Of a stretch of 64,000 bases of DNA, positions 1 to 64,000 are shown piece after piece. Source of the DNA: Humulus lupulus (taxonomy: Eukaryota; Streptophyta; Magnoliopsida; Rosales; Cannabaceae); assembly GCF_963169125.1 (NCBI RefSeq), contig NC_084797.1:86955868-87019867 (forward strand). The letters are read 5' to 3'. The notes beneath the pieces were generated by a model. The model was given only the letters and a program-made list of their open reading frames with translations. It searched no databases and was not told the DNA's origin. Numbering within the stretch: the stretch's first letter is position 1; every line of letters starts with the position of its first letter. A program made the position numbers and the translations under genes.

Positions 1-47
1 CATTTTAACCTCACTTAGTAACGGCTCTAAGGTAGTAAGGCGTTACA
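1..47 (+). repeat. 3' end of an LTR (family of element D)
   Basis: The first 47 bases, read in reverse complement, match the terminal bases of the element D LTR at 45057 (TGTAACGCC followed by TTAGAGCCGTTACTAAGTGAG-like sequence, a few mismatches). It therefore ends a plus-oriented LTR at ...CGTTACA. No tRNA primer site follows, so it is a 3' LTR or a solo LTR rather than a 5' LTR. The rest lies left of the window. Confidence 0.7.
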
Positions 48-1410
48 GTACTACTGTAATGGTTCTATCTGGTTTTCTTCTCTAAAATACTAATTCCATC
101 ATTGCTCATTTTGCTATGGATTCTAGTGGTACACTAATCATTACCCTTATTTTTTTCTTATTTATCTATTCTGTTCTCTCTTTTTGTTTTGTTGAAATTA
201 TTGTCGTTTGGGAGAGATTTCAGTGATGGGATTTCAAGGGAGTGAAGATAGAAAGTGTTGGGACTCAAAGTGATTCCAATACACAAGCATTCAAAGAGGT
301 AGCTTCGCATTTGTACTTTAACATTTTTTGTTGATAAGTAATTTAATCTTTCTGTTATCTAGCAATCATTCTGGTTAGACCCTTTTGAAGATTTTTCTAT
401 GCATATATGTCAAGAAGAACGGGCTTGAACTGAAATGACTTGTGAGAATGGCTTACTTGGGGAAATGGGAGCCTGAGTTTTTACAACTTAACTTTGTGTG
501 TGCTCTTATGTTATTCAACTCTCACAATATATATATAATAACAGAAAGTAACGTGCAATGCACGTTTGCTTAGTTGTATTGAGAAAATGTGTGAACATAG
601 TTTTATTTTTTAACTTTCATATTAAATTTTATTATTTAATCAAGGGTAGGTAATCATTTGGTAAATTATTAAATGATAAAATATGTTTTCAAATATACTA
701 ATTAACTAAATTTTTATTTTCTTAGCAACTTCCAATTATTTATGTAATAATAAATAATTAATATTTTAATACTAACGTGATAGCATTCAAAGTGTTGAAG
801 CTGAATAGAGATGGATGTAATCCTGAAAGTAAAGTTAAATTAATAATAATAATAATAATAAAGTTAAAATTTTAATATAATTATGTTAATCCACCATATA
901 TATATATATATATGGAAATTAATAACGACAATATTTATTAAGATATACACTTTATATATTATGAATATTATTATTAATGTATATCTAATTTGTTATCCAA
1001 AATAACCTAAATATTAATATTATATGATGATAATAATATCTTCTAAATTTTGTCCACCTAGTTTATTTAATTTTAATTAATTTATATATATATAAATAGA
1101 AATTTTGTTTATCTAAGTTAAAAATTGTGGGTATAAATTTTTAATTATTAATATTTTGTAGTATAAATTTTGGGTAAATTTAAGATCACATTAGTATTAA
1201 AATCAAAACCCAAAACTCCACTATTATTATAAACATTTAAACACTACCATTATTAATAAAATTGCACGTTATTAAACAATTACACATTAGTAAACAATTA
1301 GTATAAATATATAAACAATTACTACTATTGTACATTATTAAACAACTGAAGGGCCAAACCCAAAGTAATCGAAACCCCAATAATCAAACCCTACCTATTA
1401 ATAACCCTAC
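48..1410. other. AT-rich spacer with simple repeats
   Basis: No coding sequence is visible. It holds a (TAA)n run near 840-861, (TA)n runs near 894-913 and long A/T tracts. It is probably the body of the older background element whose other pieces lie at 12520-13394 and 31965-36258, but nothing here identifies it directly. Confidence 0.5.
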
Positions 1411-1949
1411 TATAAATATATATCTTTCTAAACCTATCCTGTCGCAACCCCCAAAACTCACACCACCACCATCTTTATCAGCTCCATTTCCCCTCACCCA
1501 AAACTAGTCACTCCCCTCCGTCCTTCCCTCACCCAAAACCAGTTAGTCCCCTCTGACCTTCCCTCACCATCTCCAATGACCCAAGCGGAAGTGTCCGAAT
1601 CACTCCGGCCCATCTCGGCCTCCCTCACGTGCGACCCTGAAGCCAAGTGATCCGAACCCAGATGTAGCCTCAGATAGCATGTATTTTTTGTAATTTAATG
1701 GAGTTTTTGTTTCATGATTCAAAAGTATGCATGTAGTTTACTGGGACAAGGCATGAAGAGGATCTGTATAACAACAGCGACCTCAGACATAGCCCAGATA
1801 GCAAAGAGGTATATATTTCTTTGAAATGTGTTTGTACTTTTGTTTCCTAGAGATTAGTTTCATTTTAGGGTAGACCTTTTTGTTGTTTGCCAATGAACAG
1901 GCTGTGAAAGAGAACATTCTAAATCAAATCACTAATGCCTCAAGGATGG
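1411..1949 (+). other. exon-like segments of an unrecognised spliced gene fragment
   Basis: A TATA-like CTATAAATAT near 1411 is followed by a C-rich, UTR-like stretch and a short GC-richer ORF of 24 codons from ATG 1576 (MTQAEVSES...). Further on, a segment ending ...AGCAAAGAG before GTATATATTT (about 1808) and a segment starting at about 1902 after TGAACAG could join in frame to read ...HSPDSKE/AVKENILNQITNASRM. The splice-like borders and the compositional contrast suggest exons of a small or captured gene fragment. No family is recognised. Comparable exon-like sequence occurs near 33941-34005. Confidence 0.25.
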
Positions 1950-1964
1950 TCAAGTTAGAGAAAG

Positions 1965-3004
1965 ATTTATATGTTAATATTTTTTTATATGTTACTATAT
2001 TTATATGTTATTTAGGATTTATAAGATTTATATACTTCTATATTTTTTGTGTGTACAGGTTATATTAAATATTATTATGTTACTTTTCAGAGGCAAGTAT
2101 AGGTTTTTAAAGTTTTTGTTTTTGTTTTTTAATGGCTGCAGGGATTTTTTAATAAAACCATGCTAGATTTTAACCATGCCAAGTATTAATGGGTTGGCTC
2201 TTGATCTATTGTTAGAATTATTTGTTTGAGCATTATTTAATCTTGATAGTTAATCTAATCAATCCTAAAATCTTATTAATGCTTGTAGGTTTCCTTCATA
2301 GTTCTCTATCTACTATTTTATTGTTTTACTATGTTTATAAAAGCACCTATATAACTAATTTCTCATTTTATCAACGAGGAAGAGTAGTACTTACTTAGAC
2401 ACATTAAATAAACTTATATATATATATTTGTATCAATTAATATTATGTTGTCATATATGGGGTGGGTTAAAAGAATGAATTTCATTAAATATATTACATG
2501 AGTTCTATTTTTTGACAAATGTTTAGCTTTTGCTAATACCTATATATATATTATGTGCTTGAAAGATTACTCTGTTGTTATGTTTTTGTGAGAAAGGTTT
2601 GTTTTTTTAGTTTTTTTATATTTTTTTATTCATCATTTAATTTTTCTGTAGTTTTTTACAGTTTGTGAGTTTATATTATGGTTTCAAAGTTTGATCTTTA
2701 TTTGTATATATGCATGTTGCATACTTTATAGGCTTATTCATACTGAGTTGGGTCAATAATATCATTGTGTTTTGTTTGTTTGGCTTGGGGTTGATGCATG
2801 GATTTTGAAACAAAGATACAAACTATACATATATATAATACACACTTACATACGTGTCTATATTATAAACTTTATAAATGCTGAGTAAACTATAAAAGCA
2901 CAGTAATTTCTATTTTTATCAATTAGGAAGAGTAGTACTTATTAGAAACATTAAATAAATTTATATATATTTGTATCAATTAATAGTATGTTGTCATATA
3001 TATA
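1965..3004. repeat. diverged duplicated background segments
   Basis: The stretch 1965-2345 is repeated at about 31976-32340: both contain GGTTATATTAAATATTA, TTACTTTTCAGAGG, a run ending AGGGATTTTTTAATAAAA and CTTGTAGGTTT. The stretch 2330-2570 is repeated at about 2860-3004 and continues at 12520-12610, where element A interrupts it (GGAAGAGTAGTACTTA, TTGTATCAATTAATA, GTTGTCATATAT, GGGTGGGTTAAAAGAATGAA). The duplication predates insertion of A. No protein is readable. Confidence 0.65.
3000..3004. repeat. left target-site duplication of element A (ATATA)
   Basis: ATATA directly precedes the 5' LTR and is repeated at 12520-12524 directly after the 3' LTR. The sequence is a microsatellite, so the match alone is weak. 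The paralogous uninterrupted copy at about 2448-2470 confirms the insertion point. Confidence 0.7.
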
Positions 3005-3440
3005 TGAAGAGTCCAAGAACTTTACTTAGCTAAGTTAGATAGTAGTATTATAGTAATTATAGTATTATCTTTATGACTGTGGATTTTTGGTTCAGACCAG
3101 GATTTATTTGGACACTCATAATAGTACTTGTAGATTTTCTAAGTTTAACCTATAGTTTAAGAATATTAATTTTAACCTAAGGTTCGATTAATATGGCTGA
3201 TATTGAGGATAATATTTATTATACTATAAGGTTTAGATAAGAACCAATAGGATTTTAAGCACATGTTATGTATGGGTGATTAAGGATTAAGTATTTTGAG
3301 GATTAAATTTAATAAGGGTAAAATTTGAATGCTCTAAGGTCAGTCAGCAACTTTGAAAACGTTTGAGGGCTTAGTCAAGGCTGTTTACTCAATTTGAATT
3401 AAGCTAAAAATGTGTAATTTCGTGTTTAAATAATCAGCGT

Positions 3441-3632
3441 ATGCCGATATATCGCAGCTATAGGGGGCGATATATTGCAGCAAGTAGAAACGGAAAACAC
3501 GAAACGATGCACGTTTGCCTCGGGCATAATGGTCCAGGCAATATATCGCCTATAGGGGGCGATATATCGCCTCCCTCAGCATATTTTGAATGTTTTCAAA
3601 ATCATTTTCCATTCAACCCTTCAACCTCTTGA
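3441..3632 (+). repeat. U3 palindrome module with a conserved short open frame (element A, 5' LTR)
   Basis: Four copies of the near-perfect palindrome GGCGATATATCGCC, in two pairs about 95 bp apart; in the second pair the copies are linked by CTATAGGGG. Because of the repetition it reads as a 63-codon frame beginning MPIYRSYRGRY with ISPIGGDISPP further on. The frame is open in all five LTRs of this family in the window. It lies 120-310 bp upstream of the TATA box, so a cis-regulatory role is likelier than a protein. The 3' LTR copy is at 11043-11234. Confidence 0.6.
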
Positions 3633-3753
3633 TAAGTCCAGCATCTTCCTTAACGAGTCTTCAGCCTCTGCTGAACGATAATTCAAATTATTTTCACTTA
3701 AAAAGCCATTATTTTTATTCAAGTTAAATTAAGATCCTTTCATTCCTAAACTC

Positions 3754-3761
3754 TATAAATA
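3754..3761 (+). promoter_or_regulatory. TATA box of element A 5' LTR
   Basis: TATAAATA in CTCTATAAATAGGAC, conserved in every LTR of this family (11356, and on the minus strand at 14681, 17359 and 25081). It marks the U3/R border; transcription would start about 30 bp downstream. Confidence 0.8.
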
Positions 3762-4307
3762 GGACCTAGTACCCAGCCATTATTCATCTTTTGCTCTAAG
3801 TTCAGAGGCTGCAAGTTGCTAGGTGAGTGTGAGAGTGTAAACACTTGGGTTGGGAATCATAAGCTTGATCATCATAAGGTTATCAAACACTTGGGGAAGT
3901 AATGTTTTATAGTATTTCGGTTCAAGGTTTAAATCGGTCTTATAAGTCTTCAAGTTAACCCAAACTCTAGCTCATTTCTGTACTTTTTCTTTAAAAGTTC
4001 TCATAGTCTTCTACTCAGCCTTCTAACCTTAATCTTTATTTTGGTTAGGAAATCTAAGAACTTGCACATAAGTTTTTGGTAAGTATTTTCTCAATGGTTT
4101 AGTCCTTCCATTCCTTTCATTTCTCTTCTTCACTATACTCACTCTTTTTCAAATGGTTCTTAGGAGTGTTCCAAAGTCCCAACTCTGTCCTCTCATCCCG
4201 GTATTTTGGTAAGGAAAATAGGATAGAATCTATATGTTATATGTTTTATATGTTATCTTATGTTTTTATGTTATGAAATATGTTATGTTATGTATGTTTG
4301 TAGGCTT

Positions 4308-4434
4308 GGGCATATGATCCATATGACTAACAAGCCCCAAATGGATTATGGGCATATGACCTGCTTAGCTAGTAGGACCCCACTAATCTAATGGGCATAT
4401 GACTTGTTTAGTCTATGGGACCCCAAGTAATAAT
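4308..4434 (+). repeat. three tandem 42-43 bp units in the R/U5 part of the LTR
   Basis: GGGCATATGA recurs at 4308, 4350 and 4393, with a partial unit (GGGCATTATA) at 4435. Each unit also carries a CTTAG or ACTAA-like stretch and a CCCC run. The array is kept in the 3' LTR of A and in the minus-strand LTRs (about 14000-14115, 16685-16810 and 24405-24530). Confidence 0.7.
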
Positions 4435-4883
4435 GGGCATTATAGTATGTGTATGATATAAGTGTTATGTATGTTTTTATGTTTCTTATGAAATTTATGT
4501 ATATGAACTATGTGTTAGATTTTCCTTGCAGGAAAATAGTCTTATTGGCAGGAAAGGTTCTTGGAAGCTTGGAGAATGTGTATTGAGGTCGAATGGATTC
4601 AAGAGCCGAGCGTTACGATTCAAGGATGTAGTCTTGTTTTTATGGTTTTACATGTATTTTTCCGCACTTGTTATGTAATCCCTTTTTATTTTAAATTATG
4701 TTTTGTTCTATTTTTAAAACAATGGGATCCCATATCCTAACCTAAATTTTATGTAAGTTTAACTCTTATTTTTACAAGTTTCTTAATAAGTTATGGTATT
4801 TTCACTTGTAAGTTTTATTAAGGAGTAGTATGTATAGTTTTCGTTAATGGTCCAAAAGTCTAGAGTAGTTGGGTCATTACAGT

Positions 4884-4894
4884 TGGTATCAGAG
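4884..4894 (+). promoter_or_regulatory. primer binding site, initiator tRNA-Met
   Basis: TGGTATCAGAG starts 3 bases after the LTR end. It is complementary to the 3' end of initiator tRNA-Met and primes minus-strand DNA synthesis. Confidence 0.92.
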
Positions 4895-4960
4895 AAAGCG
4901 GTTCCTTCGCATGAAGTTCTCCTCGATACACACGCTCAATGCTCCGAATCTGACCGCCAA

Positions 4961-5029
4961 GTAAGTATTTAAGTTATGGTTATTGTGCTTATATGTATAG
5001 CTAACGATTTTTAGTGTTTATGTTTTCAG
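4961..5029 (+). other. predicted leader intron upstream of ORF1 (element A)
   Basis: A strong donor (CCAA/GTAAGT at 4961) and a strong acceptor (TTATGTTTTCAG ending at 5029) enclose 69 nt just before the ORF1 start at 5036. Element B has the same donor and acceptor 68 nt apart at the equivalent place. A second possible acceptor, CTGTTAG ending at 5968, lies 14 nt before the gag ATG. Splicing to it would remove ORF1 and the hairpin. Inferred from signals only. Confidence 0.5.
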
Positions 5030-5035
5030 TTAAGT

Positions 5036-5503
5036 ATGAACGGAGCTTTAACCTATCAGGATATTCGAGCCATTAAGGCTTCAAAAAGAATAAGGGAGCC
5101 AAGAAACACCGTAGGAGCACTAGAAAGAATCACTCGAAGATTGCTCTTGTTCCACAAAGAGATAGGTCACCTTCAAGAGTCTAAGCAAATAATGTTGAGA
5201 TCAACAGAACAATATGTATTAATAATTAGGCTATTTAAAGATTTCCATCCTGTAATAGCAGCCTTAGAAGAAATATGGGAAACCATGAATGATGAGAATG
5301 AACTGCCATTAGCAATGCGATATTATTTCCTCTTAGTTAGGTTCACTGCAAAATTCGAATTTCAGTTCACAAATGAGCAAAAACATAGGATTCTCACAAA
5401 CCTTCCTAGAGGACATTTTAATGCACATGACAATGATGATTATGAGGAGATAGATGACGATATGCTAGATGAAGGATCGGATGTAGAAGATCCTGATTTT
5501 TAG
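5036..5503 (+). CDS. ORF1: conserved pre-gag protein of unknown function (element A)
   Basis: 155 codons, ATG 5036, about 152 nt after the start of the PBS and about 480 nt before the gag ATG. The product has a basic, helical-looking N-terminal half (residues about 10-50 rich in K and R, with an LLLF patch), a middle hydrophobic segment (about 95-110) and a strongly acidic tail (about 130-155, runs of D and E). No family is recognised. It is 90% identical to ORF1 of element B (15 differences in 155 residues, no gaps). It stays open although the neighbouring gag-pol of this copy has seven stops and a frameshift. The start is chosen because it is the ATG shared with B and follows the leader acceptor. 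It could be an accessory protein or a translated leader; function unknown. Confidence 0.7.
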   Translation: MNGALTYQDIRAIKASKRIREPRNTVGALERITRRLLLFHKEIGHLQESKQIMLRSTEQYVLIIRLFKDFHPVIAALEEIWETMNDENELPLAMRYYFLLVRFTAKFEFQFTNEQKHRILTNLPRGHFNAHDNDDYEEIDDDMLDEGSDVEDPDF

Positions 5504-5709
5504 AATAGTTAGTTTTTCATTGTTTGTTTTATTTATTTCTTTATTTTATGATTGTAATAAGTGAAAAACTTTTTTTTCCAAATGAATAACATGCTATTTT
5601 ATTATCATGTATGAGTTTGATTTTTATTTTCGCAATCATAATAAATACTAAATAAAATCAATAATGACTAAGTTCGGTGAGGGTGGATACAAATCAATGA
5701 ACCAAGTTT

Positions 5710-5778
5710 CCTTATTGAGAGTTAGGGGGCCATAGTAGTGGGAACGATTTTACTGATCCCAGCCCTCCCTCAATATGG
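5710..5778 (+). promoter_or_regulatory. conserved RNA hairpin between ORF1 and gag (element A)
   Basis: The arms CCTTATTGAG (5710-5719) and CTCAATATGG (5769-5778) pair at 9 of 10 positions. They enclose a 49-nt core that starts AGTTAGGGGGCC and ends CCCAGCCCTCC, which can form a second G/C stem. The core is nearly identical in element B (23039-23107, minus) and element G (52973-53040, minus), while the outer arms differ but still pair. It lies between the leader donor and the gag acceptor, so only unspliced RNA would carry it. Confidence 0.7.
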
Positions 5779-5982
5779 TTAACTTTGGAACAAAGATAAG
5801 TTTCGAGCCTGAGAATTAAGTCATATAGGATAATTAGAAACAGACTTAGAAAATAAAGATGGCTTGTTTTTCTAAGTCATAATTAATAGGTTCGAGTTAT
5901 GTTTGTTTTAGAATAAGTTTTGCCTTAGAGCCTATTAGGGTAAGTTCTAACATGTTCTCAACTGTTAGAACTTTTGGTGAAG

Positions 5983-8900
5983 ATGTCGCTCCGAAGATCT
6001 GCACGCACCAACGGAAACGCCTCCAACGCTGTTCCAGCGACCAATGAAGCCCCTCCAGTTCGAATAAGGGGAGTGCGTGCTACTACTAGCCGCAACGCGC
6101 TAGCACCGCCAGCTGACAACACTGCAGAGATCACCAGACTGCGACAACAAGTCGAGGAACTTTTGCAGCAACAACGCCAACAGGCTCAGACTCAGACTAA
6201 GCCTCCACCGCAGCCGCATCCGCAGCAAATGGCCGCAACACCCCAAAAAATTGGTTCATATGGGGGATGGCCAGTGACGAACTACGCGCCGTATCCGGTA
6301 CATCACTTGGAGCCAGTGTATGAGAGATTCCGCAAGCAGCACGCTCCAAACTTCGAAGGGACTACAGACCCCTTTGAGGCAGAGGAGTGGCTAAGGAATG
6401 TGGAGCTGATTCTGACGCACATGAATCTCAGTAATGCAGACCGCATATCCTGCATCTCGTCTTTGCTCAAGAAGGATGCCAGGATATGGTGGGACTTGGT
6501 CCAGCAATCGCATGATGTTGCCACCATGACATGGACTCGATTTGTGGAGCTCTTCCACAAGAAGTACTACAATTCGGCTGTACTCGCTACGAGAGTTGAG
6601 GAGTTTGCTAACTTGAAGCAGGGTACCTTATCGGTGGCAGAGTATGCTCGTCAGTTCGATCGCTTAGCTAAATTCGCATCTGCGATGGTTCCAACCGATT
6701 TTCTGAGGGTAAACAAATTTGTTAGAGGACTTCGACCAAAAATCGAGATGGGGGTTAAGCTAGCAAACCCGGGAAACACTACATATGCCGACGTTCTTGA
6801 GACGGCAATCGAAGTAGAAAGGTTGCAGGCCAATGTAAGTAAAGAAGAAGCCAGTAAGCCTGAACCTAGACAGCAGAGTCAACCTTAGGTCAGTCGGAAC
6901 AACAACCATGATGGCAACAATCAGTCCAGCAACAACGGTAACAGCCAGAAAAGACGGCATCTGGATAACAAGAATTTCGACAGCGATAAGAGGGCACGTA
7001 CGAATAATGGGGGAAATAGGCCGGGCTACGTGGAATACCCGCCATGTGCTAATTGTCAGAAGAAGCATCCTGGAGAATGTCGCGCAAACACCAAGGAATG
7101 TTTTAACTGTGGTCAGGAAGGGCATCGTAAAAGAGATTGTCCTCAGCAGAAGCCATAAGGGAAGAAGGACGAAAAGATGGTTCCTGCTAGGGTTTTTGCC
7201 TTAACCCAAGGAGAGGCTGATGCTAGCAACAAAGTGGTCACAGGTCAGGTTTCTATCCTCAATAACTTATGTTATGTATTATTTGATTCGGGAGCCGCTC
7301 ATTCGTATATCTCGTTAGGAATGATAGAAAAACTAGGCAAACCTTGTGAAAGATTTAGAACTAGGTTTGTAACCGAGTTGCCTTCGGGCAAAGTAGTTCT
7401 ATCATCACGGATAGTACGAGGTGTACCGATCAAGATTGAGGACATAGAACTAGAAGGAGACCTGATAGAACTGGTGATCAAGGACTTCAATGTAATACTA
7501 GGCATGGATTGGCTAGCACGGCATGGCGCAACCATTGACTGTAAACGCAAGAAGGTGATGTTCGAGACAAGCTTCAGGATTACGCACCCCGTTAGTATCA
7601 TCTCTCAAAGCTCAGAGAATGATGGAGAAAGGATGTCAAGCATTCTTAGCCAGCATCACGAATGTGGAAAGGGAGACACCACTTAAGGTTGGAGATGACC
7701 GTGTTATACAAGAATTTCCAGAGGTATTTCCCGATGACTTGCCAGGATTGCCGCCAACTCGAGAAACAAACTTCACGATAGAATTAGTTCCAGGCACCGA
7801 GCCTATCTCTAAGGCACCATACCGGATGGCACCTACAGAACTCAAGGAGTTAAAGACGCAGCTACAAGAACTCCTAGACTTGGGTTTTATTTGGCCAAGC
7901 CATTCACCATGGGGAGCTCCGGTACTATTCATGAAGAAGAAGGACGGAAGTATGCGAATGTGTATAGACTATCGTGAGCTGAACAAAGTAACGATTAAGA
8001 ACAAGTACCCGTTACCTCGGATCGACGATTTGTTTGATCAACTCTGAGGCGCGACTGTATTTTCAAAGATTGATTTACGGTTCGGGTATCATCAGATCAA
8101 GGTAAAGGGAGAAGATATTCCTAAGACAACCTTTAGGACTCGTTATGGACATTACGAGTTCTTGGTTATGTCCTTTGGTCTTACTAACGCACCAGCCGTG
8201 TTTATGGACTTAATGAATAGGGTCTTCAAGGATTACCTAGATAAATTTGTCGTTGTGTTCATCGATGACATTTTGATATACTCCAAGGATGAAGTAGAGC
8301 ACGAGGAACATTTGAGGCTGATTTTGACGCGATTGAAGGAGCATCAACTCTACGCAAAGTTCAAGAAATGCAAGTTTTGGATTTCGCAAGTGGCGTTCCT
8401 CGGGCACATTATATCGAAAGACGGAGTTGCAATAGACCCATCAAAGGTAGAGGCCGTGTAGGATTGGCCCAAACCAAAGAACGCATCCGAAGTAAGAAGC
8501 TTTCTAGGGTTAGCAGGCTATTATAGGAAGTTTGTAGAGGGCTTTTCTAAGATAGCCACTCCACTCACCAACCTGACTCGGAAACAACAAAAATTTAACT
8601 GGAATGATAAGTGTTAAGAAAACTTCCAGTTGCTTAAGGATAAGCTTTGCTCAACACCAGTACTCAGTGTACCGACACCCAACGATAAGTTCGTGGTCTA
8701 CTGCGATGCATCGAAACAAGGATTGGGTTGCGTACTAATGCAAAATGACAAGGTGATAGCCTACGCCTCACGACAATTGAAGGAGTACGAGCAGCGCTAT
8801 CCAACTCACGATATGGAGTTGGTAGCGGTGGTCTTTGCGTTAAAAATCTGGCGCCATTATCTTTACAGAGAACGGTGCGAGATTTATACGAACCACAAGA

Positions 8901-10570
8901 GTTTAAAGTACTCCTTTACTCAAAAGGAGCTCAACATGAGGCAGCGCAGGTGGTTGGAGTTAGTAAAGGATTACGACTGCGAAATCCTATACCACCCAGG
9001 AAAGGCAAACGTAGTTGCCGATGCGCTTAGTAGAAAAAACTATGAAAATTTAGCAACTTTATCCGGAATAGAGAAGCCGCTACAGCAGGAGCTGATCAAT
9101 GCCAGAATAGAAGTAGTTGTAGGCAAGCTGGCTAACTTATCTATCTAATCGAATCTGCTAGAGGACATACGGATTGGTCAGAGACATGATGACACACTAG
9201 CAGCACATATGGATGCATTCAGAGAAGGCAAGACTACAGATTTCTCAATATTTAGCCAAGGTATATTGAGATATAAGGATAGGGTATGCGTGCCAAATGA
9301 TCAAAGTATTAAGAAGACAATTCTGGAAGAAGCGCACAGTACCCCGTACTCAGTTCACCCAGGGTCTACCAAGATGACTCATGACATCAAGGCAATCTAT
9401 TGGTGGCCAGGGATGAAAAATGACATAGCAGAATTCGTGTCCAAATGTCTTGTATGCCAACATTAGCGGCCTGCAGGTTTATTGCAACCGCTTAGCGTAC
9501 CAGAATGGAAGTGGGACGATATAGCTATGGACTTCGTGACGGGTTTGCCAAGGACGAATAAGCAGCATGATTCCGCTTGGATAGTAATAGATAGACTAAC
9601 CAAGTCGGCTCATTTCCTGCCTGTTAGAACTTCATACACGGCAGACCAATATGCAGACATTTACATCCAAGAGATAGTACGGTTGCATGGAATCCCCAAG
9701 ACAATAGTGTCAAATAGAGGATCGGTGTTTACATCGAGATTTTGGGGAAGTTTACAACAAGCTATGGGTACTAAGTTAAGTCTTAGTACAGCTTTTCATC
9801 CTCAGACAGATGGGCAGTCCGAACGCACGATTCAGATTTTAGAGGATATGCTACGTGTGTGTGTATTTGATTTCAGAGGATCATGGAATAAGTACTTGCC
9901 GCCGATCGAGTTCTCGTACAACAACAGCTACCAGTCAACGATCGGGATGGCACCTTATGAGTTGTTATATGGAAGAAGGTGCCGATCACCGTTGCACTGG
10001 GATGAGGTAGGAGAAAGGCAGCTTCTAGGGCCCGAAGCTGTTAGACAAGCTCAAGAAGCAGTAGCACTTATTAGACAGCGTATGCTTACTGCTCAAAGCC
10101 GTCAGAAAAGCTATGCGGATGCCAAGCGACGCGATGTGGAATTCCAAATTGGAGATCAAGTGTTCCTTAAGATATCTCCTATGAAAGGTGTCAAGCGGTT
10201 TGGGAAGAAAGGCAAGCTTAGTCCCCGATTCATAGGTCCTTTTGAGATATTGGACAAAGTGGGACCAGTTGCGTATAGACTAGCCCTACCGCCAGCACTA
10301 GCCGATAGTCACAATGTGTTCCACATCTCGATGCTACGCAAATATGTGTCAGGCCCATCTCACGTCCTCAAGTACGATACAATAGCACTCCAGAAAGACT
10401 TAAGTTACGAGGAACGACCGGTTAGCATCCTAGATAGTGGGATGAAGCAGTTACGGTCCAAGAGCTTTCCTATAGTCAAAGTCCTATGGAGTAATAGTTC
10501 TGAACGGGAGGCAACGTGGGAGTTGGAGGAGGACATGCAAAGCTGGTATCCGGAATTAATTGGTAAGTAA
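5983..10570 (+). pseudogene. gag-pol of element A, inactivated
   Basis: Homologous along its length to intact gag-pol of B: Gag (start MSLRRSAR), CCHC knuckle, protease (FDSGA), RT (FIDD present), RNase H, integrase and a chromodomain-like C terminus. Breaks seen: stops at 6886, 7156, 8045, 8459, 8615, 9146 and 9464; a 32-bp deletion near 7569 that shifts the frame; and a 15-bp in-frame deletion near 9460 after the integrase zinc motif. Two catalytic residues also differ: an RNase H Asp is Asn (YTNH) and the second Asp of the integrase triad is Asn (VSNRG). Domains remain in order, so no large rearrangement occurred. It can only be mobilised in trans, if at all. Confidence 0.93.
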
Positions 10571-10593
10571 ATTTCGAGGATGAAATTCTTTTT

Positions 10594-10606
10594 AGTAGGG
10601 GAGAAT
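10594..10606 (+). promoter_or_regulatory. polypurine tract of element A
   Basis: AGTAGGGGAGAAT lies immediately before the 3' LTR and is the expected plus-strand primer. The same tract precedes the 3' LTR of B. Confidence 0.85.
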
Positions 10607-12519
10607 TGTAGAGTCCAAGAAATTTACTTAGCTAAGTTAGATAGTAGTATTATAGTAATTATAGTATTATCTTTATGACTGTGGATTTTTGGTTCAGACC
10701 GGGATTTATTTGGACACTCATAGTAGTACTTGTAGATTTTCTAAGTTTAACCTACAGTTTAAGAATATTAATTTTAACCTAAGGTTCGATTAATATGGCT
10801 GATATTGAGGATAATATTTATTATACTATAAGGTTTAGATAAGAACCAATAGGATTTTAAGCACATGTTATGTATGGGTGATTAAGGATTAAGTATTTTG
10901 AGGATTAAATTTAATAAGGGTAAAATTTGAATGCTCTAAGGTCAGTCAGCAACTTTGAAAACGTTTGAGGGCTTAGTCAAGGATGTTTACTCAATTTGAA
11001 TTAAGCTAAAAATGTGTAATTTCGTGTTTAAATAATCAGCGTATGCCGATATATCGCAGCTATAGGGGGCGATATATCGCAGCACGTAGATACGGAAAAC
11101 ATGAAACGATGCACGTTTGCCTTGGGCATAATGGTCCAGGCGATATATCGCCTATAGGGGGCGATATATCGCCTCCCTCAGCATATTTTGAATGTTTTCA
11201 AAATCATTTTCCATTCAACCCTTCAACCTCTTGATAAGTCCAGCATCTTTCTTAACGAGTTTTCAGCCTCTGCTGAACGATAATTCAAATTATTTTCACT
11301 TAAACAGCCATTACTTTTATTCAAGTTAAATTAAGATCCTTTCATTCCTAAACTCTATAAATAGGACCTAGTACCCAGCCATTATTCATCTTTTGCTCTA
11401 AGTTCAGAGGCTGCAAGTTGCTAGGTGAGTGTGAGAGTGTAAACACTTGGGTTGGGAATCATAAGCTTGATCATCATAAGGTTATCAAACACTTGGGGAA
11501 GTAATGTTTTATAGTATTTCGGTTCAAGGTTTAAATCGGTCTTATAAGTCTTCAAGGTAACCCAAACTATAGCTCGTTTCTGTACTTTTTCTTTAAAAGT
11601 TCTCATAGTCTTCTACTCAGCCTTCTAACCTTAATCTTTATTTTGGTTAAGAAATCTAAGAACTTGCACATAAGTTTTTGGTAAGTATTTTCTCAATGGT
11701 TTAGTCCTTCCATTCCTTTCATTTCTCTTCTTCACTATACTCACTCTTTTTCAAATGGTTCTTAGGAGTGTTCCAAAGTCCCAACTCTGTCCTCTCATCC
11801 TGGTATTTTGGTAAGGAAAATAGGATAGAATCTATATGTTTTATGTTTTATATGTTATCTTATGTTTTTATGTTATGAAATATGTTATGTTATGTATGTT
11901 TGTAGGCTTGGGCATATGACCCATATGACTAACAAGCCCCAAATGGATTATGGGCATATGACCTGCTTAGCTAGTAGGACCCCACTAATCTAATGGGCAT
12001 ATGACTTGTTTAGTCTATGGGACCCCAAGTAATAATGGGCATTATAGTATGTGTATGATATAAGTGTTATGTATGTTTTTATGTTTCTTATGAAATTTAT
12101 GTATATGAACTATGTGTTAGATTTTCCTTGCTGGGCATTAGGCTCATTCCTTTTTGTTTATATGTGTAGGAAAATAGTCTTAGTGGCGGGAAAGGTTCTT
12201 GGAAGCTTGGAGAATGTGTATTGAGGTCGAATGGATTCAAGAGCCGAGCGTTACGATTCGAGGATGTAGTCTTGTTTTTATGGTTTTACATGTATTTTTC
12301 CGCACTTGTTATGTAATCCTTTTTTATTTTAAATTATGTTTTGTTCTGTTTTTAAAACAATGGGATCCCATATCCTAACCTAAATTTTAGGTAAGTTTAA
12401 ATCTTATTTTTACAAGTTTCTTACTAAGTTATGGTATTTTCACTTGTAAGTTTTATTAAGGATTAGTATGTATAGTTTTCGTTAATGGTCCAAAAGTCTA
12501 GAGTAGTTGGGTCATTACA
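10607..12519 (+). repeat. 3' LTR of element A
   Basis: 1913 bp, TGTAGAGTCC...GGGTCATTACA, followed by ATATA (12520-12524). It keeps the 36 bp missing from the 5' LTR (about 12132-12167), the palindrome module (11043-11177), TATAAATA at 11356 and the GGGCATATGA repeats. Confidence 0.95.
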
Positions 12520-13394
12520 ATATAGGGTGGGTTAAAAGAATGAATTTAATTATATATATATTTATTACATGATTTTTACTTTTTGACAAATGTTTAGCTT
12601 TGTACATATTTATATATATATATATATGGGTGCACTCTTAATGGTTACTACCTATGGATGGTTACTTTAATATTAACTATTGGATTAAGATCAATGGTCC
12701 ATATTTGTAGTTGTTAATTAATAATTCTAAAAGTAAATTTTGATTTTTTCAAATTTTTGGAAGTGTTACCTGATGAAAAACATGTATTTATTATGAAAAT
12801 ATAATATTGTAAACTTTTTATTTTTCAAATGCATGTCAATTTCTAAATACAGCTAGTGTCTCTCATTGGTTAGAAATAATATTAATTATGGCAAAAAAAT
12901 TAACTAATTTTGAAATTAATGTAGAAAAAAAATATTTATCTGTTGGTGACTTGCAATACCAAGTTACTATGTTGCCACATCATCATAATTGTTAGTACCC
13001 ATCTATGGGTAGTAACCATTGAGAAGTCTTCCATATATATATAAACTGAGTAGTAAATAAGAGGCTAGCTGTAGTAAGCCTAGGCAGAAGGAATTGAATT
13101 TTTTTTATCACTGCTGCCATTTGTTTTAATATATGTTATAGTAAGCGATGGAGGGCACTCTTCTGCTATTGAACATTCAAGAACTGTTCAATACTGCATA
13201 CTTGTTCTCATTTTAATAATTACATAGAAACTCCTTTAATTGATTAATGATTGAAAAACATTATTTTTGAAGTTAAAATAATTCTATTTAATTAGAAAAA
13301 TACTAAGGGGTACCAGTGTTCAAGTTAAACCAAGGTTTTATTTACTCAGTCAGTAATATATATCGAGTTATTTATTATAATATTTTTCATAGGA
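12520..13394. other. AT-rich background flank of element A
   Basis: It continues the interrupted duplicate of 2448-2570 (GGGTGGGTTAAAAGAATGAA), then becomes unassigned AT-rich sequence with a (TA)n run at about 12606-12627. No gene is seen. At about 13395 the composition changes abruptly to GC-richer Tat-element sequence, which marks the truncated left end of fragment I. Confidence 0.5.
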
Positions 13395-13464
13395 CTGGGG
13401 GTTGAGGCACATTCAGAGAGCTACGCCGAAACACCCCCATCTTCCTGACAAGTCCTTCGCAGAA

Positions 13465-16010
13465 TACTCCGCGACCGCTGTAAAGCTTTGCTTCGCAAGC
13501 TTCAGCTCCAGGTCTCATAAAGTAATGTGTAACGACCCACTAATCTAGACTAATTGGACCATTATCGAAACTATACATAAAAACTTACATTTTATGCAGA
13601 AATACCATAATTTTATTGAAAACTTATGGAAACAAAGGTTACTTTCATAAAATAAGTAGGATATGGGTACCCATTGTCTTTAAAACAAAAATAACTTAAA
13701 AACTAAAAAGAGTTACATAAAAAAATGCGGAAATACATTTAAAACCATAAAAACATAAACAAGACTACATCCTCGAATCGAATAACGCTCGGCTCCTTGA
13801 CTCCATTCACCATCGATACACATCCTCTAAGCGTCACGAATCTTTCCGCCTCTAAAGCTTATTTCCTGCACATAAACAGAAAGGAATGAGCCTAATGCCC
13901 AGCAAGGAAAATCTAACACATAGTCATAAACATAAACATAATTTCATAATAACGTAAAGACATATCATAACACATAATTCACTTATTATAATGGCCATTA
14001 TTACTTGGGGTCCCATAGACTAAACAAGCTTATGCCCATGAGATTAGTGGGGTCCTACCAGCTAAATAGGCTTATGCCCACAATCTTTTTGGGGTCTTGT
14101 TAGTCAAATAGGGCATATGCCCAAGCCTACAACATACACATGCACAACATATTCATAACATACTCATATCATATCATAAAACATATAGATAACATAAGCA
14201 CATAACATGTTGATTCTAGCCTATTTTCCTTACCAAAATTACCGAGATTATGGACTGAGTTGGGACTTTTGGAACACTCCTAAAACCATAAGAAAGAGTG
14301 AGTCTAAAGAAAGGAGATGAAATGAAAGAGATGGAAAGACTAAACCATAGAAAACATGCTTACCGACTTATATGCTTAAAAGCTTGGATTCCCTAACCAA
14401 AATAAGAATAAGGTTAGGGGACTGAGTAGAAGGTTTTGAGGAAGGAAATAACATAAAATACAGAAAGGAACTAGAGTTTTGGGTTTACCTCAAAGATTGC
14501 AAGATCACTCTAACCTTCACCGAAATACTATAGAACTCACTTCCCAAAGTGTTTGATAAGCTTATGATGTTTAAGCTTATAGTTTTTCCCCAAACCAAGT
14601 GTTTACACTCTCACACTCACTTAACACTAGCAGCCTCTGAACTTAGAGAAAATGGTGAATAATGGCTGGGTACTAGGTCCTATTTATAGAGTTTGGGAAT
14701 GAAAATATCTTGATTTTACTTGAATAAAAATAATGGCTTTTTAGGTGAAAATCATTTGAATAATCGTTCAGCAGAGGCTGAAGACTCGTTCACAAGATGC
14801 TGGACTGTTGAAGGAGTTTGAATGGCTGAAAGGAAATGAATTCAAAAGAGTTTGAATCCATGCTGAAGGAGGCGATATATCGCCCCCTGTAGGCGATATA
14901 TCGCCTGGGCCAGTATGCCCGAGGCGACCGTGCATCGTTTCGTGTTTTCCGTATCTACGTGCTGCGACATATCGCCCCCTATAGCTGCGATATATCGGCA
15001 CACGCTGAATATTTAAACACGAAATTACACATTTTTAGCTAAGTTTGAATGGAGTAAACAGCCTTGACTAAGCCCTCAACGTACTCAAAGCTGCTGACTG
15101 ACCCTATAACATTCAAACTTTACTCCTTATTATATTTAATCCTCAAAAATCTTAATCCTTAATTACCATTCAAAACATGTGCTTAAAATCCTATTGGTTG
15201 ATGTCTAAACCTTATAATATAATAATATAATCCTTAATATCAGTCACATTAATCAAATCTTAGGTTATACTTAATATTCTTAAACTATAGGTTAAACTTA
15301 GAAAATCTATAAGTACTACTATGAGTGTCCAAATAATTCCCGGTCTGAACCAAAAATCCACAGTAACAAAGATAATGCTATAAATACTATCACACTATTA
15401 TCTATCTTAGCTAAGTAAAGTTCTTGGACTCTACATAATGCATGGCAAGATCCGCGACCGCTGAAAGCTTTGCTTCGCAAGCTCTAGCTCCGGGTCCCGC
15501 AAGGTGAAAGATGGCAAGATCCGCGACCGCTGAAAGCTTTGCTTCGCAAGCTCCAGCTCTGGGTCCCGCAAGGCGAAAGATGGCAAGATCCACGACCGCT
15601 GTAAGCTTTGCTTCGCAGGCTTCAGCTCCGGGTCTCACAAAATAATGCATGGCGAGCTCCTCGACCACTGCAAGCTTCGCTTCGCAAGCTTCAGCTCTGG
15701 GAGCAGATATAATCGATCCCCCAATTACAGCAGGTCTTGCTTCGCAAAGCCCCTGCTCCAGGATCGCACATGGTAGGCGTGACGATTTCCCCGACCGCAA
15801 CGAACCTTGCCTCGCAAGGCTTCATGCCAAGTCCCTGAAGTCGGCCACCGTGAGGTCCGCAATGACAGTTAGTTTTGCTTCGCAAAGATCTAGCCCTAAG
15901 TCTAGCGACACTCACCAAAAGAACTCCCGTTCCAGCACCATCCCGCGGAATCGTATTAAGTGTTTGCCTCGCAAGCTTTGTAAAGATCGCGATGGGGAGA
16001 TGGAACGGGT
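13465..16010 (+). repeat. degenerate 69-bp tandem array, split by a solo LTR
   Basis: Units share GCGACCGCTG, AAGCTTTGCTTCGCAAGC and AGCTCCGGGTC. The CTG(A/T/C)AAGCTT landmark recurs at 15462, 15531, 15600 and 15669, a period of exactly 69 bp. One unit precedes the solo LTR (about 13471-13527), four good units follow, and about four more decayed units (recognised by TTGC(T/C)TCGCAA) run to about 16000. Arrays of this sort in the 3' untranslated region of Tat elements are known sources of satellite DNA. Confidence 0.8.
13528..15435 (-). mobile_element. solo LTR, same family as elements A and B
   Basis: 1908 bp in minus orientation: the plus strand starts TGTAACGACCC and ends GGACTCTACA. TAATG flanks it on both sides (13523-13527 and 15436-15440). 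A neighbouring array unit reads AAAATAATGCATGGC without interruption at about 15640, which gives the empty site. It has TATAAATA (minus, 14681-14688) and the palindrome module with a 77-codon frame (14768-15001). It arose by recombination between the two LTRs of a full element. Confidence 0.93.
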
Positions 16011-16202
16011 CACTTTAGCCATCCCAACGAACGGTATATCTACAAGTCCCGGGATTGGCTATTTACCTTAGGAAAGCTGAGTACGATGAAAGAGGGAGTC
16101 TGGCCGTTGGAACCAAGAACCCTCCGTAACCTAGAAACTACGTGGGAAAAGACATAAGCCGTTGGAGCTTCAAGTTAGAAATGCATAGGTTCTGGCCGTT
16201 GG
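16011..16202 (+). other. spacer of fragment I left of element B
   Basis: Non-coding Tat-element sequence ending ...TCTGGCCGTTGG; the same stretch resumes at 25835 as GTTGGAACC. GTTGG (16198-16202 and 25835-25839) is the target-site duplication of B. A similar GTTGGAACCAAGAACC occurs at about 16108, so the sequence around the target is itself mildly repetitive. Confidence 0.7.
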
Positions 16203-18112
16203 TGTAATGACCCACTAATCTAGACTAATTGGACCATTATCGAAACTATACATAAAAACTTACATTTTACGAAAATACCATAATTTATTGAGTAACTTGA
16301 AAATAAGAGTTATTTACAAAAAAAACGAATACTAAGAAGGATTTTGGGATCCCATTGTCTTTAAAACAAAATAAGATTTAAAATAAAAGACATTACATAA
16401 TAATGCGGAAAATACATGTAAAACCATAAAAAAACATAAAAGGAGACTACATCCTCGAATCGATAACGCTCGGCCCCTTGACTCCATTCATCATCGATAC
16501 ACATTCTCCAAGCGTCACGAATCTTTCCGCCTCTAAACTTATTTTCCTGCACATAAACAGAAAGGAGTGAGCCTAATGCCCAGTAAGGAAAATCTAACAC
16601 AAAGTCACATACATAATTTCATAAGGAAACATAAAGACTTAACATAATACATATAACATACACTTATTATAATGGCCATTATTACTTGGGGTCCCATAGA
16701 CTAAACAAGCATATGCCCATGGGGTTAATGGGGTCCTACTAGCTAAGTAGGTCATATGCCCATAACCCATTTGGGGTCTTGTTAGTCATATGGGTCATAT
16801 GCCCAAGCCTACATACACATATACATATCATAACACTTTTAATAACATAAACATATAGATAACATATAACATATTAATTCTAGCCTATTTTCCTTACCAA
16901 AGTTACCGGGATAAAATGGACTGAGTTAGGACTTTTGGAACACTCCTAAAACCACAATGAACAAGGGTGAGTCTAAAGAAAGGAGATGAAATGAAAGAGA
17001 ATAGGAAGACTAAACCATTAAACGAAAATATGCTTACCACCACTTAAGTGCTTAAGAACTTGGATTCCCTAACCAAAATAAGAATAAGGTTAGGGGACCG
17101 AGTAGAAGGTTTTGAGAAAAGAAATAACATAGAATACAGAAAGGACTAGAGTTTTGGGTTTACCTCAAAGATTGCAAGATCAATCTAACATCCACCGAAA
17201 TACTATAGCACTCACTTACTTCCCAAGTGTTTGATAAGCTTATGATGTTTAAGCTTATAGTTTTTCCCCAAACCAAGTGTTTACACTCTCTCACTCACTT
17301 AACACTAGCAGCCTCTGAACTTAGAGCAAATGGTGAATAATGGCTGGGTACTAGGTCCTATTTATAGAGTTTGGGAATGAAAATATCTTGATTTTACTTG
17401 AATAAAAATAATGGCTTTTTAGGTGAAAATCATTTGAATAATCGTTCAGCAGAGGCTGAAGACTCGTTCAGAAGATGCTGGACTGTTGAAGGAGTTTGAA
17501 TGGCTGAAGGGAAAAGAATTCAAATGAATTTGAAAACATGCTGGTGGAGGCGATATATCGCCCCCTATAGGCGATATATCGCCTGGACCTTTGTTCCCGA
17601 GGCGACCGTGCATCGATTCGTGTTTTCCGTATCTACGTGCTGCGACATATCGCCCCCTATAGCTGCGATATATCGGCATACGCAGAATATTTAAACACGA
17701 GTATACACATTTTTAGCTAAGTTTGAATGGACTAAACAGCCTTGACTAAGCCCTCAACGTGCTCAAAGCTGCTGACTGACCCTATACATTCAAACTTTTA
17801 CCCTTATTTAATTTAATCCTCAAAAATACTTAATCCTTAATTACCATTCAAAACATGTGCTTAAAATCCTATTGGTTGATGTCTAAACCTTATAATATAC
17901 TAATATAATCCTTAATATCAGTCACATTAATCAAACCTTAGGTTATACTTAATATTCTTAAACTATAGGTTAAACTTAGAAAATCTATAAGTACTACTAT
18001 GAGTGTCCAAATAACTCCCGGTCTGAACCAAAAATCCAAAGTAACAATGATAACACTAAACATACTATAATACTACTAAACAATTAGCTAAGTAAAGTTC
18101 TTGGACTCTACA
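16203..18112 (-). repeat. 3' LTR of element B
   Basis: 1910 bp. On the plus strand it begins TGTAATGACCC and ends TTGGACTCTACA. It has TATAAATA on the minus strand (17359-17366) and the palindrome module with its open frame (17446-17679). Confidence 0.96.
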
Positions 18113-18125
18113 ATTCTCCCCTACT
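18113..18125 (-). promoter_or_regulatory. polypurine tract of element B
   Basis: On the minus strand it reads AGTAGGGGAGAAT directly before the 3' LTR, the same as in element A. Confidence 0.85.
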
Positions 18126-18148
18126 AAAAAGAATTTCGTCCTCGAAAT

Positions 18149-21100
18149 TTACTTACCAAATAACTCCGGATACCGGCTCTGCATGTCCTCTTCCAACTCC
18201 CACGTTGCCTCGCGTTCAGAACTATTGCTCCATAGGACTTTAACTATAGGAAAGCTCTTGGACCGTAACTGCTTCATCCCCCTATCTAGGATGCTAACCG
18301 GTCGTTCCTCGTAACTTAAGTCTTTCTGGAGTGCTATGGTATCGTACTTGAGGACGTGAGATGGGTCTGACACATACTTGCGTAACATCGAGATGTGGAA
18401 GACGTTGTGACTATCGGCTAGTGCTGGCGGTAGGGCTAGTCTATACGCAACTGGTCCCACTTTGTCCAATATCCCAAAAGGACCTAAGAATCGGGGACTG
18501 AGCTTGCCTTTCTTCCCGAACCGCTTGACACCCTTCATAGGAGATATCTTCAGGAAGACTTGATCTCCAACTTGGAACTCCACATCGCGTCGCTTGGTAT
18601 CCGCATAGCTCTTCTGTCGGCTTTGAGCAGCAAGCATACGCTGTCTAATAAGCGTTACTGCTTCTTGAGCTTGCCTAACAGCTTCGGGCCCTAGAAGCTG
18701 CCTTTCTCCTACCTCGTCCCAGTGCAACGGTGATCGGCACCTTCTTCCATATAGCAACTCATAAGGTGCCATCTCGATTGTTGACTGGTAGCTGTTATTG
18801 TACGAGAACTCGATCAGCGGTAAGTACTTGTTCCACGATCCTCCAAAGTCAAGTACACTTGCGCGTAGCATATCCTCTAAAATCTGAATCGTACGCTCGG
18901 ACTGCCCATCTGTCTGAGGATGGAAAGCTGTACTAAGACTTAACTTAGTACCCATGGCTTGCTGTAAGCTTCTCCAAAATCTTGACGTAAACACTGATCC
19001 TCTATCTGATACTATCGTCTTGGGGATTCCATGCAATCGTACAATCTCTTGGATGTAGATGTCTGCATATTGGTCTGCCGTATAAGAAGTCTTAACAGGC
19101 AGAAAATGAGCTGACTTGGTTAGTCTATCTATGACTATCCAAGCAGAATCATGCTGCTTATTTGTCTTTGGCAGACCCGTCACGAAGTCCATGGCTATAT
19201 CGTCCCACTTCCACTCCGGTATGCTAAGCGGTTGCAATAATCCTGCAGGCCGCTGATGCTCCGCCTTCACTTGTTGGCATACCAGACACTTAGATACATA
19301 CTCCGCTATGTCCTTCTTCATCCCTGGCCACCAATAGACTGCCTTGATGTCATGAGTCATCTTGGTAGACCCTGGATGAACCGAGTATGGGGTGCTGTGC
19401 GCTTCTTCTAGGATCGTCTTCTTAATACTTTGATCGCCTGGCACGCATACCCGATCCTTATATCTCAATAAACCTTGACTGGATATTGAGAAATCTGTAG
19501 TCTTGCCTTCTCTGACTGCATCCATGTGCGTTGATAGCGAATCATCATGTCTCTGACCATTCTGTATGTCTTCTAGCAGATTCGATTGGATAGACAAGTT
19601 AGCCAGCTTGCCTACCACCACTTCTATTCCAGCACTAATAAGCTCCTGTTGCAGTGGCTTTTCTATTCCGGATAAGGCTGCTAAGTTCCCATAACTTTTT
19701 CGGCTAAGTGCATCGGCAACTACGTTTGCCTTCCCCGGGTGGTATAGGATTTCGCAGTCGTAATCCTTTACTAATTCCAACCACCGGCGCTGCCTCATGT
19801 TAAGCTCCTTCTGAGTAAAGAAGTATTTTAAACTTTTGTGGTCCGTATAAATCTCGCACCGTTCTCCGTAAAGATAATGGCGCCAGATTTTTAACGCAAA
19901 GACCACCGCTGCCAACTCCATATCGTGAGTTGGATAGCGTTGTTCATACTCCTTTAACTGACGTGACGCGTAGGCTATCACCTTGTCATTTTGCATCAGT
20001 ACGCATCCCAATCCTAACTTTGATGCATCACAGTAGACAACGAACTTGTCGTTGGGTGTTGGGACACTAAGTACTGGTGTTGAGCAAAGCTTATCCTTAA
20101 GCAACTGGAAGCTTTCCTCACACTTATCATTCCAGTTAAACTTTTGTTGCTTCCGGGTCAGGTTGGTGAGTGGAGTGGCTATTTTAGAAAAGCCCTCTAC
20201 AAACTTTCTATAGTAACCTGCTAGCCCTAAGAAGCTTCTTACTTCCGACGCGTTCTTTGGTCTAGGCCAATCTTTCACGGCCTCTACCTTCGATGGATCT
20301 ACTGCAACTCCGTCTTTCGATATGATGTGCCCGAGGAACGCCACTTGTGAGAGCCAAAACTCGCATTTCTTGAACTTCGCGTAGAGTTGGTGCTCCTTCA
20401 ATCGCGTCAAAATTATCCTCAAGTGTTCCTCGTGCTCCACTTCATCCTTGGAGTAAATTAAAATGTCGTCGATGAACACAACGACGAATTTATCCAAGTA
20501 GTCCTTGAAGACCCTATTCATTAAGTCCATAAACGCGGCTGGCACGTTAGTAAGACCAAAAGACATAACCAAGAACTCGTAATGTCCATAACGAGTCCTA
20601 AAGGCTGTCTTAGGAATATCTTCCCCCTTTACCTTGAGCTGATGATACCCGGACCGTAAATCGATCTTAGAGAATACAGTCGCGCCTCGGAGTTGATCAA
20701 ACAAATCATCAATCCGAGGTAGCGGGTATTTGTTCTTAATCGTTACTTTATTCAGCTCACGGTAGTCTATGCACATGCGCATACTTCCGTCCTTCTTTTT
20801 CACGAATAGTACCGGAGCTCCCCATGGTGAATGGCTTGGCCTAATGAAACCCAAGTCTAGGAGTTCTTGTAGCTGCGTCTTTAACTCCTTGAGTTCCGTA
20901 GGTGCCATCCGGTATGGTGCCTTAGAGATAGGCTCGGTGCCCGGTACTAATTCTATCGTGAAGTCTATTTCTCTAGTTGGCGGCAATCCTGGCAAGTCAT
21001 CGGGGAAAACTTCTGGAAATTCTTGTATGACTCGAACATCTCCAACTTTGAGTGATATCTCCTTCTCCACATTTGTGATGTTGGCTAAGAATGCTTGACA

Positions 21101-22777
21101 TCCTTTCTCCATCATTCTCTGAGCTTTGAGAGATGATACTAACGGTGTGCGTAGTCCTGAAGCTTGTCCCATGAAGCACAGTTTCTGGCCGTCAGGAGTA
21201 TCGAATGTCACCTTCTTGCGTCTGCAGTCGATCGTTGCGCCATGCCGTGCTAGCCAATCCATGCCTAGTATGACGTCGAAGTCTTTGATCACCAGCTCTA
21301 TCAGGTCTCCTTCTAGTTCCTTGTCCTCAATCTTGATTGGTACGCCTCGTACAATTCGTGATGATAGAACTACTTTGCCCGAAGGCAACTCGGTTGCAAA
21401 CCTAGTTCTAAATCTTTCACTAGGTTTGTCTAGTTTATCTATCATTCCTAACGAAATATACGAATGGGTGGCTCCCGAATCAAATAATACATTGAGGATG
21501 GAAACCTGACCTGTGACCACCTTGTTGCTAGCATCCGCCTCTCCTTGGGTTAAAGCAAAAACCCGAGCAGGAACCATCTTTTCGTCCTTCTTTCCTTCCG
21601 GCTTTTGCTGAGGACAGTCTCTTTTACGATGCCCTTCTTGACCACAGTTGAAACACTCCTTGGTGTTGGCACGGCATTCTCCGGGGTGCTTCTTCTGACA
21701 TTTGGCACATGGCGGGTATTCCACGTAGCCCGACCTATTTCCCCCATTACTTGGTCGTGCCCTTTTATTGTTGTCGGCTTGCTTGTTGTCAGGATGCCTT
21801 CTCTTCTGTCCGTTACCGTTGTTGTTGGACTGACTGTTGCTGGACTGATTGTTGTTCCGACTGGCCTGAGGTTGGCTCTGCTGCCTAGGTTCCGGCTTGC
21901 TGGCTTCTTCTTTGCTCACGTTGGCTTGCAACCTTTCTACTTCAATTGCCGTCTCAAGAACGTCGGCATATGAAGTGTTTCCCGGGTTTGCTAGTTTAAC
22001 CCCCATCTCGATCTTCGGGCGAAGTCCTCTAACAAACTTGTTCACCCTTAGATAGTCGGTTGGAACCAACTCTGCTGCGAACTTCGCTAAGCGATCGAAC
22101 TGACGAGCATATTCCGCCACTGTTAAATTCCCTTGCTTCAGATTGGTGAACTCCTCAACTCTCGTAGCAAGCACTGCTGAATTGTAGTACTTCTTGTGGA
22201 AGAGCTCCACAAATCGGGTCCACGTCATAGTGGCAGCATCGTGGGATTGCTGGACCAAATCCCACCATATCCTGGCATCTTTCTTGAGTAAAGATGAGAC
22301 GCAGGATATGCGGTCTGCATTACTAAGGTTCATGTGAGCTAGGATCGGCTCCACATTCCTTAGCCATTCTTCTGCTTCAAAGGGGTCCGTAGTCCCTTCG
22401 AAGTTCGGAGCGTGCTGCTTGCGGAACCTCTCGTACACTGGCTCCATGTGCTGAACAGGATAAGGAGCGTAGTTCGTCATAGGCCATCCCCCATACGGAC
22501 CAACTTGTTGGGGTGCTGGGGCCATTGGCTGTGGCTGCGGCTGCGGCTGTGGCGGAGGCTGAGGCTGAGATTGAGCCTGTTGGCGTTGTTGCTGCAGAAG
22601 TTCCTCGACTTGCTGTCGTAGTCTGGCAATCTCTGCAGTGTTGTCAGCTGGCTGTGCCGGTGCGTTGCGGCGAGCAGTAACACGTACTCTCCTTCGGCGA
22701 ACGGTAGGGACCGCATTGGTCGCTGGAACATCGTTGGAAGCGTTCCCGTTGGTGCGAGCAGATCTTCGGAGAGACAT
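18149..22777 (-). CDS. gag-pol: Gag-Pol polyprotein of element B (Ty3/gypsy chromovirus), intact
   Basis: 1542 residues in one frame. Gag domain about 115-260 ([18 protein letters not shown]); Q/P-rich linker 60-95; zinc motifs C357-x2-C-x3-H-x3-C and CCHC 375-388; aspartic protease with DSG at 433-435 and ILGMDW at 503; RT about 630-815 with D706 and FIDD 768-771; RNase H with D917, E954, D979 and D1022; integrase with H1127, H1134, C1164, C1167 and the D1197, D1258, E1294 triad (35-residue spacing); GPF at 1432; chromodomain-like tail about 1493-1540 ([14 protein letters not shown]). The encoded proteins form particles, copy RNA and insert cDNA; the tail is expected to guide insertion to heterochromatin. 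One oddity: RT has NVPAAF where relatives have NAPAAF. The start MSLRRSAR agrees with element A. Confidence 0.97.
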
Positions 22778-22789
22778 CGTAGCAGAGTT

Positions 22790-22810
22790 CTAACAGTTAA
22801 AAGAAACATG
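22790..22810 (-). promoter_or_regulatory. candidate splice acceptor before gag (element B)
   Basis: On the minus strand a pyrimidine-rich run TTTCTTTTAACTGTTAG ends at 22790, 12 nt before the gag ATG at 22777. Element A keeps ACTGTTAG at 5961-5968. Joined to the leader donor at 23845 it would place gag next to the cap and remove ORF1. Confidence 0.4.
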
Positions 22811-23038
22811 TTAGAACTTTTTCCTAATAGGCTCTAAGGCAAAAACTTATTCTAAAACAAACATATCTCGGACCTATTTATTATGACTTTTTATGAAAAA
22901 TTATATAGGTCTTTATTTATTATTAGAGTGGGTTTCTATACTTAGAAAAACAAGTCATATTTATTTTCTAAGTGTGTTTCTAATCATCCTATATGACTTA
23001 ATTCTCAGGCTCGAAACTTATCTTTGTTCCAAAGTTAA

Positions 23039-23107
23039 CCATATTGAGGGAGGGCTGGGATCAGTAAAATCGTCCCCACTACTAAGGCCCCCTAACTCTC
23101 AACAAGG
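23039..23107 (-). promoter_or_regulatory. conserved RNA hairpin between ORF1 and gag (element B)
   Basis: Minus-strand arms CCTTGTTGAG and CTCAATATGG pair at 9 of 10 positions including one G-U, around the same G/C-rich core as in A. A change A to G in the left arm relative to A keeps pairing as a wobble. It lies 197 nt after the end of ORF1 and about 260 nt before the gag ATG, as in A. Confidence 0.7.
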
Positions 23108-23303
23108 AAACCAGGTTCATTGATTCGTATCCACCCTCACCGAACTCAGTCATTATTCATTTTATTTAGTATTTATTATGATTGTGAAAAAAAATTTCAA
23201 ACTCACACATGATATTCAAATAGCATGTTTATTCATTTGGAAAACAATTTCACTTATTACAATCATAACATAAAAGTAAATAAAACAAATAAAAACTACT
23301 AAT

Positions 23304-23771
23304 CTAAAAATCGGGATCTTCTACATCCGATCCGTCATCTAACATATCATCATCTTTAGCCTCATAGTCATCATTATCATGAGCATCAAAATGCCCTCTA
23401 GGAAGGTTTGTGAGAATCCTATTCTTTTGCTCCTTGGTGAATTGAAATTCAAATTTTGCGGTGAACCTAACTAAGAGGAAATAGTATCTCATTGCTAATG
23501 GTGATTCATCCTCATCATTCATTTCTTCCCATATTTCTTCTAAGGCTGCTATTACAGGATGGAAATCTTTAAACAACCTAATCACTAATACATATTGTTC
23601 TGTTGATCTTAGCATTATTTGTTTAGCCTCTTGAAGGCCACCTATTGCTTGGTGAAACAAAAGCAACCTTCGTGTAATCCTTTCTAAGGCTCCTACGGTG
23701 TTTCTTGGCTCCCTTATTCTTTTTAAGGCCTTAATGGCTCGGATATCTTGGTAGGTTAAAGCTCCATTCAT
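23304..23771 (-). CDS. ORF1: conserved pre-gag protein of unknown function (element B)
   Basis: 155 codons from the ATG at 23771, the start shared with element A. The frame is open for seven codons further upstream (to 23792), but that region is the predicted intron. It lies 151 nt after the PBS. The basic first half, hydrophobic middle and D/E-rich tail are as in A; 15 of 155 residues differ and no gaps exist. No known domain is recognised. Its presence in an intact, young element together with intact gag-pol argues that it is a working part of this family. Confidence 0.75.
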   Translation of the reverse strand: MNGALTYQDIRAIKALKRIREPRNTVGALERITRRLLLFHQAIGGLQEAKQIMLRSTEQYVLVIRLFKDFHPVIAALEEIWEEMNDEDESPLAMRYYFLLVRFTAKFEFQFTKEQKNRILTNLPRGHFDAHDNDDYEAKDDDMLDDGSDVEDPDF

Positions 23772-23777
23772 TTTTAA

Positions 23778-23845
23778 CTGAAACATAAACACTAAAGTTG
23801 TTAGCTATACACATAGACAAAGTAACTTGTAACTTAAACACTTAC
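23778..23845 (-). other. predicted leader intron upstream of ORF1 (element B)
   Basis: On the minus strand CGCCAA/GTAAGTG opens at 23845 and TTTATGTTTCAG closes at 23778. The intron is 68 nt and ends 6 nt before the ORF1 ATG. Position and borders match element A while the intron interior differs. Confidence 0.5.
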
Positions 23846-23911
23846 TTGGCGGTCCGATTCGGAGCTTTGAGCATATGTATCGAGGAGAACTTCATGCGAA
23901 GGAACCGTTTG

Positions 23912-23922
23912 CTCTGATACCA
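23912..23922 (-). promoter_or_regulatory. primer binding site of element B
   Basis: TGGTATCAGAG on the minus strand, two bases after the 5' LTR end; matches initiator tRNA-Met. Confidence 0.92.
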
Positions 23923-23924
23923 AC

Positions 23925-25834
23925 TGTAATGACCCACTAATCTAGACTAATTGGACCATTATCGAAACTATACATAAAAACTTACATTTTACGAAAATAC
24001 CATAATTTATTGAGTAACTTGAAAATAAGAGTTATTTACAAAAAAAACGAATACTAAGAAGGATTTTGGGATCCCATTGTCTTTAAAACAAAATAAGATT
24101 TAAAATAAAAGACATTACATAATAATGCGGAAAATACATGTAAAACCATAAAAAAACATAAAAGGAGACTACATCCTCGAATCGATAACGCTCGGCCCCT
24201 TGACTCCATTCATCATCGATACACATTCTCCAAGCGTCACGAATCTTTCCGCCTCTAAACTTATTTTCCTGCACATAAACAGAAAGGAGTGAGCCTAATG
24301 CCCAGTAAGGAAAATCTAACACAAAGTCACATACATAATTTCATAAGGAAACATAAAGACTTAACATAATACATATAACATACACTTATTATAATGGCCA
24401 TTATTACTTGGGGTCCCATAGACTAAACAAGCATATGCCCATGGGGTTAATGGGGTCCTACTAGCTAAGTAGGTCATATGCCCATAACCCATTTGGGGTC
24501 TTGTTAGTCATATGGGTCATATGCCCAAGCCTACATACACATATACATATCATAACACTTTTAATAACATAAACATATAGATAACATATAACATATTAAT
24601 TCTAGCCTATTTTCCTTACCAAAGTTACCGGGATAAAATGGACTGAGTTAGGACTTTTGGAACACTCCTAAAACCACAATGAACAAGGGTGAGTCTAAAG
24701 AAAGGAGATGAAATGAAAGAGAATAGGAAGACTAAACCATTAAACGAAAATATGCTTACCACCACTTAAGTGCTTAAGAACTTGGATTCCCTAACCAAAA
24801 TAAGAATAAGGTTAGGGGACCGAGTAGAAGGTTTTGAGAAAAGAAATAACATAGAATACAGAAAGGACTAGAGTTTTGGGTTTACCTCAAAGATTGCAAG
24901 ATCAATCTAACATCCACCGAAATACTATAGCACTCACTTACTTCCCAAGTGTTTGATAAGCTTATGATGTTTAAGCTTATAGTTTTTCCCCAAACCAAGT
25001 GTTTACACTCTCTCACTCACTTAACACTAGCAGCCTCTGAACTTAGAGCAAATGGTGAATAATGGCTGGGTACTAGGTCCTATTTATAGAGTTTGGGAAT
25101 GAAAATATCTTGATTTTACTTGAATAAAAATAATGGCTTTTTAGGTGAAAATCATTTGAATAATCGTTCAGCAGAGGCTGAAGACTCGTTCAGAAGATGC
25201 TGGACTGTTGAAGGAGTTTGAATGGCTGAAGGGAAAAGAATTCAAATGAATTTGAAAACATGCTGGTGGAGGCGATATATCGCCCCCTATAGGCGATATA
25301 TCGCCTGGACCTTTGTTCCCGAGGCGACCGTGCATCGATTCGTGTTTTCCGTATCTACGTGCTGCGACATATCGCCCCCTATAGCTGCGATATATCGGCA
25401 TACGCAGAATATTTAAACACGAGTTTACACATTTTTAGCTAAGTTTGAATGGACTAAACAGCCTTGACTAAGCCCTCAACGTGCTCAAAGCTACTGACTG
25501 ACCCTATACATTCAAACTTTTACCCTTATTTAATTTAATCCTCAAAAATACTTAATCCTTAATTACCATTCAAAACATGTGCTTAAAATCCTATTGGTTG
25601 ATGTCTAAACCTTATAATATACTAATATAATCCTTAATATCAGTCACATTAATCAAACCTTAGGTTATACTTAATATTCTTAAACTATAGGTTAAACTTA
25701 GAAAATCTATAAGTACTACTATGAGTGTCCAAATAACTCCCGGTCTGAACCAAAAATCCAAAGTAACAATGATAACACTAAACATACTATAATACTACTA
25801 AACAATTAGCTAAGTAAAGTTCTTGGACTCTACA
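23925..25834 (-). repeat. 5' LTR of element B
   Basis: 1910 bp, almost identical to 16203-18112. TATAAATA on the minus strand at 25081-25088 is the likely promoter of the genomic RNA. The palindrome module is at about 25269-25400. GTTGG follows at 25835-25839. Confidence 0.96.
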
Positions 25835-26074
25835 GTTGGAACCAAAACCTCATGCGCCCCTACAACAGTTTCTACCGTACAAAAGTCTCTACCCTAAGCA
25901 CAAAATTAAACAAGGAACTCAGCAGAAAAGGAAAGAAGAATTCTACAATTATTACAATGAAGGCCCTGCGGACCAGGCATCTGTAATGTTCCCACAATTA
26001 AAAAAGAGTACAGGAAGCTTCGCCCCAAAGGAAAATAAAAAAAAAATTATACATACACAAAGGATAAGACCCCT

Positions 26075-29000
26075 TCAAGCACTGGGGGTGGCAGCGGCAG
26101 CGGCTTCCACGACCGGGACCTCGGAGACAGCAGTTTCAGCTAGGCCTGGCAGAGTCGGCTCGTTGGAAGGTGGAACTTCATCACTGGCAGGTTCAGAGGT
26201 CCCCGCCTCTTCGGGATCTTCTGCCTCAGGGGCTCCAGCAGGCTCATCGATGTTATAAGTCTGGACGTACACCTCTGGGCTTTGATCCCACACCTGTATC
26301 TTTTCCCTCATGGCGGCGGCGTCCTCTCCCAGGTAGCCTACTACCTCCGGATTTATTTTCCAAAGTTGGTGCATGAGGACCACGTGGGATAGATTAATCG
26401 TTCTATTCAGCACCACCTCGGCATCTTCCTTCTCCTTCAAGCGCTCCGCCTCAGAGGTCGCCAGCTTTGCCTCCGCGACAGCCAATTGAGCCCTCAGTTT
26501 TTCCAGCTTGGCCTTGGATGCATCCCGCTCTCCCTTAAGGGAATCAATCTGCTTGCGCTGCACCTTATTTTGATCCAGCAAGGATTTCTTCTCGGTCACA
26601 TGCCCCCTGACAGTGAATTGCAAGGCTCCAATCTGTTTATCCTTCTCAGCGAGCCCCAACTCCTGCATAGACGCGAGATCCTTGCTCCTCTTGTGATCTT
26701 GCTCCTCCTCGTGCAGCCTATTCTGAAGAGTGGCATATTCCTCGTTCTGCTTAAGGAGGAGATTATTTTTCGAGTGCAAGCGGGCATCCAGGGTATCCTT
26801 CTCCTCCCTGGCCTGGGATAGCTCTTCCTGGAGCTTGGAGTTTTTGGCCTTCAAGTCATCCGACCGCCGCTTGAACTCATTCTCCGCACTGGCCCGGTAC
26901 TCTTAATATTTGGCAAGATATTTCTTGTCCGCCTCTTCTTCAGCCTTGCGCCGGGCCTGGTTAATCTTCTCCACAGCCTCCCCCTTTATGCTCTCGACCT
27001 GTTGGGTCAGTTTCTGCTTCTCCGCCTCCAAGGCCTGGCGAGCCACCTGGATCTCCTCCAGCTGAACCAGAACTGCACCCACCTCCCGGAACGAGCGTTC
27101 CACGATGAGAGAGGCCTGCAAGGGAAGACAACAGAATGAGTTAAGCAGAACCAAATGTACTAAGACAAATGATCCCAGAACACAACAACTGACAGCTTAC
27201 CCCAGAAAGTTGATGCTTTGCGGCATGTGTCAGCAACAGCGGGACCTTACTGCTACTGATGGCCCATTTCTCAGAATTGAGCTCGCACAAGCTCAGGGCC
27301 ATGTCCTCCATCATCTCCGCTCCGAACGGCGCCAATGCACGTCCGAGCCTAGGCACCAGCCTCTTCTCCAAGGCTGGGCCATCCAAAACCGCTCCAGCCG
27401 AGTGAAGGGATCTCACCCCTTCTGCCAGCTCAGCTCTTTTCACGGCAGACAGGTTGTCTGCCCTTCCCTGAATAACAGCCTTCTCGGCCTCCAACCGCCT
27501 CTTCAAAAAATTATCAGCTCGTCTTACACCCTCCAGGAGGGCAGCGGGGAAACGGGTTGGTTTCTGAGGGAAGTGGAACTTCAGGCTAGGCTGAGGAAGG
27601 CTTGTTTGTTGAGAAAGTGGAAGAGAAGGAGAAGAAGGAGACCCCGAAAGGGTGGACTCCCTTTGGACTGGAGGAGGAGGTAGACGGGGTATTAGGGACG
27701 GTAGCGAAGACACTACCGCCCCGGTTTGGTGTTGCTACTGATGTTGCTGTTGTTTTTGCTGCTGCTATGGCGGTGTTGATTGTCTTTATTGTTGTTGTTG
27801 TTGTTGTTGCTGTTGCTTTTGCTGTTGGGGTTGTGTTTGCTGCTGGGTGGGGGTAGTCTGGCGGGGACTGCGCGCAGCCCGGAGGTCTCCATCACCTCCG
27901 GGAGAAGAATGTCTAAGGTGTTTCTTCTTGTCGCCCTCAGCCTCTCCTCCGGGGCGCTTGCTCACCCCGGCCATCTTCGTGGGGAACACAAGACCTTCCC
28001 CCTCGCTGCTACTACTCGAGACCACCATGTTCTCGGAAGGCCCCTTGACAGGAGGCTTCTCCACCACGGGCACGATTGCCCTCTCCACCACCAGAGACCC
28101 TTGCGCCTCGCCACTTGTCTTCTTGGGTGTGGCAGCTTTACCTCCCCTACCAGCTCCGGCCTTTTGTCCTTTCCCCTTGGCCGGGTCTTGGCTGGTGGCG
28201 GCCTTCTTGATAAGTGAGGTAGCTCTCCCCAACATCTTTGCCTCGGGATGTTCTGCAAGAAATGTACGAAGCAAGGTTAACCAACCAGCAAGCGATGTGA
28301 AAAAAGATAAGCAGAAAACAAAACAAGCCACAACATAAAAGCACAAACAAGTCCACCAGCAGGGAACAAGAAACAAAAAAGAGAAAAGTTTGAAAAGGAC
28401 GACCATGCACGAGAAACGTGGATGGCCTTCCCCGAGCAAAACAAGACACCGCTTCCTGCTCCAGGAAGCTCCCGTACTCCTTGAAGTCCGGGAATGACAT
28501 GCTGAGGGAAGAAGGGTCAACCATGGTGACACCTTCTGGCAGACTACCGTCACTCAAACACCCGAGGAGCTCATCTACCCTATCGCAATATCTGTCAAAG
28601 GGTATCCTACGCGGATCTAGCCTAAGGAAACGGGGATCGAACCCCATCTGAGAAGTCTGGGAAACCTCAGACAGGCTGGGGGTGTGGATCAATCGAAAGC
28701 TAGTCTTACCTTTCCCGGAGGTACCAGCTCCAGGAGTCCCTTCATTGGGGTAAGCTGCGGCGTGGCGAGCCTCGATTTCTTCTTCCTCCGATTGGGGGTC
28801 GGGGAACCTCTCCGCCCAACTGAGGGATAAATTATTCTCGTCCTGGGCCGCCTGGCAGATCACCTTGGACAGCTTCAGGGCAATCTGCTCCCGGACGTCA
28901 GCTGACACCTGACTTTGCCCCCTGCCACTCACTGGCTCAATATTTTGGAAATAGGCGAGTAGCCCATACTCCCTCAAAGATTCGGTGGTCACAAGTCCTT

Positions 29001-29859
29001 CCACCTTCAGCTCTTCCTCCGAGAGCCCCTCGTAGAAGTTTGACCTCCTTATCATCTCCGCACAGCGAGGTGTCCGCGGGACGGCTTCTGCAAAATCCAA
29101 ACACGAGTGTTAGAGATCCTCCCGGAAGGCAAACCAAACGTAAAGAAACAAAGTTAGAAAAGAGAGGAAGGAGCACTTACCAGGGACTTTGAAGTCCAAA
29201 GATAGAGCTGGCACCCTCTTCAATGGGAAGCCAGTCGTCAGGAACCAGTACTCCCAGAGATCTGGAACCCTCGCGGTATGACATGTGGGGCACATCACGT
29301 CCGGATACCTCTCCAGCCTATAAAACCTCACCTTGTCTGCATGACCTCTCATGGGCTGAGACTTCAGCCCATAGAAGTATAGCACCTCCTCCGGGGTAGG
29401 GGCCTCCAGGTCCCGGGACTTGCAAAAGATATACCACCCCGCTAGAAGCTTGTAGCTGGGGGGAATCAACTGGAAGGGGGAAATCCCCGCCTTCACGCAG
29501 AAGTTGGCAAAATAACTTCTTAGGGGCAAGTGTGCCCCACACACTATGTGTGCCCAGCTCCAGGCACCAAAACCCTCGTGACTCTGGCTGGCAGACTCAC
29601 CCAGCACTGACAGACGGTGCCACATCAGGCCTGGGATGTTCTTCAGGCCTGCCTTTGAGGAATACAGCTCCAGCATGCCGTAGTTCCTGAACAGGTTCGG
29701 CTTCTGGTCCATCTCCCAGATGGGACTGTTGATAGTCGGTGGGCTAGCCGCGGCCACCTTAGCCTTTGCTTTCCCCTTTGCGCCGACAACAGGGGAACCT
29801 TGCTCCTGGGCAGATTCAGCCTCTACCGCAGCGATGATTTGTTCCTTTGAGGTGTTCAT
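26075..29859 (-). pseudogene. antisense spliced gene of fragment I (Transposase_28-like head, Q-rich linker, coiled-coil tail)
   Basis: Four exons can be drawn on the minus strand with consistent phases: 29859-29181, 29087-28404, 28252-27201 and 27115-26075, joined by GT-AG introns of 91, 151 and 85 nt; together 1152 codons. Exon 1 starts MNTSKEQ and carries a region (WSWAHIV...GAHLPLRSYF...LAGWYIFC) typical of the plant putative gypsy-type transposon domain. Exon 3 is K-, S- and Q-rich, with a polyglutamine run. Exon 4 is a long coiled coil (LQEELSQAREEKD...) with an acidic, A/P-rich end. Four in-frame stops break it: three in the Q tract (about 27714-27788) and one at 26903, all explainable as C-to-T in Gln codons. 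It faces against the LTR, as described for extra antisense ORFs of Tat elements. The donor of exon 2 (GTCGTC) is the weakest junction. Confidence 0.7.
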
Positions 29860-29860
29860 C

Positions 29861-30329
29861 ACTGAGAAAAAGAAACAAAGAAGAAAACACTCCAAGCAGT
29901 CAGCACCCTTGTCATACCCTAACGGTATTAAAGGCGTCGGGGAGACCCTCCCCGAAAACTGCTTGGAGAGGCTTCCACCGAGCTTGCCGAGGGGTTGGCA
30001 CCATGCCACCCGGAGGACAGCAAGGAACCAGATTCAAACTTCGAGCCTAAGCCCGCCGAGAGAAGTGTTTTCCCAGGGGAAGACACCCTAAAGGCGTTCA
30101 CGCTTATGCCCTAAAATAACAAACCAGAACAGCACAAGCAGACGAGAAACAACTTTCCAAAAGCAAATCGTCAAAGCATGCAAAGAAATGACTTATTGAC
30201 TCACACCAGTCACGTGCCTATCAAAGCCCTATTCACGCATGCATAAAGATGACACCGACAGAAAACTCAACCCTAACAACTACCAACAATCTGAGGTTTA
30301 GAAGGAAAAAGCAAAGTAAAAATACTTAC
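29861..30329 (-). other. predicted 5' UTR intron of the antisense gene
   Basis: A strong donor (ACCA/GTAAGTATTT) opens at 30329 on the minus strand and a pyrimidine-rich acceptor ending TTTTTCTCAG closes at 29861, two bases before the ATG. Other donors in the leader (for example TTG/GTAAGG near 30484) suggest additional leader introns. Confidence 0.45.
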
Positions 30330-30611
30330 TGGTATTCGGGTAGTTGAAGATTGAGGGAGTAACTGGGTCACTGCACCGCACGAACATGTGAAGTAAAGGC
30401 TGCAAAGACAAGCAACGATTCAAACCTAGAACTTCGGCGAACAAACCTACTGCCAAATCGAAAGAAAAGTTTATGGATTCCTTACCAAAAGAAGTGGCGA
30501 ATTCGAAGGAATGGAAGCTTGGAAGCTTGAGAGTTCGAAGATTTGGGAATCTGAGAATCTGAAAGCTCGAGAATTTGAAAGCGTGAAGAGGAAGAAGGGT
30601 CCGTTCCCTCG

Positions 30612-30620
30612 TTTTTATAG
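30612..30620 (-). promoter_or_regulatory. candidate TATA box of the antisense gene
   Basis: CTATAAAAA on the minus strand, about 750 bp upstream of the predicted ATG and outside the LTR. It implies that the antisense gene has its own promoter inside the element. The 300 bp beyond it (30790-31069) shows no gene. Confidence 0.45.
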
Positions 30621-31069
30621 CAGGAACGAAGTCATTTCGAATTCCACAAATGGACGGTTCCGATCTTCCCATACCGCATGCATCAGATCCGACGGCTGGG
30701 GATGAAGTGGCGGTCCCATTTATGACTCCTCGGATGGGAATAAAGTATTTATTTCCCATCATTGTACCATCTCGGGCCCGGTGTACCATTAAATACCATC
30801 AAATCACTGCGCAGATGCCTGACGCACGCACACTCAGCCAGTCGCCTCACGCACACGTCTTGGTCACAGAGCCATTCCCTGCATAACGCGTGGCCCTTGC
30901 CACACTTGAGTACTTGAGTTCAAACAGAAGAAATTTCTTTTTTTTTGTACTAACACTCAGACGGGAAAAAGGAACCCTTCCAGGAGCACAGGAGGTGACC
31001 CCTCGCCTAATCTAGAGACCAGAACACCCGGAGGACTGTACAAGCTCCCGGACCTCTCAAGCTCCGTAA

Positions 31070-31083
31070 CCTTGGGGGGTAAA
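31070..31083 (+). promoter_or_regulatory. polypurine tract of fragment I
   Basis: A G-rich purine run (TTGGGGGGTAAA) ends directly at the TG of the LTR. Confidence 0.7.
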
Positions 31084-31964
31084 TGTTATCCAGATTTCCG
31101 GATAGCGTTTAGATGGATAGCCTCGGGGAAGCAGAATTATCAAAGTCTTTCACGAAGAATGACCAGGGCTCGCGGATGGACAGAAAGGCTTCGCCTCACC
31201 CGTTTAGTGTCCAGCACACTCTTTCAAGCAACCGCGACCCGGAAGCTCGTCAATTCTCCCGGACTCCCAAAGGGATATCCTTCGGGGAAGGTCCTTCCAG
31301 GAGAAGCTCTTCAGGTTACCTTCGCGGATACAGTTCCGTGCCTCGCATGGAAGAAGACCAAGCGGTCGAGTCACGTAGGAGGCATAGTTGGAATGATACT
31401 CACTTGACACAGGATCCCGCCTGACAGGTCGAGGCCGCACACATCCCAGCATGCCTAAAAGTGCCTTTTCGCCTACTGTACCGCTGACAACCTGGAAAAG
31501 ACCGCTGCCTTTTGACATTCCCCATATTTTCATGTAATTATACCTACGTAGAGCCTTGTAGCCATGCTACTAGGGTAATGGTATCCCCTATTTACCGCTG
31601 GTGTAATTAAGACTCAGAGGGGCAAAGTAAAACCCTAATCCAAAACCCTAGCTATAAAGACCTCCTCATTTTACAATAGAGGGGGAGGGCCAACAGGTTA
31701 TAGAGCAAGAACTCTGCCAAAATCTCTCTAGCTTCATCTTCTTCAAGAGAACCCGAGAGAAACATTGTGAGTTTGTGAGGTTCTTGTACACCAGCCATTT
31801 TACTGTAATTCTCTACAAGTATAATAACATCGACTCGTGGACTAGGGCTCGTTAATGCCTGAACCACGTAAAAAACCTGTTTGTCTATTTATATTTCTGC
31901 ACTTCTACAGTTCTTATCTTTTTATTATTTTGGTTGTATTCGTTTCCGAAAAACTCGGTAAACA
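31084..31964 (+). repeat. 3' LTR of fragment I (Tat lineage)
   Basis: 881 bp, TGTTATCC...CGGTAAACA, with a TATA box at 31653 (CTATAAAG). Its last ~130 bp resemble the end of the LTR of element H (38546 onward, opposite strand): both contain GACTCGTGGACTA, GGCTC(G/A)TTAA and AAAAACTCGGTAAACA. The 5 bp after it are GTGGC; the matching left copy is not in the window because the 5' end is lost. Confidence 0.8.
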
Positions 31965-32520
31965 GTGGCTATTACTATAATTATATGTTAAATTATTTTT
32001 TTATATGTTATTATATTTTTTGTGTGTAAAGGTTATATTAAATATTAATATGTTACTTTTCAGAGGGAAATATAAGTTTTAAACGTTTTTTGTTTTCTTT
32101 TTTAATGGCAGCAGGGATTTTTTAATAAAATTATGTTAGATTTTAACAATCCCAACCTCTAGATCTATGTTTTTTATTTATGTATTGTTAGCATTATTTG
32201 TTTGAGTATTATTTAATATTGATAGTTAATCTAATCAATCCATCTTATTGATGCTTGTAGGTTTCTTTCATAGTTCTCTCTACTCACTGTTTTATTGTTT
32301 TACTATTTTATATTTTGTGTTTGGTTATTGGTTTTAACATTTATTAGCATAACAATTAATGGTTTTATTTCTCTATTTACTATTGGATTGTGATACTATT
32401 TTAAACTCACTAAATTCATAAACTAAAAACATTTAAAATATTTTTACTCACATAGCATAATATAGAAATTAATAACTGAATTTGTATACGATTGATAGAG
32501 TAAATCATAACAGAATTTAC

Positions 32521-32871
32521 CTTGTGTTTTGTTGAAGTTGAATTACTTTTGTGTGTCGATTTACCTTGGAACTTTGCGTAGATTGACTACCTGATTTTAG
32601 AAAAAAAATGGAAAATGGTTAGTAAATCAATGATGTATGATTATGAAGAATTTGAGACTTAATTTTGTGTCTATAAGATGAATATAGTAAATCATAACCG
32701 AATTTGTGTTTTGTTGAAGTTGAATTATTTTTGTGTGTCGATTTACCATGGAACTTTGCATAGATTGACCACCACCTAATGAATTAGTATAAGATGCTAT
32801 CTTGTATTTTGTTGAAGTTGAATTACTTTTGTGTGTCGATATACCTTGGAACTTTGCGTAGATTGACCACC
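32521..32871 (+). repeat. three copies of a ~66-bp repeat
   Basis: TTTTGTTGAAGTTGAATTA, TTTGTGTGTCGAT and GGAACTTTGC recur in order starting at about 32521, 32703 and 32801. Flanking sequence (ATAGTAAATCATAACxGAATTT before, GAGAAAAAAATGG after) is partly shared too. Spacing is uneven (182 and 98 bp), so it is a broken tandem duplication. Confidence 0.7.
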
Positions 32872-33940
32872 TGATTTGAGAAAAAAATGGTTAATAAATC
32901 AATGATGAATGTACATAAAGAAAAATTTGAGACATAATTTTGTGTAGAAAAAAATTATTTACTTTGATTATATTTTCTTGTTGAAGTCTAGGCCTACAAT
33001 TTACTTAGAATGGATACTGTTTTTGAGAGAGAAAAGTTCTACGATTATAAAAATAATTGATATGTAACTCTTACATAAGAGTACTATTAAATTAGAGATA
33101 TTATTTTTTTTAAAAATTGAACTTAATATTTTTTTGAAAAGATCTCAACAAAATGATTAAACACATGACTATATTAACTGACGTTTTTTCCAAATAAAAA
33201 AATAAGCCCTAAAAAATATGACAGTATTGAAGGGATCAGTTTTTTACTATTTTAAATAAAAGCTTTAAAGTTTGAAATTCTAAATAAAAAAATCAAGTTC
33301 AAGATTTTTTCTAATCTGTTAATAGATTTTTATCCCGTTAACCAAAATAATGGTGTTAACAGACATTTTATCACGTTAACCAAAAAATTGCATTAAAAGA
33401 AATTCAACACGTTAACCCAAAAAATTCCTTACACAGTTATTAATTTTTTTATTCAATTAAAATAAAACTGTTAAAGTTCACGTCACTTTATTAAAATCTA
33501 TTAAACTTGACAGAATTTTCAAATAACTCTGTTAAAACCAAAAATTGTTGGAAAAGAGATATATATATATATGTTCACATTAATCTGTTTAGGCATTGTC
33601 TTTTATGTTACTCATTTATTGCTGATAGAGAGAGGTTTTGAGTTTTTTTTTCTTCGTGGGTCAAAATTCAGATCTTTTGTGGGAAATTGGATGGGAATTC
33701 TATTAGTTTCTTAAAACTTGGGGCTCAACTAGTTAATTTGACATTTCTTCATCTGTTTTCTACTTCTTCTTTCTATCTATGCAATGGAACAAGCGAGTGA
33801 GTATTTGGTAGCTTGGCTTTTAAGAAAGCTGATTTTAGGTGTGAAGTAGGAAGAGAATGATAGGCATGAAGTCCTCTGTTCTTCAATCGACATCTCACTC
33901 TTTCTATATTCTCTTTTATGCATCGGCACCTTTGCAGATA

Positions 33941-34005
33941 AAGAAAAATGTTAAGGAAAATGAGTTTGGTAGTTCCATGGAAGCATCAAATTGTGTCAAA
34001 CAGGT
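33941..34005 (+). other. exon-like segment in the background element
   Basis: CACCTTTGCAG precedes and GTATGA follows a 66-bp open stretch that reads IKKNVKENEFGSSMEASNCVKQ when split at those borders (first and last halves only shown here as one short peptide). It could be an exon of a CACTA accessory gene or of a captured host gene. No family is recognised. The remaining 34010-35700 shows nothing else that can be named. Confidence 0.2.
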
Positions 34006-35814
34006 ATGAAAACCACTCACTTTTTCTTTTTCTTAGCTCTTCATATCTGTCACTATGCTCATCACTGCCATACATGAAGCATTTATGATTGATACAGTAA
34101 TCCATCATTTTTTTCATTGGCATGTTGGTTTAAAGTATTGTAATCAAGCTCTTTAAAGTTGTATAAGGATTCTAAACAAATTCAATATCTTGTGTACAAA
34201 TTCTGCTCCTTGAAACAAGATTACAAGACCAATTTGAAAATTATGTTTTCATTTGAAAATTATAGGTGGATGTAGTCCTTAGTTATAACCATAACAGATC
34301 AATTGAATTGACATGCAAATATTTTATAAATGAGTCAAAGCACCAAAAGTTAAAGGAAAGATTTGAGATGTTTTTCATAGGTTGGTGGTTGCATGTGTAT
34401 TTTATATTGGGGTTGGATGTGGTATTGGTACAAATGTAATATTTTTCATTTTACCAATTTGTGAGAAGTTCTAGATACCTCATAACCATTCTTTTCCTTT
34501 TTGGTCAGAGTCCAGTTATTATAGCTTCTTGTGTCAATACATAAGAAGCCATAAAGTTGAGTTTATCATTATTCCCATATTGTGCAGATGGTGACAAGGA
34601 TTGAAACAATAGATTAAACTTACTAAAAGTCTAAGAGGGGATGATGTATACCTTATTTGCATTGGACAAATGCTAAAAGGAAATGCTTCATGTAATATAG
34701 TGTTATAGCATCACTAGTAAGAAGATGGTTGAATATAGATAGTAGAGTAAAAAGCTTCTTGTCTTCTAAAAATATGTTGGTGCCAATTTTAGTGTGCAGT
34801 ACATAATTATGAGTTCCATGCTATGCTTCTTTGAAAAGTTATCTAATTCTATGATTAATAATAAAACTGACAATTACCAACACGTGATAAGAAACTTGAA
34901 CTAGAAACCAATTTGGGATGAGCTTGAAAATTGTCAATAAGTAGTGGAAACCAAGTTCTTTCCACTCCCTCTTTTTAGCTCTAATGGCATGTTTCTTCTC
35001 TTATTAGTAGAATGTTATTTTGCCCTTCTAAATATACTTACTGTCAATTTTAGGCCCTTTCCTGTAACTTTGATATTGCAGACTATTAGTTGAGAATTTA
35101 TGAAAGTTAAATATTACTTGGCTCATTGTGGAGGTATTCTAAATATATTGTTATTGTTGGATTGAGTTGAAATGGTTAATAGCTGATTGACCTTCTACTC
35201 AAGTTTTGTTTATGCGAGCTGTTCATTGTATGCACAATAATGACTTCACATTGTCCTTTATTTTTCTTCATGCAGCTTATTGTGAGATAATTAAATTCAG
35301 TGTCCCCAAGCATTGAGTGTTTGTCCTTTATTTTTCTTTATGCTTTATAGCAATTGGATGTTGCAATTCTCTGCATTTGTCCACAAAATTAATATTTTAA
35401 AATTTTGAATGCTTGTGATATATTTTCAGGAATGATTGTTCTTGGAACTAAAACCAACAATGAAATGAAAAGAGCCTTCAAGAGGGAGCATGGAGTGGAC
35501 GTGTTCGGATATTGCTGTCAACTTCTTTATATATGTAAATATGAACTAAAAGTACAATTTTTGACATGTGTATAGATTTCTGTATGTGGTTAGTTTCTGT
35601 ATTATGTTTTATATTGATTTTGTACTAAATATTTTATTTAGTCTGTATTTGGTTTATCTATTTTATAAAAATTAATTTTGATATTTTATTAATGTTTTTT
35701 TTATAAAAATTATAATAAAAAAATTGAATTGATAAAATAATTAAATTAAAAAAACTAATAAAATATGAAATAAAATTATATATTTAAAAAAATCATTTAA
35801 TTTATTATTAATTT

Positions 35815-36258
35815 TGCTACCAAATTTTAGTAGCAAAAGTATCAAATTTTCAAGTACAAAACAAATAATTTGCTACTAATTTTGTGATTGTTTGCTACCA
35901 AAATGTGGTAGAAAATTAATTTTGGTGGACTGAAAATAAAATAAATTTTAATGACGCAAATTCTTTAGCTACCAATTTAAATGCAATTAGCTACCAAATT
36001 ATAGTAGCAAAAAACCTCTAGTAGTCCTATAAAGTAGTGTTTTAACTATTAGATTTAATATTTTTAGCTACTAAAAAATTAGTAGCAAATAAGAATAATT
36101 AGCTACAACATTTTTTTGTAGCAAGAAACCTTTAGCGACGGGATTTTAGTTACGAACCAGCTACTAAATAATTTTGGTAGCAAAAAGGGTATTAGCTACC
36201 AAAAAGACATAGTTTGCTACCAATTTTTTGGTAGCTAAAACACTTTTTCTTTGTAGTG
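35815..36258. repeat. subterminal inverted repeats of the CACTA-like end
   Basis: About ten copies of GCTACCAA, GCTACTAA or their reverse complements TTGGTAGC and TTAGTAGC, many in head-to-head pairs that can fold (for example 36163-36185 and 36192-36236). Such arrays bind the element-encoded TNPA-type protein in known CACTA elements. Confidence 0.7.
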
Positions 36259-36482
36259 TGATATGGTGGCCATGTGACCATCTATCCATGGGGGTGCGGT
36301 TCTGGATGGATAAGGCATTACAGGCCTGGGTGCTTGAACAATCGGGGCCCCCTGAGGGGCTTGTGCTCCCAAACCTGTGACGTACCCTCCCTGGGAGGTC
36401 GGTACAATTCAGGTGCACCCGAGGCAGTAGGTTGCCCTGGAGCGGCTGCTAGTCCCGAAACTCCCACTAGCAGTCTGATCGA

Positions 36483-38486
36483 TTAGTGGAGATGCCCTAA
36501 CTTGATCGGATTTTCAATTTTGTCCTTCAGTTGACGACATTCCCCGATCATATGACCAACATCCTTGTGATAGGCACACCTTTTATTTGTGTCCCTTGAG
36601 TTCTTTCCACCTTTGAACTTGGGGGTGGGTTTCCGGTAATGGACCGTACTCCCCATCGCTAGGTATATGTTCTCCCTGGTGTCCACCAGGTTGGTATATT
36701 CTGTATATTGGGGTTCGTAACCTGTTTTACCTTTTTTGCAGGGCTCGGATCGGTTATGTCCTTTGCCTGATCTTTTCCCCAAGGAGGGGTTCACGCTTGC
36801 CACCGTTCCCCCAACTTGAGACGGTTGGGTTATGCCAGGGGCGGGGCTATATTCGATCGGTGCCATGCCGTACCCAGAGAATGGGGCAGATTGTGTAGGT
36901 GCATACCCCGATGAAGTGGGACCATAGATGGTCGGGGTCATGAAGGTCATTCCATGAGTGCTAGTTGATCCTTTCGCCGCCGGGGTTTCAGATAATGGTT
37001 TGGGGGATACTGAATCCCATATTTGGGAAAGGTCTGGGCACTTGATCCACTTTGGTTTTTGACGCTTCTTCCGTTAAGTGCTTGAGGGTCTCTGTGGGAT
37101 GTTGCTGATCTGCATATCCATCTTCATGGCAGCGACAAATTGATTGCAGAAAGTCGATTGCAATCCGGACCAGGACTGGATTGATCTTGGTTTAAGTCTT
37201 TTCCTCCACTCCTCTGTGGGTCCGGCTAGAGTGATTGAAAAGCACAGGCTTTTGCCATTGTCGAAGACGTGAGCTACAATCACCAGGCGATTGTAGCAGG
37301 ACAAGTGGTCCCTCGGGTCTGCGTTTCCAATGTAGGGGGTAGGTTCGACATTTTGAACCCGTTTGGTAGCACCGCATCTAGGATGTGTTTGGCGCATGGC
37401 TCTTTTTCCTCCTCTTCGGAATCGGTGCCTCCTCCCTTTTGTTTCTGGACCAAGTGGTCCATGACCTTATTTAATTTGGCCAACTATTCCATGAACTATT
37501 TGGCATTTCCATCATCCAGGGGGACTCTTTCGTTCCTCTTGTCATTGAGGTTATTCCTCAGATCGCCCCCTTGGGGGAAAATCTTCTCCTTGCGGGCCCA
37601 TTCCTTCTGGGCATTTAGGCCATCGCGCAAGTCTATTCGGGAAGTATGGTCTCCCGAACTGATGGCTTCTGGATCTTCAGCGCTGGTGTCCTATGTGATC
37701 CTTGTTCACGGAGGCACAAGGATGAAAATTGTGTTCCCGTGCGATCTGTCTAGGGATAGTGCAAGGTTTGGCACCCTGCGGGCGCTTCCCTTGTGGATCG
37801 ATCGGATGATCCCGTCCTAAGATAGGACACATCCATTCTTTCCTAGGGAGCTACCCTGGGTTCGCCCTGATTTTTGGAACGGGATGAGTTTTCGTTTGTG
37901 GGTTTGCTTTTCCCATAGGATCAGCCATCTTGGCTTTTCCTTTTCCTTGAGCCAGATTCAATGGGCTGTCTCCAGGATGTGGTCCAGGAGGCGGGATTGG
38001 GCTCGTGTTCTTAGGAGCACTGGTCCTAACCAGTGGGGCCGGCGGTTGCATTCCTGGAATCAAAATGGTCTAAGGATTGGCTGCCAATCCTTGGGAAATA
38101 ATGAAGGCCTGAAGAGCCAAGAGGGACTCTTGTATCTTGCAAGTGGCCTCTTTTTGTTCAGTTATCCTAGCCTCTTGATCCAGGACTTGTTGTCTCAGAC
38201 GGACCACTTCTGGGTCCTCCTATTCGAGATTCATCTCTTTTTCAGGGTTAGCAGGATCTTTAGCCTCGTGATCCTGGTATTCCCCTTCATATTCTTCATC
38301 TCCCTCATAGTAACCCTCCTCGTAGTCAGCCCCATCCTCAAAATTCTGGGAATCTTCGGGTAGAGACCTTTGAGAGGGTGTGTCCTTAGGTTGGTCCTGA
38401 GAGAAAGGTTGGTCGGGCAATGGTTCTTCATTGCCTTGCTGTTGTTGTTGAGTAGGATCAAATACAATGTGCCTGGTGTTCACCAT
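36483..38486 (-). pseudogene. gag of element H, inactivated
   Basis: One reading frame from MVNTRHIVFD (38486) down to 36483, broken by stops at 38220, about 38066, 37851, several between 37850 and 37400, and 37074. An acidic N-terminal part is followed by a P/K-rich stretch, a gag capsid-type segment at 37397-37074 (GNADPRDHLSCYN...SIQSWSGLQSTFCNQF) and a degenerate zinc knuckle (CAYHKDVGHMIGECRQLKDKIE-type, shown shortened) near 36510. This knuckle with LKxxIE is characteristic of plant Tat/Athila gag. Confidence 0.7.
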
Positions 38487-38527
38487 TGCTGTAGACGTTC
38501 AAGATCCTTTCAAGCTTTCTTCGGCTC

Positions 38528-38545
38528 TCAATGAAAGCACCAAAA
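38528..38545 (-). promoter_or_regulatory. putative primer binding site of element H
   Basis: TTTTGGTGCTTTCATTGAG directly follows the LTR end on the minus strand. It has the TGG start expected of a primer site, but I cannot assign the tRNA with confidence. Confidence 0.5.
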
Positions 38546-39120
38546 TGTTTACCGAGTTTTTTGGAAACTAGAATTATCAGAAGTAAGAGACCTAAAAAGA
38601 AAAGATTGAAGATAAACAAACAGAGTTTTTATGTGGTTGGGTCGTTAATGAGCCTTAGTCCACGAGTCTATTGTATTAGAGCGTATAAAGCTTTTACAAT
38701 GGAGTTTTTTGCAAGTCTTAGCAGAGTAATTGCTTACAAGAGAATATTCGGGGGATCCCTTCTATAGTGCACACCTGGTCCTATTTATAGGCAGTTGGAT
38801 GCAATGGGCCTAGGCCAGACTAATCTGGGCCCAATATGGATATAATCATGGTTTGCTCACTAATGGAGGCTTAATAATGGTCTTTGCTAAATAATACACA
38901 TTAATCAGGGCCAATTGGCCGGCTTGGGCATAATAAAGCTTTACAACTGACAGCAGTATGTAGGCTCAGACTGGTCCGCGTGGGCTTCTAAGGAGATCCT
39001 AGGGACATGATCCGCCAGAGTAGTGGCAGTACTGTTCCCCAATAACAGCGTACATTCCGTATGTAACCTCTTCTATAGTTTAGTTGAGGAGACCAAGTTT
39101 TTCTCGGGAATGTGTCAACA
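38546..39120 (-). repeat. 5' LTR of element H
   Basis: On the plus strand it starts TGTTTACCGAG and is proposed to end GTGTCAACA, giving TGTT...AACA ends as in fragment I. A TATA box (CTATAAATAG, minus) lies at 38781-38790. The right limit is uncertain: another TGTTA-type end exists near 39047, and LTR-like sequence may extend to about 39230. Confidence 0.55.
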
Positions 39121-39229
39121 TCAGGGAAGTTCAATCCTAACCACCTGGATGTCAGGTCTGGGTTCATTTACTAATGTCTCGGCCCATTTACCGGACCCTG
39201 GTTCGTTTATCAGAGCTAGTTTTCTAGGT

Positions 39230-40413
39230 TAGGGGGCTTGGGTTGCGGCCCTGTTCTTCAGGTGCCGCAGTCCGTGTGCTCATGGAGGCTGGAAGGCCTC
39301 TATTCTGTCTAGGCGCACCACAGTGCAAGGCTTAGCGCGCTGCAGCCCGTATCCTTCAGCAGAGAGGAATTTTGCCTCTGACTAGAGCGTGCCACAGCTC
39401 AAATGAAAATTAGGGTTGTATGAGGGTTTTAAGCTCAGGAACCCAAATGTTATTGCTCGGGATGGATCCTACTACCCGGTTTGGAAAAATCCATGGTCCC
39501 AAAGACTAGGTTAATATTTTGAAGTTATTTATTGGATAGGAATTTGATAGTTATCCACTATAGCTTGTGACTAGGATTATCGTTAAGGCTCAGGACTAAG
39601 GATCGTGTTCGTAACTGTTCTTTATCTATCGCTCTAGATTTGAGGTAAGAAAACTGCACCCATGTGGTTGTGTTTGGGACTGAGATTCCTTGTAATTGAA
39701 CGTATGTATTCTGTAATTGTATGGTTGTTATATGCAATAAGAAAGTATGGCCTAAGAGTGCCAGGGCTGATGATAAGTGTACTGAACGCAGCTTAGCCTA
39801 AGCGAGCCAAGATCAGCTATATAATCAGAGGGCTCAACATAAGGGCGCCAACACCTAATTGTTTGTATTACTGATTGAGATATATGTTGAAAGTATATGT
39901 TTATCGTTGTCTAGCTTTATATTTGTATTTTTCTGATTAGTTGAACTAATTGGATTAAAGATGATTACATGCGCTTGTTAATTATGCTTGTTGTTTATGG
40001 TTTTCTTGTTGGGCCATGGCTCATGGGTGCTCGTGGTGCAAGTAAAGGCAAAAGGATACTAGACCAACCATGAGTTGGTGAGCTCTGGGGGCGGAGTGTA
40101 CGTCGTCAGCTGCTCGACCGCCACGACCGAAGGAATTTATAGTAATTAGAGCACTAAACTGTGTTTTGCTGTTAGACTAGCTTTTGTTGTATAGAACTTT
40201 GAGGGTTGTTTTCCGCCATGTAAATACTATTTTTGGGATCCCATGTATCAAACATTTGTTTTAATAAAAATTAATCATTTACGATCAAAATCTTTTATCC
40301 TTAATTTGTAAGTTGTCTTTAGATAACACATTTATGTTCAAACGACCTGATTAGCAGGTCTCACACTATTTTAAACACATAGTGTAACGATCTTGGTTAT
40401 CCAGGGCATTACA
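39230..40413 (+). repeat. 5' LTR of element C, left end missing
   Basis: It ends CCAGGGCATTACA and is followed by the tRNA-Met primer site. Its last kilobase matches the element E LTR read in reverse (GGGATCCCATGTA, GATTAGCAGGTC versus GATTAGCAAGTC, CTTGGTTATCCAGGGC versus CTTGGCTATCCAGGGC; also GGGCCATGGCTCATGGGTGCT). E's LTR is 2128 bp, so about 0.9 kb is missing here. The limit near 39230 is approximate. Confidence 0.7.
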
Positions 40414-40416
40414 ACT

Positions 40417-40428
40417 TGGTATCAGAGC
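40417..40428 (+). promoter_or_regulatory. primer binding site of element C
   Basis: TGGTATCAGAGC, four bases after the LTR, full match to initiator tRNA-Met. A possible splice donor (TTTG/GTAATTATA) follows at about 40506; no ORF1-like frame is seen before gag. Confidence 0.9.
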
Positions 40429-40828
40429 TAGGTTCGGTTTAAGGGTTCCTGAAGACTGGCTGGGCATGTACACTCGCCGCTAAAGACAAGCTCGACTCGG
40501 GGTTTGGTAATTATATATATATATGTGTGATTATATGCTTAAGTGTTTAAATGAAATGTTAATGTTTTATTTGCACGATTAATATGGAGCATGAGATATA
40601 TTGATAAGGCCTAGCCCTTGACTGCTATGTGATTATTATAAGGAATGCTTATTAGCATTGTTATTGTATGTGAATAATTGTTTAAATGTTGTTTGCATCC
40701 TGATTCTATACTGTTGCTTGAATTTCAATGTTGGACCATCGATAGAATGTTAACCTGCCATCATTGTCTGACTGTCGAGTTGTTGATTGTAGACAGACTT
40801 CGATAGTTATGCGTCTAAGGTGGTCAAT

Positions 40829-41186
40829 ATGACTAGTCAACACTGGGGTCGAGGCTAGAGATGAAGAGAAGGGCTAGAAACCTCTGCTAGTCCCTGAAAA
40901 CTGACATCATTTTCTTACTGATATTCAAGCCAGAATTCAGAGTCAGGAAGAGCAGATTCGCCTTCTGAGGCAACAGGCTCCGCTAACGAGTTGAACACCT
41001 AATATGCCACCTATTGTGGCACTAGTTGTACAACCACCTAAGATTGGAAATAGGTGGGAGCCACTCTATGAAAGATTTAGAAGACAGCATCCTCTAATTT
41101 TTGAGGGAGGACCAGATCCATTGAAGGGCGAGCAGTGGATGAGTATGATCACCTCCATCTTGGATTTTATGAGGGTGGAAGGTAAT
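40829..41186 (+). pseudogene. gag N-terminal part of element C, frameshifted and interrupted
   Basis: ATG 40829 (MTSQHWGRG-like) soon meets a stop. Further on, another frame (from about 41004) reads NRWEPLYERFRRQHPLIFEG and GEQWMSMITSILDF, the start of the chromovirus gag domain. It is cut at 41186 by the LTR of element D. Leader 40429-40828 shows no gene. Confidence 0.75.
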
Positions 41187-42739
41187 TGTAATGCCCTACC
41201 TCCTTAGAGCCATTACTAAGTGAGTTTAAAAACGTGCTTTCATCTCGCTAATCGAGGTTTTAGATCAAACAGTGTAATTAAGCTATAAACAGAGGAAAAA
41301 CCTTAGAAATAGTAATTTCCATAGAAAATCATAAAAGGTTTACACTTGGGATCCCAAAATACAGTTTAGAAATGTTTACAACATATTAGCTAAACTAAGT
41401 CGACTAGACGACAAAATCAGAGTTTATTTACAAGCATCTCCCAAAATCCTCTGGTCGTGGCAGCCAGGCTGGCCAAACATGTACACGCCACCCCACGCTT
41501 GCTATACTCATGGTTGGTTGATCTTCTCTTTACCCTTACCTGCACCACAAAGCATCTGTGAGCCGAAGCCCAGCAAGAGAACCCACAAACAGATAACATA
41601 TGCAACACATATATCACGCATATAAGTAGGCCACCAATTGGCTAAACACATACGACCTAGCCGTCCCAGGCGTTTACCAAGCCCTGGATTTGCGGTCCAC
41701 GCTGTGAGGATATCCCAGGTATCCTTCTAGGGACTCGCACTCCACGTGCTTAACGCTGCTCCCTGCCCCTTGCCATCCTCGGCCTTGCACTCAACGTGCC
41801 CAATCCCGTTTCCGGCCCTTTGCCGTTCTCGGTCTACACCGTTCCCGGCTTAGGCCGACCATTCACATCATAATACACATAGCATAACAAGCAAGTATAG
41901 AATTCTAGCATAATCAGATAAAGGGCTACGCCCCGCAATTCTAACATATTGGGCTCGCCCTTGCATATCAATCCATTCAAACACACTGGGCTCAGCCCTG
42001 CATATCAGTCCATTCAAACACATTGGGCTCAGCCCTGCACACAAGCTCTATGGGAACAAGGGTTCTCTTACCTGAGTTCCGAACTTTCTGAACACCGATG
42101 CCCCGAGCACAGTCCTCCAATGTGAGCCTCTCTGAAACCCTAGTCACAACACATTAACAATGTCCATCCATCAAATTCTAATCCAACAAATAACTTCGAC
42201 CCATCCTCACGCCAATTGGAGCCTGGGCGTGCCCAACCTGTGGTGCACCCCCACGGTTCCAAACAGTCATCATAGATCAGGTCCTTTATGCTATCCCTCT
42301 ATACTTAACCATAACACACACATATTTCTGCATCATCAGATACCAATCAACTCTTGCCTTGTCTTCTGAATTCTGATTTGACACTATTCATTCCGTCTAA
42401 CCCCAAGTTTTACTGTTCTTCCCATCTCTGATGTAGTTGTCTGTGGAGATACTTATGTGATAGATGACGCGCTTGCCAGTCTTGTTATGCTTTCTGTTCT
42501 TCAGACGTTCTTCATTAACTTCTTCGTGACTTCAGATCAAATCTTCTCATACCTGTTCTTTCTTCTTGTAGCTCTACTCTGAGTACTCCCAACGAAACCC
42601 AAACTGACACTACGTAGAATCTTACCTGTGACCCTGCTTCCATGGTACTAACGTCTTCAGTATAATAGTCATTTGCTCTCCATTTCCGTCTGGGAGTAGT
42701 CCATATATACTGCTCGTGAACTTGAAGGGGACTTGCCCA

Positions 42740-43150
42740 TACCATTCTAATATTCTCAACTTAAGAACTTACCTGTGCTGCTGTAGCTTGAACCATTCTA
42801 GAATCTTTGTTACCAACTCCTCACACCTTACTCAGTACAAAATAAAAACTCCTGAAATGTCTCTTTCCTTGATTTCCAGCTGGTAATAACCAGGTTGTAG
42901 ATCAACTCCTGGAGACATTGTCCCATCTTGTACCCAATATCAAACTTTTCATTCTTAACCGTTGATGCCAACAATTCTCACCATATAATGCTCTGACTAA
43001 TCCAAGGTCAAATTTCTTTAATTGCTTCAGGTAACTCTTTCTGTCAGCCAGTGCCGTCTTCCACAACATTCCTGATACCAAATCTACCTGTAGCCCGACT
43101 TTGTAATAACCCCAATCTTTCCTTATATACCTATACAAGTTTCCCACTGG
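42740..43150 (-). pseudogene. remnant of reverse transcriptase in element D
   Basis: The minus strand near 42840-42930 aligns to the RT segment [19 protein letters not shown] of element E at about half of its positions, with stops around it. Nothing else in 41445-45035 could be assigned; the remainder is C/T-rich on the plus strand, without frames longer than about 120 codons. Confidence 0.4.
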
Positions 43151-45041
43151 TTAGCTCAGTTTCCATTCAGTCTAATTAAAATACTCGAAATGATATCCCT
43201 TATAATTCATGGTTGTCTCTTAACAGATCCACTTTCACTCTGCCTCATGTTGAGACTTCCTTAAGACGAACTCTATTGTTCTCACTATGAACTTCTTAAT
43301 TACTTGTATCCCAATTCATCTGCCAGAAGTTCCTTATTCCTCCTCAATAAATGCTCTTATCCTCAGCTTCTCACACAACACCCTTGAGGAAAACTCTCTA
43401 CGTATAACCCCCTCTCAGAACATTCTCAACACTGAGTTCCTCCAGCTCGTTACATGACTAAAACATAAAACATCTAGTTAAATACTCATCTTCGGGGAAT
43501 CGGCCTCGAACTTCGAGTGTAACGAGGCATTCTAGTCTTTCATTTCCTCACTATAGAAAATCCATCCTAACATACTGAATTGTTTCATTTAGAAGTCGTG
43601 CCCTCACCCAACATCCTCTCAGGTGGCATCCTCTCCCTCAGGTGCATACCAAATAACCTCCCTGGTTCCTGTCACCATCTTGATAACTACCTTTTCAGTC
43701 ATGCTCATTTCCAATTACAAATCAGGTGCCCTAGCACTGTCTGTGGTCCTTCTACCTCAAAAACTGAGAATTTGTCCTTACTAAATTCTACCAATAGAAG
43801 CACTATCTTCCACATCCCTTGCCCCGTAGCACTCATGCTCTTTACCTCATTCCATAGATCTCAAATAACATGGCTCTCTCTGCTACTCAAATACTACCAA
43901 AGATCTAATACACTGGAGTGGTCCTGTCACCCTGAACCATTCTAGAATTTAATCCTTACATGGGTCATTATTTCCAACCACCACCACTTGCATAAATTTC
44001 CAAAGTAAGGTACCCAACTCCTAACACTCACTAACACAGGTTGTCATTGTCTTATCATTTCAAATCAAGCTCATAGATTTATTAATCTCCTCGTCTTTAT
44101 AACATCTTTTATCGAATCCCCATTTGAGTTCTTTCCAACCCATCATGCCAATATCTCAACCTGAACACCACTTTCTAGTGTCCTCCTGTCACAAGTACTT
44201 AGCACAATCCTTTAGTTATGACCTTTCACCTCCATATAACCAAGAATGAAGTTAGCTTTGTCCATTCACTAAACAATTCCTAGGCAACCCAAACTTTCCT
44301 CACCAACCAGAGGTTAACGCCTCTTAAGTCTTCCAGTTACTATTCTTTATTCGTCTGTAACCTTATACTGTACCAATACCATCTACTCATATGCTAGCGG
44401 ACATCTCCGGACTTTCAGTGTAGATGGAAATTTCCAACCCCAATTATCATCTGCAACTCTCCTGTATTACGATGCCAGGTCTACTTAACCATCCCGGATG
44501 CAAACATCTGAGTTCATCCGCCACTGCTGACTAAACTTCTCTACCTTGAGGTTCACACTCCGAACCAAACCACATCCAGGTCCAAAAATCACAATATTCA
44601 TACACACATAAAAGCATATTAAGCCAAATCCACAATACCAAAAATTTAGCTACCCAATTATACCACAAATAAGTATACTCATGTTTCATTATGCCTCCTA
44701 CAAGCCAATAAACAGATATTACATATGGATTCAATTTAGGCAGTTAACCACACACACTCGGTATGCAAACCATTATCCCAATATTCATCCACATGCATTA
44801 GCAATGCTATTCAGCACACTTCAATCTCTTCATGAAATAATCAAGGGCCAGACCCTATCAGTATCTCATGCATATGTTAATTCATTCATCATGCTCCATA
44901 TATAAAATAAGCAGGCAAACAGGGCATTCAAATACATATTCAGACATATTAACCAATCTTACCAACCAACCCTGAGTTAAGCCTGTCACTGACTGCGTGT
45001 GTACATGTTCGGTCAATCTCCAGAACCAATAACCTTGGCTC

Positions 45042-45053
45042 GCTCTGATACCA
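45042..45053 (-). promoter_or_regulatory. primer binding site of element D
   Basis: TGGTATCAGAGC on the minus strand, three bases from the LTR at 45057; full match to initiator tRNA-Met. Confidence 0.88.
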
Positions 45054-45321
45054 AGTTGTAACGCCCTACCTCCTTAGAGCCGTTACTAAGTGAGTTTAAA
45101 AACGTGCTTTCATCTCGCTAATCGAGGTTTTAGATCAAACAGTGTAATTAAGCTATAAATAGAGGAAAAACCTTAGAAATAGTAATTTCCATAGAAAATC
45201 ATAAAAGGTTTACACTTGGGATCCCAAAATATAGTTTAGAAATGTTTACAACATATTAGCTAAACCAAGTCGACTAGACGACAAAATCAGAGTTTATTTA
45301 CAAGCATCACCCAAGTGATGG

Positions 45322-45565
45322 TGGATTAGAGCACTGCCAGTGATGGTGGAAAATAGGGAACTGTCAATAGATTTGATTGAGTTGGGTATGGATGATTTGA
45401 TATGACTTGCATTATAGTGAGTACTATACTGCGGGGTTTGGGACTATACTACCTACAAGGGAGGTGGTAGATTCTAGGACATGGATTAGAGCACTGCCAG
45501 TGATGGTGGAAAGTAGGGAACTATCAATAGATTTGATTGAGTTGGGTATGGATGATTTGACATGA
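45322..45565 (+). repeat. ~160-bp direct duplication in element C protease region
   Basis: GGATTAGAGCACTGCCAGTG...GGGTATGGATGATTTGA occurs at about 45324-45404 and again at 45484-45564, two differences apart. It lies next to the truncated LTR of D. Confidence 0.85.
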
Positions 45566-47565
45566 TTTTGGGAATGGATTGGCTAGTCAGATACATGGCT
45601 ACTATAGATTGCAGGAAGAAGATGGTGACTTTTGAGCCTGAGGGTAAGGACCCCATTGTTTTTGTGGGTGCTATGGATGGACCCCGCATTCCTATGATAT
45701 CGGCGTTGAGGGCTAGGGACCTATTACAAGGAGGTTGTACATGCTTTCTAGCTAGTGTGGTGGATACCACTAGGGTTACGCCAGTGGGGCTAGGAGAGAC
45801 TAGACTAGTATGCAAGTTCTTGGACGTGTTTCCTGAGGACTTACTAGGATCCGCCGCATAGGGAGATTCAGTTCGTCATTGAGTTGGCGCCAGGTACAGA
45901 GCCAGTGTCGAGGGCACAATATAGGATGGCTCTAGCAGAGCTTGAAGAGTTTAAGATACAGTTGTAATAGCTTCTAGACTTGGGATTTGTTAGACCTAGC
46001 TTCTGGCCATGGGGAGCTCCAATTTTATTTGTGAAGAAGAAGGATGGGACTCTCAGAATGTGTAAAGACTAAAAGGAGTAGAACAAGTTGACCATCAAGA
46101 AAAAGTATCCCTTACCAAGGATCGATGACCTGTTTGATCAGCTACAGGGAATGACGGTATTCTCGACGATTGATCTTTCATATTGTTATCACCAGCTGAG
46201 GATCAAGGACAAGGATATTTCGAAGATGGCCATCTGTATGAGGTATGGGCATTATGAATTCTTGGTCATGTCATTCGGTTTGACAAATGCCCCAGCAGCA
46301 TTTATGGATCTGATGAACATGGTGTTCAATAATTTCTTGGATCATTTTGTGATTGTCTTCATTCATGACATCTTAGTTTGCTCCAATTTAGAGGCAGAGC
46401 ATGAGCAGCATCTCTGATAGGTATTACACAGATTGAGAGAGCATCGGTTATATGCTAAGTTTAAGAAGTACGAGTTCTGGCGACCAAAAGTGACATTCCT
46501 TCGACACATTGTTAGCAGAGATGGGATTAAGGTAGATTCAGCCAAGGTAGAGGCAGTTAGGGATTGGCCGAGGCCAAGGGACGCCTCAGAGGTTAGGAGT
46601 TTCCTTGGATTAGCAGGATATTACAGGCGGTTCGTGGAAGGGTTCTCAAAGATTGCCACACCGTTGACTGAATCGACACGAAAGAATCTAAAGTTGACTA
46701 GGTTAGACAAGTGCGAGGGTAACTTCAAGGAACTGAAGCGACAATTGATTACTGCTCCTGTGTTGAGTCTTCCATCAGAGGGAGGAAAGTTTGTAGTATA
46801 CTATTACGCATCGAGACTGGGGTTGGAGTGCGTGTTGATGCAGAATGAGAAGGTTATTGCCTATATGTCGTGACAGCTAAGGATTATGACCTGCGGTACC
46901 CTACCCATGACTTGGAGTTAGCAGCGTTAGTGTTCGCACTGAAAGTATGGCGACATTATCTGTATGGGGAGAAGTGCAAGATATACACTGACCATAAGAG
47001 TTTGAAGTATTTCTATACTCAAAAGGACTTAAACACGATACAAAGATGTTGGCTGGAATTGGTGAAGGACTATGACTGTGATATCCTTTACCACCCAAGA
47101 AAAGCCAAAGTAGTGGCAGATGCGTTGAGCCAGAGAGGCATGAGACAGTTGTTTAGTTCTAAACAGATATCAAAGGAGTTATCAGAAGAGATGGCTAGAG
47201 CAAGGATAGAATTGGTTGTGGACCGGTTGGCCAATATTACATTACAATGTACCCTCCTAGAGAGGATAATAGAGGGACAGCTGGATGACGTGCAATTGTA
47301 GGAGGTTAGAGGGAATATCCTAGCTGGAGTGGCTAAGGATTATTCCATTTCAAATATAGGTCTACTACGGTACAAAGATCAGATTTGTGTTCCAATGGAT
47401 ATGGGTATTAGACGAGAGATACTTGATGAATCCCATACTACATCATACTCACTCCGTACAGGCACCCCGAAGATGTATAAGGTTCTATGGACTTTATATT
47501 GGTGGCCTGGGATGAAGAAGGACGTAGTTGAATACGTGGCCAAGTGTTTAACCTGTCAGCAGCTT
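45484..47565 (+). pseudogene. pol of element C (protease end to integrase zinc domain), inactivated
   Basis: It follows element E pol closely: [19 protein letters not shown] from about 45880, RNase H from about 46780, and the integrase zinc-binding region ending CLTCQQ at about 47560. Breaks: a frameshift near 45850, stops near 45966, 46070, 46078, 46415, 46872 and 47299, and others. The first Asp of the RT catalytic pair is His (FIHD), RT motif A has TIDLSY, and the second His of the integrase zinc motif is Arg (SLRTG). The integrase core, the C terminus and the 3' LTR are missing; unrelated sequence starts at about 47566. Confidence 0.88.
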
Positions 47566-47760
47566 AGGAAAAATGAAGGGGCAGGTGCTTGGAAGTGCCA
47601 GACTATTGATAGGAACTGGTTTGAGGACTTGGGACGTTGCCTAAGAAGATGGGGTGTCGCCGGACTGAAAGGAGAACCTTCGGATTTCGCCTGAGAAGAT
47701 GGGATAGCACCAGACACTGAGAAGAGCTGACGACTCTGATACCATCTAAATTTGTGAGGA
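47566..47760. other. unassigned junction sequence with a primer-site-like motif
   Basis: It contains two similar stretches (GCCTAAGAAGATGGGGT and GCCTGAGAAGATGGGAT, about 60 bp apart). It also has CTCTGATACCA (47734-47744), the reverse complement of a tRNA-Met primer site, followed by TCTAAATTTGTGAGG. This could be the leader of another minus-oriented LTR element whose LTR lies to the right. Not proven. Confidence 0.25.
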
Positions 47761-48330
47761 GAAAAAGTATTTCTTATTTATGGGTATTTTTACAATATAG
47801 AAACATGGTTTATAGACAGTATTTCATCTTAGACCTTCTTTAATACAAAATATATACAATATAGAGGAATTCCAATAGACTAGAAAATTGAAAAAATTAT
47901 GGGAAACGTTTGAGACTTGGTAATGTTTATTTCCTAGCTGTCAACAATATGTTATTAGATGCTAGGTAGTGACTAGATTATTGACCTTTTCTTTTTTGTT
48001 CTTCTTTTGTGTTATAAGATTGATCTAACTAAGCGTTATCACATACCTAGTTGTTTCATGTGTAGGTAAGTGCAAGGAAAAATTGGGAAAATGAGCTCTG
48101 GAGGCTCCTCGTAGGATGTACATGTGGCATGACCATGGGGAGAAATGTCATTTTGAGTTTAACACTCTTTTTGGTCACATCAAGACTTAAAATGTTGATT
48201 GTAAATATTTTAAGTGTGATCACATATTTCTTTTAAAAGTTTTTTTTTATATGGATTTCTGAGACATTACATTTATTGAAATTTTTTTATATTTTGCAAT
48301 GTTTTTGGTTGGTATTTTTGGGTCGTTACA
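47760..48330 (+). repeat. 3' portion of the 5' LTR of element F
   Basis: AT-rich sequence ending TTTTTGGGTCGTTACA, directly followed by a primer-site-like TGGTATCATAA. The GTCGTTACA end is like that of the chromoviral LTRs here. The left border could not be located. Confidence 0.5.
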
Positions 48331-48332
48331 AG

Positions 48333-48343
48333 TGGTATCATAA
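48333..48343 (+). promoter_or_regulatory. degenerate primer binding site of element F
   Basis: TGGTATCATAA differs from TGGTATCAGAG at two positions. A strong donor (CGTT/GTAAGTATT) follows at 48410, 77 nt downstream of the primer-site start, the same distance as in A (77 nt) and B (77 nt). Confidence 0.6.
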
Positions 48344-48487
48344 CTCGAGTTAAGCCAATTCTGTGGAAAAACCCACAAGTATATTTTTCAAGATAGACCA
48401 ACACTCGTTGTAAGTATTATCTTTAAATTTGTTTTAGTAGTTTATTTCTCTTTTACTCACCTAAATTGCTCTAAATTTAAGGTTGAG

Positions 48488-49032
48488 ATGGCAGAGCAAC
48501 CAGAAGTAATACACCCTATCATAGTCAACCCTCCAATAGATTATACCTTAGATTAGAGGATCACTATTTATGAGTCATTTCATAGGATTGGGTCGTATCA
48601 GTTTGTTAGAGTAGATCCTGATTCGTTTGACGTATGGGCTTGGACATACGACATAGATCATATCTTTGGTGTGGTCAATACTCGCCCTATGTTCCGGGTG
48701 AGATTGGCCAACACTCGTTTTCGAGGCAAAGTTTTCAATGGTTTCATGTCTAGAATATGGTACCATTCACCGTCTCATGGGTCGAGTTCCAAATTTCCAT
48801 TACATTCGCCTACGAACTTGTTAATGGTCGATTGAGGTGGTATTTGGACTATCCGAGGGATTTGGGAGCACACAAACCATGGTTAGCAGAGGAAGCAGTC
48901 CGGAGGGCAGCTCGAGAGAAGGCGCCAGCAGCAGCACGTTACGGGGAACTGATGGATTAGGATCCAAAGGTAGAGAACCCAAAGGAGGACACAGAGGAGG
49001 ACCTGGAGGAAGGCCCAGACGAGGAGACTTGA
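48488..49032 (+). pseudogene. pre-gag ORF of element F, broken
   Basis: ATG 48488 lies 155 nt after the start of the primer site, as for ORF1 of A (152) and B (151). The frame reads MAEQPEVIHP..., then VDPDSFDVWAWTYDIDH and NTRPMFRVRLANTRF. There is a stop at 48554, a frameshift at about 48760-48790 and a stop at 48958. The second half reads SITFAYELVNGRLRWYLDYP and ends in an acidic tail (EDTEEDLEEGPDEE). About 180 codons in all. No sequence match to ORF1 of A or B is evident beyond place, size and acidic end. It may be an unrelated or highly diverged pre-gag ORF. Confidence 0.5.
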
Positions 49033-49439
49033 CTCCTATATAGATAACATATACTAAGTATATAGTTAGACTTGTGTACTCTTGGATAGTAACCACAATA
49101 AGTGTATATTTTGGATTAGTGGTATATTGAGTTGAACAGGAGATACTGAACCCATATACTAGGGCTAAGTTTTGTAAACCCTTACGATAACTAAGCTCAA
49201 CCTAACCTATAACCTAGCATTCATTTTGTAATTCTCATAGGATGACCGAGCCTAAACTTAAAACTTGTATAATTTTGACAATATTATGCAGTAAAGTTGC
49301 TATTTTCTGTTCTAAATTATTGATTGTTGTGTTGTGTGTGATGTGTTTGGTTTACTTAATTAATATATTAACTAATTGTTTATTGTGAAACTCAACGGGA
49401 GCAAGACAGGAATAGACAGGTGGATGCTGAAGCACGCCA
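49033..49439 (+). other. element F leader and start of gag
   Basis: 49033-49380 is AT-rich leader with no gene. From about 49395 a frame reads REQDRNRQVDAEARQ and continues after the solo LTR as AVVPIAARPKPM (51293 onward). This shows that gag of F ran across the insertion site. Confidence 0.5.
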
Positions 49440-51287
49440 TGTTGGGAAAACTTATACATGATATTTATTTATTTTCATGTAGATCTAATATTAAAAAAGT
49501 TAATATGTGACAACATAGGACATGTTTCTAAAAATGAATTCAAAGAGAAATAATGATAAGAATACTTACATTATACGTAGCGGAATGAATGAGTCATTCC
49601 TTCAGTTTCTCTAGCCCTTGTATCCTTTCTGTCGCAGAGTATTACCAAGAAACTGAACGGATCTTCAATTTTCTTCACAGCCTTCCAAAGTATCCTTAGG
49701 ATCACCTAGAATAGAGTGGGAAATTTTCATAACATGAGATAGATACAAAGAGAAGAAGAGAAAAGAACAATAAGGCTTAGAAAATGACTTATGTTTAGAG
49801 AGAATCTAAAACCTATCCGAAAACCAATGTCTATGATCTTCTTTCAACTCTCACATAACATTCCTTTTATAGACTCAATTAGGTCATTTATTTAATTAAA
49901 AAATCATTAAAATAATAGCCAATAATCAGCCATAGGTCGAAATTATCATGGGCTTTAGGTTCATAAAATTTCTAATATGATTATAAGCCCGTTGGACTTA
50001 AAATCAAGGCATGTATTATTTTCTATTTATTTAATTAATTAAATCATTATTCAAATCATTTATCAAATTAATTATTTATAATTTGAACATTGATTTAAAA
50101 TTATTTATTAATTTAGATATCAATTTATCTTAATTAATAAATGTGCTCTAATTTCTCTTTTCTTCTCAAAATTACATAACTTTGTGAAACTATCATAAAA
50201 TTGAGTTGCTAAACTTTGATAATTCTAATTGATAATTAAATCAATTAATTGAGACTATCTAGATGATTTATCCAAGGTACAGTGGGGACCATGGACCTAT
50301 GAAATCAAACTCCAATAATTTATCATAAATCTAACAAATAAATTTACTAACTTATTAATTCCTCGTGATTCCACTAAAGACTCAGAATTGCATTATTGAA
50401 TTCATAGAATCCTCTATAAGCAATATAGATACGTTATTAATTATCCATTGTTACAACCATAATTGTCAATCAATCCTCTATAGATGGTCTACAATGAGTT
50501 CGGACTAAAATACTGTTTTACCCCTCATTGTATTTTATCCTTAAAACACTTAGTTCCTTGTAAATGATATTTCAGTAAACTAATATTAATTACTGAAATG
50601 AGATCTATGTCATTTAGAACCTTTAACCAAACTAAAATGAAACCATCGTTTCACTTCTTCATCAGAAGCTATATATGTTCATATCTATGATTAGCACTTT
50701 CACTCAATTATACTACTGAGTTCCCAAGATGTAAGTATGGGCTAGTCCGTCGGGTAAGCTGATAACGAACAAGTCAAAGAACTCAAATAATACAATCAGT
50801 TAAAATACTAACCACTAAGAATTGAGATTGAATTGACTTATGGTCAACTATATGATATGACTAGAACAGATAATAATGGTATGTTTACTTATCCTATCTA
50901 CTGTCAATATTGGTCTAGTCTGATGTAACAATTACATCTGATCTAATCTACTTTGCTAATGTTCTGGAAAGAACATAACACTGTGATGTGTAAGTAGAAC
51001 TTATCATAGATTGGCAAGTCGGTGTAAATCATGTGCACTAACTAATCTTAGGACTAACTTATTTTGATCATATAATCATATTTATATTCCACTATGATTA
51101 GGTCACTATAAATATGATTAGCTATATGCTCGAGATTTTATAGAAGTTTCTATTAAACAAATAATAATGAAAATAAAACATGTGAGCAAAGTGATTGACC
51201 AAGTAAAAAAATAATTTCGATTCTTTTATTTATAATAAATGAGATTACAAAGAAATTTGGTTTTAATTAGGGCATAAAACCCCAACA
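49440..51287. mobile_element. solo LTR of family G in element F gag
   Basis: 1848 bp, TGTTGGG...CCCAACA, flanked by CGCCA on both sides (49435-49439 and 51288-51292). By comparison with 54582-56428, which has an adjoining primer site, the orientation is minus. The host reading frame joins cleanly across it. Confidence 0.88.
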
Positions 51288-51292
51288 CGCCA

Positions 51293-52491
51293 AGCAGTAG
51301 TACCAATAGCAGCTCGACCAAAACCTATGTAAAAGAGATTCTATAAGTAGAACCCAATGATCTTTGCAAGAGCTATTGATCCTATGGTGGACGAGGAATG
51401 GATTAGCATACTGGAATGAATCTTCTACTTCATCTAAATCTATGAACGAGAGAATTTTTTATGCGCTATATATATGTTGAGGAAGGAGGCCTGCATCTGG
51501 TGGAACATAGAAAGAAAAATCACAATGTAGTTGAGAAGGAGTGGTATGAGATTTTGGTTCTATTTAACTCCAAGTAGTATAGTCGGACTGTGGTAAACCA
51601 CAAGGTTGTTGAATTCTCCAACATGAAACAAGGAATGATGAATGTGAAAGAGTATGTTAGTAAGTATAACCAGATGTCAAGATTCATGCTAGATTTGATC
51701 AGTATCGAGACAAGCAAAATTCAAAGATTCATGAAGGGCTTAAGGGGGGACATTGTACAATTTGTGGATACTAAGAGAACGGGCCTGGAAACCAACACGG
51801 AAGTAGTAGAGAGAGGTATCTTCCAGGATTCATGGATAGTATACGAAAGAAAGGAACCCTAGAAAATCGAGGAGATGAGGTATAGTCCCAACAACAAGGG
51901 ACAGTTTCAGGCCAACAAAATTTTACTAAGGGGAAAGTTAACTCCCGTGTTTAACCAAAATTCTAGAAGATCAAACACTCAAGGTTGCCAAAGATTTAAC
52001 AATGGTGGAAGTAACAAGAGGAAGGCAGGACCTCCCAGTCGGGGGTCAAATTTTAATAAAGAACCTAGGTGTCTCATTAAAAACTAGCATGTCTGTACTA
52101 AATACAATCGAAGCCATTCGGGCGATTACAAATCTAAAGCTTGTTAAACATGTTGTGGCTACAGATACATTGCTCAGGAATGTACAAGTTCAGGACCTAA
52201 TGAATGGGTTGTTGAATGAGTACCTGGATAACTTCTTTATCATATTTATTGACATCGTCCTTATATATTCGAGGAGCAAGGAGGAGCATGCAACATACTT
52301 GGAACTTGTACTGCAACAACTACAAGAAAAGAAGTTGGAAGTGAAGTTCTTGAAGTGTGAATTTTGGCTGGAAAAAGTAAGTTTTCTTGGACACGTGTTG
52401 TGAGGGGACGAAATTTTAGTAATCGCGCCATGATTGAAGTTGTGAATTAGTGGAAACCTTCGAAAAATGACCACGATGTCTGGAGTTTCTA
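51293..52491 (+). pseudogene. gag-RT fragment of element F, copy 1
   Basis: Gag capsid-type region (AIDPMVDEEWISIL, HKVVEFSNMKQGMMNVKEYV, RFMKGLRGDIVQFVD), degenerate zinc motifs (52060-52170), then a direct jump into RT (LLNEYLDNFFIIFID...KCEFWLEKVSFLGHVL, read in parts). Protease and the front of RT are deleted between about 52180 and 52195. The RT catalytic pair FIDD is FIDI. Many stops are present. Copy 2 at 56434 has the same deletion, so the deletion is older than the duplication. Homology to copy 2 ends at about 52491. Confidence 0.85.
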
Positions 52492-54581
52492 GAGATAGAC
52501 CCACGATTTCGATAATCAATAGATTTAATTTTAGTAGCCACCGTAGGGGTGAGTCTAGTAGAATCTGACCTATAATTATGTGTCTTTTCGAAATATAACC
52601 TTGTCAAAATAACTAATAAACACATTCCATAGGGGACGAATCAAAGTGTCTCAAGGCCCCACTATGATATTGACGTTGTTAAACCAACGGTGGAGATCGA
52701 ATATAATTCTTAAAATAACCTCATTATAAAATAAAAAATACTATGTTTATTATTTATTTTTAGAAAATTATTGACTATGGTTCTCCAAGAAATTGAGAAA
52801 ATTAAATTTTTAAAACCAAAGTCCTATAATTTCCTATTAATTCGAAAGTGTCACATTGAAACAAATGCAATTAATTTAGAATTAATTTGTTTCTATTCAA
52901 TATTTAGGTTTACTAATATAATGAACCTATACAATTAACTCCAACTCAGGTAAATGGGCCTTAACAATTGGGCTTGTATGGAGGAGGGTTGGGTTCAGTA
53001 TGTCGTTCCCACTACTAAGGCCCCCAAACTTCCATACAAGGTCCAAAAGACAGGAACTAAACCTTCATTTTATTAATTGTTATTAATTGGTTAGGCACAC
53101 TATAGACATGCAAAGTAAATAGGCCTTCACAAGTGGAATCACATACAAGAGAGGAATTTAAAATTTACATTTTCTAATGGGCCCAAATAAAACCTATCAT
53201 TTTTTGAATATTTTATATGGCAAAAAATCCATATATCTAGCAAACATATGGGTCACTATATGCATCTAAGCCCAATTGCAAAAATACCACATATAGTGCA
53301 AACAGACATGTTATAATTGGATGGGCCTAATCACGTTACTATATGAGCAATTCTATGAATTTATGCAAAAATACCACAATTTATTTCATTTGCAAAAAGA
53401 CGAAGATTAATTTTCTACAATTTATCAAATATTCGAATTAATTAAATTTTTACAAAAAATAAGTCAATTTAAGTTAAAATTAATCAACAATTGACAATTG
53501 TTAATTTAAATTTCATTTATCAACAATTAACCAAAGTTAATTTAAATCCCATTTATTAAAAAATATTTTATTAATTGGTTGAAAAAATGATATTTTTCAA
53601 AATTTAATCAATTTTAAACTTTAAAATCAATATCTTAACTAGTTTTCAAAAAATATCTTGTGTTGCTAGAACAATAAGCAAATATTTTAACCATTTAAAA
53701 AAATATATAAAATATTAATTGTTATAACAACCCTAAAATATCTCAAAAGAGTTAACCAAATTCAAATATCCATGAAAATATATAACTAACAAATTTCAAA
53801 ATATTTAAATATTAAAAACTATAGAATAAAAAGATATTTATATTTTCAAATAAAGATTTAATAGAAATAAAAAGTATTTAAAAGAGAATATCTTAAATAT
53901 ATGATGTCTTAATTCTAATATTTTAATATATTAAAATATTTAAAATTAAGTTGTTAGTCTATTTTTAAATTTTAATTTGAATCTTTGTAAAAATATATAA
54001 TTATTTAAATCTCAACCCAAAAAAATATCTTATTTTAAAAATTATTTTTAAATGATAAAACAAATCTCATATTCTTTGCTTTGATTATAAATAATCAATT
54101 TTCACATTTTAATTTCTTAAATTTAAAAAAATAAAAAAGAAATTTATGACGTGTCGGGTACTGTTCACGGTGCCTGGTGTGCATGCAGGTGCGCGCGTGT
54201 GGGTTTGCATTGGCTGCCGAGGGACGAGCGCAAGGAATGCTAGGTGACACACATAGGTGCACGCGCTGGTGTGCGCGGGTGCGTGCAGACAATGGCAGCC
54301 AGGCCAAAAAAATTATGGATAATTTTTTGTGCAATTTTTCAAACCAAAACCATTTTCTAATTAATTTTTAACATGTTTTACACAAAATAAAGACTATATA
54401 AAAATTAATGACATAGAAAACACAACAAAATAACCTAAAAATTGCTAATAATCACATAAAATCAATATACTTCATAAAAAACATGAAAATCCATCTAATT
54501 ATTCCAACACATCAAATAATCTAATTTTTTTTAACATGCTCATGCATGAAAATAAAGATTACCAAAGGCTCTGAGGCCAAT
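52492..54581 (-). mobile_element. internal leader part of a family G element
   Basis: In minus orientation this runs from the primer site at 54566-54580 (TTGGCCTCAGAGCC, 10 of 12 matches to the tRNA-Met site) through about 1.5 kb of very AT-rich leader to the conserved hairpin (52973-53040) and then about 480 bp to the breakpoint with copy 1. No gag or pol is recognised, so superfamily is open. A GC-rich island with (GTGCGCGC)-like sequence lies at 54150-54310; the short frames in it look fortuitous. Confidence 0.6.
52973..53040 (-). promoter_or_regulatory. conserved RNA hairpin in the family G leader
   Basis: Arms CTTGTATGGA and TCCATACAAG pair perfectly over 10 bp around a 48-nt core (AGTTTGGGGGCC...ACCCAACCCTCC on the minus strand). 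About 42 of 48 core positions agree with the core of elements A and B, whereas six of the ten arm pairs differ from A by double, compensating changes. Confidence 0.75.
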
Positions 54582-56428
54582 TGTTGGGAAAACTTATATA
54601 GGATCTATATTTATTTTCATGTATAACTAATATTAAACAAGTTAATATGAGAGAACCTAGAACGTGTTTCTAAAATTGAATTCAAAAAGAAATTATGATA
54701 AGAATACTTACATTATACGCAGCGGAATGAATGAGTCCTTCCTTCAGTTTCTCTAACCCTTGTATTCATTCTGTCGCAGAGTATTACCAAGAAACTGAAC
54801 CGATCTTCAATTTTCTTCATAATCTTCCAAAGTATCCTTAGGATCACCTAGAATAGAGTTGGAAATTCTCAACACATGAGATAGATACAAAGAGAAGAAG
54901 AGAAAATAACAATAAGGCTTAGAAAATGACTTATGTTTAGAGAGAATCTAAAACCTATTCGAAAACCAGTGTCTGTGATCTTCTTTCAACTCTCACTTAA
55001 CATTCCTTTTATAGACTCAATTAGGTCATTTATTTAATTAAAAAATCATTAAAATAATAGCCAATAATCAGCCCTAGGATGAAATTATCATGGGCTTTAG
55101 GCTCATGAAATTTCCAATTTGAATATAAGCCCGTTGGACTTAAAATCAAGGCATGTATTATTTTCTACTGATTTAATTATTTAAAAATTATTCAAATCCT
55201 TTATCAAATTAATTATTTATAATTTGAACCTTGATTAATATTTATTTATTAATTTAGATACCAATTTATATTAATTAATAAATCTGCCCTAATTACCCTT
55301 TCCTTCTCAAAATTACATAACTATTTGAAACTATCCAAAATTTACCTGGTCAACTTTAATAATTCTAATTGATAATGAAATCAATTAATTGAGACTATCT
55401 AGATGATTTTATCCAAGGTATAGTGGAGACCCTGGGCCGATGAAATCAAGCTCCAATAAGTTATCATAAATCTAACAAATAAATTTACTAACTTATTAAT
55501 TCCTCATGACTACAATTAAGACTCGGGAATGTACTATTGAATTCATAGAACACTCTATAAGCAATATAGATACGTTATTAATTATCCATTGTTACAACCA
55601 TAATTATCACTCAATCCTCTATAGATGGTCAACAATGTGTTGGGACTAAAATACTGTTTTACCCCTCATTGTATTTTATCCTTAAAACACTTAGTTCCTT
55701 GTAAATGATATTTCCGTAAACTAATATTAATTAGTGAAATGTGATCTATGTCATTTAGCACCTTCAATCAAATTAAAATGAAACCATCATTTCACTTCTT
55801 CATCAGCAGCTATAGTTGTTCATATCTATGACTAACACTCCCACTCAATTATACTACGGAGTTCCCAAGATGTAAGTATGGGCTAGTCCGTCCGGTAAGC
55901 TGATAACGAACAAGTCAAAGAACTCAAATAATACAACCAGTTATAATACTAACCACTAAGATTTGAGATTGAATTGACTTATCATCAACTATATGATATA
56001 ACTAGAAGAGATAATAATGGTATGTTTACTTATCCTATCTACTGTCAATATCGGTCTAGTCGGATGTAACAAATACATCCGATCTTATCTATTTTGCTAA
56101 TGTTCTGGAAAGAACATAACACTGTGATGTGTAAGTAGAACTTATCATAGATTGGCAAGTTGGTGTAAATCATGTGCACTAACTAATCTTAGGACTAACT
56201 TATTTTGATCATATAATCATATTTATATTCCACTGTGATTATGTCACTATAAATATGATTAGCTATATGCTCGAGATTTTGTAGAAGTTTATATTAAACA
56301 AATATTAATGAAAATAAATCATGTGAGCAAAGGGATTGACCTAGTCAAAATATGATTTCTATTCTTTAATTGATAATAAATGATATTACAAAGAAATTGG
56401 GTTTTAATTAGGGCATAAATATCCAGCA
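54582..56428 (-). repeat. LTR of family G, second copy (5' LTR in minus orientation)
   Basis: 1847 bp, TGTTGGG...TCCAGCA, about 90% or more identical to 49440-51287 by eye. The primer site adjoins its left edge. CGCCA and the same gag sequence follow its right edge, as for copy 1. LTR plus gag-RT is therefore a duplicated block. Confidence 0.88.
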
Positions 56429-56433
56429 CGCCA

Positions 56434-57724
56434 AGAAGTAGTACCAAGAGCAGCTCGACCAAAACCTATCTCAATGAGATTTTGTAAGTAGAACCCAATG
56501 ATCTTTGAGGGAGCTATTGATCCTATGGTGGACGAGGAATGGATTAGCATACTAGACCGAATCTTCTGCTTCATCGAAATCTATGAACGAGAGAAGGTGG
56601 TATGCACTGTATATATGTTGAGGAAGGAGGCCCGCATCTGGTTGAACGCAGCAAAGAAAAATCACAATGTAGCTGAGAAGGAGTGGTAAGAGATTTTGGT
56701 TCTATTTAACTCCAAGTATTACAATCGGACTGTGATAGACCACAAGGTTGTTGAATTCTCCAACATTAAACCAGGAATGATGAATGTGAAAGAGTATGTA
56801 AGTAAGTATAACCAGTTGTCAAGATTCGTGCTAGATTTGATCTGCATCAAGGCAAGCGAAATTCAAAGATTCATGATGGGCTTAAGGGAAGACATTGTAC
56901 AATTTGTGGATACTAGGAGAACGGGCCTAGAAACCTATGCAGAAGTAGTAGAGCGAGGTATCTTCTAGGGTTTATGGATAGTATAAAAAAGAAAGGAACC
57001 CTAGAAAATCGAGGAGATGAGGTATAGTCCCAACAACAAGGGACAGTTTCAAGCCAGGAAAAATTGACTAAGGGGAAAGTTAACTCATGAGTTTAACCAA
57101 AATTCTAGAAGATCAAACACTCAAGTTTGCCAAAGATTTAACAATGGTGGAAGTAAGAAGAGGAAGGCAGGACCTCCCAGTCGGGGGTCAAATTTTAATA
57201 GAGAACCTAGGAGTCACATTAAAAATTGGCAAGTATGTACTAAATACAATCGAAGAGGCGATTGCAACTCCAAAGCCTGTTAAACGTGTTGTGGCTATGT
57301 ATACTTTGCCCAGGAATGTACAAGTTATGGACCAAATGAATGGGTTGTTGAATGAGTACCTGGATATTTTCTTTATCATATTTATTGACATCATCGTTAT
57401 ATATTTGAGGATCAAGGAGGAGCATGCAACATACTTGGAACTTGTACTGCAACAGCTACAAGAAAAGAAGTTGGACGCGATGTTCTTGAAGTGTGAATTT
57501 TGGCTGGAAAAAGTAAGTTTCCTTGGGCATGTGTTGTGAGGGGATGGAATTTTAGTAATCATGCCATGATTAAAGCTGTAAATTAGTGGAAACATTTGAA
57601 TAATGACCACGAAGTTTGGATTTTCTAGGGCTAGCAGGTTCAGGGTTGGTTATGCCAAATGGTGGTGCGCTGGACTTTGAGAAAAATGTTAAGCTCTAAA
57701 TGGGCTGCAATTCTGGAGTACTGA
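56434..57724 (+). pseudogene. gag-RT fragment of element F, copy 2
   Basis: A diverged copy of 51293-52491 with the same gag-to-RT deletion (near 57325) and FIDI in RT. It is less damaged in gag (frames from about 56498 to 56968). Unlike copy 1 it continues past the shared end into FLGLAG-like sequence (about 57625-57645), the normal continuation of RT, and stops at the LTR of element E at 57725. Confidence 0.85.
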
Positions 57725-59852
57725 TGTAACGCCCTGGATAGCCAAGACCGCTACACTGTGTGTTTATAAAGTGCCGGACTTGCTAATCAAGTCGTAAAAG
57801 TAAAAACGTGTTCTGAAACAGTAGAGGTACTAGGGTTAAAAGCGTTTTGGTCTCAAAAGTTATGTTCTCATTACTAAACATTGTTTTGTTACATGGGATC
57901 CCAAAAATGACAGTTTAAAGGCCATTTACAAAATTTACAAAGTTTAAATACATTAACAGCCATACTAAGGCAAAATGAGCAGTTAGGTAATCTCTGTCCT
58001 GACACACTCCTCGACCATGGTGATCGAACGGCTGGCTATGTACATCACACCTCGGAGCTCTCCACCTCAGGCCTGGTCCAGCTTGCCCTTGCCCTTACCT
58101 GCACCACGAAGCACCCGTGAGCCAAGGCCCAGCAAGAAAACACAGCAATAACAGAGCATGAACAACTAGCAATCAAGTCAATTACTCATATAGCATCTCA
58201 TAAATTCAGGTATATCATCATTCAAGTATATCACATACTAAGCATCTCAACTCAAAATACATAAAACACAGATGTTAACCAGGGCTAGCGCTCACAGGCT
58301 GCTCCCTCTGTTAACCTATTGTTTGTGACTTCCAATGGCCAATTCGCGCCCCGTGCGCTAAAATCATGAACGGTACTCTTAGACCGCTTATACGTGTCCC
58401 TTGGCATAATACCAACGATGACATAATACAACTCTCGGGAGCACTTAGTCCCATCACAATCATACATTCGGATGCCGTTTTCTTACCTTTCAATTCACCG
58501 GTTTCCGATGCCACGTAGCCACAAGCACGGTCCTCTACTCCGAGCCTCTCCAAAGTCCTAGTCACAACACAAATATAATATTCTTTATCATTAACCAATC
58601 CAAGACTACCTTCCCGGAACCTAACCCACACTCTCGGAACCCCCAAAACCTTAGAACAACACCCCGGAGACATCCCCCCGAACCCCCGGAGCAAAGGCCA
58701 AAAATTGCCAAAAGTGACACTCTGAAATTAGCCTTGTGCTGCGGCACCACTTCCTTGTGCCGTGGCACCCATCAGTCAGAGACTCCAAGCCGCGGCACGC
58801 CTTCGTAGCCCAGAATTCTGGGTTTTTCCTTCGCATTTTCCCGAGCTCCAACCTCTCCAAATCACCCCAAACTCCATCCTAAGTCCCAAAACCAACTCTA
58901 AACCCTTAATAAACCTCACAACAACCCAAAAACATCATGCCCAAGCTCACTCACACCTTCAATCCTAAAATTCACTCTTGAATTTCACACTTAACAACTC
59001 AAACCAGAAAATTAAGAACAGCTTGAACTCAAACACAAACCACACTCCAAACTCCCTATACCTTAACAGAAACAAGCCTAATAAACACACAAAGACCTTA
59101 CCTTGAATGATGAGTCCAACCTCCAGCTCTAAACCTCCTTCCCCCTTGATTTCCCAATTCTGAAATTACATAAAACCAGCAACCAACTTGCCTCAATTCA
59201 CATTCATTATCTAGAATTTCAGACTTAAAACTTGGATATATCATAATCAAGATCTTACCTCTGAATATCCTTGATCTAAGCTTGCTTGACAACTTCAATC
59301 ACCCTTAAATTCTTCTTCCAAAAGCTAAATTCAGTTTCTTCCTTCTTCTTTTTCTTAGGTTTGCTCTTCCTCTAGGTCCCCAATTTCAGCATAAGCCCAT
59401 TCTCCAAGTGTTATACGTATATGATATTTTTCCTTCAGCTAATGATCATTTATCCTACCAAATGAATATTCTACCCTTCCACTAATACCCCTTCCTGACT
59501 AAACCTCAAGGCCATACTTGTCTTTTCACCAGCTTTGCAATTCTACCACTTTCCCCATAAAACCTGTTACTCTCTATGGTTACTAACAGTTACGCAGGTT
59601 ACCAAATCACCAGTTACCATTATCTAGTTTTCTAGGACCGTCACAGCACGTGCATCACGTTGGTATCACAACACCCACGCGGTACAATTCACACATCATA
59701 ATTATCACATAATATAATTCACATAGTCATATAACATGCTTAAAATCATAATCATGCATCTTAATCATAATAATCACACATAATTCCCATCATGCCCTCC
59801 CGACACACTAATCAAGGCCCTTAAGCCTTATTAGTGAATTTGGGTCGTTACA
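57725..59852 (-). repeat. 3' LTR of element E
   Basis: 2128 bp. The plus strand starts TGTAACGCCCTGG and ends TGGGTCGTTACA, giving 7-bp inverted ends TGTAACG/CGTTACA. It is homologous to the LTR remnant at 39230-40413. Short frames inside (58285-58968) are not supported as genes. Confidence 0.92.
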
Positions 59853-59870
59853 ACTATCCCCTCCTAATGA
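59853..59870 (-). promoter_or_regulatory. polypurine tract of element E
   Basis: On the minus strand the purine-rich CATTAGGAGGGGATAGT runs to the LTR start. Confidence 0.75.
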
Positions 59871-59888
59871 GAATTTCGTCCTCGAAAT

Positions 59889-62800
59889 TTACCTGAACAT
59901 CTCCGGATACTGATCCCGCATAGCTGTCTCAAGCTCCCAGGTCGCCTCCTCGACCTTACTGTTTCTCCACAGCACTTTAACCAAAGGAATCGTCTTATTT
60001 CGCAACACCTTGTATTTCCGATCTAAGATCTGAACTGGTCGCTAATCATAAGCCGAATCTTCCTGTAACTCCAGATCTTCATGCCTCAGTACATGAGTCA
60101 CATCTGAAACATACTTCTGAAGCATGGAGACATGGAACACATCATGAACTCCAGACAACGATGGCGGCAAGGCTAACCTATAAGCCACCTGACCAATCCT
60201 TTCCAGGATCTCGAATGGTCCAATGAACCTAGGGCTCAGCTTGCCCTTCTTACCAAACCTCCTCACCCCTCGCAGAGGTGAAACTCGAAGAAAGACGTGA
60301 TCACCAACCTGAAACTCCACATCCCTACGCTTAGGATCAGCGTAGCTTTTCTGCCTACTCTGAGATGCGAGCATCCTAGCTCAGATCTTCTCTATAGCCT
60401 CACCTGTCCTCTGAACCATATCTGGCCCCAAGTATCTCCTCTCACCCATCTCATCCCAATGGATAGGCGATCTACACTTCCTCCCATACAACATCTCATA
60501 GGGAGCCACTCCAATCGTTGACTGATAACTATTGTTGTACGAGAATTCAATCAACGGAAGGTACTTACTCCACGAACCCTCAAAGTCAATCACACAAGCT
60601 CTGAGCATATCCTCCAGCACTTGGATCGTCCTTTCAGACTGTCCATCAGTCTGAGGATGAAAGGCGGTGCTGAACTTCAACTAAGTTCCTAAAGCTTTCT
60701 GCAAACCTCCCCAAAACTTGGAAGTGAAAATAGGATCCCGGTCTGACACAATAGACTTAGGAACCCCATGGAGACGTACGATCTCTTTCACGTACAACTC
60801 AGCGTACTGATCCACAGTATAAGTTGACCTCACTGGAAGGAAATGGGCTGACTTGGTGTATCTATCCACTATCACCCATACTGAGTCATGAAACCCTACT
60901 GTCCTGGGTAGACCTCCTACGAAATCCATAGTAATATCCTCCCATTTCCACTCAGGAATACCCAAAGGCTGAAGCAACCCTGCTGGTCGCTGATGCTCAG
61001 CTTTCACCTGTTGACAGGTTAAGCATCTAACAACGTACTCTACCACATCCCTCTTCATCCTGGGCCACCAATACAAAGTCCGTAGATCCTGATACATTTT
61101 TGTGGTACCCGGATGAAGCGAGTACGGTGTCGTATGAGACTCATCTAGTATCTCCCGTCTGATCCCCTCGTCAGCTGGAACACAAATCCGCCCCTGATAC
61201 CGAAGTAAACCAACCTCTGAAACAGAATAGTCCTTAGTTATTCCTGCTAAAACATCCTCTCTAACCCTCTGTAACTGAGCGTCTGTCAACTGCCCCTCTC
61301 TGATCCGCTCTAGCAGGGCCGACTGTAGAGTAATATTAGCCAATCGGCCCACAACCAATTCTATTCCCGCTCTAACCATTTCATCTGCTAACTCCCTTGA
61401 GATCTGAACAGAGATATACAACTGACCTGGACCTCTGCGGCTCAATGCGTCAGCCACCACATTGGCTTTTCCTGGATGGTAAAGAATATCACAATCATAA
61501 TCTTTCACCAGCTCCAGCCAACGCCTCTGTTTCATATTCAGGTCCTTCTGTGTAAAGAAATATTTCAGGCTCTTATGGTCGGTGTACACCTCACACTTCT
61601 CCCCATAAAGATAATGCCGCCAAATCTTCAGGGCAAAAGCCACTGCTGCCAGCTCGAAATCATGAGTAGGGTACCGCTGCTCATACTCTTTCAGCTGTCG
61701 TGATGCATAAGCTATCACCTTCTCATTCTGCATCAGCACACAGCCTAAACCCAACCTCGACGCATCACAGTATACCACAAATTTCCCTTCCCCCGAAGGC
61801 AAACTCAACACTGGCGCTGTAATAAGTCGTCGCTTCAATTCTTGGAAACTACCCTCCCACTTGTCCGACCAAATAAACTTTAGATTCTTTCTTGTCAATT
61901 CTGTCATCGGTGCTGCTATCTTCGAGAAGCCCTCTACAAACCGCCTGTAGTAGCCTGCCAAACCAAGAAAACTCCGCACTTCTGAGGCGTTCCTTGGCCT
62001 CGGCCAATCCCTAACTGCCTCTATCTTAGACGGATCCACTTTAATCCCATCTGCACCTACAATGTGTCCAAGAAATGTCACTTCAGGTAACCAAAACTCG
62101 CACTTCTTAAACTTAGCATATAATTGATGCTCCCTCAACCTCTGAAGAACCAATCGAAGATGAAACTCGTGCTCTGCTTCTGAACTGGAGTACACTAGGA
62201 TGTCATCAATGAAGACTATAACAAACTGATCTAGAAAATCTTTGAACACTCTGTTCATTAAGTCCATAAAAGCTGCTGGGGCATTGGTCAAACCAAAAGA
62301 CATGACCAAGAACTCATAATGCCCATACCGCGTCCGGAAAGCTGTCTTAGGTATATCCTCATCCTTGATCCTCAGCTGGTGATAACCAGATCGAAGATCA
62401 ATCTTTGAGAACACCATCTTATCCTGCAACTGATCGAACAAGTCATCAATCCTCGGTAGGGGATACTTATTCTTAATAGTTAGCTTATTCAATTCCCGAT
62501 AGTCAATACACATTCTCAGAGTCCCATCCTTCTTCTTAACAAATAAAACTGGAGCACCCCATGGCGAGTAGCTAGGTCTAATGAACCCTATATCCAGAAG
62601 TTCCTGCAGTTGTATCTTTAACTCTTTCAGTTCCGCTGGTGCCATCCTGTACGGTGCCCTCAACACTGGCTCTGTCCCCGGTGCCAACTCAATAACAAAC
62701 TCAATCTCCCTACGCGGCAGCAACCCAGGCAAATCCTCAGGGAACACATCCAAGAACTCACAAACCAATCTAGTCTCCTCCGGTCCAACTGGTGAAACCT

Positions 62801-64000
62801 TGGTGGTATCCACCACACTAGCCAAGAAGCCTATACATCCACCCTGTAGCAAATCTCTGGCTCTCAACACAGATATCTTGGGTACACGGGGTCCACGCAA
62901 CGCTCCCACAAAAACGAAGGGATCCTCACCCTCTGGCTCAAAAGTCACCATTTTCTTTCTACAGTCAATGGTAGCTCCATATCTAACCAGCCAATCCATA
63001 CCTAAAATCATGTCAAAATCCTCCATACTCAACTCAATCAAGTCTACTAACAACTCTCTGCCGTCAACTAACACTGGCAGTGCCCTAACCCATCTCCTAG
63101 ACACCACCAGCTCTCCCATAGGCAATATAGTCCCAAACCCTGAAGCACTAAACTCACTAGGTCTACACAATCTATCAATCACCCTATCAGATACAAATGA
63201 ATGCGTAGCACCAGAATCAATCAAAACAGTAAAAGAAGTGCCAGCACTAGAAAGCTGACCTGTCACTACCGAGGGACTAGCCTCGGCCTCTGCCTGCGTC
63301 AAAGTGAACACTCGAGCTGGAGTCAAGCTATCCACCTTCCCTGCCTCGCCCTTCTTTACTGTTGGGCAATCTTTCCTGAGGTGTCCCACCACCCCGCATA
63401 CATAACAGGCCTTAGCCTGACACTCGCCCAAATGGCGTCTCCTGCACCTCGTGCATTCTGGGTAAGTCCTCCACGAATCACAGCCTCCCCGACGGCCACC
63501 CTGAGTACCCCGACCTCCTCTATCAAACCTAGGAGCATTTGGGGCTTCAGGAGTCTTTCTCTTCAAATCACTAATACCTCCACCTCTACTAGAACCTGAA
63601 TATGGAGGCACCGGCCTACGGCCCTCCCTTCTTGCTGCACTATCCCTCCAAATCCTATTCTCTGCTTCCTCAGCAGTCAGAGCCCTTTCCACAGCCTGGG
63701 CATAGGTAGTCACTCCAGGAACTGTAGTAATCCTTACATCCCGGGCTATCATGACATTTAGCCCTCTAACAAACCTGTCTAACCTGGTCGCATCGGTAGG
63801 TACAAGATCTGGTGCGAACTTTGCAAGTCTGTCAAACTTCAAGGCATATTCTGTAACGGTCATACTGCCCTGAACCAGTCCCACAAACTCATTCACCTTC
63901 GCTGCCCTGACGGCAACGTTATAGTACTTCTGATTGAACAAATCCTTAAACTCCTCCCATGTCATTGCAGCAACATTTCTAGTCTGTGACGCCACCTCCC
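59889..64000 (-). pseudogene. gag-pol: gag-pol of element E, nearly intact but with three stops; N terminus beyond the window
   Basis: One frame from the window edge to the stop at 59889. In order: gag capsid-type region ([16 protein letters not shown]), zinc motif ([14 protein letters not shown] near 63400), protease ([10 protein letters not shown]), RT with KIDLRSG and FIDDILVYS, RNase H (YCDASR, YTDHKS), integrase zinc motif, DDE residues (MDFVGG, VSDRD, GQSERT), GPF and the chromodomain-like end (WRNSKVEEATWELE...YPEMF, in parts). Stops interrupt it at 60681 (TAG, just before LKFSTAFHPQ), 60381 (TGA, before ARMLASQ) and 60042 (TAG, before RPVQILD). All three lie in the integrase C-terminal third; no frameshift is seen. 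The first two fit C-to-T changes. Confidence 0.93.

Follow-up and report, generated by a model that had tools for sequence, protein, structure and literature searches.

Why should LTR retrotransposons of different kinds carry the same RNA hairpin in their leaders? The question arises from a stretch of 64,000 nucleotides of the hop genome, beginning at C7:86,955,868 and referred to here as the window, in which an initial annotation had noticed three segments of 68-69 nt, A, B and G, each on the sense strand of its element. All three are present at the positions and on the strands where they had been reported (Table 1). In what follows we ask how widely the hairpin occurs, whether its arms have been selected to pair, which elements carry it, and what it might do for them.

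Occurrence of the hairpin core

The 23-nt core of the hairpin is found three times in the window when up to 3 mismatches are allowed, each match being exact, against a mean of 0.00 in 100 shuffles; matches of the 15-mer TAGTAGTGGGNACGA with 3 mismatches stand at chance level there (4 found, 3.88 expected). The evidence on the hairpin comes from one genome, that of the window, and in its 2,478,267,529 bases the exact core occurs 4,796 times (2,412 and 2,384 on the two strands), the reversed pattern 0 times on either strand. In 20 spaced 10-kb stretches of C7, 2 copies of the core were found within 5 substitutions, neither of them exact: L006 is A-like and L015 is G-like. Judged roughly from this sample of two, all copies of the core may number several times the exact ones.

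Forty-three separate places with the hairpin were read, a small and partly selected share of the exact copies. The set is not random, as 18 of the places are all the matches of an unusual-base pattern and 20 were picked from the first 100 places listed on contig 1. By their flanks, 35 places are A-type, 3 are G-type and 5 belong to a third family, T. The 3' arm has been lost in L051 and L052, and the 5' arm in L056. A pyrimidine before AGTT was considered as a mark of new families and discarded, the 18 genome copies that have it being 17 changed A-type copies and 1 G-like copy. Over 282,002 bases (the window, the 20 sampled stretches, L042, L043 and L062), a covariance model found, up to E 5, no match beyond seven copies; since all seven are among its 18 input rows, this shows only that further near copies are absent there.

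The initial annotation could not place the hairpin in a known RNA family, and Rfam 15 supports this, with 0 matches in the window at the gathering cut-off and nothing but noise in lax searches with A and G at E up to 5. Core-pattern scans of viral contigs gave 0 matches, as did one such scan of prokaryotic contigs, two collections that say little about plants; a single prokaryotic pattern match, in an actinobacterium, has neither GGGGGCC nor CCCA and was taken as chance. Searches of a limited literature found neither the core sequence, in either sense, nor, in titles and abstracts on leader motifs, such a hairpin. RNA elements in the leaders of retroelements are familiar as such; an example with covarying arms that spans both superfamilies is new, as far as these searches tell.

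Table 1. Features of the hairpin-bearing elements in the window
Feature	Position	Strand	Remarks
Hairpin A	5710..5778	+	Ty3/gypsy leader; 204 nt upstream of gag ATG
Hairpin B	23039..23107	-	same family as A; 261 nt upstream of gag ATG
Hairpin G	52973..53040	-	leader of Ty1/copia-type family; family assigned via L063 and L015
Element A	3008..12519	+	LTRs about 3008-4881 and 10607-12519; ATATA flanks on both sides; from self-BLAST, ends read; gag and integrase domains
Element B	16203..25834	-	LTRs 25834-23925 and 18112-16203; CCAAC flanks on both sides
B gag-pol open frame	18149-22789	-	inside element B
Primer site TGGTATCAGAG	A 4884..4894; B 23922	A +; B -	
Donor-like GTAAGT	A 4961..4966; B 23845	A +; B -	motif only
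Acceptor-like TTAG before A gag	5965..5968	+	motif only; A gag ATG at 5983
ORF0, 155 aa	A 5036..5503; B 23771-23304	A +; B -	5' of hairpin
G leader stretch	52486..54581	-	as far as kept in window; PBS-like ATTGGCCTCAGAGCC starts at 54581
Probable G 5' LTR	54582..57035	-	TGTTGGGA...TCCCAACA; second copy 49440-51893

Pairing and covariation of the arms

The arms of A (CCTTATTGAG/CTCAATATGG) form 9 of 10 possible pairs, as do those of B, where one of the pairs is G-U, and the arms of G form all 10. If the arms are exchanged, so that the 5' arm of A faces the 3' arm of G or the 5' arm of G the 3' arm of A, each combination has 5/10 pairs. Between A and G, the arms differ at 13 of 20 positions and the core at 7 of 49 columns, and our count agrees with the earlier one that six of the ten arm pairs have changed on both sides with pairing kept. 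When unconstrained drift to 13/20 differences was simulated, 4 of 20,000 runs retained pairing of at least 9/10 in both arms. Pairing counts and simulation together support the view that a selected RNA structure resides in these leaders upstream of gag, the arm covariation resting on few families: compensatory change is seen in the six double changes from A to G, and the arms of T, which are rearranged, form 6/10 pairs unless a bulge is admitted. One T sequence folds into a stem of 7 bp and 5 bp, and another (T42) folds quite differently. The arm pairs were tallied by script; the covariance model held only 14 inner pairs, because MAFFT had placed a gap in the 3' arm.

Folding z-scores against shuffles are -2.38 for A and -2.40 for G; for B the value is -0.35, a fold no better than that of shuffled sequence. 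Within the core, as read from the sequence, GGGGG can pair with CCCTCC and, further inside, AGUA with UACU or UGGG with CCCA, and these last two pairings could coexist as a pseudoknot. The inner core bases hardly vary, so that covariation is uninformative on their pairing. In four A-type leaders compared in four chosen pairs, the core window has the best mean identity, 0.94, the other windows ranging from 0.51 to 0.88; for the whole hairpin, identity in pairs with the A-type copy of L063 is only 0.80, owing to a gap in the 5' arm of that copy.

Elements that carry the hairpin

A and B are members of one Ty3/gypsy family, as is evident from the gag, RVP, RVT_1, RNase H and integrase domains of B and from the gag and SH3_Tf2-1 domains of A. 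By this architecture they may be Tekay chromoviruses. Their leaders share the order PBS, donor-like GTAAGT, acceptor-like CAG, ORF0, hairpin, acceptor-like site and gag ATG. The conserved ORF0 lies between PBS and gag, and its C-terminal tail is acidic. It has no Pfam match above cut-off and 28 relatives in the protein collection at E <=0.001 (52-97% identity over 48-100% of length); in viral contigs, 0 of 14 pattern matches to it were confirmed. ORF0 thus belongs to a class already described, that of the additional 5' ORFs of Tekay chromoviruses (PMC11728184). These occupy the same place as the ORF0 of A and B, the one in sunflower being about 400 aa long as against 155 aa; the paper deals with proteins, and its main text does not contain the words 'leader', 'hairpin' or 'spliced' (PMC11728184).

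Between the leaders of A and G, the hairpin is the sole significant match (63 nt, E 3.7e-10; next E 0.081), and the same is true between those of B and G (67 nt, E 1.1e-10; next 0.32). The earlier statement that G has no visible relation to A and B elsewhere is thereby confirmed, and it gains in force from the superfamily to which G is assigned. In the copy of G in the window, the leader ends at about 52486, and the copia-type gag of sibling copies is missing. In L063, a G-type copy, the same leader is followed by an ATG, some 770 nt downstream of the hairpin, which opens a gag of copia type according to its relatives: its own gag pieces score below the Pfam cut-off or have no score, and its first 83 aa, used as a query, find three proteins, of which P0029 (83% identity over 98%) scores for PF14223, the copia-type gag family, below cut-off, and P0030 (81%) and P0031 (72%), both over 52%, pass it. 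L015 is a second locus in which a G leader runs into the same gag region, here with broken frames. With a copia-type gag after the G leader in both siblings, recognised via those relatives, the G family is of Ty1/copia type, and the hairpin is thus common to Ty1/copia-type and Ty3/gypsy elements. A reading in which the internal part of G ends at the start of a gypsy-like gag was dropped, because in L063 and L015 a gag of copia type follows downstream.

The 3-kb repeats of G, at 49440-52492 and 54582-57628, are 91% alike and have a weak antisense similarity (58-62%) to the gag and reverse transcriptase of T; they overrun the TGTTGGGA...TCCCAACA ends by about 600 bp on either side, which leaves the limits of the G LTR uncertain. 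On the reverse strand of L063, at 4256-5462, a diverged A-type leader (77-78% identical to A and B) adjoins the copia-type copy, with the ORF0 frame present and a hairpin that is one base longer before GGGGG.

The T family comprises copies with GGGTACGA (L042, L043) and is again Ty3/gypsy, the copy L043 having Retrotrans_gag, RVT_1 and Integrase_H2C2 domains. In L043 the core begins 529 nt after the PBS, and the leader contains what by eye appears to be a decayed and shortened ORF0 (about 2101-2187). Around the hairpin, the leaders of T and G align over 214-295 positions at 75-78% identity, far more than is the case for A and G. This suggests, as the simplest reading of the alignments, the transfer of a hairpin-bearing leader segment between one copia and one gypsy element. 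It also touches on an objection raised in the initial annotation, that G might merely be a recent transfer of the whole A/B leader followed by random drift: the likeness of T and G makes the transfer of segments probable, but the differences between the A arms and the G arms are covarying ones, not those of random drift.

Position of the hairpin in the leader

In the Ty3/gypsy leaders (A/B and T) as in the Ty1/copia-type leaders (G), the hairpin lies between PBS and gag. Its distance from gag is 174 nt in T, 204 in A, 261 in B and about 770 nt in L063. A has 35 ATGs before gag and the T copy L043 has 14; between hairpin and gag there are 3 in A and 9 in L063. Acceptor-like sites, as motifs only, precede gag in A, T and L063, and the T leader is without a clear donor motif. 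With the splice sites taken as motifs only, the hairpin may mark unspliced RNA. A spliced RNA made for Gag alone is reported for the retrotransposon BARE (PMC3735527).

Possible functions of the hairpin

What could such an element contribute to retrotransposons of both superfamilies? Our tentative answer, to which we would give a probability of about 0.4, is that several families of plant LTR retrotransposons, Ty1/copia and Ty3/gypsy alike, conserve in their long 5' leaders a structured RNA element that is bound by a host protein and acts on unspliced RNA. Going by the splice-like motifs, the hairpin would be located inside a leader intron whose acceptor abuts gag, and only unspliced, full-length RNA would retain it. 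A host protein would then bind the fixed loop, and the hairpin would let the unspliced RNA escape splicing or be exported, by analogy with the constitutive transport element of retroviruses. Recombination between leaders could hand the module on, a possibility suggested by the G-like segment in T. With a host protein as its partner, the module could be of use to elements whose Gag proteins are unrelated, and the Gag of A, B and T (Ty3 type) and that of the G family (copia type) indeed fall into different Pfam families; as the Gag proteins of the two superfamilies are unrelated, a signal for a host factor is favoured over Gag-specific packaging.

The closest competitor, and a serious one, is a packaging or dimerisation signal, a hairpin confined to full-length RNA that, by binding Gag or by pairing between two copies, would sort genomic RNA into virus-like particles; particles might then be common to families in which the signal is the same. 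Its position in the leader and its likely absence from spliced RNA would suit such a role, and BARE2, which is unable to make Gag, is reported to be packaged and to retain packaging and dimerisation signals (PMC3735527). Still, we regard this as unlikely, since one signal recognised by Gag proteins as different as the Ty3 and copia types would be unexpected, although cross-packaging may occur, and since no long palindromic loop is apparent on reading the sequence. Rather unlikely, too, yet to be taken seriously, is a translation element that helps ribosomes to reach gag past ORF0 and the upstream AUGs, by internal entry, shunt or re-initiation. The crowding of the leaders with ATGs and the location of the hairpin between ORF0 and gag would be explained, and a host factor would be common to both superfamilies; however, ATGs are left between hairpin and gag, the distance to gag varies, from 174 nt in T to about 770 nt in L063, and splicing, if the intron is real, would strip the hairpin from the gag mRNA.

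We find it very hard to see in the hairpin an RNA stability element, such as an exoribonuclease-resistant fold. A compact pseudoknot beside the fixed core, possible on our reading, would be in line with it, but Rfam offers no match, and a site far inside the leader is unusual for stability elements, which counts against this explanation. Least credible of all, and barely worth entertaining, is a small mobile or captured sequence, similar to the inverted repeat of a MITE, that landed in several leaders and has no function as RNA. The positions shared by T and G around the hairpin do indicate that segments move between leaders; inverted-repeat elements, however, keep their ends while the middle drifts, whereas here the ends vary and pair and the middle is fixed. 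Moreover, the 43 places read, a limited selection as described above, resolve by their flanks into three leader families with 0 stand-alone copies.

Returning to a host-factor signal on unspliced RNA, a more far-reaching version of it would be a plant counterpart of the retroviral transport element: a transferable module that a plant host protein recognises, that moves between Ty1/copia and Ty3/gypsy elements when their leaders recombine, and that decides what becomes of their unspliced RNA. This we put forward as a doubtful proposal.

Relation to known elements

The constitutive transport elements of simple retroviruses are hairpins present only in unspliced RNA and are thought to act via a host protein; we know of no plant example. 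They differ in sequence and size from the hop hairpin, for which a role in export is proposed. In plant LTR retrotransposons, only a few cis-acting RNA elements have been described. An element maintained by covariation and found in both superfamilies would indicate that their life cycles have a host-dependent step in common and would offer a handle on how full-length RNA is distinguished from spliced RNA, and its sharing would show that Ty1/copia and Ty3/gypsy elements trade regulatory RNA modules.

The packaging and dimerisation signals reported for BARE (PMC3735527) resemble the hairpin in their leader position and perhaps in their restriction to full-length RNA. Unlike the packaging signals of LTR retroelements, however, the hairpin is common to Ty1/copia and Ty3/gypsy families with unrelated Gag proteins. 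The motifs of Sireviruses (PMC2829016) provide a further parallel, as they include an inverted repeat that is conserved in plant copia elements outside their coding regions. They flank the PPT/3'LTR junction or sit at the gag/pol boundary, whereas the hairpin sits in the leader, and the account of these motifs describes no sharing with Ty3/gypsy elements of the kind seen for the hairpin (PMC2829016).

Neighbouring and rearranged copies

The window also holds a solo LTR of the A/B family at 13528-15435, with CATTA flanks on both sides. The pol region of a neighbouring Ty3-like element (60045-63998, minus strand) is about 72% identical to that of B; the leader of this element, short at about 385 nt and contained in L062, has neither hairpin nor ORF0. 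In L042, at about 2515-2560, a 44-nt LTR end (95% identical to window positions 45099-45057) seems to be joined directly to the leader without a PBS; the joint lies about 100 nt before the hairpin, an apparent deletion that has spared it.
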